Under the pieces are notes generated by a model, which searched no databases, had not been told where the DNA came from, and saw only the letters and a list, made by a program, of their open reading frames with translations. Made by a program: the position numbers and the translations under genes. A stretch of DNA of 64,000 nucleotides from Branchiostoma floridae (taxonomy: Eukaryota > Chordata > Leptocardii > Amphioxiformes > Branchiostomatidae), in contig NC_049986.1 of the NCBI RefSeq assembly GCF_000003815.2, positions 11,387,354 to 11,451,353 of the forward strand, given 5' to 3'. The first letter of the stretch is position 1, and each line of letters opens with the position of its first letter. This document shows positions 1 through 64,000 of the stretch, in pieces.

Positions 1-2029
1 AGGTTTTGGTTAACTTCGTGATGGTACATACCGAGACTGTCCGATACTTTGGTGAGATTTGTGGCATTGCAGATTGTTGATGGACCCCGTGTAGATAACG
101 AGAACGGCAAGCAGTTTTTAACGCGATTGAGAAAATATCTACAGAAGCACTGAAGTCGAGGCCGACAATTGTGAAGATTACGGTGTGCAATGTAGAGAAT
201 AGTACGTCGTGGATAGTTTTAGGACGGACAGCACAAGATTAAAAGTTGGCACTTATATACGTATAACTGCAAGGAGTTTGAACTAATTACGAGTATCATT
301 CGTTCGTTTTTCAACACGCTATTGTATCGCTATGATTCTTGGTACACGTACGTTTTCTTTGAAGTACAAGACACAGAGCAACATTGTCGTAGAACATTCG
401 TAACCAACGACGTATTCGTTAGGTGGTACAGGTTTTCAAGAGAAAGGATAGCTTCATCCCGAAGGACATGCAATATGATAAATATGTTACAGGAAGCATT
501 CAGTACAACGCGCGTGGGTGTGATGCGAGGACGTCTGAAAATACCACCTCAAGTTCAGCAACTTAGACCCACCAGCCAGCTGAGAAGTACACGCAGCAAA
601 CCATATGGGAGGGCGGCGTGCAGGCAGGGATGGTGGCCAAGCAAAGGGATCAAGAAGTTTAAAACTAGACTTAAAATTCAGAAACAGAGAGACAACAGCC
701 CCAGAATTTTTTACTCTCTCGTACGTTCGAATTTGTGACCTGAAGTTCCATTTTGCCTTAAAGTAACAGAAGATGCTAGAGGGCGTCTGTTAAACGCTTT
801 CTTCGTAAAAAAAAAAGAACATCTATACTGTCTTAAAGTTCACTGTAGGGATGACCACTGTATTTGCTTGTTTTTAATTAGAACACATCAACGTCAGAAG
901 TTGTCCAGGAAGTGACATGTTTTTCGTTGTAATGTTGAGAAACAACTAGTTATTAAATCGGTTTGCTGTTTTCGCCTGTCTCCATTTTCTTTACTTGGTA
1001 GTACGTTCCAGCGCTTATGGTTTATAAGTAATTTGAAAAGGAGCACGTTTAATATAAAGTGCCATGGATAAATACAGGTTCGTGTATCTTGGGTAGTAAT
1101 TTGTTGATAACTTGACGAGGCACGAAAGTTAAAAGGCAGCAGTTATTTTGTCGTTTTATCAAAACATTTAGGCCAAAGTCTAATTTTGCTTCGTAGGTAG
1201 ATCTGACATGTTTAGCTGTAATGAGTCCAAAGATGACGCTATAAAAGTTTCAGGTTAATATAGCCAGTATTAAAAGGTCACTGCTTACTTTCTAACTGTC
1301 AGCCTTTATTGGCACACACAGGGTTAAGGCTTATTTATAGAAGACATGAAGGTTTTGCTGCACATAAAATAAAATGTCTTCAATTTATCACATATGCTTT
1401 CCAAGCTAGACCTAGTAATATAGGGTTGGCTACCCATTGCAAAACGGCATTGACCAAAACTGGTTTCGTCAAGTATGTATCAATTCAAGGGTTAGTGGAT
1501 TTTCCAGAGAGGTTGTTATCAGTGAAAAGCTAGAACAGTAGTGAGGAGGACTCTAACACTTCAATACAGATTTTTTTGTTTACTAATAGATACAATTATC
1601 CCAATGTATGTGACGTAGCTTGGTTTGCTAAACGGCAGTTGAAACAAATATTTGAAACCGAATGTCGACATTTTTTTTGTTTATACCCGAGTTCTGATAG
1701 GGAGAAATGGGATTATATTGGGTATTTATTCTTGCAATATGTCTGGGCCATTTGTGTACGTCAAATTTGGAGAGATCCGTTATACGAAAGTTACATCTGC
1801 TGCGATAATAGACCATGGTTACATACCGTGTCTATTCTTTTTATGGGGTTGGAAGTATGTTTGGAGTTTGCAACATCTGACAGAGGACATTTCTAGTAGT
1901 TTTTAGAAGAGGACCGCCGGCGATGCAAGAAATAAAAAGTATTAGACTGCACATTAGTTTTATTGTAGTTGATTCACTTCCGATAAGCAGGACACGATTA
2001 AAAGAATAATGAATGGAGATTGGGGTAGA
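1..2029. other. No recognised gene
   Basis: No exon of a known family is visible on either strand. The longest open frame (322-738, plus, 138 codons) is basic and rich in Arg and Gln, but it matches no domain I know and has no splice-supported extension. Overlapping frames around 1576-1906 are also unsupported. The stretch could hold 3' untranslated sequence or further 3' exons of the minus-strand SMG7 gene, but I could not find the conserved SMG7 carboxy-terminal block here. Confidence 0.4.
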
Positions 2030-2230
2030 AAGGAATAGAGAATGATGGTGTGAAGAACTTGGCGGATGAGAGTGGGAGAAGTAAGGATGAGAGTGGGAGA
2101 GAACGATAGAGTCAAGGAAGGTTAGGATGAGATTGGGGATAGTAGGAGGTATGGATATTTAAGAACGATGGAGTGAAGGAAAGTTAGGATGAGATTAGGA
2201 ATAGTAGGAGGTATGCATATGTAAGAAGGA
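2030..2230. repeat. Purine-rich minisatellite
   Basis: The plus strand is almost pure purine and repeats the phrases GATGAGAGTGGGAGA and GTTAGGATGAGATTRGGRAT with a period of roughly 60 bases. There are two clear long units (from about 2117 and 2180) and shorter ones before them. It has no coding potential I would defend. Confidence 0.6.
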
Positions 2231-2553
2231 AGAATAGTAGCGCCAATATTGTATAGTGATTGTTATGGTAGGTCTGGACCACCACCCATATAAGTGGTAG
2301 AGTCCGCTAGTGGTTACGTCACGCACTGTGTGGTGCTGGTTGTTTACCATCATGGAACGGTTCCATAAGAAGTTGTCAATAGACTATGTTGAGTATGTTG
2401 AATATGCGTCCACTGTCGTCCTTGAGTATACACCGCACGCTGTCCCTATTAACGTGGAGTCAGCGGTTGGTCTCCTAGAACCCACACACGCACCAAGAAG
2501 CTTGGATGCCAGGCAACTCAGGTAATGATACTAAAAAGAAGAGGCGCGACGGA

Positions 2554-2934
2554 AGGCACCACCCCATAGCTTCATATGGATGAGTCAATCACTGCGCAGA
2601 AAGAATAGGTAACTATCTTTCCTGCGCTGTGATTGGCGATGCCTATATTAGGCGAAGACCCAATCCCATATAAAGGCAGGATAGACTATTCACATGCAGT
2701 TTGACGGACTCATCCGCACAGCCTGGAATCCGTCGAAGACGTGAACATGGGATAGAAGGAGTGGGACAAGGGAAAAGAGGTAGGCACGATGGAGCGCAGT
2801 TTTCTTTTTCGCCCGCCCACCCACCCACTCAGTCTGGGGAATGTTATATGTATCACATCTTCACGCGACTCCAGGCACCACCCCATAGCTTCATATGGAT
2901 GAGTCAATCACTGCGCAGAAAGAATAGGTAACTG
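2554..2934. repeat. Direct repeat flanking a 260-base spacer
   Basis: About 60 bases beginning AGGCACCACCCCATAGCTTC occur nearly identically at 2554-2614 and 2874-2934. The spacer holds a TATA-like CATATAAAGG (about 2670) and the motif GACTCATCC, the inverse of GGATGAGTC in the repeat. It may be a small mobile element with duplicated ends. A short plus-strand open frame (2310-2525) ending at a plausible donor lies just before it but matches nothing I know. Confidence 0.5.
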
Positions 2935-2979
2935 TCTTATAGTGAACTAATTTTATGAATGGGTCAGACTACTCAACAG

Positions 2980-5900
2980 TCAAAAATCAATAGTGTATGT
3001 TATGTTAGTATACATCATAAACTTTATGAATAGTTCTACAATAAGTACCTTTGACAGTGCTGGGAATGCCATTGCAATCCTGGAGGATGGGAAGGTGTCT
3101 ACTGGCGACCGTCTCAGCTCTCGGCCCTGCTGCTGTAACTTCAGGTTGGCCCCTGGTGCGGTATTGAACGCTGGCATCCCTACCCCAGGGAAGCCTTCCT
3201 CAGCTCGATCTGCCGGGTATGTACCATCCTCTTTGTACAGGGGGCTGTGGTGTGCCTGTCCACCTGAAGCAGGCACTGGGGAACCCACTGCTCTGGACAG
3301 CCCCTCTGCTGGAATGCCCCTTGTTCTGCCCGGTTCAGGCCAGGATGTAGACACAGCTGGGGAGTACGTTTCCAGCCCTTCTGACAGCAGGCCTTGGAGG
3401 CCAGCGGTAGTGCCTGCTGGGCCGGAGAAGGGAGAGACGTACTGATGGTCGCTTCCCTTAGGGACCTGTCCTTGGTTTATCTTTCTGGTGCCTGGAAAGC
3501 CGGGCATTGGCAAGCTGTCTGCATTAGGTCCTTTCAAATCAGACTGTTCCATTCCTGAAGTGTTGATTGGCAGGCTGAACTGGTGCGGAAGTTCAGGAAG
3601 CTGTCCTGGCACACCAGGAAAAGTGCCTGCTGATTTGATCAGCTGCTGTTGAAGCCCTACAAAGGGTGGCAATGCCAACATCTCTAGTGAAATGCTCCCT
3701 GTAGGTAGCATGGGGTACTGACTGCTGTCCTGTGCTGACCGTGGTGGTACAGTTGCGACAGGAGGGCTGGGCAGACTCTGCTGTTGCTGCTGTAGCTGCT
3801 GCTGTAGTCTCTGCTGTTGCTGTAAGAGTTGTAGCTGCTGCAGGTGTTCCTGGTGTTGTACTTGGAATGGATGATGCAGAGGTACAGACTGGGGGGTCAT
3901 CTGTGGCTGGTGTAGGGGGATCTATAGGGGTGAATGAAAACATCTTCATGTACATGTACTTTAAAAGGCAAGCAACACGGGCATCATTCATGGCTACACA
4001 AGAGACTGATTCTGTAGCCAACCCAGCCTTTGACTTAACAATTGGAAAACTGAAACATAAATATGCAAATATTTGATGGACCTGCAGCCACTCTCTCATT
4101 TTCTAACTTCTCTAACTTTTCCATCTTCAGTCTATTATCATCAGAATGAGGAGATTTGTAGCACTTATGTCACGAATAGTCACACTGCACCATAGATTAG
4201 ATTTTGGAAATATCAGCTTAAACAAAATGAATGGATCAGCTTACCTTAACGAAGGAATGAAAAGATAACGTATTAAGTAGCACTGTCAAGCACTGCTTCC
4301 CTACCTGTTGTTGTCCCTCTCCCTGGCTGACCTCAGGTGACCTATTGTCCCTGGTGATGATAGCCTGGATCCCCACAGACTTCAGCCCTTCCTCAGACAG
4401 TATCTCCTCCACGCCCCCCTCCCCCTCTCCTGGCCAGGATGGAGTCAGCTCTTCTTCTTCTCCATCTTCTTCTGACTTGCCTCTAGCCTTGTCTTCTCTG
4501 ACCTCCTCTTTTAAGGGGCTTGTGAACTTGAATTTTTGTGCACCTTGCTTGTCTTGTTTCTTCATCAAACTAGAAATAGGAAAAATTCCAATGTGGAGCT
4601 GACAAAACTAGAAATCTAGAATGGTCAAATTAGCAACAGAAATGAAAATAGGATTTAAGGCCAAAGCACCAGAAATTCAAATATTGCTATAAGATACAGT
4701 CAATTTTTTTTAAGTTGCAGACGTATATTGACCAACATGAGTTGCAATGTCTGACTCACCTTGGTCTGTTGTCCGTGATCCAGGTGCCGATGTCACACAG
4801 CCGCTGGCACCTGTACTGCACCTGCACCTCACCTGCCTCCAGGATGGAACTCTGGCCTTTGCTGAAGTCCAAAGGCCTGGGGAATAACAACATACAATAC
4901 TTTGGATGTGCAAGTACATGTACAAATGTATGCCAGTGGTTACATGAACCCATTGTCTACCATCAGATATTCTGCAAAAGAAGTTTGAATTTAAGCAGAT
5001 CTTGCCTTGAACAACAGATCAGATATTTGTAATAGAGTAAAACAAACTAGTAACATGAACAATTGTTACAGTATAACACAAGAAAATAGATACAAACTAT
5101 TCCTTTCTATCAAAATATAGTTGAAACACGTTTTCACCTGTGTGCTTTAACCAATGGCAGGAATCCTTGCAGTTCAAAGTCCTCTGGCAAGGGCCGATCT
5201 AAATAAAAAAAGGAAGATAGCAACTCCGTTAGCAATACCCTATAAGGCACATACTTCAATGTTTAAAATCTGACAGCCATTGCATGAGCTTTATCATAGC
5301 TTTAACCCCTTTCTGTCAAAAGACAAATAATGAATAGTACATAATATATACATGTACATGTGTCTGCTGTACTAAGCTAATCTATGTACTTACTTGCTGG
5401 ATTGTTGATCCTTTCTTTCAACTGTATACAGTTCAGAACTCTAGCCAGCTTTGGCCATATGCTGTTGGGGTGAAGAAAAGAACAGAATTTATCTTACTTG
5501 TCTCAGTATTTAGATATTCAAATGAGATATTACAAAATTTGATCAAAGATATACGTTCAACTTTTGCTCAGCACTTTGCCCACACTGTGAAATTTAACTC
5601 ATGTAATCAATGGAATGCTACTCTAGCACCATGGACAGAGACAGGCCTATTCTGTTTAAGGAATGTTGTCGTAGTTTCTTTTCCAGTCATCTAATACTAA
5701 TCATATCTTCTTCTAGTGTACAGCAAAAGTAAAGTCAAGGACATCTTACAGTAAAAATGAAATTCTGTTTTCCACAAAACTAGCACCAAGGACAGACATG
5801 GCAGCTTGTAGCAGTTGCAATAGTCAAGTACATACAATACTTTTGCATCTTTCTGGCTTTAGCTGGAGATCTGTTACAATGACCTCTTAGAGAAATATCT

Positions 5901-8900
5901 TTACCTATTTCCATCAATAAAGGGTATTATGAATGAAAAAAAGTCATAAAACCCCAAATGTAAAATGATTCCACCCTGAATATCAGAAACGTACAAGGGT
6001 TTATCCATGATTGTTTCTTCCTCGAACAGGTTGGGTCTGTGAGTGAGCCAGTCCAGGGTGACTTTGACGGCAGCCAGGCAGGGAGAGTCCTGGGCAGACT
6101 GTTCAGACTTGGTGGGGATGTAGTGCAACATCAGGCTCAGTAAGGACACTGGGGGAAGATAGGAGGGGGAAGAGATTAGAGGAGTTTTACATTTTTTGTA
6201 AAATCAACGATATTAAGAATGCACAACACTGCATTTCTGCAAGGTTGATTTTAAATAAAGATTGATTGACATTTCAAAAGGAAAATTGAACATTTTCCTC
6301 TACTTAACATCCAATAACACATTAACAAAAAGTGTGCCTTCATCTTCACCTGTATATACAGTCAAACCTGTACAAGTGACCACCTCTACATAAGGACCAC
6401 CTGGCCAATGTGACAACTTTTTTAGTAATCCCTGGAATAAAGTTTCCAATTGACATTATCATTAAGAATCCTGTTTGTGGTGACCACCTTTCCATAAAGA
6501 CCTGATTATAGTGCTCCACAAAGTGGTCTTGTGTTGTATTGTATAATGTAGTAAATGTGGCTGCCACATTTACAATCATTATGCAAGATATGACAAGAGT
6601 TCTGCAGCTTCATACATGTACCTTTACTGACAATAGGTCTATTATTGTGTTTGAAAAGAATACCATTTTCATACTTTCTGCAGATATGACAATAACCTCA
6701 ACCTAACTAATCTTCAGGTTTTCTTCATTATTTGTTCTGAACAGCTTATGTTTCTTCTATCCCCATAGACCCAATGATAGCCCTGCGTACTTGACATGCC
6801 CAGCGCCAGGTTCCAACCCGCCACCTCCTCATCACTGTACGCGGCCGTGTCGATGTCCTTGTCTGTGGTGCAGTCCCGTACGTGGTGCAGTGAGAACAGG
6901 TTGATGGCCACCATGTACACCAGCTCTCGTAACGTGAACGCCTCTTGATACAAATGGGTCTGTGGAAGAAGCATTTTCAATTGATGCTATTGCTGTGTCT
7001 GCCACAATACTGGTGTCCCTATTTGTATTTCACTGACATATTCAAGATAGGCTGACCCTATAAAAGTGGCCACCATGAAATGCCTTCAGCAAAAAAGAGA
7101 GAATACCAGAGTCCTAAAAATGCTGTGTACATGTATGCTTGAGACATGATGATACAATAAAATGTAAATGAGGACACCAACATGGCAATCATGACCTTTA
7201 GTAAGCATTCTACAATAACTTAGCAATACATAAAGATCCAAACATATTGTGGTCATAGAAAGTTTAAGAAAAGGTCAATATTTAAAACAACACCTAAAAT
7301 AACCTTCAAGGAATATTTTACATGAAGATTTCGGCTCAAACTTAGATCTACATACTTACCCTGAACTGACTGATCAGCAAGTCTTTGATTTTAGCAGCAA
7401 AGGGCAAATCTGAGAAGAAAAAAATACTTTTGATGATCTGTGACATGTCAAACATTATTTTTTCAAAGTCAAAACATTTCATTCTTTAAAGAAACTTAAA
7501 TGTTACCACATAATGTACATGCTTATGCCGGGCTGAAACACTATCACTAACACGAACACTAAGGTTGCATAAGGGGCTACTTGTATATACATGGTGAATT
7601 GTTAAGGAAAAAATTGCATGTTTCAACAAAAGCATTGTCCAACCTTTGCTCAGGTAGATGTGTGCATGAAACCTTAGGAAGTACAGAACAACCTCATGGG
7701 AGGACAGCTTGTGGGTCTTCAACTCATTCTCTCTACAAGTAAACAAACAAGGAAATATAAACATCGAAAATAGGAGGAATTAGAGGAAGCCAAAAATATA
7801 TGTGGCAATAGCAGAAAATAGCATAGGAAATACTGTAGTAATTATAATGTATTAAATTCACTCATAAAGACTCATAAAAGGAATATTTACTTTGCAAACA
7901 AAATTGTATGCCATACAACAAGATTGTCAAAAACTTATCTAGCAGGACAGATCCAAGTATATAAAATTCTCTCTCCTTAACAATAATTTACAACTTACAG
8001 TTTAAAGTGTCACTAATATAAAGTAGATTGTTGGAAGATGTAGAAAAGTCACAATGGCTCATTCAAGGACTATTGTCATCATCTCTGAGAATATATCATG
8101 TACACTGTACATGTATATGTACAAAGATAGGTATTGTATAACGAGTGCACTGACCCATCAGCCAGTTTGGAGAAGGTTTTGTTGAGGTTTGTGGCTGCAG
8201 CAGGAAAAGGATGCTTGACTGCGATGCTGCGGCAGTAGTAGAAAACCATCGGCAGCTGTTCCGCTCGTGATGCAGCCAGGATAGCCATCTGGTTATAGGG
8301 CTGACCTGGAGGTCACAGGTCAAACTTCATTTAGAGCACTACATCATACAAGTTGCAAGTGTTTCTCATGTTTTCTGCTCTTGAGAAATCATAAATAAAT
8401 GCAGTTGACATAGAAAAGGGACTACCCAGGTCCAGTTTTATTCTTTTACCCTTTAACAATTAGTCCTGAAAATTAAACATGTATATAATTTACATATATA
8501 ATACATTTTTCAATGCTCAATTGTCACCACGAAACAAGACGGAAAGGCCAATTGAAGGATGAAGGTTACATGTACATCAATAGTACTGGAACATTATCTC
8601 TTCTCCTCAAGTCAGAGACGATGCAAGAGACGAGCTAGACTTAAAAACGTACTCACCAAATAGGAGATGGGGGGTTACGAAGGCTACTTAATACATTACA
8701 AAAAACAAGTGTCTGGCCTGGATGTCTCTATACTATAGTAATAGCAAGTTGCATGCCTGCTTGTCAGATGACAGTTTTGTGAGACTGACCATTATAAGGT
8801 ACCAGTTGAGCAGCATGTCTGTAGAAGGACTCGGCCTGAGACAGCTGGTTCCGGTAGCGTGCGATGTCCCCCAGGTGCACCAGGCAGTGCTGACAGATGT

Positions 8901-11900
8901 ACAGGCAGGAGCTGGGCTGGGGAGGCAGGATCTTGTGCCACGGACGCGGCTCTGGACATGAAGAAATTTGCAATGTTCAAAGGAACAGAAAATGCAAAGA
9001 GGGTTCATGTGATAGCATGTCAAGGGCTTGGACATATAAGTCTGATGAAACATCACAAGTACAATTACACCTAGACACCAAGCAACAGACTTATATGTTG
9101 TATGGTCTGCTTTATAATGTGATATACTATTTACCATGCAAAGGATCTGACTTAAATGCAGATAGTCACTACTACCAGTATATAGGTCAAGGCAATTCTC
9201 AGCATCTTTTCCAAATTTGAGGGGCAGCTCTATACAATTTAGGGCATTTACAATGAAATCATTACTAGTATATGAATATGAGCTTTGAGGACTTTGGTAA
9301 CATGTCAAAGAACATATATTACATGTATCATACACGGTCTATATGACAAATATATACAGGTATCTGTGTGTGCACTCATAGACATCATACAACATAATAG
9401 GAGTGTTTTCCTTATTACATATAAACATTTACAACTACAAACATAGATTGGCAACGCATACCTCCCATGATGCCATAGTTGGAGGACTTTGGCCTGAAGG
9501 GTAAGTCAAGGTCAAATGCGGAGCAGAGCTCCTGTAGCAGCTGGAGGTAGAACCCACTGGCACCCTCCAGGAACACTGCTAGACTGGCCTGGATGTCTCT
9601 TCTGTTCGGGTTCTGGAACAGTAAATTAATACACACTTTGTACCTATTGTTAGCTTTCACAGAAAAGCATCACTACTGTATGTATATGAAGATTTGGCAA
9701 CAGAAATGTAAATTCACATAAACTTGTGTCTAGTTAAAGACTGGATTAAAAATCTTATCACTTAGTACTGAAGTATGTAACATAGTAATTTGTTAGCAAC
9801 TGATATCCTTTTGCTGGGATAAAGTTCTGTTCCACCAAATTTTTTAACGGAATAGTTGGGGTTATACGTACAGTTTTATCCTTGGTCTGCATCTGCATGG
9901 CAGTTATCTGGTTCTTGAAAGCATGGTTCCATCTGAAAATGAGACGGACCCATTTATTCTTGACAATGCTTATTATAATACCACATCATTTTCTCATGTC
10001 CATCCAGCATGTTAAAGACCATAGACTCAAACTACTCGAAAAAGGGAAAGGTCTTTGACTTAGCTGTAGCCTGGAGTCCAGCCTTGTTCACGGGGTAACA
10101 GGCTTCCGGAGCAGACTAAAGCTAACAAGGCTAAACTCCAGGATACTCTGACTACCTGATGAAGTACAACAATCAAGGATCAAGAGAAGAGGGGCCTCAG
10201 CTGAAATGAAGTGAAAACCATAGCATGAACCACTACTGTGACTGTCCAGTGCTTCAACAGGAACTGCAGAATTAGCACTAGGAACAATATACTGGTATAA
10301 TACTATTAGTATTACTCACAAGTCTTGTTCCACCTTCTTGTCCAGAGCGTACTCCAGGTCAGTGACCAGGGCCTGCTGGTACAGGTCCTGTAGGGTCTGC
10401 CTGGATGTCCAGGCTTCCGCTGGACCCATCCGGCCATCTGAGGTGGGTACAAAATACAAAGTACCAGCCAAACTTACTACTGTATCATTTACATGTTGCT
10501 TAGCCAAAGATGTAAAAAATGTAGGGGTGGGTAGGTGGCATGCTACTACGGCTGCACAGCTAACTTCCTAAAATACGACTTGAGCGGAGCAAGGAGAAAG
10601 AAACGTGCTCTGTCCATGCGCTGTCTAGCTCAGGTGATGCTTACAACTGGGCAATCCTCCTGAGTGAGCAGGTGCATACCATATCCAATTATGGTTCTTC
10701 TTCTTTGTGTTTAGGTGGCCACCATCATCTTGTTGCTGTTTCTGCCACACTTATTTAAGTTATCAGTAGTTTGGTTGTGTTTGACCATCCTTTCACAACC
10801 ATCTTCATCCTACATATAGCTTAACTTCCTCCATTTTAAGTGGCAAATTTCAAATGTTTAGTTTTAAGGCTCTGTTGACAACTTGATGTTTTGTCTATAG
10901 GGGTATGGGACATTTGACACTTTTGTCTGTCTCTAGCAGTAAAATTCCATCCAAAGATGGACACTGGAGAGAGCCCTGGCATGATCATTCTGAAGGTAGC
11001 ATTGGCCACAGACATGATTCATTTATGGTCTTACCTGCCACATCAGCTTTCAGCACCTCAGCTTTTCTGTAAGGGCAATGACAGACACATGGTCATGTGT
11101 TATCGTGAATACTTAATCTACAAACACGTAGTTGAACATGTTCACAGAGATCCAGTTTGATAACCAGGCCAATTAACCATTGGTATACACTCTTATAAAT
11201 TATACCCTGACCCAGGCTTTTAGCTAGGATTTTATAATAGGGAGTCCAAACTTACTGGTGAGTCGCGGTAAGTGACTATTGTAGGAGGGGTCTGGGGGCA
11301 TCGACCTTCCATGGTGCAGAGTTTTTGATGATTTTAAGTTTAAAAAGTGCATTCTAAGGTATCCCAAGAGGCAAAAATACACAATGTACTGTTACAGATA
11401 TCACAGTAGAAGACTGTGACCACAGATGACCTGGTTGCATCCCTGGTCAATCAGAATTTCATGCTTGTCAGAGGATTTTCTCCCCAGAATAGGGCGTCCA
11501 GGGGCATCAAATTTCTTGTTATTCTAAGAAAAGGGCGTCCAGGGGACGCGTTGACGCATGCCTGGCTAAAAGCCTGCCCTGACCTGATGCCCAACTTAAT
11601 GGGGATATGAAAAGCTCAGGAGAAAAAAAAGTCCGATTCTTTAGACATTCCTGTCATGAACATGCAGTACATTTGAAAAGTTATAAGGTTTTGACTGTTT
11701 ACACAACGACAAATTCACATTAAGCACAAAACAAAACTTCAAATGCACGACAAGTCAATGGCTTATTCAGGAACTAAAGACTTCGCAAGCTGATGAAGCC
11801 AGCTATGCTAATGTCATGGTTTAGTCTCTTTTCAGGAATTGAAGAAGTTTACTTTTTTTAGAATATGGCAAATTGACAATAACGTTATTAGAAGCGCGCA

Positions 11901-12091
11901 ACGTTAATTAGCTAAACATAATTTAAACGTTAACTATAACAGTGGCGTCTTATACTGTAAAATTTCATACACTGAGACTTCGATATTCATAAAATGTATA
12001 TCATTTTGAAGCCATGAAACACCAGCATCGTCTCTGATGCAAGTTTGAGTGAATTTGTTTTTCCACACCTGAGAATTTCTGCAACATTCAT
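2980..12091 (-). CDS. SMG7: SMG7 (EST1C), nonsense-mediated mRNA decay factor
   Basis: SMG7 binds phosphorylated UPF1 through an N-terminal 14-3-3-like TPR domain and recruits mRNA decay and deadenylation machinery in the cytoplasm. Sixteen exons in continuous frame: 12091-12069, 11066-11035, 10437-10320, 9932-9872, 9612-9462, 8951-8790, 8305-8155, 7732-7644, 7409-7360, 6959-6791, 6148-5995, 5461-5394, 5198-5138, 4876-4760, 4569-4305 and 3900-2980. All internal junctions are GT-AG. Diagnostic stretches are RKAEVLKAD, ALVTDLEYALDKKVEQDLWN, YICQHCLVHLGDIARYRNQ and FYYCRSIAVKHPFPAA, all close to my memory of human SMG7. The first two exons are tiny (23 and 32 bases) but restore the conserved amino terminus. 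The last exon is Gln-, Pro- and Ser-rich with a polyglutamine tract near 3790-3870. As drawn the protein has 863 residues against about 1,137 in human. A possible donor at about 3053 suggests the last exon may stop there, with further 3' exons missing or unrecognised. Confidence 0.93.
6357..6582. repeat. Dispersed repeat in an SMG7 intron
   Basis: The segment starts with CAGTCAAACCTGTACAAGTG and contains repeated GTGACCACCT-type words (GACCACCTCTACATAAGG, GACCACCTTTCCATAAAG) in an intron between SMG7 exons 10 and 11. From general experience such words mark interspersed non-autonomous DNA elements. I see no transposase. Confidence 0.5.
10064..10146. repeat. Small foldback element
   Basis: AGCCTGGAGTCCAGCCTTGTT on the left is mirrored by AACAAGGCTAAACTCCAGGA on the right, giving an imperfect 20-base hairpin around a GC-rich centre. 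It lies in the SMG7 intron between exons 3 and 4. A fragment with the same AGCCTGGA start occurs near 41480, in a copper-transporter intron. Confidence 0.55.
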
Positions 12092-12938
12092 CTCACCCTC
12101 TTTCACCTCGCGAGGTCGCCGCCATTTTGACTTGGAAAATACCACTAGGGTAAATTTATAGGGATGATCTTTTCTTTCTGAGTTAACTATCAATTTTTGT
12201 TTTGGGTTCAAATATACACAAAAGTATCCGTAATGAAAAGAACACAATACTAAATAATAATATTTCTCGGAATTTATTACTTTTTATTGATATCTTTCTT
12301 TATACATAGATTAAAAGAAATATTTCAATCTCTGTCCTTTCCTCCGGTAGAAATGGACGAGTCATAGTACAAGTGGTAACCTTCGACCTTTACGACTTGC
12401 TCCTTGGAAAGTTCGCAGACACGATGCATGACTTATGTCATGTGTAGCAACTATTTTTGGCCCTTTAAGCCCAGAAGGTATCGAAGCATAAATATGAGAA
12501 CAAAATGATAACGGAGTACTATCTATTCGGGTAAAATATTACATAATTTGTGTGCGAGGTGGGTGTCAATAATTTATATCTGCAATTTTAGTAAACTTTG
12601 CTGCTGGTGACTGAGCCTTAAGCAGGTATGCAAGCATTGAATATTGTATAATGCATATGAAGGGGTGTATTGCACATCTTGATGACATGACTGAAATTTT
12701 GTGCATGTAAAATTGCTGTGATGTCTCATTTAACTCAAAAGTTCAATCATAATGCTAACAATTTAATTTAATTAAGATCATCTTAAGAAAAAAAATGTAT
12801 CATCTTACCTGATAAACTTTTATCATTGTAATAGTATCCAATGAATGAATCATGTACTACACAATCATATCATCCTTTGATATATTGTACATTTTATGCC
12901 TTAGCTTGTGATCATTACCATATTACCAATAGGATAGG
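12092..12938. promoter_or_regulatory. Divergent intergenic region, SMG7 / sulfotransferase
   Basis: These 847 bases separate two genes that point away from each other, so promoters and 5' untranslated sequence of both should lie here. The SMG7-proximal end is the GC-richer part. The remainder is AT-rich and shows no clear TATA element or conserved factor site that I can defend. Confidence 0.45.
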
Positions 12939-15101
12939 ATGGCACTGTCGACTGAAGACAAGCGCAAACTGCTACACAACAAATGGTTCAAAGATGTCAA
13001 GTTAGCGAACGGACTCACACAGGAACACTTGGAGGGTTTTGAGACATTTGCTGTGCGTGATGATGACGTTTTCGTAGCATCCTACCCTAAAACTGGTGAG
13101 TTTTGTGACTTTGTACTATTAGGTACATTCAACTTCATTTTGCTGTTAGTAGACTTTACCAAAATTGTTAAACATGGTTTGTTAGTATGCATTGTGTGTA
13201 GACATTTAAATTGGTGGTGCAACAGTTGCTTAAAGCTCTAGATCTGTCACTCTGTCATATGTCTGTTTTCACATCCAACAATTCACCACCTTTTCCTGCA
13301 TTCCACCCAACTTTAGGCAGTACCTGGGTGCGGCAGATTGTGTCTCTCCTGTACTGTGACGCAGATCCTGAGAAAGATATCTCCACGTACAAAAGATTTC
13401 CATTTTTTGAAAGGTACGACCTAAGGACCCAAGCACCCGTCTACAAAACTATTGAAGCAGCACCTTCTCCAAGGCTGATAAAGACTCATCTGCCTTATGA
13501 CTTGCTGCCCAGGGATGTCAGGGATGGAAAAGGAAAGGTAACAGGTATATCACTTGTTATCTGTAAGCAGAGCAACCAATCTATATATTCTGCCAATGGA
13601 CAGGTCTTTTTTTTCTGCAAACCCTACTTGTTAGAGGCAGAGTATTGCAATGTGATTTATATATGAGTGAAGCATTATCATATAGAAAAGTGAATTTATT
13701 ATGGTAGTATTGCATATTGTATTAACAGTGACGTCTGGGCACTGTCATTTCTTGTTTCTTAAGTTCAGTAGACACAATTATCTTGCACAACAGTCATACA
13801 GACAAGTGGCTGTCCTCAAGATATGCATCAATAAACAAATAAACAAATTGTGTAATAAACAATTGAATTTCATTTTCTGTTCCCTTACATCAGGTCGTGT
13901 ATGTGACGCGTAACCCTCACGACACAGCAGTATCATTCTTCCACTTCTCCCAAGGAAACACCGCTTTACTCACATGGGACACATTTGATGAGTTTCTCAA
14001 CAACTTTCTGGGTGGAAAAGGTTATACTCTTTAACAGAGCAGAGATTGTGTAACTCTGCCAACAAAATCTGTATCTATTCAGTTAGAGTTTCTTTCTTGA
14101 CTTTTAAACTAATAACGTTAATTCTCATAGTTCTTACTCCTTAGTTGACTATCATTGTTGAAGTGCGTCACATTGTGATTTTAGTTATAAGTCAATAGCT
14201 TTTCATGTATGTTTGATCACCACAAACTTTATCATCTCTAAACAACACTAATGTTTGTTGTGTTTCTTTGACAGTGTCATATGGGGACTTCTACAGAAAT
14301 GTTCTTGGGTTCTGGAAGCACAAAGATGATGCAAACATATTGTTCCTGAAGTATGAAGATATGCAGAAGGTGAAGATATAATTTCTTTATGAAGTTATGT
14401 CTTTCCTTAAGACACAGTCATAAAAAAACTCATATTGTAATTTGTAGCATTGTAAAATCCTACATGTATCTTACCACCCACATGTTGAACTCTAAAATTG
14501 TATGTGCTTCTTTTTATTTTCGTGCTGTTGTTCTCACTGACATTCAGGATCTTTACAAAGTGGTTGTAAGTGTCGCAGACTTTCTCGGGAAGAAATTTCC
14601 TGAAGAATCACTGCAGAGAGTTCTAGACCACTGCCGCTTTTCCGTTATGAAGAACAACCCCAGAGTCAACTATGAACCACTGGCAAGGAAGGGGATTTTG
14701 GATTTTAGCAAGTCCAAATTTATGAGGAAAGGTAAATATGGGTCCCTTAGCCGATTTTCTCTTGTGTGGTTTTCTATTTGAGATAGGATTCTTGAAGGAG
14801 AAATTTGTTCTTTGCCACATGTTGTAAAGCTGACCGATTGCCCTATTGCTACTAACACCAGGTCTTACAACTAAGCTAGTACATTTGCTGTTTTGGACGT
14901 GCTGTTTTTCTGCTGTTTTGTACATGAAAATACAATGTGCATTGACACTTGATTTGTTTGTTTCATATAGGAATAGTGGGAGACTGGAAGAACTACTTTT
15001 CAGCCCAGCAAAGAGAAACTGCTGATCGACTGTACAGACAGAGGACTTTGGGAACAGGACTGCACTTTGACTTTGAGCCCTGTGAACCAGCAAAACTGTA
15101 G
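12939..15101 (+). CDS. Cytosolic sulfotransferase (SULT family)
   Basis: The enzyme would transfer sulfonate from PAPS to a hydroxyl or amine acceptor in the cytosol. Six exons join in frame to 304 residues, close to the usual 285-305: 12939-13095, 13317-13537, 13894-14020, 14275-14369, 14548-14731 and 14971-15101. The 5'-phosphosulfate loop YPKTGSTW is built across the first junction. KTHLPYDLLP carries the catalytic His. RNPHDTAVSFFHF is the 3'-phosphate-binding segment and RKGIVGDWKNYF the C-terminal PAPS/dimer motif. The frame runs unbroken to TAG, so it looks functional. Subfamily (SULT1, 2, 4 or 6) and substrate cannot be read from sequence alone. It is divergent from SMG7, with no functional link implied. 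Confidence 0.95.
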
Positions 15102-15220
15102 AGATCCTGTGTTTTGCTGGCCTGAGGTTTTAGTAGTCTGCAAAGAAATCAAGATGGTGCATTCATTTGTAATCTCATGTATGATTAGATGATACATTCA
15201 GTACCAGCAGTGTAGATGTT

Positions 15221-15226
15221 AATAAA
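15221..15226 (+). terminator. Polyadenylation signal of the sulfotransferase gene
   Basis: A canonical AATAAA lies 120 bases after the stop codon, on the coding strand and just before the tandem array begins. Confidence 0.6.
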
Positions 15227-15302
15227 CATTCTGATACATCTCATACAGTCTTTTACAACATCATTTATGAAAGAAATGTCACAAGAGTGCTGATATCTCT
15301 GA

Positions 15303-15662
15303 CGATTTTTTTTACAATTTTTGCAAGTCCAATCGGATACATCCTTCTGGAGATATTCTTGAGTATACGCGCCCTGTTTAGGCGCAACCGCTAGCTACTT
15401 TTTTCAAAGACCGCCTGTCACGGCACCTGGTAGGGTGGTGAGTTAATACCGCGATTGTAGCTTAGGGTTCAAGTTCCGGCCCGGCACACTTGGTATGGTT
15501 AGAAAGGTTGCTTAGTAAGGAATCGAAGGATGAAAATCGCAGTCCAATCAGATACATCCTTCTGGAGATATTCTTGAGTATACGCGCCCTGTTTAGGCGC
15601 AACCGCTAGCTACTTTTTTCAAAGACCGCCTGTCACGGCACCTGGTAGGGTGGTGAGTTAAT
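15303..15662. repeat. 215-base tandem array, left part
   Basis: The word TCCAATCGGATACATCC recurs at 15328 and 15543, a period of 215. Each unit contains TGGTAGGGTGG, which resembles a pol III A box. About 27 bases later comes GGTTCAAGTTCC, which resembles a B box. The array is broken at 15662 by the LINE and resumes at 20409. Confidence 0.85.
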
Positions 15663-15781
15663 GAATGAATGAAAGACCTTTATTGTACATTCATGCCTCG
15701 ACGGGCTAGGTACAGGTCACTGATAACAGACATGACTGATAACAGAATAACAAACATATGAAAAAAACAACAGGATACAAT

Positions 15782-18700
15782 TTAACTAGTTGAAGGTACT
15801 AAGCTAACAGGATGGTCGACATCTTCTCGCTTCTTTGTACAGGTGTAGATATAAGAACATATAATGTTTGATAAACAGGGTTTGTCTAGGCGCATCAAAA
15901 ATAGAAATTTATCCGTTGCATTAAGATGTTCAAAATATGGGAACTCTTTTCTGATATATTCATAAAGCACAATCCGTTCATTATGGTACAATTTACAGTG
16001 TAAAATAAAATGCTGTTCATCTTCTACATGTTGTAGATCACAAAATTGGCAGACTCTATGCTGCAGGGGGGTGCGGTTGTGCCTTCCAGTTTCGATATGT
16101 AACTTGTGGCAACTAATCCGGAGTTTAGTGACAGCTACTCTGTGCTGTATGTTTTTCACCACCAGATACTCTTCTTCTTTATAAATAGTCTTGAATAATC
16201 TATAGGTTCGTAATTTGTTACCGAAAGATTTGTCCCGGTTGTCATTGTGTATTTCGGTTCTAAATGTTTGAATGTAAATATCCTTTAATCGTTGGCTGAT
16301 GGCGTTGGTTATAGGTAATAGGTTTGTTCCTAGAGATATCTGAGATCTCCATATGTAGGCAAAACCGCATTCCTCCAGTATCTTACGAACGCCGGACGCC
16401 CAGCACTTATTTCCATTATCATCTAGTTGTAATTGACAAGATAGGGCGTCGGCTTGTAGACTGTCAGCTGGCACGTTTTGATGGATTCTTAGAAAGTGTT
16501 TGATAGCGTTCAGGGAGGCTTCCAGTTGAATGGGGTACCTCCCTAATTCCGCTCTTGTGGCAAGGTTAGATGCTGGTCTGGGGACATTTAGTGCTTGTTT
16601 GCAGAATTTAAGGTGAACAGATTCAATGGGACAGGTTTTAGGGCTTTTAAATGCGCCCCATATTTCTGAGCCATAAAGTAGAATAGGTTTGACACATGCA
16701 TCGAAAAGTTTGTTTCTAACTGGTAATGAGGCGGTGGCTTTATCTAAAGATTGTTTTATTCCGAATAAAGCCTTCAGACCTTTGCCACTCAGGTATTTGT
16801 TGTTAGCTTTAAACGTGCCAGCTGCACTCACAATAATACCAAGATAAGTATAACAAGTTACAATTTCTATTTCACGATTATCAAACAGGAGAGAACAGTT
16901 TTTAGGTAGACTGCCACCCTTTGTAAATACAATAATTTTTGTTTTCCTAAGATTTACTTTTAATTTCCAAAGTGCACAATAATTTTCCAGATTGTTCAAG
17001 GAATGCTGTAATCCCTGTTTGGACTCGGAAAAAAATTACCAAGTCGTCAGCATACAACAAGCATGGGACAGTTTTGCTGTGCATAAGTGGGGGATTACAA
17101 GGAGCACCGTCAAATTGGGACACAATATCGCTAAGAAAAAGGTTAAATAATGTAGGGCTTAAGTTACACCCTTGTCTCACACCACAGTTAGTAACAAAAG
17201 TTTCAGTCAATCCATTTTTAGATTTAACGCAGTTTATAGTCTTTGAATACATGCCTTCTATTACTTTTAGAAATTTACCACCAATACCGAGTTTACTCAA
17301 TTTAAACAAGAGGCCGTTTCTCCAAACGGAATCAAATGCTTTGCTAAAATCAATGAAGCAAGCGTAAAGTTGACGGTTTTTGTTTAGATATTTGGTAACT
17401 AGTGTACTTAAAACAAACAGATTATCGGTAGTTCTAAAGTTTTGTCTGAAGCCTGCTTGGTGTGGCTGGAAGAGGTTATTGTGTTCTGCGTATTTGACAA
17501 GGCGTGAATTTAGAATGGAGGAGAATAATTTCCCTAAACAGCTGATTATAGAAATCCCTCTGTAGTTATCTGGCAGGGAGGTGTCTCCTGACTTGTGGAT
17601 AGGAACAATATGACTTACTGACCATTCTTGCGGGAAATGACCATTTTGTAAGCAAGTGTTAAACAAGTGGAGTATAGGTTCTTTAAGCAACATTTTACCA
17701 GATTTTAGCATTTCATTCAAAATTCTGTCATTGCCGCTTGACTTATTGTTTTTTAGTTTTAAGACTGCGGTGTCCAATTCTTCTGGGGTAATTGCGGAAT
17801 CTAGTTCTGACGAGTTTGGTGGGGTGGTCGAAAAGTCTGTTTGAATGTTTTCACTGGGAAGGCCGTTGTCTGTAGGGCTATCAGGAAATTTGTCAAGATT
17901 CTTGAAGTGGTTTACCCATTCCTCTTCTGTAATCTGGTTATCGTCATTTGGCTTTCCTGGTTTCAGTTTATTTATCAAATTCCAGAATGCACTCGGATTT
18001 CTTTCCCGTAGTGAAGACAATTGATCCATGATTTGTTGGTGGAAATCTCGTTTTTTCTTTTTTAGCAATTTCTTATATTCTTTTTTACTTTTGAAGAATC
18101 TACCCCTTATGTCTGGATTCGACGGATTTTTTTCCAGTAAAGATGCTATGTTTTTCACTTCCCTTTTCATTTCCATGCAGGTTTTGTCAAACCATTTCTT
18201 GTTGTGTCTTTTACGTGGGCGTTTCCTTACCCTTTTCAGACATAGTGACTGATCACCTGCTTCTCTCAAAATGGAACCAAACTCAGACACATAATCATCA
18301 ATTTCCGAAGTGCTGTTTATGTTGTTTGGGACGTTAGAACAAAGTAAACGTAGTCTATCGACGAAATGAGACTGGCCGAGAGAAGAAAGGAACTTCTGGG
18401 CTGATTTATCGTTCCATTTATACTGTTTGGGGAGAGGTTTTGCATTTGATATGTTCCGGCTTTCTTGATAGGAGTGATTTGTTGATTTTGATTGGATTAA
18501 TGCCCAAACCATGCAGTGATCAGAGAATAACGTTAATGGTTTTATGTGAAACGATAAGATATGTGGGATCAGGGACTGACTGCAAATTATGTAGTCAACC
18601 GTGCTGCTTCCACGCGGTTGGTGGCAGGTAAATTTCCCCTGTAAATCCCCAGCCACCCTCCCGTTTAGAACTCTTAGGTTAACTTGAACACATAGGTCAG

Positions 18701-19313
18701 CAATATGCCTGCCGAATTTATTCGGAGGGGCCTTATCCATGTGTTGTCTATCCGAGGAGTAAGGGAAGCTGTCTGGATTACAATCGTCAGGAGTGCTATC
18801 ATCTACATAATCGCGCAAATCACCAAGACGAGCGTTTAAGTCGCCGCCAAGTAAAATAAATCCGTCTGAACTATATCTAGATATTTCGCTTTCTAGGATT
18901 TCTAATGTATGATTTTCTGCGTATTTGTGGGTGGTCGATGCACATGGACTAATATATGCCGAACAAATAAACAAGTCTTTTGGTAGGCCCAGTAGCTTTC
19001 GGTCTATCTGTACCCAGAGAACATCTGTAGATTTGGATTGTGCTTTCTTGACGTAGTTTCTGTACTCTCTCTTGTAAAAGAATATTATACCCCCCGAGGA
19101 GCGCTTAGCTCGCCTGTTTTTTTGTCTGCATTGGTGGAAATAACTGTAGCCGGGAATGTTGATTTTTGTGTTGTCTGTGCTCCAGGTTTCTAGGAGCGAG
19201 AAGAAGTCAAACTTGTTTACATAAGAAACGAAATCTATATCCTCTAATTTGGTACCTAAACCGTGAACGTTCCAGGCACCAAAACTTTTGCTTCCGCCTG
19301 GGAATGTTTTCAT
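15782..19313 (-). CDS. LINE ORF2: AP-like endonuclease and reverse transcriptase
   Basis: The reading runs from Met at 19313 to the stop near 15782, about 1,175 codons, with one frame change. N-terminal endonuclease motifs are LLETWSTD, LLGGDLNARLGD and LFSDHCMVW. Reverse-transcriptase blocks follow in order: HIVPIHKSGDTSLPDNYRGI, QAGFRQNFRTTDNLF, YACFIDFSKAFDSVWR, GVRQGCNLSPTLFNLF and YADDLVIF. The C-terminal part has a Cys/His cluster (CQFCDLQHVEDEQHFILHC) like the terminal zinc knuckle of many LINEs. Directly after YADDLVIF the frame shifts at a run of seven A's (plus strand 17029-17035). Six would keep the two frames joined (16947-19313 and 15782-16999), so one base has been gained. Otherwise ORF2 looks whole. 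Confidence 0.9.
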
Positions 19314-19610
19314 ACTGTTGATAAAGTACTAGTACTAAGAAAAATTGTGTCTTTGCGGTCCGAATCCACAATACTTGACAATACTTAACTAGTTAAACAT
19401 TTAAATAGAGATACTATGACAATAAATTCTAAACCTTCAGTGAGATACTATAAATAGGAAGTCTAAAACTACTGGTATATGTTTATGAAATACCAACGTT
19501 AACAGACAATGAGTCTAGCAGTTCTTAAAGAGATAACAAACAAAAATAAAAAAGGGAATTCAAAAGTAAAGGCACATAGGGTGACGCAAGGTACAGTCCC
19601 AGTATACATC

Positions 19611-20407
19611 CTACCACATGGCGAACATCGGCGGCCACATCATACTTGGGTGCCATGGCCAGGGCGGTAGGTTCATCGGCGGTGGATGTCGGGGCGAGAT
19701 GGGGAAGTTGGCGTTCGTAGGAGGGGGTCCCCAGGGCACGGGAGGAGGCTGGAACATGGGCCGGCTCCAAGGTCCGGAGGGTGGGGGCTGGTTCCAGGGT
19801 CCTGCACGGTGTCTGGGCGTGATCGCTGCTTCCCCCGTCTGGCCATTCGAAGTAGAGGACTTTGACTCTTGCATGGTCATAGGGCCGCTAACCCTTGGCG
19901 CATCGAACGTCTGTCCTGTTCTCTGTGTTGAAGGTTCGGTAGAAATGACAGGCATACTTTCTGTCGGGCCTTTCTCAGGTGCCGGTGCAGGGCGTTCCTG
20001 TCCGTGCACGGGGTGGTGACTTGAAGTTGGAGCAGGTTGGGAGCGAGTAGGAGGCTGAGTTGGTCTTGGAGCGGGTTGGGATCGGGAAGGTGGTTGGAAT
20101 CGGGGAGGTGTCTGGCTGGGTCTGCCCATCTGTGCACCGACTACTGCGTCTCTGTACGAGCGGTTCGGAGAACTTAGCTTGATGTTTGCTGTAGGTTGGT
20201 TGTTGTTGATAGGGTCGTTCCTTCGGCCCATGTAATGGCCCAGGCCTACGAGGGGGTTGATCGTTCGCTTTATGTTGGCAGCCAGAACCCGAATCCCATT
20301 TCTGTTGAGATGATATCCGTCTGATGAGTACAGGGGTCTCTTGATGGTCCCGGAGGCGGCGAAGTTTGAGTTGTCTATGGTGTGAATGTAAGACGTCTCA
20401 TCAGCGG
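19611..20407 (-). CDS. LINE ORF1, C-terminal part with esterase-like end
   Basis: The frame is open from the truncation point (20407) to a stop at 19611, about 265 codons. Near its start is SSDGYHLNRNGIRVLAANI, matching the last block (Asp-x-x-His) of SGNH/GDSL hydrolases. ORF1 proteins of many CR1 and L2 elements carry such an esterase. The rest is low-complexity Pro-, Gln- and Trp-rich sequence (for example PPWPWHPSMMWPPMFAMW). The catalytic Ser block is lost with the truncated 5' end, so this copy cannot make a full ORF1 protein. Confidence 0.7.
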
Positions 20408-20408
20408 C

Positions 20409-20915
20409 GTTAATACCGCGATTGTAGCTTAGGGTTCAAGTTCCGGCCCGGCACACTTGGTATGGTTAGAAAGGTCCCTTAGTACGAAATCGAAGCTAAG
20501 GGTGAAAACTGCAGTCCAATCGGATACATCCTTCTGGAGATATTCTTGAGTATAGGCGCTCTGTTTAGGCGCGACCGCTAGCTACTTTTTTCAAAGACCG
20601 CCTGTCACGGCACCTGGTAGGGTGGTGAGTTAATACCGCGATTGTAGCTTAGGGTTCAAGTTCCGGCCCGGCACACTTGGTATCGTTCGAAAGGTCCCTT
20701 AGTACGGAATCGAAGGGTGAAAACCGCAGTCCAATCGGATACATCCTTCTGGAGATATTCTTGAGTATAGGCGCTCTGTTTAGGCGCGACCGCTAGCTAC
20801 TTTTTTCAAAGACCGCCTGTCACGGCATCTGGTAGGGTGGTGAGTTAATACCGCGATTGTAGCTTAGGGTTCAAGTTCCGGCCCGGCAAACTTGGTATCG
20901 TTCGAAAGGTCCCTT
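20409..20915. repeat. 215-base tandem array, right part
   Basis: The array continues beyond the LINE. TTCAAGTTCCGGCCCGGCA occurs near 20437, 20652 and 20867, spaced 215 bases, and TCCAATCGGATACATCC at 20515 and 20730. The units on this side are nearly identical to each other and slightly different from the left part. Confidence 0.85.
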
Positions 20916-21690
20916 GGTGAGAATGGAACCACGACTAAGCACCACCTAATAATTAGGATTTTTGAAAAGTGTCTGAAATAGGCAAACGATGGTTTCGTTT
21001 TTGGGAAGGTCTCTTGGTAGGGAAATGATTGCTGAAATCCGTTTCTGAATCGCATGCGTTGTTGGCGAGTTATGAGCGTTTAAAGTTAACCACGATAAGC
21101 ACCAGCTAAAATTAGGATCTTTGAAAAGTGTAAACTTAGGGAAATGTTTGCTGAAATCTGTTTCCTGATTGCATGTGTGGTTTGCGAGTTATGAGCGTTT
21201 AAAGTTAAACACATCTAACCTCAACCTAAATCAAAAATTTTTGAAAAGTTTCTGAAATAGGCAAACCAGGTCTCTTGGTAGGGAAATGTTTGCTGAAATC
21301 CGTTTCCGGATTGCATGCGTTGTTGGTGAGTTATGGGTGTTTAAAGTTAACCACGACTATTAAGCACCAGCTAAAATTAGGATTTTTGAAAAGTGTCTGA
21401 AATAGGCAAACCATGCGGTACCATTGGAAAGGTCTTTTAATAGGGAAATGTTTGCTGATTGCGTGCGTTGTTGGCGAGTTATGAGCGTTTAAAGTTAACC
21501 ACAACTAACCGCAACCTAAAAGTAGTATTTTTGAAAAGTGTCTGAAGTAGACAAACCATGGTATCATTGGAAAGGCCTCTTAGCTAGTAGGGAAATGTTT
21601 GCTGAAATCCTGTAAAACTTGTCAAATTCGTTTCCGGATTTCATGCATTGTTGGCGAGTATTAAAATGAGCGTTTAATTTAAAGTTAACC
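20916..21690. repeat. Degenerate repeat array
   Basis: Phrases such as AGTTAACCACGACTA, TTTTTGAAAAGTGTCTGAAA and TAGGGAAATGTTTGCTGAAA return about five times at irregular 119-189 base spacing. The segment TGGTATCATTGGAAAGGYCTCTT resembles TGGTATCGTTCGAAAGGTCC of the 215-base units, so this may be an older, diverged part of the same family. Confidence 0.65.
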
Positions 21691-21710
21691 ACGACCCCAT
21701 ATTCCGTAGG

Positions 21711-21781
21711 TCTGGCCAGCTTACTCCTCTTTTTGTTCCATTTCTACGTTTTTTTCAGCGACCTTTGGAGTCTGGTAGAGA
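21711..21781 (-). repeat. Copy 1 of a dispersed 70-base foldback-end element
   Basis: Read on the minus strand, this segment gives CTCTACCAGACTCCAAAGGT, then GTAGAAATGG, then GAGGAGTAAGCTGGCCAGA. The same succession is found at 48803-48885, and a full palindromic relative lies at 57072-57295. Confidence 0.6.
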
Positions 21782-21989
21782 CTTCGTCCTCTTTAACACG
21801 GGCAGTAGCCGGTAACAGTATCAAGGCGCAAATTCACACCCCGATCAAACATCGTATCAGTCTCAGACTTACTGATATCATCCTCTACATTTTAACACAG
21901 TTTACACCTTGCTGTTGTGTACAGGGAAATAACCTTTGCAAGGACTGTGGCTTTACTAATACTACTTTATAAAGTTACCATAACTAAAT

Positions 21990-22437
21990 TTTACTATTGA
22001 GTTTACACAAGCTCTCTTAATTACCCCCTCCCGGGCGGCGGCAATTGTAGGGCCGGCCGCTAGGGGCGCGATTTTAGTCAGGCTCGGGGCCGCGATGTTA
22101 CCGCATACAAACAGATTTTCAATGTAATAAAAAGTTTAACCGGAGGCGCACTAGTGCTGATATATCTTATAGTTTTTTTTTCAATTTTAGTGTGTTCTAC
22201 AAACTTGATTTGGGTCTATACTTTGCGAATAGCGAAGATTACTTTTGTTGCGTTCTGATGTTGTTAAAGGTAAACAACAACAAGTCGGGTCAGTTTCATG
22301 GGAGTTGCCAAGCTACAGGTACGCCACACAGTGAGACTGGAGTGGGAGGGCAAACCTTCTTGCAACCCTCCCTTCTCCTCAAAACAGACACCAGAGACAT
22401 GCTTGGTGCAGAATTTTAGACCCTGACTATACGGAGA
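21990..22437 (+). promoter_or_regulatory. Promoter/5' UTR region of the TTC28-like gene
   Basis: A locally GC- and CpG-rich segment (22025-22100, including GGCCGGCCGC) stands out in AT-rich surroundings some 350 bases before the start codon, as expected for a CpG-type promoter. An in-frame TAG at 22417-22419 closes the frame upstream of the ATG at 22438, supporting that start. Confidence 0.5.
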
Positions 22438-25400
22438 ATGGAGAGAGGCCACGGGGATTCAGCTGCTAGGCGTAAGGCCAGGAGCAAGACTGATCGAAAG
22501 AGCAAGGTAACACGTTATCAACGTTAAACGTTTAGAGTCCAGATTTGTTCGACAAAATATGAGCCGAGTTTATATCAAATTTTGACTCTTGCAGGGTGTC
22601 TTTCGCTTGTAACGTTAGTTAATACTTTCCCATCAATTTGCTTGTACTTTGTAGTTTATACTTGTCCATATAAAGTTATTATTATTATTATGTTTAATTT
22701 TCTTTCAACATGAGTAGAGTAACGTTAGAGTAAGTGGCAGAAGACAATTAGAGGCATCCCATCCCCAACATTATGGTTACAAACGTATGTTGACATTGTT
22801 TGTCTGATTAACTAAATTTATTACAAACATCATAAACCTTACACTCTTATCATCAACTCCTTCAGTCGCAGCCTTCAGGTCAGCCTACTTCAAATGACAG
22901 TACTGCGCCACACACAAGTAGCAGCACCTCTGCAGTGTCAGCGATAAGTGAAGATGACAAGGAATCCAAGGTGAGCATCATACATTATCTTAGTAAACAC
23001 CTTACAGAGGTTAAATCCCTGCTCTCCTCTTTCTTCAACCCATCCATGTACTGGTCAATCAGGTGCCGTGTACTGGTGCCGGGACATGGTACTTCTCTAG
23101 GGCTACTTTTATCATCAATCAGCTGGTGACGAACTGAGCCATAGGTATTATCATGTGTTCCCCACAGTATTTGACTCTTTGCTGGATTGATATAGTGGAA
23201 ATTGCTTATAGGGTGATTAGTTGGCCAGAGCTGAGCTGAAGATTTTTAAAGACTCAGGATGGACATAAGGAAAGGTGGGCTATCAAAAGCATAAGGTTAA
23301 ACTTATAGCCATATTTTTGCAATCATTATAGCTAGCCTAACGTGTTACGCCATGAGCAAAAAAATTGAAACCAATCCCGTTAAAACGTGCTAATGAGTAG
23401 GCGGGCAGGCAACACTCCTAATACATGTGTACTATTATCATTAAGATAAGAAGCAAACTCACAACCGTATGGTCACCAGGATATAGCAATTGCAAGATGG
23501 TTGAGGACAACAAATAATCCTGAAAGCTATTGAGTGATGAATGTCTGAATTGTTTTGTCTGAAGCTTACTTAAGGCTGAATACTGTTTTTATCTCAGATT
23601 CTACTGCTGCAAGCAGAGGGTGATGCAGCATTTCACAGCAGGGAGTACCACCAAGCAGTGGACCTGTACTCAAAGGCGCTGGATCTACAGTCTGACGTGT
23701 ACGAGATCCGCGCCTGCCGTACTGCCGCCTACATCCAGCTGGAGGACTACAGAAATGCTGAGGCAGACGCTCAACAACTGATCAGCTTCAAGCCCAAGCT
23801 TCCCCAAGTAAACCCTTGTTCATAGATTCTGTTTATGGTACATGACATTGACTTTTAATCTGGTTCAATTCCTTAACTTTTGTATTCACCTTATGTGTTC
23901 TATTTAGTAAAACTTTTTAAGTTGAACTTATAACGTTAATGTTATATAACTTACTAAACAAGGCTACTGAATTAGAAATGCTAAAATCTCTTTCTATAAG
24001 GTTGCTGTTTGCTTTTAGCTCAATCTCATGATTTTTTAAAACTAGTGTCAACTCTGCACTATTGTTTGTAAAAAGATGTCATTAATCATAGTACCAAGTG
24101 GAACCTGTGACTCTACTACAGTGACAGTCTTTTTTACTCTTTTATGGATGATGAAGAAACAAATGTTTCCAAAATTTACCATTACTATATCATTTAAGGC
24201 TGAGCTGTGTATTTGTTGTACATGTAAGTACTGTACCTAGATAGAAAAGTAGCAAAGTATTTAGTTACATGATTGTGATTTTTTTACTCCCTTTTGAATT
24301 AAAAAGGAAATTTTCATTTTCCCTTTCTTATCTTGCAGAACTATTATCTGCTGGCGATATCCCAGGCCCACCAGGACAGGCATGAGGAGGCCCTGGGGTC
24401 GTTTCTGCAGTGTATGGACCTGGACCCTGAGCACAGGGACCAACTCATGGAGTATGTCGTCAGTATGGCTGCACACGTCTGTCGACTGGGGGACAGCTCA
24501 GTGCACAAGTTTATGGGTACAAATACTTTACTTCTTTATATCTATATGCAAGATATCATAACTTTAGAGAGACTGGTTGGAAACATTTGCACTGGTATTA
24601 TTTTTACAGTTTTGTGGTGATTGCTCCTCAATAAATTTATGACAATGAAATTTTTTTTTCTGCCATGCTACAAAACTCAAAGACTCCAAAAACGTCCTTT
24701 TCCTTCCTAATGCAAATAAAACCACTGCAGATTCTGAAGTAAATGAATTTACAGTAGGCCTGTGTTTTGCAACGTACTGTAAATCTAGAACATAGCAAAA
24801 AAATCTTTCCCATTATACTACAAAATGAAGTCCCCACAAAAGATTTACAAGTATTTACATCTCAGTTCTTCTGTACATTTTGAATTCATATTTTATGATG
24901 AGCCTATTGTCCTGGTAAAGGAGGTCTCTAATTTTCACATTTGCTACTTGACAAGTGTTTATACCAGAGGCTTTGTTCCCTTAAATTCATTGTTGTTTTG
25001 CAGAGATGAAGCCGGTTGCTGCACTGCACGAGCTAGGACAGACCCTGCACTACTGTGGCCTGCCAGCCCTGTGTGTGCAGATGTTGGAATCAGCTCTAAG
25101 GATTCCTACAGAAGACACAGACATAGTTACCAAGGTGGGTCATATCATAGAGTGCAGAATAAAAAATCATAATTTGCACTTTATTAAGGCCCAGTATACG
25201 AGGGGCGTGCAATTAGTAATGGTCCTGACCCATTTCCCATAGCAGGAGATTAATGAAACTTGGCACAGTTATTAGTCTTTCTCTTCATAGGAATCACCCA
25301 GAGTTATGCATTTCTCCCATCGTTTGATGCAGCTCTGGACACCGATTTTGTAGGACACCCCAGGTTGGTCCTCCAACTGATGCCTCATCAATGGCACAAG

Positions 25401-28400
25401 AGGGACGACCAGGTCTGGGAGCTGTTTCCACAGACTTCCAGCCACGTTTGAATTCAGGATGCCAGCGTTTTACAAGGTCATATGATGGGGCATCATCACC
25501 ATAAGTTTCATTTATTTCATCAAAAGTCTTCTTTGGTGTGCGTCCTTTCAAATACAAAAACCGGATCACTGCGCGACACTCAACTGGTTCCATTTCACAC
25601 CTGGTCCATTTCGCACCTGACTAAGTTCAAACACCAGTAAATCAGAAACCACAATTAGTTCAGAGCTGTCTTTTGCAACATAACCCATAGAGATATGAAT
25701 TATTACACATACAAAATTTCATTTAGATCAGACAACTGGAAGTGGGTCAGGACCATTACTTATTGCACGCCCCTCGTAACTGCCCTTTGGCATAACACAT
25801 GAGCTGGCAGGCATGTAGCACAACAATAACTGGCTATGTTACACTGGACAACCTGTCATACCTAACCTTTTCATCTAGCTGCCAACATTGTTTAATTCTA
25901 TATCTAGCAAGGATGCCACAGTGACCGTACTTGGTGTCAGTGCTTTCGGCAGCGGTATCTGTACATCCAGTATAACTGCCCTTCGTGGACAGGATGATTA
26001 CATAATTTGTTACATGCATCTCCTAGCCAATTTTGATTAATTTTTCAGTAATACTCAAGTCTTCAACAACTTTTCAATCTCTTGCAGGTATATCTGTCAT
26101 TGGGGGATGCCCACACTGCTGTCCGCCAGGGAAGCAAGGCCAAATTTTTCTATGAGCAGTGTCTGTCTGCAGCACTGAAGGCTGATAATGTAGTGCTGGA
26201 AACCAAGGTAAGTCTTCTTCTTAGTTAAACTTTGATTTAGTATATTATGTGTGTACAAAATGTAGTCATCATTTTGTATGTTAATAGTGTGCTGCAATTG
26301 ATGTCACTTACTAAATACTGTAAAACGTCATGAAAATCTCTCAAACAAGAAGAAATTTGTATCAGGGTTATGGACTGTAAACATTGAAATGTTTGCAGTG
26401 GTTTTATTTTTGCTGTTTTCTACTGTATACTTCTTACCATGATATTATGACACTGCAAGTTTGTGAGGTATTGTACTAAGAATTATTTGAACAGTGAACT
26501 TCAAGCACCATAAAAACTGCAAAACTAAGTCCCTGTAGGAATTTACAGTCTGTAACAGTTTGTAAGATAGCATGAGCTGCCCTTTCCTGATAGTTGACCT
26601 GACTTGTTACAGGCGTATGTGAACCTGGCCAGTCTGTGTGAGCAGGAAGGACAGGTGTACGAGGCGATCATGTACTACATCAGACTGCTGACTGTGGGGG
26701 ACGACATTCGGGCCAGCTTGGACGACGAGAAAAGGTTCCGTGACTACTGGTCCACTGAGCTAGAGCGGGGAATCCACCTCAACTTAAGGTACTCAATCCT
26801 CTTCATTTGCACTGTTGACTTAGTATTATAGTAGCAATTACTTTTTAGATCTGTTTTAAAGGGCTTCCTCAGTATAAAAGTAGTATATTAGTATACTATT
26901 AAACTGCATATTTTTACTGCATATATGTCAAGTATGGCGCAACAGAAGCTCTGACTATTCCAAGATTTTTTGTACGCAGAATTGTATGGACTCCGAGGTT
27001 GTATGTTTGTGCATAGGAAGATTACCTTAGTGGGTAATCAGCAATCTTGGCCAAAACCTTTGGTAGACTGCTCTACAGCTTTTCAATATTGATCATCATG
27101 ACTGTCATGTTTCATGATGATGTTTCATTTCACTCCTCTTTTACTCTTTACAGCATTGCTTACAAGAAGATCAGACAGTTCTCGAGGGCACTGCATCACG
27201 GGAAGGACTACATGCAACTCATTGAGTCATCCAACCAGCCAGAGCTCATGAAGCAAGCCCATTACCATATGGCAACTCTATACGAAGCCGGGCAAGACTA
27301 CAAGCAGGCACTCGCACAGTACAACTTGTTCCTCTCTTTCTGTAAGGAGGCAGAAGACGAGGCGTCCACAGCGCTTGCCCACGGGTGCCTGGGGAACTTG
27401 TACGCCTCAGTGTGTGACTACAAACAGGCACTTTTGCACCATGAGGAGCAGCTGGACCTGATGGAAAAGGAGGACAACGAAGGTGCACAGATGATGGCAC
27501 ACCTGCACCTGGCAGAAGTCCTGATTAAGACCGAGGAGTTTGAGGATGCGAGGGTGCACCTGCAGGAGTCCTTACAGCTGAGCAGGGAGCTGGACCAGCC
27601 GGAGCTGGAGTGCAGGACCTTGCTGAAGCTCGGTGATCTGTTCTCAGAACAGGGTCGTCACCAGCATGCCCTGTACTACTACGAGCAAGCACAGACTCTG
27701 GTGGAGGATGAGGACCAGCCAGACCTGCATACCATCTGTCAGTTTCACGTAGCACACATGAGCCAGTTCTCAACGTCACTCAAGGTAAAATCATGTTCAT
27801 AGAAATCAAACTAAAGTTTGTACGTTTTGATGTTTTCCAACAATTAGTAGCATTGGGTATGTCCTTTTGGCATCTCTAAGGTAACAATGATCAAGCATAT
27901 TTATCCAGTGTTGTTGTATTTTGTCAGGAACTGGAGACAGCCAGGCGGACATTTGAAGAACTCATCCCCATCTATGAGGACCAGGCACGCAGGTGTGACG
28001 AGGAAGAAGTACAGCTACCTGAGGATCTGGGCAGGTAATGATCATGCTTCAAGTAAAAAACAATCAAGCCTTATTTACACATCTCAGACTAGAAAAGTGT
28101 AAACCCAATGTCACCTTGTTACAATGTTTATCCAATTATTGCTTGAGTAACTGTTATATTGACTCATAGTAATTGAGTATTTCATTGTGCCTCATGACTT
28201 CCCATTGCCATTGCAGGTCCCTTCAGCTGGCATATGATGGTATGCTATCCTCTCTCAGCAAACTCGGCAACACAGATCAGGCTTTAGAGTACACTGAGTG
28301 CCACAGGAGACAGAACCTGCTATGGACACTGAACGTCCGACCACAGATACCAGACTGTTCAAAGCTTTTTGAGGATCCTGGCTCCTTGGCCAACTTAGTT

Positions 28401-31400
28401 GGAAGGTTTGATCCACTCAAGATCCAGCAACTCTTTGACATTGTCAATGTGACAAACAAGACAGTTCTATACTACTCCGTGGTTAACGATTCCCTGCTGT
28501 TGTGGGTGCTTCAGCCTGGAAAAGGTGTTGCCAGGTTCTACAAGTCCTCCACCAAGGAGAACTTTGTAGAAAAATGCAGAGGTTGCATTGCACTCATCAG
28601 GAAAGTTGAGGGGCAGTCCAGCCCATGCTACGACATTGAAAACAGATCACTTCCTAGGAAGAAGGCAGAGGTGTACGAAGTCAAGAAAGCAAACCTGCGT
28701 GCCTCACAATCAAAGAAAGAATTCAGGAAAGAGCTTGAGGAGGAAGTTGAAGAGAGTTCTAAGAAGATGGATCCACCAAGAATGCCGTTTAAGGAGCTGT
28801 ACAATGTCCTCATTGCCCCTGTTGAGGACCTCCTATCAGCCCTCCCACTACATAGTGACCTTGTCATCATCCCTGACAAAGATCTCTTACAGGTGCCATT
28901 TGACCTCCTGAAGGACTTCAAACAAAGATGTCTGTGTGAGAGGTTTCAGATCACCATTGTGTCCTGTCTGTATGTGCTGGAGGTGGCTTTTGTTGGTATC
29001 CAGTCTGTCAGGAAGCCAGGTGCAGCCTCTACCAGGCCGCAGGACAAGTCTCTCATCATGGCCACAGCTTCCACCGGCAGTATCATGGTGACCAAGACCC
29101 GAGGAGATCAGTCCACCATTACATATACAAGGTATTCTATATTTGTATCATTTGCTAAGTTGATATGAAGTATTGATTATAGTAATATCTATAGCTGTTG
29201 GACTATAGATACCATTTGGTATAAAATGGCAAAACATGCAATAAAAATTACATATCTTTTTTCTGACTTTGCGTTGGAATAAGACAAATTTTAGGATCTG
29301 TAATCTTTCTCTGAGCTTTGTGAATTATAAATTATATTTTCGGGTAAACATAGAACTGAGTTGATTACATCTTGGATATCATAGGAGCAAGGATCCTGGG
29401 AAAGGTCTGTTGGAGATTCCGTCCACACGTGAGGGGAGGCCAGACCTGGAGAGGGAGGGGCTCAAGAGGATGAAGCTCCTGAACACCATCAATAAACTGG
29501 TCACAAAGGTAATTACGTGATATTGTATTGTACTTCAGACATGTATCACCAATTCTGTCCTTGTCATGTAAGATTACACAGTCATGTGAATTGTGTTGGC
29601 TCACCTGAACTGTAGGCACTGCAATGCTTTTGACATTTTGTGTGTGTGTTAAGCCTAAGCAACTTCAGGGATGGTCAACAATTTTCCTTGATATCAACTT
29701 TTTCTTCTGTAAGTTGTCCAGCTTGATTAACGTTATTCATGCATATTGCAATGTTCATACTTAATTAGCAAATCTTAATATTTATTAGCCTCAATATTTC
29801 CTTGATAGTCATTCTACTTGTTTTCTGTATTTGAAATTCCAGACATCTACAGGGCAGCAGATCACCACATCAGCATCTTTTGTGACGGAGTTCCGCCAGC
29901 TGAGTGGGCAGGACTACACCCTGGTGGTGGGGAACCCCACCCTGCCACAGGTCTCACTGTTTGGGAGGACATGGAAACCCTTCCAGCAGCTCAACATGGC
30001 CGATAAGGAGGCTTCTAAGGTATCTTCTTCATTATGTGATTTGAATGTAGGGTTCTCGTTAAACATTATTTTCATTGCACACAATAGTTTTATCTCAATT
30101 TTTTTTTTCAAAGCCAGGTTACAAGGGCACTGTGCCCTTATACATATACTACTTCTTACATGCCCTCTCATGCTTAACTTTAGTCTATGCTTTTCCTGTC
30201 ATAGTTGACAGATCAGTGTCCTGTCTACCTTTGACAGTTAGAGTGAGTCAAAATTTGATGTCAAATGACATGACATTTCACCCCCTTGTCATTAGTGTTG
30301 TCCTCTTACATCCTAGAAAAAAGGCTAGCTGTACAGATATACATTGTTTACGCAATTTGGTTTGAGAAAGAACCATACAATGTTGGTTGTCTATGTTCCA
30401 GGTGGCAGACTACCTGGGAACAGAAGCCTTGACAGGAGAGGAGGCCACAAAGGAGATGGTGATGGCTATCCTTCCTGCTGCTACAGTTGTCCACATAGGT
30501 AACTGGAACTTTAAGTTACAAGCACATTTTCTACAATCTTTTACACTATGATATAGGATGTTGCATAGACCTGGATTCACCTCCCGAAGAGTGTAAAATG
30601 CATTACTGCTAAGTCCTGCCAGTTAATTATGAGAAGTAGTTTTTAAGTGCAAGTGTGCAGAACTTAGTAGGTTTGTGGATGTCTGAGGGCCTCAAAAGGG
30701 AGAAAATAATATCAGCTTAGGAAAGTGAGACAGCATGTTTTCTCTCACCTTTGGTACCTAACAGTGAAACCTCTCGTTTTGAACTGTAGCCACCTTTGGT
30801 AGTTGGGAGGAGGGGATCCTGGCCTTGTCTCCCAACCCCGACCATCTACAGGACGGCCCACCAGCACAGAACAAGTACATCCTGACAGCTGATGACATCT
30901 TGAACCAAAAGGTGTCAGCAAAACTTGTTGTGCTCAGCGGTTGCCATGGGGATGACTTTAGCCGCACCCTGGACCTTCAGATGAAGTTACCGACTTGTCT
31001 CTTGGCCGCAGGTTTGTGTGTGTAATTATATATTTCCCTCTCTTTGTTTATATATCAGATATATTTGAAAATTGCTGCATGATATCCCACTTGTTACAGA
31101 TTTGATGCTTTATAAAATCACATGCTTTATACAATCACTTCTGTAGGAGCAAAGTGTGTCCTGACACAGATGTGGCCAGTTCCCAACATAGTGAGCAGCT
31201 TGTTCTATCACCACTTCTACCAGGCACTGCAGAAAAATGCCAGGGTCACCCATGCCATGAAGGTTGCAAAGGACAAGGTCAAAGCTGATGACAGGTGATA
31301 GCTGATCTCCAAATTTGAAAAAAACATCAAGAACAGAATACCGGTGTAGAAGAACACCCTTAGCTATCTCATTCATTTATCATAGAAATAATGAAGTACA

Positions 31401-34400
31401 TTAATCCAGAATACTTCAAAAGTCTAAGTAATGGATGATTAAAAAATCCTTTGTTTAATGTTCCAGATTCAGTGCCCCTGTGTATTGGTGCACCTTTGTC
31501 CTGATTGGTCAGGATGTGGAGGTTGACCTGGGTCAGATCAAGCGTGCCATGTTGGACCAGACCATGGATAAGGTGGAGGATGTGGAGGACCTCCTCAACC
31601 CCAAACCTCTCACACCTGAAGGTAAGTTTGTTCACACAGGGCAGCAAGTCTAAAATCTTTTTTACCAGAAAACTTTTTGCCGGTGCAATGAATCGGCTTT
31701 GAATCGACAGAAGCGGTTGGTTCAACCGTTCGTTTGGATGCATGGATCGGTCAATTTAACTAAACCCTTCTAATAGCCCTTCTGTACGCCTGATTGCGTA
31801 ATTGAGCCAGCGTGGCCGAGCAGTCTAAGGCACAGCAGTTTGCTTCTGCAGCCGTGGATCATGGGTTCGATCCCAATTGTTACAATTTTTTTTCTTTGTT
31901 GGACAAATCTCATGTACTGTTTTTTTTTAACAGAAGAAAGACCAATTCAGTAATTCGATGTTTAAGAACTCTTTTACATGTGATTTTGTTTAACATCCAG
32001 GCTTTTTCCAAAATACGCACCAGCCAGTTTTTTTCAGAAGCTTTCTTGTTTGCATAATAGTCAACATATTTAGAATGATAAGACGAATGCATTGTTATGT
32101 GTAATAAATCTGAAAAGTTTCATTGCATTCAATGATGCAAAGATGTGCTTTGAAGATGACATCTTAAAGCCATCACATGATGTTACATGTTGCACCAGTC
32201 CTGTGAAACTATAAAGTGGATTTGTTTTGTTTCAGCCGCCAGTAAGGAGACCTTACTGTACAGACTGCAAGCCTGTGTCTCAGTTCTGCTGTCTCACTCC
32301 AGAGAACACCCGGACACTGTACCCACACTCCTGCAGATGGTAAGGACTGTACATAGCACATGTATGACATGGTTGACAGTAGTTTAGCTTGTGTTTTGTA
32401 TCCAATATTCTCAACACACATGCACGTAGTACAGTATCTATAATGGATTAATGATCTTTCTATGCTTTATTGATGAGGTGCAAAATAGCATTGAAAATGT
32501 CTGTTGCCAAAGATGGCTTCTCCTTGGTGCTGAAGTGCCATCAATTTGCTTGTTGCCCCACTTTTCACAGAAATAGTTTCTTAGAATCTTGTCAAATGTA
32601 CATTTTGCTTAGTTAGCTACACCTGTTAGAGATAAATCAAGCTGTAAACTCTCTTAGCCCAATTGTATTGTCTAGAAACTCAGCATTGTGACAATCCCTA
32701 TCTGTTCTACATTTTTCCAATCAATGACTTTCTTTCTTTCTGTATTGTACATAGATCGGAGATGCTATTGACCTACTGGATGCTACAGAGTACCGTCAGC
32801 CCCCAGTCCGGCTGCCCGACCATGTGGTGGCCACCCCTGGGGCCCTACCGCTCCTGTCGCTGCTGGGGTTTGACTTCCAGCCCCGGGGAGCACATGTGGA
32901 GCAGCCCTACATCCTGTTCCCCCACTGGAACCAGGGGAAACTACTATTGCCGTCATATGAGTCACTGACTGCTGCTATTGGTAAATATCTGTCATGACAA
33001 TTTAATAATATGCATATTAATCCCATACCTGTAACATGATTACACTGTACCAAAGGTTGCTTTCTTCTAGTTTGAATTTACACTCATAAACCACAAGGAA
33101 CAACTTTTGTAAGAGCTTCTGTGAGAATGTAGCACCTTCCCACATCCCAAATATGGCTCATCACAATAGTGCAACTTGTCAAGTAATCCACACACACAAG
33201 CACTGAACACATAACCTCTGCTTCACAGAGGTAATAAACGACTAAGAATATGAGAAGAGGCAGTTAGATGTTAAACATAGACTGATATCATAAAGTATTT
33301 GCTGGTTATGTTAATGGAAAGATATTAATATTTGGTCAAGGAGTGATAGTCAATGGATGTTTTTATTCTTCAATAAACACCAAACAATCACTGATTGTAT
33401 TCTGTTTCCAGATATCATTTCCAACCACCAGTGTACACAGTGCATCTCGGAGATCCTGCCCACTACAGAAGACATCCTGTGCCAGCTGATTGACATGCTG
33501 AGCCTCACCCTCCACTCCCCAGAGCTGCAGCTCAGGGTGGGGGACACGGGCGTCCAGCCGCTCTGGGCCAGGGGGTCCGCCACACGAAGGCTACTCTCAG
33601 CGCTGGGGTTCCTACAGGTGGGGCCGCTCCTGGTGTTTAACAAGGTGGCGAGCAACAGGCAAGTGTATACAGCAATGTATAAATGGCTATTGAAATAAGC
33701 AAGATTCTTAACAAGAATACAAACTTTTTATATGTCCTTATTCTACAAAGAAGTATGTGGTCTTGTGTCAAAAATTGATTTTGAAGCTATTTTATGGCAG
33801 TCATTGTGAATAACGACTGAAGATGGATTCAGTAGTGGAGTGACAGGATATGATGATTGATGATGATTGCTAATAATTCTGTACATATATGTCCAGAGGT
33901 TTAGTTGACAGTGGTTGTAGTTTTTTAAGTTTTGCAAAACTACCATTTAATTCTGGGATATCCTTGAGAAATACTTATTGGCATTCCTTCTCAAAAAGTT
34001 TTGCTTTATTCATCCCCTCATTATTTTGTCTTTTTCAGGGTTCTTCTGACAGCCACCCTGCACATGTTGTGTGCCATGTCTGTCACCAAGTCCTCTGGTA
34101 CGGTCCACAAACTGGACGTGTCTCAGCTGGCCACATCACAGCTGACCACTGCCATGGTAAGATGACATTCTTTGTCTTTCTTAAGTAGAAAATGTTTTTT
34201 TCCCTCATTCACACCACAATCGACAAAAAACAACATGCTGCTGTAGAAAATTCATTAGATAACCCAGAATAATGAAGCAAAATATTTTTAGAAAACATAC
34301 AATGATAGACTGTTACATATGATCCTTAACACATAGTTACACATTATACCTGAAATGTTAGAACTAAAACATGTATATGTCTGTGGCAGACAAGGGAAAC

Positions 34401-35357
34401 CAGCATGGTGACTCCAGCCATCGGCGCCAAGGTGCTGCCCTCCCTGCGGCCTGTTCTCCTGCCACGGAACCAGCTGAACGTGTCGGCGACGTGGATGTCT
34501 GAGAAGGAGAAGCCGTCTGCAGTCAGGCACAAGCTGCAGCTGTCCCAGCAGCTGCAGGGGATCCAGGCAGACTACAGGCGCTACATGAGCCGCACGGTGC
34601 AGTGGCACAGTGAACTACTCACTGCTCAGGTTAGAGGGAGGAGATACATGTATCTTTGTTTATAAGGATAAGCACGCCTGGAAACAGCCCTTTGTTCCTA
34701 CACCCGTATGCTCTGACATCTTCATGTTACAGTTATGGTTAGGGTTAGGGGTTGTTGGAACATACAGTGCATATAGGAGTGTCGGAACATAGGGATATAT
34801 CCACATGTCTAATAGAATGGTTTACATATCACATTTCTCACTTCAAAACTTGGTTCCAATGTTGGTATGTAACAGCAAGTTTGTTTCAATATTGCAAGAA
34901 TTTGGAGAGCAAGTTGCGAGAAGCTGAAACAAGATGAAACTCAATTTTGGGGTGTCCGTGATATTTTCCCGTTTGAATTGCTTGTAGACTTATACAGTAA
35001 TGAAATTCCTTCTGATTTGTCTCAATTTGTTTTGTTAAATTTCCAATTTTTTTTTACCAACATCAGGCCAACGAGAGCCTAGCACAGATTGGGAAGGTTC
35101 CTCCCAACCCGGACAAGGTCAAGGTCATTGCGGGTGCCACGCCCTCCATGGAGAGAACACCTGTGGACCTGGAGCCGACCCTTGACCTGGAGGGGGTGGA
35201 GCAGAGACGAGACTACTCCAACTATGTCCTGCACAGGAGATGTGAGAACATCGCAGACCTGCACAGGGACTCCCTCAGGAAACTCTACTTGCCGTTTCTG
35301 GAGACAGAGAGGAAGACCAAAGGGCTGGGAACTAGGGGGAAAAACACACACTCATAG
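22438..35357 (+). CDS. TTC28-like: TTC28-like TPR and CHAT-domain protein
   Basis: Twenty-two exons: 22438-22506, 22866-22970, 23598-23807, 24339-24516, 25004-25134, 26088-26207, 26613-26788, 27154-27784, 27928-28034, 28217-29131, 29385-29508, 29843-30019, 30402-30498, 30790-31011, 31147-31295, 31467-31621, 32236-32339, 32755-32980, 33412-33658, 34039-34156, 34390-34629 and 35067-35357. They give about 1,596 residues. A basic/Ser-rich start is followed by TPRs, for example AHGCLGNLYASVCDYKQALL. A CHAT (caspase-like) domain follows, with VVHIATFGSWEEG, KLVVLSGCHGDDFS and GAKCVLTQMWPVPN. C-terminal blocks LLSLLGFDFQPRG and RLLSALGFLQVGP resemble the tail of vertebrate TTC28. The family has scaffold or cell-division roles; a function here is not established. 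Oddities: the expected CHAT His is Phe; the donor after 33658 is GC; one extra A in exon 15 (31260-31262) breaks the frame unless it is a sequencing error. Confidence 0.88.
25199..25776 (-). mobile_element. Non-autonomous mariner-type DNA transposon
   Basis: Terminal inverted repeats begin CGAGGGGCGTGCAATWAGTA at both ends, and a TA dinucleotide flanks each side, as expected for Tc1/mariner target duplication. Inside, on the minus strand (25593-25294), lies the helix-turn-helix start of a mariner transposase: RAVIRFLYLKGRTPKKTFDE, DLVKRWHPEFKRG and APRPGRPS. The DDD/E catalytic part is absent, so this 578-base copy is an internally deleted derivative, sited in the intron after exon 5 of the TTC28-like gene. 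Confidence 0.85.
31806..31880 (+). pseudogene. tRNA-derived relic (Leu-type head)
   Basis: TGGCCGAGCAGTCTAAGG is a good A box of the Leu/Ser class and GGGTTCGATCCC a good B box. The sequence after the T arm does not pair with the 5' acceptor GCCAGCG, and the anticodon arm pairs weakly. It is therefore a pseudogene or SINE head rather than a working tRNA. It is followed by T-runs and lies in a TTC28-like intron. Confidence 0.65.
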
Positions 35358-35443
35358 TCACAACTCTACCTGCCATTTCTGGAGACAGAGAAGAAGACCA
35401 AAGGGCTGGGAACCAGGGGGAAAAACACACAATCATAGTCACC
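35282..35443 (+). repeat. Tandem duplication of the TTC28-like coding end
   Basis: About 80 bases covering the last coding codons, the stop and a few bases after it (35282-35361) are repeated almost exactly at 35364-35443. Both copies contain GAAGACCAAAGGGCTGGGAA and end near CATAGTCAC. The second copy is downstream of the stop, so it is untranslated unless the first stop is read through. Confidence 0.85.
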
Positions 35444-36416
35444 GAATGTGTAGATTTGTATTTCCTGTACGTCTTATCATTGTATATACATTCAATTTGT
35501 GGTACAAATCCAACTTGTTCATTGCATCAAATCTATTACATATCATGATCACATGTTGCCTACTGTTTCACGACTTGTAAGCCCAGCTTGGGTTAACAAT
35601 GCATCTTGTAGTCCAAAAGTTACTTCATATGAATATATTCAAAAAGATGATGTTGTTAAATTAGTACAAAGGCTATCAAACTTTGCATTGTCAACAAATT
35701 TCTATAGTACATGTACATACTTTATATATATGTATGGTGTGTATCTTTCTAATTGGTCCAATGTAAAACTTCCGAAGAAAGTAATCTATGATACAATATA
35801 TGATTATATTGCTCCAGCAATTCACAAATTATTATAATCATGTATTGTTGAACCGTCTTTTGACAACATGACTGACTAATAAATGCAGTGGGATCCTTGA
35901 ATGACTTTTTTCTTTGATTTTCATGCAGCAAAATAAATTCAATAGATCTTCAGTATGGTTCTTTTTATAGAAAATGGTATTTGTACACCCTGAACCCACC
36001 CTTAGCAAGTTTCACCTGAGCAAAAGTAACTTTCAGATGCATTGAAAGCGATATTGTCATTGCATCATATACTGTTAACCCTTGTTGTCAACTGAATTTA
36101 GATATCCTTACGTACTTCCAACACCAATCCTAATGCAATGACCACAATGAATTATTTGAAGTCCTACGATGTCTTGACAATACGATCAACATAATACTCC
36201 TAGAATACCCCAAATAGTTGACTACAAATAACTATCAGAAGGGTAAAGCTATCGTTTGCAGGATCGTAATACTTTTAACTTGTAGAAGAAAAGGTGCCGT
36301 TTGAGATGCAACACCCAGACGGCTGACACGTCATTGTTTCTGCATACTAAATTTGTGTTCTTTGCTATCCAATGTGATAAGTCTGTTATTAGGAAGTAAT
36401 TACAACGGTTACATGT
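35444..36416. other. Convergent intergenic region
   Basis: AT-rich sequence between the 3' ends of the plus-strand TTC28-like gene and minus-strand copper transporter A. AATAAA at about 35878 may be the polyadenylation signal of the TTC28-like transcript. The open frame at 35499-35837 matches nothing recognisable. Confidence 0.4.
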
Positions 36417-38417
36417 TTAAAGGCAGTGTTCGTTCATGTTATTCATGATGGGCCTGCGCCAGGCGAAGACGAAGTAGCCGGCACCTGCCCCGAGCGCCAC
36501 GGACAGACACAGCCAGACGTTAAACGTCATGAAGACCAACATCAGCCCGTAGCTGACCAGGACCTGGACGATGTGCAGGAGAGACTGCAGCGCGTGCATG
36601 CGGTCAAACATCTGGTCCCTGTCAGATAGGCAAACATTGGATGACTTAACGGTTATGACAAGCTTTATTGACACGACAAAAAGTACAGTTACTTTTAACA
36701 CAGTTATACAAAATAAAACAAGTCTCTGAAGGAATTGCAAGAGAAGATCAAGTTTTTCTTGAAATAGTTGAACTGTAATTTCCAACACCAAAATTGGACT
36801 CACCCAAATTTTCGACTGCACAGCATCAGTCTTTGTCAAGGAATGGCACAAGCTGTCATTCCTTGACATACACTGATGCTGTGCCGTCGAAAATTTGGGT
36901 GAGTCCAATTTTGGTGTTTGAAATTACAGTTCAACTATTTCAAGAATGACTTGTACCAACACAGATGAACTTTCAAGTTAAGAAGATCAAGTTTTAAGCG
37001 TGATGTTCACCTCTTTCTTGGGGGTGGCTCCACCGGTATAATGTCGTCCTGTGTATATCTTGTGATCTTCTTGTCGGTGAGCAGCTGTATGCTTTGGGAT
37101 GCCACATTCTCACTGTCCCGTGCCCGGACCATCAACATTTCCCGCCAAACCTTCAGGCCCTCGTACAGCACGGCGATGGCGAACACTCCGATACAGGAGC
37201 CAATCAGAGCTGTGTGTTGACAATCATTTCCGTCATACCATGCATCGTACAAAAATCACAGAGAAAGCTGAAGGAGAAGCTCCACTCCAAAGGAAAACGA
37301 TGTTTCGAATTCCAGGTATAGAAATTGGTTTTAATTAGTGCCATTGGATTGAAGAAAGAATTGCTTTTTGCCATCGTGATCACTTATCATCATATCTCTG
37401 CAGCCAAGCGAAATATATCGCAAATGTTATTACATTTTTATGAAGTTGGAAGTAGATTATAGCCTTGATGTTAGAAGCACTCACCTGCTACTGATTCTGT
37501 TTTCCACTCGTAGAACAGCACGGTGATTCCCCTGTGGTCGACGAAGAAGTACATCTTGTGCCCCTGGAGCAAAAACGTACTGAGTCAAAACCTAACATGC
37601 GAGACAGTCCCAAGCAGCTCATAGACATACACGCTTACAAATCAAAGCAATCTGTTTCAATGAGAAAATCTTGGATGCGATGAATGGATTTGTTGTTCAT
37701 TTACTTTTTGATACAAACTATCAGTAGAAACAAGGAGGTTGAAGACACAGCATGGTAAAATGCTTATAGCTAGTAGTGATGCATGCATAGTATAGCATTT
37801 TCCTTTTGCAATGCATCGTTTCTCATATATGGCATATATGCATATGATAAATCATCAGTCATAAGAATGTTGATAATATACACTGTACAAAGACAACAAC
37901 AAATGGCATTTATCTTACGCCGCCATGGCTGCCAGCTGAGGGGGTCATGTCTGTACTGTTCTTCAGGGCGGTTGCCTATTTGATACAAATGGTAAGATAT
38001 CCTTATCAATTGCAATACACAAAGGCAATCAATAGCAACAACATAGCACAACACCATACGATAGATACATGTTACGGTAGCCTGAATAGACGTCTAATCG
38101 CTTCCATATGTACGTGACTTTACTCCCTAATTCTACTTTATATAGGGACCTAATTTTTTCTTGTTCTGAATAAACTGTACACTGAGTCTATTTTAGTCTA
38201 TCATCTTCGTTGAAGCACATGGCTTTAATGTTATGACTCATAACACTAAAGTCATGTGCTTCAACGAAGATGGTCATTGACGGTGAACGGTATTTAGTAT
38301 GTATTATTGTTGATTCATTGTTGGTTAGCTGGTACTTACGGTAGTTGCTGCACCATATGTAGTTTGGCAGAAGACGAGGACCACAACCAGCGGAATGAAA
38401 TGTTGTGCTGCCGCCAT
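36417..38417 (-). CDS. CTR copper transporter A, short ectodomain
   Basis: A copper(I) permease of the SLC31/CTR family, which works as a trimer. Five exons (38417-38340, 37975-37919, 37563-37485, 37209-37011, 36618-36417) give 204 residues. Exon 1 is a signal peptide (PLVVVLVFCQTTYG). Exon 2 encodes only 19 ectodomain residues with a single Met. Exon 3 is the juxtamembrane segment (HKMYFFVDHRGITVLFYEW). Exon 4 has membrane segment 1 (GVFAIAVLYEGLKVWRE) and the cytosolic loop. Exon 5 has segment 2 with the Met-x3-Met pore motif (LMLVFMTFN) and segment 3 with GAGAG. The end is Glu-His-Cys-Leu, so the last His of the usual His-Cys-His is lost. It lacks the metal-binding repeats of B, C and D and may be a CTR2-like or low-affinity form. 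It is the most 3' of four tandem copies. Confidence 0.93.
36756..36985. repeat. Long foldback element in intron 4 of copper transporter A
   Basis: Two arms of about 75-90 bases are nearly perfect reverse complements (36756-36840 and 36862-36946) around a roughly 20-base loop. Arm words include CAACACCAAAATTGGACTCA and TGAGTCCAATTTTGGTGTTT. The outer flank up to 36985 is shared, in opposite orientation, with 45791-45840 in a different intron of transporter C, so it is a dispersed MITE-like family. Confidence 0.85.
38202..38272. repeat. Perfect-arm hairpin in intron 1 of copper transporter A
   Basis: CATCTTCGTTGAAGCACATG is mirrored by CATGTGCTTCAACGAAGATG. The inner bases (CTTTAATGTTATGA / CTCATAACACTAAAG) continue the pairing almost to the centre. 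No coding sequence. Confidence 0.8.
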
Positions 38418-40294
38418 GCTTCTTGAATCCTGCTATAACAAGGAGCTTTTGGTTGTAGTAACAACAATGTTACTTTTTAGTGTTGCGAAACTTCGACAAT
38501 CCTTCTACAGCATGTTCGAAAACCTAGCTGTAAAATCTTGAAACCTGAAGCGTAGAGAGTAACCGAGTGACCTTCAAGTTACTTTTTGACATATATACAG
38601 AGGCCTATCTTTTCTAGATGTCCAATGTGTTACCTGTTCATATCATATGGCACTTAAAGCGACAATATATAAAAAAACGTACAAAGTAGTATTTCCTGCC
38701 ATTCTTTATAGAGTTAGTTCAATCAATAGTTAGTTCAATTCATAGTTACGGAGGGAAAATGCGACATCATTGCACCATCTACCATCTTTAAAAGCCGTGA
38801 TCTTCAAATTTCCGATGGTATCACGCCACAAATGCCCCTCCGATGGTAGATAGGGCCACGTATGATAACCGGACTGGGGTCCATGCAGTCAGGTAGGGCA
38901 GTGAACAGACAACTCATCAGACGTCTTACTGATAGTGTTCGCGATGTTACATTATTTCATAACACAACACTCAAGAACCTTCCACTCTTGTTTTGTAAAT
39001 TCTATACAATAGGCATATTTCCGCTTCTCACGGGCCTGTTTTGATCTACGTGGAACCAAAACTGCGTAGTTTTGCATAGAAGATGTCCTGGGCGCACTTT
39101 GCTACCAAAAACCGAGCAGAACAGTCTTCGTCGGTCAGTCTATGTCAGCTGTGATTCATGTCCATTTGTCATCGATTCATCCAAATGAAGAAAATCCTCT
39201 TGTTTTAAATTATATACACTTTGTCCAAACAACACAAAGCGTGTCCATTGAAAGGCGTATACGATAGATCTGAAGAGAAAAACAGTTAAGAACACCTACC
39301 TGACGATACTCCACAAACACTCGACCAGATAAACCTGTTCCACCACTTCATTGACGCAGTGCTACGTAAGATTGTCTGCAATTAAAGTCGTGCGCGTGCT
39401 GACGACCCCGATTGAGTCACAGGCTAATAGTTTAAAAGAGGCTTCCAGTAGAAGAAGACGTACTCAAAGCGAAGTGTCAGCCCAAAGCACTCGTAGATAT
39501 TACTGACGCTATGGGTATTACCTAGCGTTAGTTCTAACATTGCTGCGTATAGTCTTAACACTTAGCCCTTGTTCTAGGTTGAAGGGGAGAAAAATTCAAC
39601 AATGTATTTAATATCTCTGGATTACAAGTAGTCTCGCGCGTATACCTTACATGTTTTGATTATATACACGTAAATCGAATTGAATTGAAAGACACACGCT
39701 GATTTTACAAATTCGGCTATTGTCTTGTATCAAATACAAGTATATTGCATAAACGTTATTCATTGCAGACAACGTATACATGCCAGATAACAGATCGCCA
39801 ACTAAATTAATGTACATTTATTCACAGTTAAGAAATGCACTGACTCAAGACAAATAGCTTACTCAAATGAAGACTAGCTGACTGCTCATTACATGTTGTA
39901 TTGTATTGTAAGTATAGACAGTATATGAGACTTGATTATTCAACGCATTTATTTAGCCCTGAATAGTATTTTAGGACAGAAAACGTGATAGTTGGTCTCT
40001 ATTAGTGAAATAATGTGATAGCTCCCCTCTATCACATTATTTTGCTAGTAAGAGATAAAATTGTATCTACTGGTTAAATAATGTGATATGATTGTATCAA
40101 TCATTATCACATGTTAAAGTAGTTAACACTTTTTTCGACAGAAACACTTTTTGGAACTAAGATAATGTGATAAATATACCGAGCTAGCATATGCACGTTC
40201 TATTAAAAGTTGCACCGAGATTACTAGTGGAGTAGCTTGATTAGGATGAAATATACGTCTTTCCATTTCGTACTTATCACATGAAGCAGTTTCT
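38418..40294. other. Intergenic region between copper transporters A and B
   Basis: Upstream region of A and downstream region of B. No exon recognised. Its distal part (39986-40282) holds a cluster of TAATGTGATA words described separately. I see no clear TATA box or metal-response element core that I would defend. Confidence 0.4.
39986..40282. repeat. Cluster of TAATGTGATA motifs with a small palindrome
   Basis: The word AATGTGATA, or its complement TATCACATT, recurs about six times in 300 bases. It includes a 13-base inverted pair AATAATGTGATAG / CTATCACATTATT at 40009-40041. It lies about 1.6 kb upstream of copper transporter A and just after the end of B. It could be a decayed foldback element or a regulatory cluster. 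Confidence 0.55.
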
Positions 40295-42323
40295 TTAATG
40301 GCAGTGTTCGTTCCTGTCCACGGTGATGGGCCTGCGCCAGCCGAAGGCGAAGTAGCCGGCACCTGCCCCGAACGCCACGGACAGACACAGCCAGACGTTA
40401 AACGTCATGAAGACCAACATCAGCCCGTAGCTGACCAGGACCTGGACGATGTGCAGGAGAGACTGCAGCGCGTGCATGCAGTTACAGATCTGGTCCCTGT
40501 ACAAAAAGATGGTTGGAAAAACATGTTTGTAGTACTGGATAAATCTCAAAGATCAGGTACAATGTGTTACATATCGTATGATTTCATTATAGCCCAGTTT
40601 CGATTCCTATAGGTGAAAAAGTAAAGCTTTCTGTCCCTTCCCCGTCAAGTAGGCAAAACTAAAGGAAGGACAAAAGCCACACGAAATAAAACAATAGTCA
40701 CCGAGAGGTACTATAAGAGAAAACTATGTTTCAATAGTGTTGTTCACCTCGTCTTTGTTGGAGGTATCTCCCCGGGCATGAAGTCGACACCCAGCGTACT
40801 TGTACTCTTCTCATTAGTGAGCTGCTTCAGGTTGTGGGAGGCCGCCATCTTACTGTCCTGTGCCCGGACGATCAACATTTCCCGCCAAACCTTCAGGCCC
40901 TCGTACAGGACAGCGATGGCGAACACTCCGATACAGGAGCCAATCAGAGCTGTGTGTAGAGTGTGCTTGTTGCCATGATTTGCAATCATGCAATATATCA
41001 CACCAAAGGCAAAAAGAATGAAAGAGCGGCTTTACTCTAAACAAAATGATGTTCTCAACTCAACTGCAACTAGGGTTGCAGTGGAACAACAGCATGTAGA
41101 ATCTTTTATCAGACTGAAGGAAGAATCCTCATCAGAGCGCTTTTGCCTAGAATGTATATTTTTCTTTAGTCTTCACTTGTTCTTCATAACGTTTCTAAGT
41201 GTCCTGACGTTGTCATTATAAAGTTGGAAGTAGATTATGGCCTTAATGTACGTTAGAAGCACTCACCTGCCACTGAGTCTATTTTCCACTCGTAAAACAG
41301 CACGATGATTCCACTGTGGCCGAAGTAAAAGTACAAGTTGTGTCCCTAAAGTAGTGAAAGAATCACGTCACTAAATCTTAACAAAAAAATGGCACACACG
41401 TTCGACATGAAAAAAAAAAAAATCAAATACCTTGGAGACATGTACACTTACAGAGCAAACAATCAGCTTGCCAGAAAAGCTAGCCTGGATACCAGACCCA
41501 CAATCCAGGCTTAGGAAACAGACTCGCATCCGGGCTAAAGGAAATGGGAAATCCGATAGATAGATTTTCACATTTGATTGCCGTTACAGACTATAAGCAA
41601 TACATGCTCCTTTTCACATGTGATGTTTGTGAACATAAAGTATTGAATATTGACAATACACAAAGGACATACCCTGAAGTAAAAGCCAGCAATAATTTAA
41701 CGTTCATCTTACCAAGCTGCCATGGCCCGAATGGCCTCCACCACCAGAGTGGTCCATCCCAGAATGGTCCTTGCCAGAATGGTCCTTGCCAGAATGGTTC
41801 ATACCGGAATGGTTCATGCCGGAGTGGTTCATTCCGGAGTGGTTCATGCCGGAGTGGTTCATTCCGGAGTGGTTCATTCCGGAGTGGTTCATGCCGGAAT
41901 GGTTCATTCCCGGCATAACCGTGTGGTTCATCATGCCGGAATGGCCCATCCCCATATTGTGTTTCAGGGTGGTTGCCTGTTTGATGCAAAACGTAAGGTA
42001 ACACTATATAAAAGACTTGTGTAAGCCCTTCTTATTCTATACACCCATTTTGTGCTTTGTGAAATAGTCGTTGCCATACAATGTACCATGTACAATTGTC
42101 GTGCAATAAAGTTCTTCTATCATTATCAATAAGCAGTAATTATTGGTGAACAAACTGTGCAGAGACTATTTCTTCCGCTGTCTCCGCATGACTGTGTGCA
42201 CAGTAAACGACATTGAGTATACATTACAGCTGGTAAGCTGGCACTTACGGTTGTTGGAGTCCCATAGGTAGCTTGGCAGATAACTAGGATGGCAACGAGC
42301 TGAAGAAAATGTGCCACTGTCAT
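40295..42323 (-). CDS. CTR copper transporter B, Met-Asn-His-Ser-Gly array
   Basis: SLC31/CTR1-type copper(I) importer of the plasma membrane. Five exons (42323-42249, 41976-41713, 41345-41267, 40949-40748, 40496-40295) give 273 residues. A signal peptide (LVAILVICQATYG) is followed by an 88-residue ectodomain exon. That exon starts with MGMGHSGMM, then has eight exact MNHSG units, two KDHSG and one MDHSG. Then come the juxtamembrane exon (HNLYFYFGHSGIIVLFYEW), membrane segment 1, a loop, segment 2 with LMLVFM (Met-x3-Met), segment 3 with GAGAG, and a terminal His-Cys-His. All functional CTR motifs are present. Met and His clusters in this position are known to capture copper. Intron positions match A, C and D. 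Confidence 0.95.
41743..41907 (-). repeat. 15-base coding minisatellite (MNHSG units) in transporter B
   Basis: Eleven pentapeptide units in tandem: MNHSG x8, KDHSG x2, MDHSG x1. At DNA level the 15-base unit ATGAACCAYTCCGGM repeats with few silent changes, which implies recent expansion by unequal exchange or replication slippage within the coding exon. Confidence 0.95.
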
Positions 42324-44857
42324 GTTTCTTGAATCCTGTAACCGGTATACCGTAGTACTTCGGTGTACTGTTATGTACGTTCTTCTGCCGGTGCCTCTGC
42401 GGTCTGCCCTCAAACCTTGAAACCTGAATTCGTAAAAAGTTAACTAAGTTGAGTAAAGCATTTGCTATACGTATTTGACGCACAGATGCCTATTCAAAAC
42501 TGTGCGACTGTTATAGTTGTGTGTACATGTCACATTTTACTTTATTCTGTGTGTATGTTGCACGGATTCCTGTCCAACAACTCATGATGTACAGGAGATT
42601 TACGAATCAAGTATGATTTCAGCTCGCGATTCTATTATACAGTTGTGTAGTTGCCTTGCTAATTTACACCAATGTTTGTTTCGGAATTTGCTTCTTTAAA
42701 GAGACAGCTTACGACTCTAGTATACAGTGGTGTCGTGGCCTCTATTTACCAGCGGAAGTGAAGCGAAAAGACAAGGGTTTTCAGTCTTCAAGTCCGTGAC
42801 GGTGTTGTCACGCCACTAGCGCCACATGGTACGTAAATGAATCACAGTGGGTTAAGTCTTGAAGTGATCGGGGACGCCGGACGGATATGAATCAACATAA
42901 TGATTCATGTGGTAGCTTGATCAGAGCTCTTGCTGTGCTGTTAGATTAATGAGATCGCCTTGTATGATAATATTTACCTTTCTGACCACGCTGTTTGGAC
43001 ATTCGTGTTGTCAAAACTGCCTACTTTTGCCCAGAGGGCGTCCATGGTGGAGACAAGCACAACAAAGATCGGAATTTAGAGAACGACATACGAACGTAAG
43101 AAATTATGACCTTGAGCGAATGAACATTATCGAAACGGAACGCAGTGCCTGTATTACAAAAAAAATTCTCTTATAAACTCTGGGGCGCAAACCTTTGGTG
43201 AAACACTTTTAATTAAGTTAAGTCACTTGTAGAATTGGCAACACCAGTTGGAAAAGGTAAGGGGTAACCTATTCGAGACCCCCCGCACACAGCACACAAA
43301 ATCACTGTTCAGTCTTATCTAACTTCGTTATAAACCTGTCCTTTACATGTCATAAAACTTCATGCACGCTACGCAAGAAAAAATATCATCTGAACTGGTA
43401 GCCAGGTGGAAAAAACAGTTGCAGAGGAAGGTGGAAATCAGCGCGGAAAGTAAACATTGGGCACTATTCGATTAGTTTAAGTCTGTGTCTGCCACGATTA
43501 TCCATTTGTGCAAGTGATAACAATCCTCATTTCATAAGTACAAGCATGATGAAGCCAACATTAGCGGCTTCATTGAAAGACTAAACGATAGAAAAGCAGT
43601 GAATTCGAAACCTACCTGCACTTAATACGCCATCCGCACAACACTGGACACGACTAACCAGTTCAACTACTTCCGTCACGCACGGACGAAAAGTTACAGC
43701 TCGCTGGCTCTTACACTGTGCATGTAATTATAGTCGTGTTGGCATGTAGTCAAAGTCGGGTTGGTGACCACATTCAAGTGAATAGAGTCTTGGACCTAAC
43801 TTTTTTGGTAGAAGAAGGTGTGATACAGTTTCTATGTAAATATCTATCATTTTCATGAGTAGGTTTTTTTATTGGTCTGTTTTAACAGTATAATTAGTTA
43901 TGGTGTTACCCATGTTGTAGACTGTATGGTAAGAAGAATATCAAATGAAACTCAGTTGGATTCAAAGCAGTCTTGCTTAACTACAATTTATTGAACCATA
44001 AGAAGCACACCGTGTCACGCGCATTTGCTTAATTAATAAAGTGTGATACAACGTGACGTGAACGACAACAATGATCTACATGTAGTGACATCAAATTTAA
44101 AGGTAGGTTGTGATATGTTATATTCAAGCCTGTTTAGGTTATCCTCATCATTGATAGTGTGTATGGCAGTGAGTTTGTACTTACAGCGCTAAATGAACTG
44201 GTGATGGTGTTTTTTAAATCAAGTTGTTGGCTCAAATGTAGCCCAAATTTAGTTGTATTCAGTGTTTGCATAACATTACAAAGAACAATTGCATAGCAAT
44301 TTACAGGCGAATCTAATTCTTGTGTATATTGTGAGATCGATTTGAAATAATGACAAGTTGATATAGATTAATTCATTACAATGATATATTATCTCATCTG
44401 GCTTCTTTTAATCAAAACTGACCAACAGTCCATTGCGACATTATATTTTCACCACAGTCCACAACATAATGCACCCAAATTTGAAAACAACGATTGGTAA
44501 TTCCATGGGCATGTCTTATTGATCTCATTGGGATCACAAATAGAGTACTTTGAGTTATAAGAAACCATTGTCTTTTCATCCAGGATATATGTCACATTAC
44601 CTGGATATGGAACAATGTAATCGATTTTTCTCACTAAAAGAAAGCTCATGTTAAATTTGTATCCTTAAAACTGAATGGACTTTATTGCTTGCACGACATT
44701 TGTACACGGTACAATGTGTACTTATGTCCATGTGTTAATGTGTGGGTCACAACACCAGCAATAGCTGCCTGTGACCTGTGTGTATTGTATTGACTATTGT
44801 TTACAATCTGAATAAAGTATGGCACAGACTGTAATTCTCTGTTATAGGAAGTTATGT
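42324..44857. other. Intergenic region between copper transporters B and C
   Basis: No gene is assigned. A minus-strand open frame (44449-44649, 66 codons) has several Cys and two possible N-glycosylation sites but matches nothing I know. Next to it, 44683-44720 (GACTTTATTGCTTGCACGAC) resembles the 3' end of a minus-oriented LINE. The remainder is AT-rich and unremarkable. Confidence 0.4.
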
Positions 44858-47120
44858 TTAATGGCAGTGTTCGTTCCTATCCACGGTTATGGGCCTGCGC
44901 CAGCCGAAGGCGAAGTAGCCGGCACCTGCCCCGAACGCCACGGACAGACACAGCCAGACGTTAAACGTCATGAAGACCAACATCAGCCCGTAGCTGACCA
45001 GGACCTGGACGATGTGCAGGAGAGACTGCAGCGCGTGCATGCAGTTACAGATCTGGTCCCTGGACAAAAAGATGATTGGAGAAAACATGTTTCCAAGACT
45101 GGACTTGATTAACACAAGGATCAGATGCAGTGTATTACATATCGTATGATATTTCACTCTAGGCCAGTTCCGATCCTGCTATGTGAAAAAATAAACCTTT
45201 TTTAAAACCCTTGTCCTATTGAGCCCATAAATCTACGGGTTGCACATATATAATGCCTGGATGTGGGTTCAGTATATGCTTTGTGGGTTTGGGGCATCCC
45301 TCACATGCGGCATACCACAGCAAACCGCATCGATTGGGGAAGTAAATCTGCAGCAGAAGCACAGTACAGGTCAAGTTTTACTGATCTCATTAATCAACCA
45401 GCTTAGAGAGGTTACTGAACTATGCAAAATATTCTCAGCAGGACGATAGTTATTCCCTTCTTTGACACCACTTTCTCAGATTTCACCCTACGTTATGATG
45501 CTCACCTTGTCCTAGGTGTTGTCGCCCGTGGGGCAATGTCCACGTCCAGAGTGCTGGTACTTTTGCCGTTCGCAATGTTGGTCATACTGTATGAGTTGGA
45601 GGCCGCCTTCTTACTGTCCTGTGCCCGGACGATCAACATTTCCCGCCAAACCTTCAGGCCTTCGTACAGCATAGCGATGGCGAACACTCCGATACAGGAG
45701 CCAATAAGAGCTGTGTATGCAAAATAGGCAGAGTTAGGTCTGTTATCAGATACCAAAGGCACTTGAATGCGTACTGTCTATATTGTGTATTAACTTGAAA
45801 GTTCATCTGTGTTGGCAGAAGTCATTCTTGAAATAGTTTAACAATCCACTGCTGCCGCGACGTCACGTTATGCAGACTTATGATCCACTGCTCACTGAGT
45901 CACGTGTTCTATCTGCAAAACGTGACGTCACGGCAGCAGTGAATTGAAATGTGGATCAGACTACAGTACTGTCGTAATAAACGAATTGTGTCAGAAGTTT
46001 TACCTGGTACTGTATTGATCGTCCACTCCAGGAACAAAACAACAACCTCGTGGTGACCGAAGTAGAAATACGAGCTATGTCCCTGTTTAACGGCAGGAAA
46101 TAGACAGCTTGATTAGTTATCTTAGATATCGTACATTCTGTGCCTTTATACTGGCTGTTTGAGATACTGGGTAGTTCGAATGGATAGTGTTCATTTTAGT
46201 CCATATCTATGGCAAAGTATTTTTCTTTTAATGTTCAAAAACACAATTTACGATTCTTTCATAGATGACGTTGTTTTCCTACCGAGCCATGGTCCATTCC
46301 GGAGTGGTCCATGGAGTGCGTGCCGGTGTGATGCATGCCGGGGTGGTGCGTGCCCGCGTGGTCTCCACCGGAATGGTGATGTGTTCCGGTGTGGTCCATT
46401 CCGTGGTGGTGAGTTCCGGTGTGGTCCATTCCGGTATGGTGCATTCCGGGGTGGTGAGTTCCGTGGTGGTGTGTTCCGGTGTGGTCCATTCCGGTGTGGT
46501 CCATTCCGGGATGGGTTCCGTGGTCCATGGTATGCTGCATGGTGTGTCCCATGTGCATAGTCACTGTGGTAGTCTCTACATTGCCAGTTGCGGGGCTGGG
46601 AGAAGGAGCCTGTTGATCATAGAACAAGACGAAATGTGATTAAAAAAACTGTCAACAACAGGATATTGATTTTGTCTACCATATTCTTGAACGCAACATT
46701 CAACGGCTTAACATCAAATCACCCTCCAAATAGTGGTTTCTTCATATTTTTAAGCAGTCGCACATTTTAATCACATTCTAGTTCGTCGTACGAAAGTAAA
46801 ATGTAGGATCCAGTCTGAACACAGCCTGTCACAGGGAAATTTTTAGCCAAAGAGCTCATTTTGTAGAAAGCTTGCTGACGTAAAACAGAGATAGACGTGC
46901 GTAGAATAAAGCGATTTCCTGTGCCCTACTGGGGGCGTAATTCGTCTACTCGTTCGCCTACTCACTTGCTATTATATTGGGCACGATAAAATCTTAAGCT
47001 TCTAGTTTAGACCATAGAAGGGTTTGACGTCAGTAGTTTACGTACCTCTGTAGTAGCCCCGTGGGCGATATTGCTGATGACCAGCGTCAGAAGTAGCGCT
47101 AGAAAATGTTGCGTCGTCAT
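44858..47120 (-). CDS. CTR copper transporter C, His-rich pentapeptide array
   Basis: Five exons (47120-47046, 46609-46283, 46082-46004, 45710-45506, 45059-44858) give 295 residues. The signal peptide is FLALLLTLVISNIAHG. The 109-residue ectodomain exon opens with a Ser/Pro/Thr linker and MHMGHTMQHTMDH, then pentapeptides MDHTG, THHHG, THHPG and MHHTG. I count about 30 His and 12 Met. The juxtamembrane exon (HSSYFYFGHHEVVVLFLEW), membrane segment 1 (GVFAIAMLYEGLKVWRE), segment 2 (LMLVFM), segment 3 (GAGAG) and terminal His-Cys-His are all present. The last exon is almost identical to that of B. The His dominance suggests stronger Cu(II) or Zn capture than the Met-rich sisters, which is inference. 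Confidence 0.95.
45791..45941. repeat. Foldback element in intron 3 of copper transporter C
   Basis: CACTGCTGCCGCGACGTCAC is mirrored by GTGACGTCACGGCAGCAGTG. The left flank (TAACTTGAAAGTTCATCTGT onward) matches, in reverse, the flank of the element at 36947-36985. The arms contain CRE-like TGACGTCA palindromes, though these are probably a property of the element. Confidence 0.75.
46320..46560 (-). repeat. Coding pentapeptide minisatellite of transporter C
   Basis: Tandem 15-base units encode x-(D/H)-H-(T/H/P)-G pentapeptides inside exon 2. The units are more varied than in B, with His replacing Met in many, but the pentapeptide period is the same. Confidence 0.9.
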
Positions 47121-48802
47121 TGTTGATCTCTTTGAAGTTAGTGACCAGTGATCTGGAGATAACAAAATATCAAAAGAAATGATTATTAATGGCATAGTGA
47201 CTTGAGTCATTTATCCATTTGCGGGTAACGATATTTAGCGTTATGGAGTAAAAACTTATGGAGAACAAACATCGATGGACATTACATTTTAAAGGATAAT
47301 TTCCTTAGAGGGCTTTTTTCCGACTACTGCAACCATTGTTTTTTTAAAGATGTGCGTAGGCACCTCAAAGGACTCAAGGCTTTATAGCTGTGCCTCAAAT
47401 TATGATCGCGATTTCTCAGCTCATTCAAGGCCTGTGGACAGCTTCAGCTAGTGGTTTTTCGCCCGCTGGATTCACTTCGAAGTTATGATCGGCAAAAGTC
47501 GGAATGCTGTTAGTGACCATTAATAAGAAACGCTCTTGAGGTGGCGAGCACTTTCTGAAATACAATATGCCATGAATTTGTTGTCTCTATTAGTATTACA
47601 CCACTGTCCAGTCGGTTGATGCTCCCAAAGACAATCAGTCTTACATCATTTCACTTCAGCCTTAGCATGTTGGACCAGCTTAAAGCTTTGCTATTTGTTT
47701 TATGCCGACGATACGACAATAACCTACCTAGTCCCTCGACCTCCAGGGCGTTGGGGGGACAAGGTAGCCATGGAGAGTTGTTTACAATCTACCACAATAA
47801 ACCTGATCGTAAATTGTTAAAACATTACGTTGACCTGCTGCTCAGACCGCGGTTACGGCTCACGTGCTCAGGCGTGAACAAACAGTGACAGGCCTACGTG
47901 CAGAAATAAGATCTCTTCATATGGCCTCGGCTTTTCAGGTTTCAACGCTTCTTTTAGCCACGAACGAACTTTAGTTTCTGGTACGTCTTTGTCATGTGTA
48001 CAAAACATATGAAAGACCCATTAAACGTCCAGTTCAGTGTGCCCTTTGTGTTCACTGGTTACGGGGATACATATTGCCTTTGGCGTTTGAAACACAATAC
48101 GGTAACGTTACATGTACAAACGAAAATACTTAATCAGTAAGGGTTCCCCGAGTCACTAGTAAAGGTGGTTCAATTCACACACTAACCACCTTGGTTCACA
48201 CTTTCCTGCACAACTTTACCTGTAGCTTGGCAACAGGAAAGTAACTGCCAAATGGGCTATTTGCCCGGAGCTATCGCCCTGTTATATTTCATCAAAGTCG
48301 ATCTAGCAAGCTTTTGTGGTTTAACTTGGAATCATAAAGCATTCTTGGTATGTCTTTTTGTTGCCGCTATTTTGTGCAAGCTCCGAACCGATTATTTACG
48401 GTGAAACACCTGTTCTTTGACAAAAGCCGGGCTTGTGCAGAAGTGGTCTTCGAGTATGCAACCCTACCGGTTCTCATGGAAGGCCAGTGTGCACGACCTG
48501 CACTTTCAAAGTTTCCCACAAAACCATTGTTTGGAAATGGTAGGGAGGTAGGAAACAGACTTATCAATTTTTGTCACATTCCATTGTTGATGGTCGACCG
48601 GCAAGCGCTAAAGGTCGAGCGGCTGTGACGTTACAGGTGCAGGTTCTCCCATGTGTATAATTATGTACATGTAACTTGACAACCTAACCTGTCGAATCAC
48701 CTTGCACCAAACCGGTAGTATTGATAAAACCTCTCCGGTCTTATGTAGCCATTGTTAGTATCATAGATCTTTAATTTGTATCTTGCCTCGAGTCTAAACA
48801 GT

Positions 48803-48885
48803 TTCTACCAGACTCCATTGGTCGCTGGAAAAACCGTAGAAATGGGAACAAATAGAGGAGTAAGCCGGCCAGAGCAAGAAGTACA
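48803..48885 (+). repeat. Copy 2 of the dispersed foldback-end element
   Basis: The series TCTACCAGACTCCATTGGTC, CGTAGAAATGGGAACAAATA, GAGGAGTAAGCCGGCCAGAG matches the reverse of 21711-21781 and one half of 57072-57295. Confidence 0.6.
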
Positions 48886-50186
48886 GCCGGCTAGGGAACA
48901 ACGCGCGGCCCACAGTTTTTATCATTCTACGCGTGTTTGATTTGAACAGAGGGTGTGATGCAAATAACCGACTCTAAATACAAACATGAGACGCTACTGA
49001 TGATCGGGCATTTGTGAGAAGTTTCCAGACTGCCTAACGTTACATGACCCTTCATCGGTATTTAAAACATTGAATAGAGAGCTTGGAATTCTGAAGAACA
49101 CACAGTCACGTTTCTACAAGTATCCGAGCTTACCATATCAACTTCTTACCTTTGCTTTGTTGTGAACAAGTCGGTGTGCTGTGAAACTCCAGACGTCTCG
49201 AGTCAGATAACTGTGTGTGCCTAGGGAGAACTAACTAGCTCGTGACGTCACACGGAGGAAGTGTGTGCTTTCCTGCACAGCCAGGGGTCATGTAGAAACC
49301 AAACACCTCATCACCATATTCAAGTCACGAGAGGCTGGGTGGAGTGACTGTGACGTCACGTGCTTGGTGGTACAATGTACCTGTCGGTGCCCGTTGATAC
49401 GAACAGGTGATCATGATATCAGGTGATACTCAGGCGTCCATAGCATGGTGAGCAAACCATGTCCATAGTGTCCATAGCAAATATGAGACTGCAGTGGCTA
49501 ACATCATAGCATGAAAAACGCGCTTGATAGCCTCTCTCAGTTTTTGCTCATAATAATATGGCGCACACAAGTCTTGACAAGATACCAAATGAGCACTCAA
49601 GGTAGCACCTGAGGTATATTTTATGACGTAAGTCTTTCGACCTGCAGGACGTTAAGTCCTAGCTTCACATCAACACAAAATACCCATACTTTACCTCCAT
49701 TTTAATTCTTCCTAAGCTGACTAATAAGTAATCAGGAATGAAAAATTTAACGAACACTATGAGAAAAGGTCAGAAAATAGAATACAGGCAAAATACATTC
49801 TTGGACGAGGAATTTGATGGGTCTGAATATTATCTAGTTGATTTGATAACATTATATACATGCACTTGCATGCAAGCTTTATTCATTTGTATCCGCTTGT
49901 TTGTATAGATGGACTTTAGATACGAAAATTGCTGTACCTTTCTTGTTTCGAATTCAATAAAAATTGTCAATTAAAAGGTCAACATCCGGCAGGTCAGAGG
50001 AATCCACCTGTTCGGTCCCACGTAATGGGGATAGAGGTCATCGGCCTCGTTTTTGGACATAGATATCAGGTCAACGTTCGTATGGGCACTTCGTGCTATA
50101 AATAAACAACTCCTTTCAGTTGAAGGTTGATAGATACATCATATACCGTGTGTTCTGACCCTAAAATGCGTACATCTGTTTTCTTT

Positions 50187-51705
50187 GTTACCTTCGCCAA
50201 GAAGGTTATATTTTGGGTAGCGTGTGTATGTATGTATGTATGTCTGTAGAAGACCACCATAACTCAAGAACGCCTGAATGGATTGTATTAATATACGGTA
50301 TGTGAGTAGGTCTTGTTGAGACCTAAAAACGATTAGATTCTGGGCCTCCTAGCGGCCTCTTACGGTACTGCAGCGGAACTTCCTGGTTTGATATCTCGAG
50401 TTCTGGACATGCTGCGGCAATGATTTTTAAGTGGTAGATAGCTCTTGATGTCAAGGGTAAGTGGTATAGGTTTGGGCCCCCTAGCGGCTTGTTTTGGAAC
50501 TGCAGGGCAGGTTTAGTGTCAGACTTTGAAAGGGAATAACTCAAGAAGGAGTTGACGGATTGTCATGATTTTTGGTATGTAGATAGCTTAAGTGATGCTT
50601 CATATAATGACATAATAATTATGCAAATCGGTATCTAATTTGCATAATTAATTAGGAAATTTTATAAACACGCTCAGTTCCTTTATGGGACCATTGCAAC
50701 ATGTGACATTTGTAACTGAGAAGGAGAAGAATATTTATTATGCAAAATGAAGACCTAATTTGCATAATTAATGAGAAAATGCTATAATTTCATTGTGGTA
50801 AATGACAGTAACTTCTTACTTGTAGCATTTGGAAGTTATGTACAGGTGAACATCGTTGAACATTGATTATGCAAATGAGATCCTCATTTGCATAAATTAT
50901 CAGAAAATGCGATTAAAGCCTTCTTTCTTAACATAGATTGTATACAAGAATGCCTGGATGGATTGTATTGATATTCGGTATGAGGGTAGGTCTAGATGAG
51001 ACCTGGAAACGATTAGATTTTGGGCCCCCTAGCAGCCTGTAACGGGACTGCAGCAGAACTTCCTGGTTTGATATCTCAAGTTCTGAGCATGCTGCGGCTA
51101 TGGTTATTAAGTGGTAGACAGCTCTTGATGCCGAGAGTAAATGGTGTAAGTTTGGGCCCCTTAGCGACTTGTTTTGGAACTGCAGGACAGGTTTAATGTC
51201 AGACTTTAAAAGGGAATAACTCAAGAAAGGATTGACGGATTGACATGATTTTTGGTATGTAGATGTCTGACGTTATGCTACATATAATGACATAATAATT
51301 ATGCAAATTTGTATCTAATTTGCATAATTAATTAGGAAATTTGGTAAATGCGCTCAGTTCCATTATGGGACCATTTCAACACGTAACATTTGTAACTGAT
51401 AAGGACAGGAATATTGATTGATGTTTATTATGCAAAATAAAGACCTGATTTGCATAATTAATGAGAAAATGCTATTATTTCATTGTGGTAAATGACATTT
51501 GCATCAGTTAGCAGAAAATGCGATAAAAGCCTTCTTTCTTAACATAGATTGTGTACGTCTGCTGTCTGGTGGAGGAGATGATCAGCTGATGTAATTTATG
51601 CAAATGAGAACCTTATTTGCATAATCAATGACAAACACAATTAATACAGCAGTTGTAAAGAAAGGTAGGCTTATTTGGCGAAGGTATGGGGTCGTGGAAC
51701 TCTAG
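50187..51705. repeat. Dispersed element with an internal tandem duplication
   Basis: It begins GTTACCTTCGCCAAGAAGG and ends GGCGAAGGTATGGGGTCGTG followed by GAACTCTAG, so the first and last dozen bases are inverted. Inside, a block of about 680 bases is present twice (compare GCCTGAATGGATTGTATTAA near 50271 with GCCTGGATGGATTGTATTGA near 50951). Words such as TTTGCATAATTAAT recur. A relative lies at 60595-61374. No transposase is seen. Confidence 0.75.
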
Positions 51706-53280
51706 TTTTCACTATTTCAATTGCCGAATGTACGTATTTTTCAACTGTTTACAAGTGTTTCATTTTACTGTTATGAGATATCTGTAAGCTTTTGGGTATG
51801 GACTGCAATAAATTAATTACTGTATTCACTCCACTGTCTTTTCTTTTGAATTTCACTAGCTGACAAATGTAAAAAAAATCCAAGGAAACACATCAACACG
51901 GTCCAGAATTGCGGAGTTTTAATCCATTTCTTCCAGAAAATATTGACAAAATCTGGTCATTTCTAAATCTCTTTAAACAAATTTGTCCCATTTTGCACTG
52001 GAAACTAAACTGTGCAAGAAGTAATATTTACTGCAAAAGGTAATTTTCAAAAGACAAGACAAATATCACTGCCATCCATAAATTGTTCATATTCTTATAA
52101 TCAAACCCTGGTCTCATAGGAGTCTATTCACAATTCACAAAACTATATTCTACTTGAAATATGGCACTATTGCTACATCCTTATAATAACTGTAGACTTG
52201 TCTACATTATATTTCATAATCTCTTTACAAATCTGTGCTTTTTGTCTTTTACAGATTTCAAGATCCAGCACAATCAACATAACTGCGAAGCGTTCCATTT
52301 GCCATTGGTTGGCAAATATGGTCATTTTATGAGCAGACGACATAAACAATAGTTGACAAGAATCTGTTACCTGCTGAAATCACCAAAATAGTTGCCACAA
52401 TTTATCTGTGACACTGAGACAGAAATACTATACCTGTCAAAGCTCTTAAGACGTTAAGTTGCTCTTTTCAAAATTAACAGCAAATTCTAAACATAAAATC
52501 AATACCATATTCTTTATGACAATCTCTCAACTGTAGTTGATCTAATTGCTTTCAAATAAAAGAAAGAAACACATCAGATTTCTGCAAAAACTTAATTTTA
52601 CAAGCTGTCTCAATATCTATACTTTTATGGATTTTACGTACATCTATATCTGTGTTGGTATAAACACCACTTTAAATCAAAATATATCAGCTTTTGCAGG
52701 CACATGGTGGTAGATTGTACAGTTGGATCAAACGACTTGTCTTCAACTTACATATTCTTTCAAAACAGCGACAAAGCAGCAACAAAGTCTTATTCCTGGA
52801 GTCTCTATGCACATCTTGTGTCTCCTTTAGAATCCATAAAAGGCTTACCGGTGGTATGTCATGAAGAAGGGACAAGGTGTAATATCATGCAATATTCTAA
52901 TAGCTGTATAAGTAAGTACATTAAACATTTTGTATGAGCAGTACTAAATGTAATTGGGTGTACCACAAGATAAAAATCATATGCTGAACTTTTTGTGGAT
53001 GCAACAGTTAAGGACAGAACAGTTTTTATACCATAATCTCAGTAAACCCATGTTCACCTCCTGATGTGATAGTACTTGTATCACCTGATTCAATGTTGTC
53101 CACATTATCAGACACACCATTTTTTTGTCCTCAACATTTGTCCATCACTAGCAACAAGATTCAATCATTAAACAAATTAGGAAAATGCCCTGTAACAGAA
53201 TAGGTGGGGACAGATTTTTTTTACTGTTCTTAAAAGGCATATCAATGATTGATGACACAATATAGACCTCTGTCCCATCA

Positions 53281-56200
53281 TTAATGACAATGCTCGTTGA
53301 TGTCTATGACTATGGCCCGTTTCCAGCCCGAAGAGAAAGTACCCGATTGCTGCCCCTATGGCCCACGGCTATGCAGAGCCAGACGTTGTACGTCATGACA
53401 CCCAGCATGAGGAAGTAGCTCACTACAATCTGCAGGACGTGTAGGAGGGTCTGGATCAGTGGGGCAGAGCTCAGGATACGCGACCTACAGGAACATGAAC
53501 AGAGTCCGTTAACATTCAACCATAAAAATACAACAGATCTCATCAGCAAAACTTAAGGGACTAGAAAATTGGTGGCTGTGGAATGATGTTTACAAGCCTT
53601 TCCACTTAGAGGCTCTGAAGGATTGAACGCTTCTGCAACAAATTTCATGCATAAATAAAGTTTATTGAAAATTCTTGCCCATGGGCTAATTGCAGGTAAC
53701 ATGAGAGATTCAAGCAGTGTAACAACAATATCACACAGGTGTCTACTCTTAAAGACCAACTTTTTTACATCTTGTGTGTTTTGTTGTCTTTTACATCATG
53801 CTTCTATGTCTCCCATATGGTCTAGTGGTTAGGATTTGGCGCTCTCACCGCCAAGGCCCGGGTTCGATTCCCGGTGTGGGAACCAGTGAAACAACCAGAG
53901 GGGCGAGTAAGAACAGAAAGAAACAACACCCCGACTCCCGGGATTCGAACCCGCGCCAAACCCGGGCAGCCGGATCACAAATCGAACGTGCAAACCGTTC
54001 GGCCAAAGGGCTTAAGCCGTTAGGCGTCTTCGGTTTAGCAGTCCTTGAACACCACTGTTACACATCATATTCAAAGTATGAAGTCAAGAGTTACAAAAAT
54101 CCAATCATTCTGGTCGCTGGCAAGTGGAAAGAAAGCCTCAAGAGTCAAGAGTCAAGGCACATTGAATAAAATCAACATCAACAAGTTAATGAGCCTACAA
54201 CAATTCAAAGTTCCCTAACTTGAATTGCGATGTAGGAGGATAAACACAAGGCCAAAGCCTGGCTCTCTCTCGGAGACCCATTCTCTGTTAACTAACATTT
54301 ATTACACCATGCTATGTGATTTCCTATGTGTACATATTGTACATGATGTATATATATATATACGATGAACATTTGTAAATTTGTAACCATTTTGCTATGT
54401 TAATGATAGTGCTTTTATATTGACAATGTTTACTGCAATGATTTTATATGTAACATGTATTGTTCTTTCCCAGGGCTAGCCCTTGGCAATAGCCTATGGC
54501 TAGTTGGGCAGCCCTGGCTGTCTGTAAACAGCCGAACGAATAAATAAAAAATAAAAAAGATACGTAGCAATTTGCAAAAGAGATAACTGATTTTATTTTG
54601 TGAGTACAACATGTACAGTTACTGCACTGTATCCACACCTACCCTGTAGTTTTCTGAGTCTCCACGACAGGTAGGTTTTCAGGACCAGGCACCGCGACAG
54701 AATGATAGCTCACTGTCACCATGGACTTCCTCAGAAGATGTTCCCTGAACACCTTCAGACCTTCATACAGGGCTGCAATAATGCAGATCCCAACCATCGA
54801 GCCTACAAGGCCTAACAGGGAAATAAAAAATCATAATAATCAACACTACACAATATAAACATTTAAGACATCTAAGACCTATGCTTTGATGTTTTTGAAG
54901 AATTTTAAGACATCATTGTGCATACTGCATTTAAAAAAAAACACACAATTTAAGACAAAACAAACTAAATCCAAAATGTTAATAACTTGATCAAATCATC
55001 AAGCAGAATGCAGAAAAGAGACTTATAGTTATAGATATTGAGTCAATCATCTTTTGGGGTCTTTGATACAAAATCAGTCAATGTGAGTGCAAGGTATGAG
55101 CACATACTTCCAATATCATTGATGACCCAGCCGTCAAACAGGACTACAACATCTGTGTAACCAAAGTAGAAGGACATCTGCATCATCTGCAAGAGGAAGA
55201 TAGGATGTTGTACAGACATTAGGACAAAAACATGTCAAACTTACACATGAGATAGGATGTTGTACAGACATTAGGACAAAAACATGTCAAACTTACACAT
55301 GATACTATCATGGTTGAAGAAGTATAAAAAAACTTGGTACATGGTTATTTCCACTTGAATGAAGTAAAATGTTTGCAATTTATCGTTAATTTATCGATAC
55401 CAAAAATCTATCTAAATTGTACTGGCCCAATAGGGCAAGTGCAGGACCACATGCACCTGCCACATTGCACTTTCACTTTCCCCGGGCATAGATTTGTACA
55501 ACCCTGATACCATTCTTATTACCATATATTCAAATCAGATCTGAGGTGGAATTTGCATCTATACAAGACAGTGTTACTTGTCAATGAATATGACCTTGAG
55601 TATACAATGCCATGATTACAAGAACGTACATGTAGTTAATGAATGGAAAGATATTGTTCACCAAAGTGTTAGTGTCTACTGTCAAGATGTATACCATGCA
55701 GTTATGAAGACACACATACCATGCCAAGATGATCACCATGGCTTCCTGACTCTGCCCCCATCATGCTACCATGGTCCATGTTACTGTGGTCCATGTTACT
55801 GTGGTCCATGTTACTGTGGTCAATGTTACTGTGGTCCACAGCACTATGATTCATGTTGCTATGGTCCATGCTGTTATGGTCCATGTTGCTGTGGTCCATG
55901 GTACTATCCATGGTACCATGGTCCATGTTACTGTGGTCCATGGTACCATGGTCCATGTTACTGTGGTCCATGGTACCATGGTCCATGTTACTGTGGTCCA
56001 TGGTGCCATGGTCCATGTTACTGTGGTCCATACTGCCATGGTCCATCCCAGGACCCATTGTGTGCATGGGTGACATCGTCTACAAAAAAGCCAGATAAGT
56101 GTTATTAGTACAACATATACTAGTAGTAGTAGTAGGCCTTTGAAGAAACAACTTCTTGGAACTGGTGAAATATTCAATAGACAGTCAGTGCACAGTATCT

Positions 56201-59200
56201 AAGAAGCATTCAGTGGCAGACATACAAGCTTCCAATTTAATTTCTCTGGTTTTACCAATAAAGAAAACAGTGAGCCATCAGCTAATCAAGAAAGTAACTG
56301 AACATCCTGGGAAATGGCATTACCACAGCGTTCAGTCACTTCAATGCAACTACGGTTACCGTAGCTCATGATATTTTGTCAGAGATTTGCACGACATCTG
56401 TAAATCTACATGTAACGATAAGTACTTTTTGGACATGAAATTGACTCCTATTCTTCAAATTCCATATCATCTTCCCTAGCCTGTACTTCTTGGAAATCAA
56501 GGTACTACATTTTATGTACAGGAGAAAAATCATTTCAAACAGTATAATAAAGTCCTTATGTAAAGGCTACAAAACAAGGGGGATCAGTTTTAAGTAGGAT
56601 TGATTCCTTACCCAGTCTAACCTCCTGGTTACAGCCTAACCCTGTAACCAATACAGATTTGGTGCTCCTTCAACTGGGAAAAAGTTAAGATATCTTCGCA
56701 ATGCCTCAAAACACACTTAGTGGCCATGCCAACCACTGCTTACACAAGACTAAACCCATGTGGTATTAGATGGAGCTTTGAATTCCTTACACAATCCTGT
56801 ATGTTGTGTCTACAGGACTTTAGTAAATGTCATATTATAAGTGAGGCAAATTTATGGTGTTTTAAGTCTTCAATCATCTGCGGTTTCTGTTGAAAATCAA
56901 TTTAATAGCAATGTCTAGGTATGGAACTACATGTAGTACATAAACCACAGTACCAGTAACTGCATTAGTATTACTTTAACAGGTTAGAATGACTTACATT
57001 TACATTTAAAGGCCATTAAGCAGCTTGTTGGGGTCTATTTCTGAGGAGGCAGGTATCTCTGATATATACTTGTACAACATAGCCTCTACCAGGCTCCAAA
57101 GGTCACTGGAAAAATAGTAGAAATTGGTCAAATAAGACAAAAACACGCCAGTGGAGTCAGATGGATAGTACAGTTTGCGACCTAAGGCAAAGAACTCCTC
57201 AGCCGTCTAACTCCTATGGCGTGTTTTCTGTCTTATTTGGCCAATTGCTACTATTTTTCCAGCAACCTGTGGAACGTAGTAGAGGCTAGTACAACAGACA
57301 TACATGTATTCAAGTTGTTTGGTAATTGGGACCTCGTTACTGGTATGAAAGCCTTCCCCGTTCATCATGAATTTACACCCTGCAGAGTGTGATTGTGTAC
57401 TTATTGTAAGGAGATTTGTAAGGGGACAACAAATGCTGATGGTAGGCTGGTACAAGAGTAGCACACATACTGGTTAATCATTACTTGAAATAATACTTTA
57501 ATCAGTTGCATACACAGTTGAGGAAAATATATCCTCTTCTCATTTGCCACTAACTTTTCACGCTTTTTCTTGTGACAAAGGGCAGTAAGGGGGGATACCA
57601 GTTTGCTAGACCTGATTTGGATGCGTATATCACGGTATAACATCCAAGAACCGAGTCTAAAAAAGCCGAATGAAGGGCAAATATATCTTCTATCCTGATA
57701 TAATATGAGGATGAAGTAATCTGACAAAAAAAGGCAAAAAAAGAAGAAAGAAATTTTGACTCAAACTACATTAGCCTAAATTAATAGTATACACAATACA
57801 TGTCTTTTTCCGAAAATGTCTGTGCAGCTTTTAGGTTAACTCACTAGTATGAATCATGCTAGTAATGAAATTTCAAAAAAAATTATTTAACCATGTGGCT
57901 GGTATCAAATGGAATCATTATCATGTAACCCTATAGATATATAATACTCATTTGGCAAGTATACTTCCAAATGAAGAATCAGTGCTCAAGATAATGAAGC
58001 TTAGGATCTGTTTGGCCTTGGTTTGGCTTGTTTCTCATGTGACTAAGATTTTTGCTTTGACAATGAGACACATTCAACTGGCTTGAAAACATGCCGTTCC
58101 TACATTTTCCTAATCAATGTCAACAAAACGCTCTGAAGAACGAAGTCCTGTGTGTTGAACACCAATGTGTACGTGCATCTAGTCAATCATCAGCTTATGT
58201 AAATGTACATTGCAAAGGTCAGAGCCTTGAATTAACAATCCTGCTGTGTAAGCATATGTACTGCTGAGCTGCAAAAAAGTACAGAATGAATACTTTTGTG
58301 TCTACTTCGAAGGGAAGACTTTATCTGAGGCCAAGTCTGTGTCTGTGTAAATGGAGAAAGCTATCAAAACCAATAATCAATGGCCAAAGTCAATTAGAAT
58401 AAGATATGACAAGCTTGCTAGACCTGAAGGTCACATTCAAACTCAAGAAGATCATGGCAGTCATGGGGAAAGAATTTTGGCCTTAAAGGAAGTGGCAAAT
58501 GTTTTAATTTGGTCTACTACATTTTGTATCCACATTGAGCAAACAATGCTGAATGATGGATGGTTAAACCAGGAAGAGTCAGAGTGTTGCTGCTATTCAC
58601 CTTGTAGTGGAACATAGGTTAGTAAGTTTCCTTATTGTTACATGACCAGTAGCAGGGTATCAGATGATCTATATATTACAGGGAAGGGTTTCTAGCCCTA
58701 CCCCTTTACGTTTAACATGCATGAGGTGCCTCCTCGAACCTCCACGTGCCCTTCCCAGGATTTTTATTGGGATTTCCCGGTTACTTAACAGTAACAATTA
58801 TAACAGGAGCTCAGTTGCAAGGCTGCTACCAGTTGAGCTACAGGACATCTACATCTCTGAGTTTTGAACGATATTAAACAAGACAAATCTAGGGCCTCCC
58901 TCGGGAACTTGGTCACTGTAATAGTACAATGTAATATAAATGACAATGTACAACAAAATACTAGACAAGTATGATGTACGTGAAGTTATTGTCCATTTAT
59001 AATATAATCAAATATTTTGGCCTGGAACTAAACAAAATCATTATCACTCAGTTCTAACACTTATCAATACAATAATTGTTTCTGAAAATATAATTTTCAC
59101 AGCTTGCATTTCTGACTTGAGGTTACTACTATGCCAATTTATGGGTCATTATATAGAATTATGGCCATCATAAATTGATAATTTTCTGAGATTGAATGTT

Positions 59201-59604
59201 ATTACAGTAATTACATTCAATCTCAGAAAATTATCTACATAACAACAAGTTAATGACCCATAATAATGATTCATTAATTAGATGATTTATTTATTTATTT
59301 ATTGATCTTTAGGGTTATTAACGTAGTAACTGATTTCCAAGGGAGCCCTATTGGCGTCTATTCTTGAAACGAATCCCGACAACATATTGTAGGGGGAAAT
59401 GGCGTGCGTATAAAAGGTGTCAGGTCTCACTTCTTAAGTATTCTTAAGTACACACAGTTGACTGCTTCCAGACTGTTGACTTACCGCGTCTAAGGAATGG
59501 TTCATCGTGCCGTGCTGGTGCCGCATACGGTGGTCCTGAGCCACTGCAGCGGCCACCACACAGCACACAAACACGAGCCACAGGCGGCCACCAGGAGCAG
59601 ACAT
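53281..59604 (-). CDS. SLC31A1: CTR copper transporter D, likely SLC31A1 orthologue
   Basis: Five exons (59604-59485, 56079-55720, 55186-55108, 54811-54643, 53484-53281) give about 309 residues. The signal peptide [13 protein letters not shown] is followed by [14 protein letters not shown]. Exon 2 encodes 120 residues dominated by MDHSN and MDHGT pentapeptides. Exon 3 is [20 protein letters not shown]. Exon 4 has segment 1 ([16 protein letters not shown]) and a loop ([30 protein letters not shown]) close to human CTR1 as I recall it, unlike A-C. Exon 5 has segment 2 with LMLGVM (Met-x3-Met). Here the frame is broken twice by single extra bases, one in the run at 53361-53364 and one at about 53336. 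With both ignored the exon reads [13 protein letters not shown] and ends INEHCH, like other CTR1s. Either assembly errors or a very recent loss. It is head-to-head with an FKBP15-like gene. Confidence 0.9.
53811..53882 (+). tRNA. tRNA-Glu (CTC), complete cloverleaf
   Basis: Acceptor stem TCCCATA pairs with TGTGGGA (one G-U). The D arm is GGTCTAGTGGTTAGGATT. The anticodon stem TGGCG / CGCCA closes loop CTCTCAC, with anticodon CTC. The T arm is CCGGG TTCGATT CCCGG. Discriminator A is followed by a genomic CCA, unusual for a eukaryotic gene, and no T-run terminator follows closely. It may therefore be a retroposed or SINE-head copy rather than a standard gene. It lies in intron 4 of transporter D, antisense to it. 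Confidence 0.8.
53931..54010 (-). pseudogene. Opposed tRNA-like sequence
   Basis: On the minus strand, TGGCCGAACGG resembles an A box and GGGTTCGAATCCCGGGAG a B box with a good T stem. The anticodon arm pairs poorly and no acceptor stem closes. It points towards the tRNA-Glu copy 50 bases away. The pair may be parts of a composite SINE. Confidence 0.6.
55740..56050 (-). repeat. Coding minisatellite ([10 protein letters not shown]) of transporter D
   Basis: Most of exon 2 is a 15-base repeat with an alternating 30-base higher order: MDHSN then MDHGT, four or more times. It then decays into [15 protein letters not shown] and IDHSN. The opposite strand is rich in GTCCATGGTACCATGGTCC-type words, which produces spurious long open frames there. 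Confidence 0.92.
57072..57295. repeat. Palindromic MITE in intron 1 of copper transporter D
   Basis: The ends GTACAACATAGCCTCTACCA and TAGTAGAGGCTAGTACAAC are inverted. Inside, GTCAAATAAGACAAAAACAC is mirrored by GTGTTTTCTGTCTTATTTGG. The central 60 bases do not pair. The element is related to copies at 21711-21781 and 48803-48885. Confidence 0.8.
59141..59261. repeat. Hairpin element near the transporter D first exon
   Basis: ATGGGTCATTA is mirrored by TAATGACCCAT at the ends, and ATAATTTTCTGAGATTGAAT by ATTCAATCTCAGAAAATTAT inside, with a 15-base loop TTATTACAGTAATTA. AT-rich, non-coding, in intron 1. Confidence 0.8.
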
Positions 59605-60263
59605 CGTGCGGGGAGAGAGTGGGAGGCGGTACCGCGTCGTGACGGAAGTGTTTCGTTGAGGCCGACTGACGAAGAGCGCCGTCTGATCTAGGAAAACAGT
59701 GACTGTCCTTGAAGATAGTGACGTCCCCAACCGGGCTTCTTCTTCGAGTGACAGACAGATCGTTACTACGTAAAGATAGACAGGAATTCAGCTCTTCCCC
59801 GCCCTACAGGCCACTCTCTCTCCCTCTCTATGTAGGTTATGATGAAAGGCAAACAAAAGAGGGGCTGAAATATGAGAGAAATCAAAGGTTGCTTTAAAGG
59901 AGGCGTACAGTACGCGTCACTCGTCTCTCTTGGACTGGTTGGTAGGTCAGAGGTCACTTATAGAATAGAATAGTACATTTCTAGATAGGAGTGCTAATAT
60001 TTAGAAGAATAGGTACTGTGCCTTTTTGAAGACCTATATGTAGATACATTTCCATTTATAAACCTTACATATATCTATATTTGCTATTTTTGGCTGTTAA
60101 AATGTTCTTATGGATAGATGATACATTCAAGAAAAGAATTCGTGACCTCACTTTGTTTTAATGGAAGCGCCCAAATCCTCACATGACTCCCCTCCCACTT
60201 GGCTACTCTGAAAGCCACAAGTGCAAGAAAAGTACCTGTTTGATGTCTTAAAACATCTTTAAA
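59605..60263. promoter_or_regulatory. Shared divergent promoter, SLC31A1 (D) / FKBP15-like
   Basis: These 659 bases separate two start codons that point away from each other. The transporter-proximal 120 bases are GC- and CpG-rich (GTGGGAGGCGGTACCGCGTC), as in a CpG promoter. The FKBP15 side is AT-rich. From memory, human SLC31A1 and FKBP15 are also head-to-head neighbours on 9q32, so a shared promoter is likely. I could not identify a metal-response element. Confidence 0.6.
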
Positions 60264-60328
60264 ATGTTCAGTCTGACTGGAGATGACGACGATGACTTCC
60301 TTACACCCTCGGGCATGTCATCAGGGGG
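60264..60328 (+). CDS. FKBP15: FKBP15-like gene, first coding exon
   Basis: ATG is preceded in frame by a TAA at 60249-60251. It opens 65 bases encoding MFSLTGDDDDDFLTPSGMSS and a split Gly-Gly, ending at a strong donor (GGTAAGA). The acidic run followed by Asp-Phe-Leu-Thr-Pro-Ser-Gly parallels the start of vertebrate FKBP15 (MFGAGDEDDTDFLSPSG, from memory). FKBP15 (WAFL) has an FKBP-type domain and long coiled coils and acts in endosome and actin transport. No second exon is recognisable up to 64000, so the first intron is long. The call rests on one short exon plus its conserved neighbour. Confidence 0.65.
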
Positions 60329-60594
60329 GTAAGAATTGTCTCACATCACGAATATAAGGATTTTTCTTGACTCAAATCTTCAACTTCCTGTTTATGTGGC
60401 GGGTCCGTTGTTTGCGAATAACCGGTCATATAATGACTTTTGACCATAATTTTATCAAACTAAGTTTCGGTTCAGAAAATAGATAAAGCATTCTAGCCTA
60501 GGTAGTTTTTTTCTTTGTGTTAAATGTGCCAATTATGAACTTTTGCTGTACTCAAATTTCAAATGTACTCATGTGTTTTGATTTGGCTGTGTTG

Positions 60595-61374
60595 TTACCT
60601 CCATGAAAAAATGGAGGTATAGTTTTTGGTCTGTCTGTGTGTCTGTGTGTCTGTCTGTGTGTGTGTCCGCATATTTGTGGACATCATAACTTGAGAACCT
60701 CTCGATGGACTACGATGATATTTGGTATGTGGGTAGGGGTTGGGAAGACGAAGGTCAAGGTCAATTTTGGGCCCCCTGGTGTGTGACCTTGGTACTGCAG
60801 CAGAACTCCAATTTTTTGTATCTTTTTATCTGGACATGCTATGGTCTTGATTTCTTGGTGGCAGATAGCTTTTGATGTAAGGAAGAAGTGGTGTATATTT
60901 GGACCCCCTAGCAGCTTGCTCTGGAACTGCAGGAGCATTTTTGTCAAAATCTTCCAAGAAGCATAACGGAACATAGGAATGATGAATTTCCATGATATTT
61001 GGTATGCAGGTACATGTAGCAGAGATGTACATAATGAAATCAAAATTATGCAAATTTGGACTTCATTTGCATACTTAATGAGGAAAATGTATATTTACAG
61101 TGTTTTCCAATATATCACTCAAATACATGTTACATATGTAGTTTGTGGCAGGCGGAAGTTAAGCAGATACTAATTATGCAAATAAGCCCCTAATTTGCAT
61201 AATTAATTTGAAAGTGTCCTAATTTTTCTTATTTCGTGTAGTAAATGATTGGTCTGTCAACACTGTGACCTATGTAAGTTAAAGGTGTACATAAGCAAGC
61301 ATAAATTATGCTAATGTGAAAGTCATTTGCATAATCAGAATATTTCATGGAGGTATGAGGTCTCCGAACTCTAG
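60595..61374. repeat. Dispersed element related to 50187-51705
   Basis: It starts TTACCTCCATGAAAAAATGG (itself a small palindrome), continues into a GTCTGTGTGT microsatellite, and ends TTTCATGGAGGTATGAGGTC before GAACTCTAG. The internal text (GGGCCCCCTRG, GGTACTGCAGCAGAACT, TTTGCATAATTAAT) follows that of the element at 50187-51705, with only one unit here. Confidence 0.75.
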
Positions 61375-64000
61375 TTTTTACCTGGTTCAGACTTTCTTTC
61401 TCAGTGTATGCGTACTGTTATCATGGAAGCTCATCAGTGCTGTTAGTGGTCATAGTACAATGCTTAACTTTTTTCAACACTAAGGTGTACACGTAACAAA
61501 TTTTCAACAACCAAGTTGTCAAAGTGCCAGTATTGTCCATGTGAAAGCAACTTTGACAGTTACCCTGACTCCGCTGACATCTGGGCGGAGATGTTGGGGC
61601 AGGTTTAGACACATTGACACGAAGTACTGAGGGACACGCTAAGTTTGTAGTCATGACATATCATCATATTTAAAATGGCAGGAGAGCCGCCAGCGTTTCT
61701 GCACATGATGACATGATGAGTCAGAATCTTATTATCAGATGATGTTCTTTCTACCTCTCACTCTCATGTTTTTAGACATGGTGTAGTAGTACCAAGGATG
61801 AGTAGAACGCAGGAAGTGATTGAGATACCAGGAGAGCCAACACCAGTCAGCTAGAATCAATTCCGCTTTCCTCCTTTGCTGCCCTTATTGTGTCAAAAGG
61901 TGGCAAGCCGGCCTGACGGTCAAACTGGCATCATGCAAAGCCAAGGAGTCCCACATCCGTTTGGAGGCAAATCATTGTCGACACATTGAGCGAAGTACTA
62001 GTAGAGTGGAACAAGAGTAGTGCTGAAAATTGGAAGTAGTGTTGGCAGAGACTAAGGAGTTTTCCATCTTTCAATGTACAATGCACATTTTAATCTTTAG
62101 TAAATTAAGACAAGTAATGTTATAAAGATCTGAAAATAACATCTTCTCTGAGACTCGAAAGGCAAGGATTTTCCTGTTTTTATGGACACACCACTGGAAT
62201 GAAATGCACCAGTGTAGGTATGCCTCATCTTGAAAAAAAACCCCAACTTACCCAACTTTAATAAGCCTCTGTCTCAGTAGCAGTCAAAATTCCTACGTAC
62301 TGTATACAAGTGGTCAGCAGTAATGTTGCCACTGCTGTACTCGCCAAGAGACTAGTTCTGAACTGTGCACTTTCTAGCTTTTATATTTTTTACAGGAATT
62401 TACTTCTGTAAGATAATCTTCACTTCGGTGTCCTGCATAAATTATGACCAACCAAAAACATCTTCTTGCATAGCCATTGGTTGACATTTAGTTTGCTTCA
62501 ACAGTAGTCTTTCATAAAAAAAGTTACAACCTTGTTTTCATGATATGGTACAGTACCCACACCTGGCGCCCTTCACTGTTTTGACAACAGTACCACCAAG
62601 ATTATCTTTCTTGAACATTCCCTTAAGAGCTACCTATTATAATATTGAATATGATTTTGGTACCCAACAAAATAAACTTTTCCAAAATGTTGCAATTTTT
62701 TGAACATACAATACAGGACTACTTTGTAGGGGAGGGACCTCATTTCTGGATCTGTGCATAACGTGCAGGTTGACTACACACCTGGTTCTGAAGTGGTTGG
62801 TCATCAGTATTGATCCTGACAAAGACGACAGCGGTCGTTGAAAATGTGATCTGTGACCTTTGTGTTGGAAGAAAGTTAAGCATTGTACTACATTAGATAC
62901 TAAGTCTTGACCATAGATACAATACAAAGACAAACACCTTGTAATGTACAGTATTCAGAATGGTGACAGCCATTGTGATTCTCTTGATCCATCTAACCTT
63001 TCACCTTTAACCTTGAGTTAACCCATGACAGCAGTCAGCGTGGTTATGTTGGCTGTAGGAGGCATGTGATATTTGCCCTGACACCATGGTGCGCAGACGG
63101 AATGGGAAATCAAACAACATGACTTTTAGCTTGAGTCACATTCAGATGCCAGTCTAATCATGTTTCCACTATATGCTTTTGAACATGCAGTTCAAAAGCA
63201 ACTTGTATCTCCCCCTCAAAAAAATGATGTACTGTATATGTTTATTATGTCAACGATGCTATGGTACAAGGATCTAAGTATTAGTCAGCAACCATTCTGT
63301 GATTCTTCTAGTCATGGAATTGTTTTAGACAGCATGGTCCCATATGCCTATTAACCTATAAAACATTCTTAAGTGTATACATATAGCCTATAGTATAGTC
63401 ACGAGTCTTACTTTCAGGGGCTTTAATAGGGTTACATTTAAGGAATGCATGACTGAGAGTCAGTTGTTGTTGGAACAATGACGGCCCTGTCCTTACATGT
63501 TGAAGTCATTGCCAGACTGTCAAGGGTCTATATCCTGCCTGCAGAAAGTCTCAGCAAACTGTAACCTGTAGGGACTGTTCATTATACACATCTCGATCTA
63601 ATTGAGCTCATCAATATCTTGTAAATATTAGTAATTGTACATGTAGACGATTTAAAGGATGTGTATATTCTTATCTTAGTTTTCTTACTGTTAAATCCTA
63701 AATGATAGGTTTAGATTGTACAATTTATATGTTGACCAATACATAGGAGAATCCTTTGCCCAAGTACAGTAATGAACTATCCCAATAGCACACAGTATTA
63801 GATTACTTACTTGCAGACCTTTCTCTAAACCTCGTCAGGTCATACTGCATCTACATGCTAGTGATAGGCTACAGATGGAAAGTGTTTACCAGAATAATGT
63901 GTTAACATATTTGTTAATTATCCCACCAGTTTAACATATCAATACTAGATGTCAGATGTGGTTTTGATCTGCCAAATTACAAGACCCAAGAGCCAGACCT
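61375..64000 (+). other. Presumed first intron of the FKBP15-like gene
   Basis: No exon of FKBP15 or any other family is recognisable on either strand. Open frames such as 62637-62933 (minus) lack domains and splice support. The sequence is AT-rich and otherwise unremarkable. Confidence 0.35.

Follow-up and report, generated by a model that had tools for sequence, protein, structure and literature searches.

The question raised by this locus is whether four tandem copper-transporter genes have one channel with four different tails, and how a channel could stay the same in genes whose outer parts do not. The genes, designated A-D, lie in the window, which is the whole stretch of 64,000 nucleotides of Branchiostoma floridae DNA that was analysed. 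The preferred reading, with a probability of about 0.7, is that A-D are tandem CTR1-type (SLC31A1-like) copper importers, and that the pore exon of A, B and C would have been overwritten by conversion with the tails drifting. No description of the A-D cluster was found in the literature searched.

Gene set and family

36417-38417, minus strand: gene A, CTR1-type; exons 38417-38340, 37975-37919, 37563-37485, 37209-37011, 36618-36417
40295-42323, minus strand: gene B, CTR1-type; exons 42323-42249, 41976-41713, 41345-41267, 40949-40748, 40496-40295
44858-47120, minus strand: gene C, CTR1-type; exons 47120-47046, 46609-46283, 46082-46004, 45710-45506, 45059-44858
53281-59604, minus strand: gene D, CTR1-type; exons 59604-59485, 56079-55720, 55186-55108, 54811-54643, 53484-53281

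The identical five-exon plan on one strand that the earlier note described was confirmed, with GT-AG junctions and phases 0/0/1/2 in all four genes on the minus strand. The 79-nt juxtamembrane exon 3 and the Met-x3-Met motif of TM2 (LMLVFM in A-C, LMLGVM in D) were also found in 4/4. Exon 1 is a signal-peptide-like segment in every gene as judged by eye, exon 2 is the ectodomain, exon 3 the juxtamembrane strip, and exons 4 and 5 form the three-helix channel. The last exons of A, B, C and D match Pfam Ctr (PF04145) above the gathering cut-off (E 2e-14 to 2e-17). The Pfam search of exon 4 covered A, which is above the cut-off, and D, which is below it (22.6 vs 25.3 bits). The best match of B among solved structures is salmon Ctr1 (6m97, E 1.9e-32), in an alignment that spans Met-x3-Met, GxxxG and HCH. 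The C-terminal end is HCH in B and C and HCL in A.

The GxxxG segment of TM3, earlier given for all four genes, is in frame in A, B and C only. Exon 5 of D is split over three frames (...NVWLCIAVG, then [12 protein letters not shown], then [18 protein letters not shown]), and its GxxxG and HCH are therefore out of frame with Met-x3-Met. The first in-frame stop is at 53310, so that the protein as read ends early, and the shifted-frame stop is at 53281. A search for a second copy of this exon, as a check on the frame break, found only the one. A, B and C are open genes, and D has its own diverged channel with a broken frame in this assembly.

In a tree of the TM1 and TM2-TM3 parts with eight rows (A-D, salmon CTR1 and E1-E3, three Ctr genes on contig C2), A-D group with salmon CTR1 apart from E1-E3 (support 100/100), and the TM1 part alone gives the same division (100/99); a named CTR2 reference is absent from these rows. 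With the TM2-TM3 part alone D joins E1-E3, weakly (73/76), and not A-C with salmon CTR1.

When the four genes were masked, no further Ctr-like piece was found in the window at E<=1. A Ctr-like match at about 19.8 kb (E 0.021, 27-aa query), directly upstream of a LINE-type reverse-transcriptase frame, disappeared under the same masking (E<=1) and was rejected. Metal-response elements are in no clear excess (22 vs 15.7 expected, with as many in 8/100 shuffles), and their core was found 34 times vs 41.6 expected.

The shared pore exon of A, B and C

36417-36618, minus strand: homogenised TM2-TM3 pore exon of A, 93% identical to B and 92% to C
40295-40630, minus strand: homogenised TM2-TM3 pore exon of B (40496-40295) and about 134 nt of intron 4 common with C
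44858-45200, minus strand: homogenised TM2-TM3 pore exon of C (45059-44858) and the intron 4 end common with B
40830-40949, minus strand: second high-identity tract in B, the first 120 nt of exon 4 (TM1), with 37209-37090 in A and 45710-45591 in C; 87-92% among the three

The proposal of a single pore fits A, B and C, which are 82-100% identical in exon 5. It fails for D, in which the 40 codons ahead of the break are 48-50% identical to theirs and which is not homogenised although it is a member of the same cluster. Silent sites give the clearest contrast. In exon 5 dS is 0.019 for A-B, 0.068 for A-C and 0.047 for B-C, while outside it the values among these genes are 0.33-0.63 in exon 4 and from 0.29 to saturated in exon 3. 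Fisher p values for A-B, A-C and B-C are 4.9e-4, 1e-6 and 7.8e-9, and run-length shuffles reached the observed pattern in 187, 1 and 0 of 20000, A-B being the weakest pair. The exon 5 copies differ at 2 nucleotides (B-C), 15 (A-B) and 17 (A-C). The changes in A relative to B and C are mostly at the two ends of the exon, with 12 amino-acid-changing codons and 0-1 silent.

The closest relative of B depends on the part of the gene compared. Exon 3 of B is 83.5% identical to A and 63% to C, and the first 60 nt of intron 3 are 82% identical to A and 46% to C; the end of intron 4 is 43-46% identical to A and 78-81% to C, and exon 5 is 93% identical to A and 99% to C (30 random pairs gave a mean of 43% and a maximum of 57%). 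B and C continue to match in intron 4, over about 134 nt and at about 79%. Most flanking introns do not resemble one another, nor do the sequences 3' of B and C (about 33-40%). B thus sides with A over exon 3 and the beginning of intron 3 and with C over the intron 4 end and exon 5, the signature of gene conversion in short tracts. A-C have all three features: a bounded tract with homogenised silent sites, unlike flanks and exons in conflict.

From the silent sites and from exons that disagree on the closest genes we infer non-allelic conversion among A, B and C. It would overwrite the TM2-TM3 exon and, to a lesser degree, the TM1-coding half of exon 4, and would keep one pore while the ectodomain, the juxtamembrane strip and the cytosolic loop drift. 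The idea that the channel stays fixed is accordingly retained for A-C, and protein constraint alone is insufficient for it; conversion explains it better because synonymous sites are homogenised too. Since the genes resemble each other in the TM1 half of exon 4 too, identity-dependent conversion of any conserved stretch suffices, and the pore need not be special. GC3 of exon 5 is raised in A-C (0.84-0.87), as conversion predicts, but it is high in D as well (0.78), and it is significant in one of the three C2 genes. A DNA search for copies of the pore exon elsewhere gave, among the matches listed, only the three genes; a search of phage records gave no match to it.

Plain recent tandem duplication with purifying selection, the pore being fixed by protein constraint alone, is improbable. 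Much of the transmembrane sequence is kept in salmon Ctr1, and A-C are clear paralogues in the tree, as this explanation would have it. It does not account for silent sites that are nearly identical in exon 5 and partly saturated in exons 3 and 4, or for a closest relative of B that differs by exon, and the dS of 1.3 between the pore of D and that of A-C indicates that silent sites of the pore exon are free to change. An equally improbable origin is a single unequal crossing over, without ongoing conversion, that made B a recombinant of one gene like A and another like C. B does resemble A in its first three exons and C from the intron 4 end to the last exon, but exon 5 of A is nearly silent-identical to those of B and C, yet its intron 4 is unlike theirs, and the match of B with C does not continue into the 3' flanks; together these require short two-sided tracts. 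Still less probable is an assembly artefact, with reads from a single pore exon merged or placed wrongly in several genes. Conserved exons of 200 nt can be assembled wrongly and the last exon of D hints at possible errors, but the three copies differ from each other, those of A mostly at both ends, the common B-C sequence runs on into intron 4 at about 79% with most flanking introns unlike, and the C2 cluster has the same pattern.

Ectodomain exons and the state of A and D

37919-37975, minus strand: A ectodomain exon, phase 0-0, 57 nt, 19 aa, 1 Met, array absent
41713-41976, minus strand: B ectodomain exon, phase 0-0, 88 aa, 14 Met, 16 His
46283-46609, minus strand: C ectodomain exon, phase 0-0, 109 aa, 12 Met, 30 His, His-rich pentapeptides
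55720-56079, minus strand: D ectodomain exon, phase 0-0, 120 aa, 23 Met, 21 His, [10 protein letters not shown] units

Counts of length, Met, His and repeat units show that exon 2 is different in each gene, as first described. In B, C and D it is composed of 15-nt units, and because it lies between phase-0 introns the tail may grow, shrink or be skipped with the frame kept. The array of B has eight exact MNHSG units followed by KDHSG KDHSG MDHSG. Nine N-glycosylation sequons are found in exon 2 of B, eight of them within MNHSG units, none in C and one each in A and D. The minisatellite may tune metal binding, as first proposed, but the array of B may be read equally as a metal-ligand tail and as an array of N-H-S glycosylation sequons. 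Codon differences between repeat units are 5 synonymous and 31 amino-acid-changing in the ten-unit block of C, and 7 to 9 and 9 to 20 in blocks 1 and 2 of D; the silent excess in B (15 to 5) is only suggestive, because the codon test assumes that the units are independent and they are not.

The ectodomain of CTR1 gathers copper for a trimeric Met-lined pore. By analogy the tails, Met-rich in D, His-rich in C, Met/His and probably heavily N-glycosylated in B and nearly lost in the CTR2-like A, would collect copper and feed such a pore, and A-D would differ as copper importers in capture rate or in lifetime at the surface. Transport is possible without the ectodomain and faster with it, according to one account of CTR1 (PMC6437178). 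The Met cluster just before TM1 known in human CTR1 is absent from B and C, so that high-affinity uptake by these two is not assured.

Of the four proposed copper-capture tails, those of B, C and D, which are Met/His-rich, may serve this role. A has no array and no HCH end, and is therefore better read, from its sequence, as a reduced, CTR2-like member with its tail nearly lost. It is possible, though not favoured, that A and D are decaying and that B and C are the sole working genes. The last exon of D in three frames, the missing array and HCL end of A, and the mostly amino-acid-changing differences of its exon 5 from B and C (12 changing, 0-1 silent) agree with decay; however, A is open from end to end with sound junctions, and the shifted pieces of D remain CTR1-like as far as HCH, as if the break were very recent or a mistake in the sequence. 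Somewhat less likely, the tail of B is chiefly a glycan brush for protease protection or anchoring rather than for copper capture. The N-H-S within each MNHSG and the excess of sequons over A, C and D point that way, as does O-glycosylation at T27 of human CTR1, described in PMC12731240 as a guard against ectodomain cleavage. In the same account N15 glycosylation is dispensable for human CTR1 function, the sequons of B are predicted only, and 14 Met and 16 His are retained in its 88 aa.

The second cluster and comparison with known systems

At least 13 Ctr matches are listed in the whole genome, all of them at the A-D locus or in one three-gene cluster on contig C2. In these genes, E1-E3, dS is 0.04-0.26 in the TM2-TM3 exon and from 1.2 to saturated in the TM1 exon, and between the two clusters the pore exon has a dS of 0.9-1.5. 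All six within-cluster pairs (A-C, E1-E3) have p<0.001. The apparently CTR2-like C2 cluster repeats the A-C pattern in its TM2-TM3 exon, and a single genome thus shows exon-limited homogenisation in two copper-transporter clusters that are unlinked. E1-E3 do not end in HCH, and a pentapeptide array was not found in the 19.8 kb around them. Their likely start is MDMPMSF, with an in-frame stop close upstream of the ATG in E2 and E3 (4 and 8 open codons between); E1 is open for 41 codons further upstream, so we only infer its start. Seven Ctr members are given for Saccoglossus kowalevskii in a table of PMC12274423, and seven in one genome is therefore not unusual.

Of the copper-uptake module proposed at the outset there remain tandem CTR1-type genes, divergent Met/His ectodomains and a near-identical channel in A-C; D has a diverged channel of its own and A has no array. 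It is rather unlikely that conversion serves to lock the channel of copper importers in both unlinked clusters, CTR1-type and CTR2-like, and leaves the outward parts free. If it did, capture heads of distinct chemistry (Met, His, and a metal-ligand and glycan-brush array) would evolve on an interchangeable pore, and near-identical pore subunits might form heterotrimers with mixed tails. A-C are a natural CTR1-type set with almost one pore and differing ectodomains, and a ready test of Met, His and glycosylated tails in copper capture. For such genes, phylogenies based on the pore exon will be misleading.

With CTR1 (SLC31A1; salmon Ctr1 6m97 and human CTR1) the genes have in common three TM segments and Met-x3-Met, in A, B and C an in-frame GxxxG, in B, C and D a Met/His-rich ectodomain and, in B and C, HCH. 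They differ in the separate signal-peptide-like exon 1 (by eye), the pentapeptide array in a 0-0 exon, the HCL end of A, the lack of the pre-TM1 Met cluster in B and C, and in being four linked copies, three with a common homogenised pore exon. Human CTR2 (SLC31A2), like A, has neither a long ectodomain nor an HCH end, according to PMC12731240; unlike it, A groups with the CTR1-type genes in the tree, and this genome has its CTR2-like genes in a cluster of their own, on C2.

Protocadherins already provide an example of conversion limited to one region, with an outer domain left untouched. In fugu protocadherin clusters, as described in PMC1852091, regional conversion homogenises the 3' region of tandem paralogues, with evidence from silent sites and GC3, and the 5' outer region is likewise divergent. 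Those are large clusters of adhesion proteins, whereas here mainly the pore exon of a small ion channel is converted. RHCE and RHD, in the Innan model as described in PMC3966226, are similar in having some exons homogenised by conversion and a divergent exon with the outward-facing surface; they are two genes with polymorphism data, whereas A-D are known from the sequence of one assembly.

Gene structures and ectodomain tails

The four tandem Ctr copper-transporter family genes A, B, C and D were rebuilt exon by exon. The common five-exon plan claimed in the earlier note was recovered in all four, with GT-AG junctions and intron phases 0, 0, 1, 2, and so was the juxtamembrane exon (exon 3) of 79 nt. 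Exon 1 of each gene encodes a short hydrophobic start that, judged by eye, resembles a signal peptide. The reading from ATG to stop is uninterrupted in A, B and C, where the introns measure 200-446 nt; intron 1 of D is 3405 nt long. For the last exons, matches to PF04145 have E values from 2e-14 to 2e-17, and B matches the solved salmon Ctr1 (6m97) at 1.9e-32. No Ctr pieces beyond A-D were found within the window.

Features of the window
36417-59604, minus strand: the Ctr-family genes A-D
50265-51244: pair of 300-nt direct repeats, 87% identical, in the C-D intergenic stretch
24303-29165, plus strand: TPR- and CHAT-domain open frames, probably exons of one gene, presumably TTC28-like
15785-19328, minus strand: LINE-type element encoding an endonuclease domain and, across two frames, a reverse transcriptase domain
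20409-20915: tandem repeat near the LINE-type element, 215-bp unit, 2.3 copies, 96% matches

Exon 2, which encodes the ectodomain or tail, lies between introns of phase 0 in each of the four genes, and in B, C and D it is built from a 15-nt repeat unit, so that gain or loss of units, or skipping of the exon, leaves the frame intact. The tails differ in Met and His content and in their units, as had been claimed.

Ectodomain tails encoded by exon 2
A: one Met, one His, one N-glycosylation sequon
B: MNHSG x8, then KDHSG KDHSG MDHSG; 14 Met, 16 His, nine sequons
C: 12 Met, 30 His, no sequons
D: 23 Met, 21 His, one sequon

Differences between units are 15 silent and 5 amino-acid-changing in B (11 units), 5 and 31 in the ten-unit block of C, and 7 and 9, and 9 and 20, in the two blocks of D; these counts are not independent tests since the units are kin by duplication.

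The TM2-TM3 exon of A-D

The claim that the four genes share one pore held for A, B and C, in which exon 5 (202 nt, encoding TM2-TM3) is nearly identical, but failed for D. Nucleotide differences in this exon number 2 between B and C, 15 between A and B, and 17 between A and C; all three genes share an unbroken identical stretch of 107 nt. The silent-site divergence of exon 5 is 0.019 (A-B), 0.068 (A-C) and 0.047 (B-C), compared with 0.33-0.63 for exon 4 and values from 0.29 up to saturation for exon 3. Fisher tests on silent sites gave p values of 4.9e-4 (A-B), 1e-6 (A-C) and 7.8e-9 (B-C). When the silent changes were shuffled along exons 3-5, the longest identical run was matched in 187, 1 and 0 of 20000 shuffles, respectively. 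Silent changes are likewise few in codons 1-41 of exon 4 (TM1), with 3, 6 and 3 in the three pairs. Exon 5 of A (36417-36618) differs from B and C in 12 amino-acid-changing codons, mostly at the two ends, and in 0-1 silent ones.

The closest relative of B changes along the gene. It is A in exon 3 (83.5% vs 63.3% to C) and over the 60 nt that open intron 3 (82% vs 46%), but C over the final 135 nt of intron 4 (78-81% vs 43-46% to A) and in exon 5 (99% vs 93%). Background identity in 30 random 135-nt pairs averaged 43% and peaked at 57%.

D is outside this homogenisation: in the sequence preceding its frame break, to which all comparisons of D are limited, the pore exon stands at a silent divergence of 1.3 from its counterparts in A, B and C, and a single test among the three on D gave p<0.05 (0.032). 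Exon 5 of D, found in one copy in the assembly, has no single open frame; NVWLCIAVG is read in one frame, 12 residues in the next, and in the third 14 residues that end at a stop codon. The unedited reading terminates at 53310, within TM3. Set beside 26 residues of salmon CTR1, the shifted pieces remain CTR1-like, which points to a very recent break or a sequence error.

A second cluster and probable gene conversion

A search of the genome (513,431,437 bases, 431 contigs) gave at least 13 Ctr matches; those listed all fall at two loci, the A-D cluster (contig C8) and approximately C2:18702378-18709802. The latter is a second tandem cluster of three CTR2-like genes, E1-E3, with a homogenised TM2-TM3 exon. 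Their likely start is MDMPMSF, with an in-frame stop close upstream of the ATG in E2 (4 open codons between) and E3 (8); the start of E1 is only inferred, as the frame is open for 41 codons further upstream. The HCH end is absent from E1-E3, and no pentapeptide array was found in the surrounding 19.8 kb. Human CTR2 is described, in one account, as lacking both ectodomain and HCH (PMC12731240). In a tree of eight rows (A-D, E1-E3 and salmon CTR1, with no named CTR2 sequence), both channel parts together separated a group of A-D plus salmon CTR1 from E1-E3 (support 100/100). The same split came from the TM1 part by itself (100/99); with the TM2-TM3 part alone, D joined E1-E3 weakly (73/76). From this grouping and the features of E1-E3, the C8 cluster is read as CTR1-type and the C2 cluster as CTR2-like.

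Silent divergence in the TM2-TM3 exon of C2 is 0.20 (E1-E2), 0.26 (E1-E3) and 0.04 (E2-E3); in the TM1 exon it is saturated, 1.41 and 1.19, respectively. The flanks of the TM2-TM3 exon have 41-55% identity. Between clusters (B or D vs E2) its silent divergence is 0.9-1.5, which shows that no other constraint holds its silent sites fixed. Each of the six within-cluster pairs (A-C and E1-E3) gave p<0.001. The simplest reading of these sequence patterns is gene conversion inside each cluster, among A-C and among E1-E3. GC3 is raised in A-C, in agreement with conversion; the support is weak, since D too has a GC3-rich last exon and, among the three C2 genes, a single one reaches significance.

Candidate copper sites and known systems

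In D, cleavage of the first exon product (59485-59604, minus strand) after AVA would expose QDH, a possible ATCUN-type copper site like MDH, the N-terminus of human CTR1. Before TM1, exon 3 encodes MMQM in D and a single Met in A (GHKM), and no Met in B (GHNL) and C (GHSS). In human CTR1 the MMMxM at this place is counted among the first Cu(I) sites (PMC12731240). Salmon CTR1 can transport without its N-terminal domain, but more slowly (PMC6437178); by analogy, the tails would most likely govern capture rate, selectivity or surface stability of the predicted transporters, while conversion would preserve a proven pore.

Seven Ctr members are listed for Saccoglossus kowalevskii (PMC12274423), by which the gene number here is ordinary. 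Our literature search brought up no account of the A-D cluster, nor any of CTR genes undergoing conversion. Region-limited conversion alongside an outer domain that stays divergent is already known, being reported for the protocadherins (PMC1852091) and the RH genes (PMC3966226).
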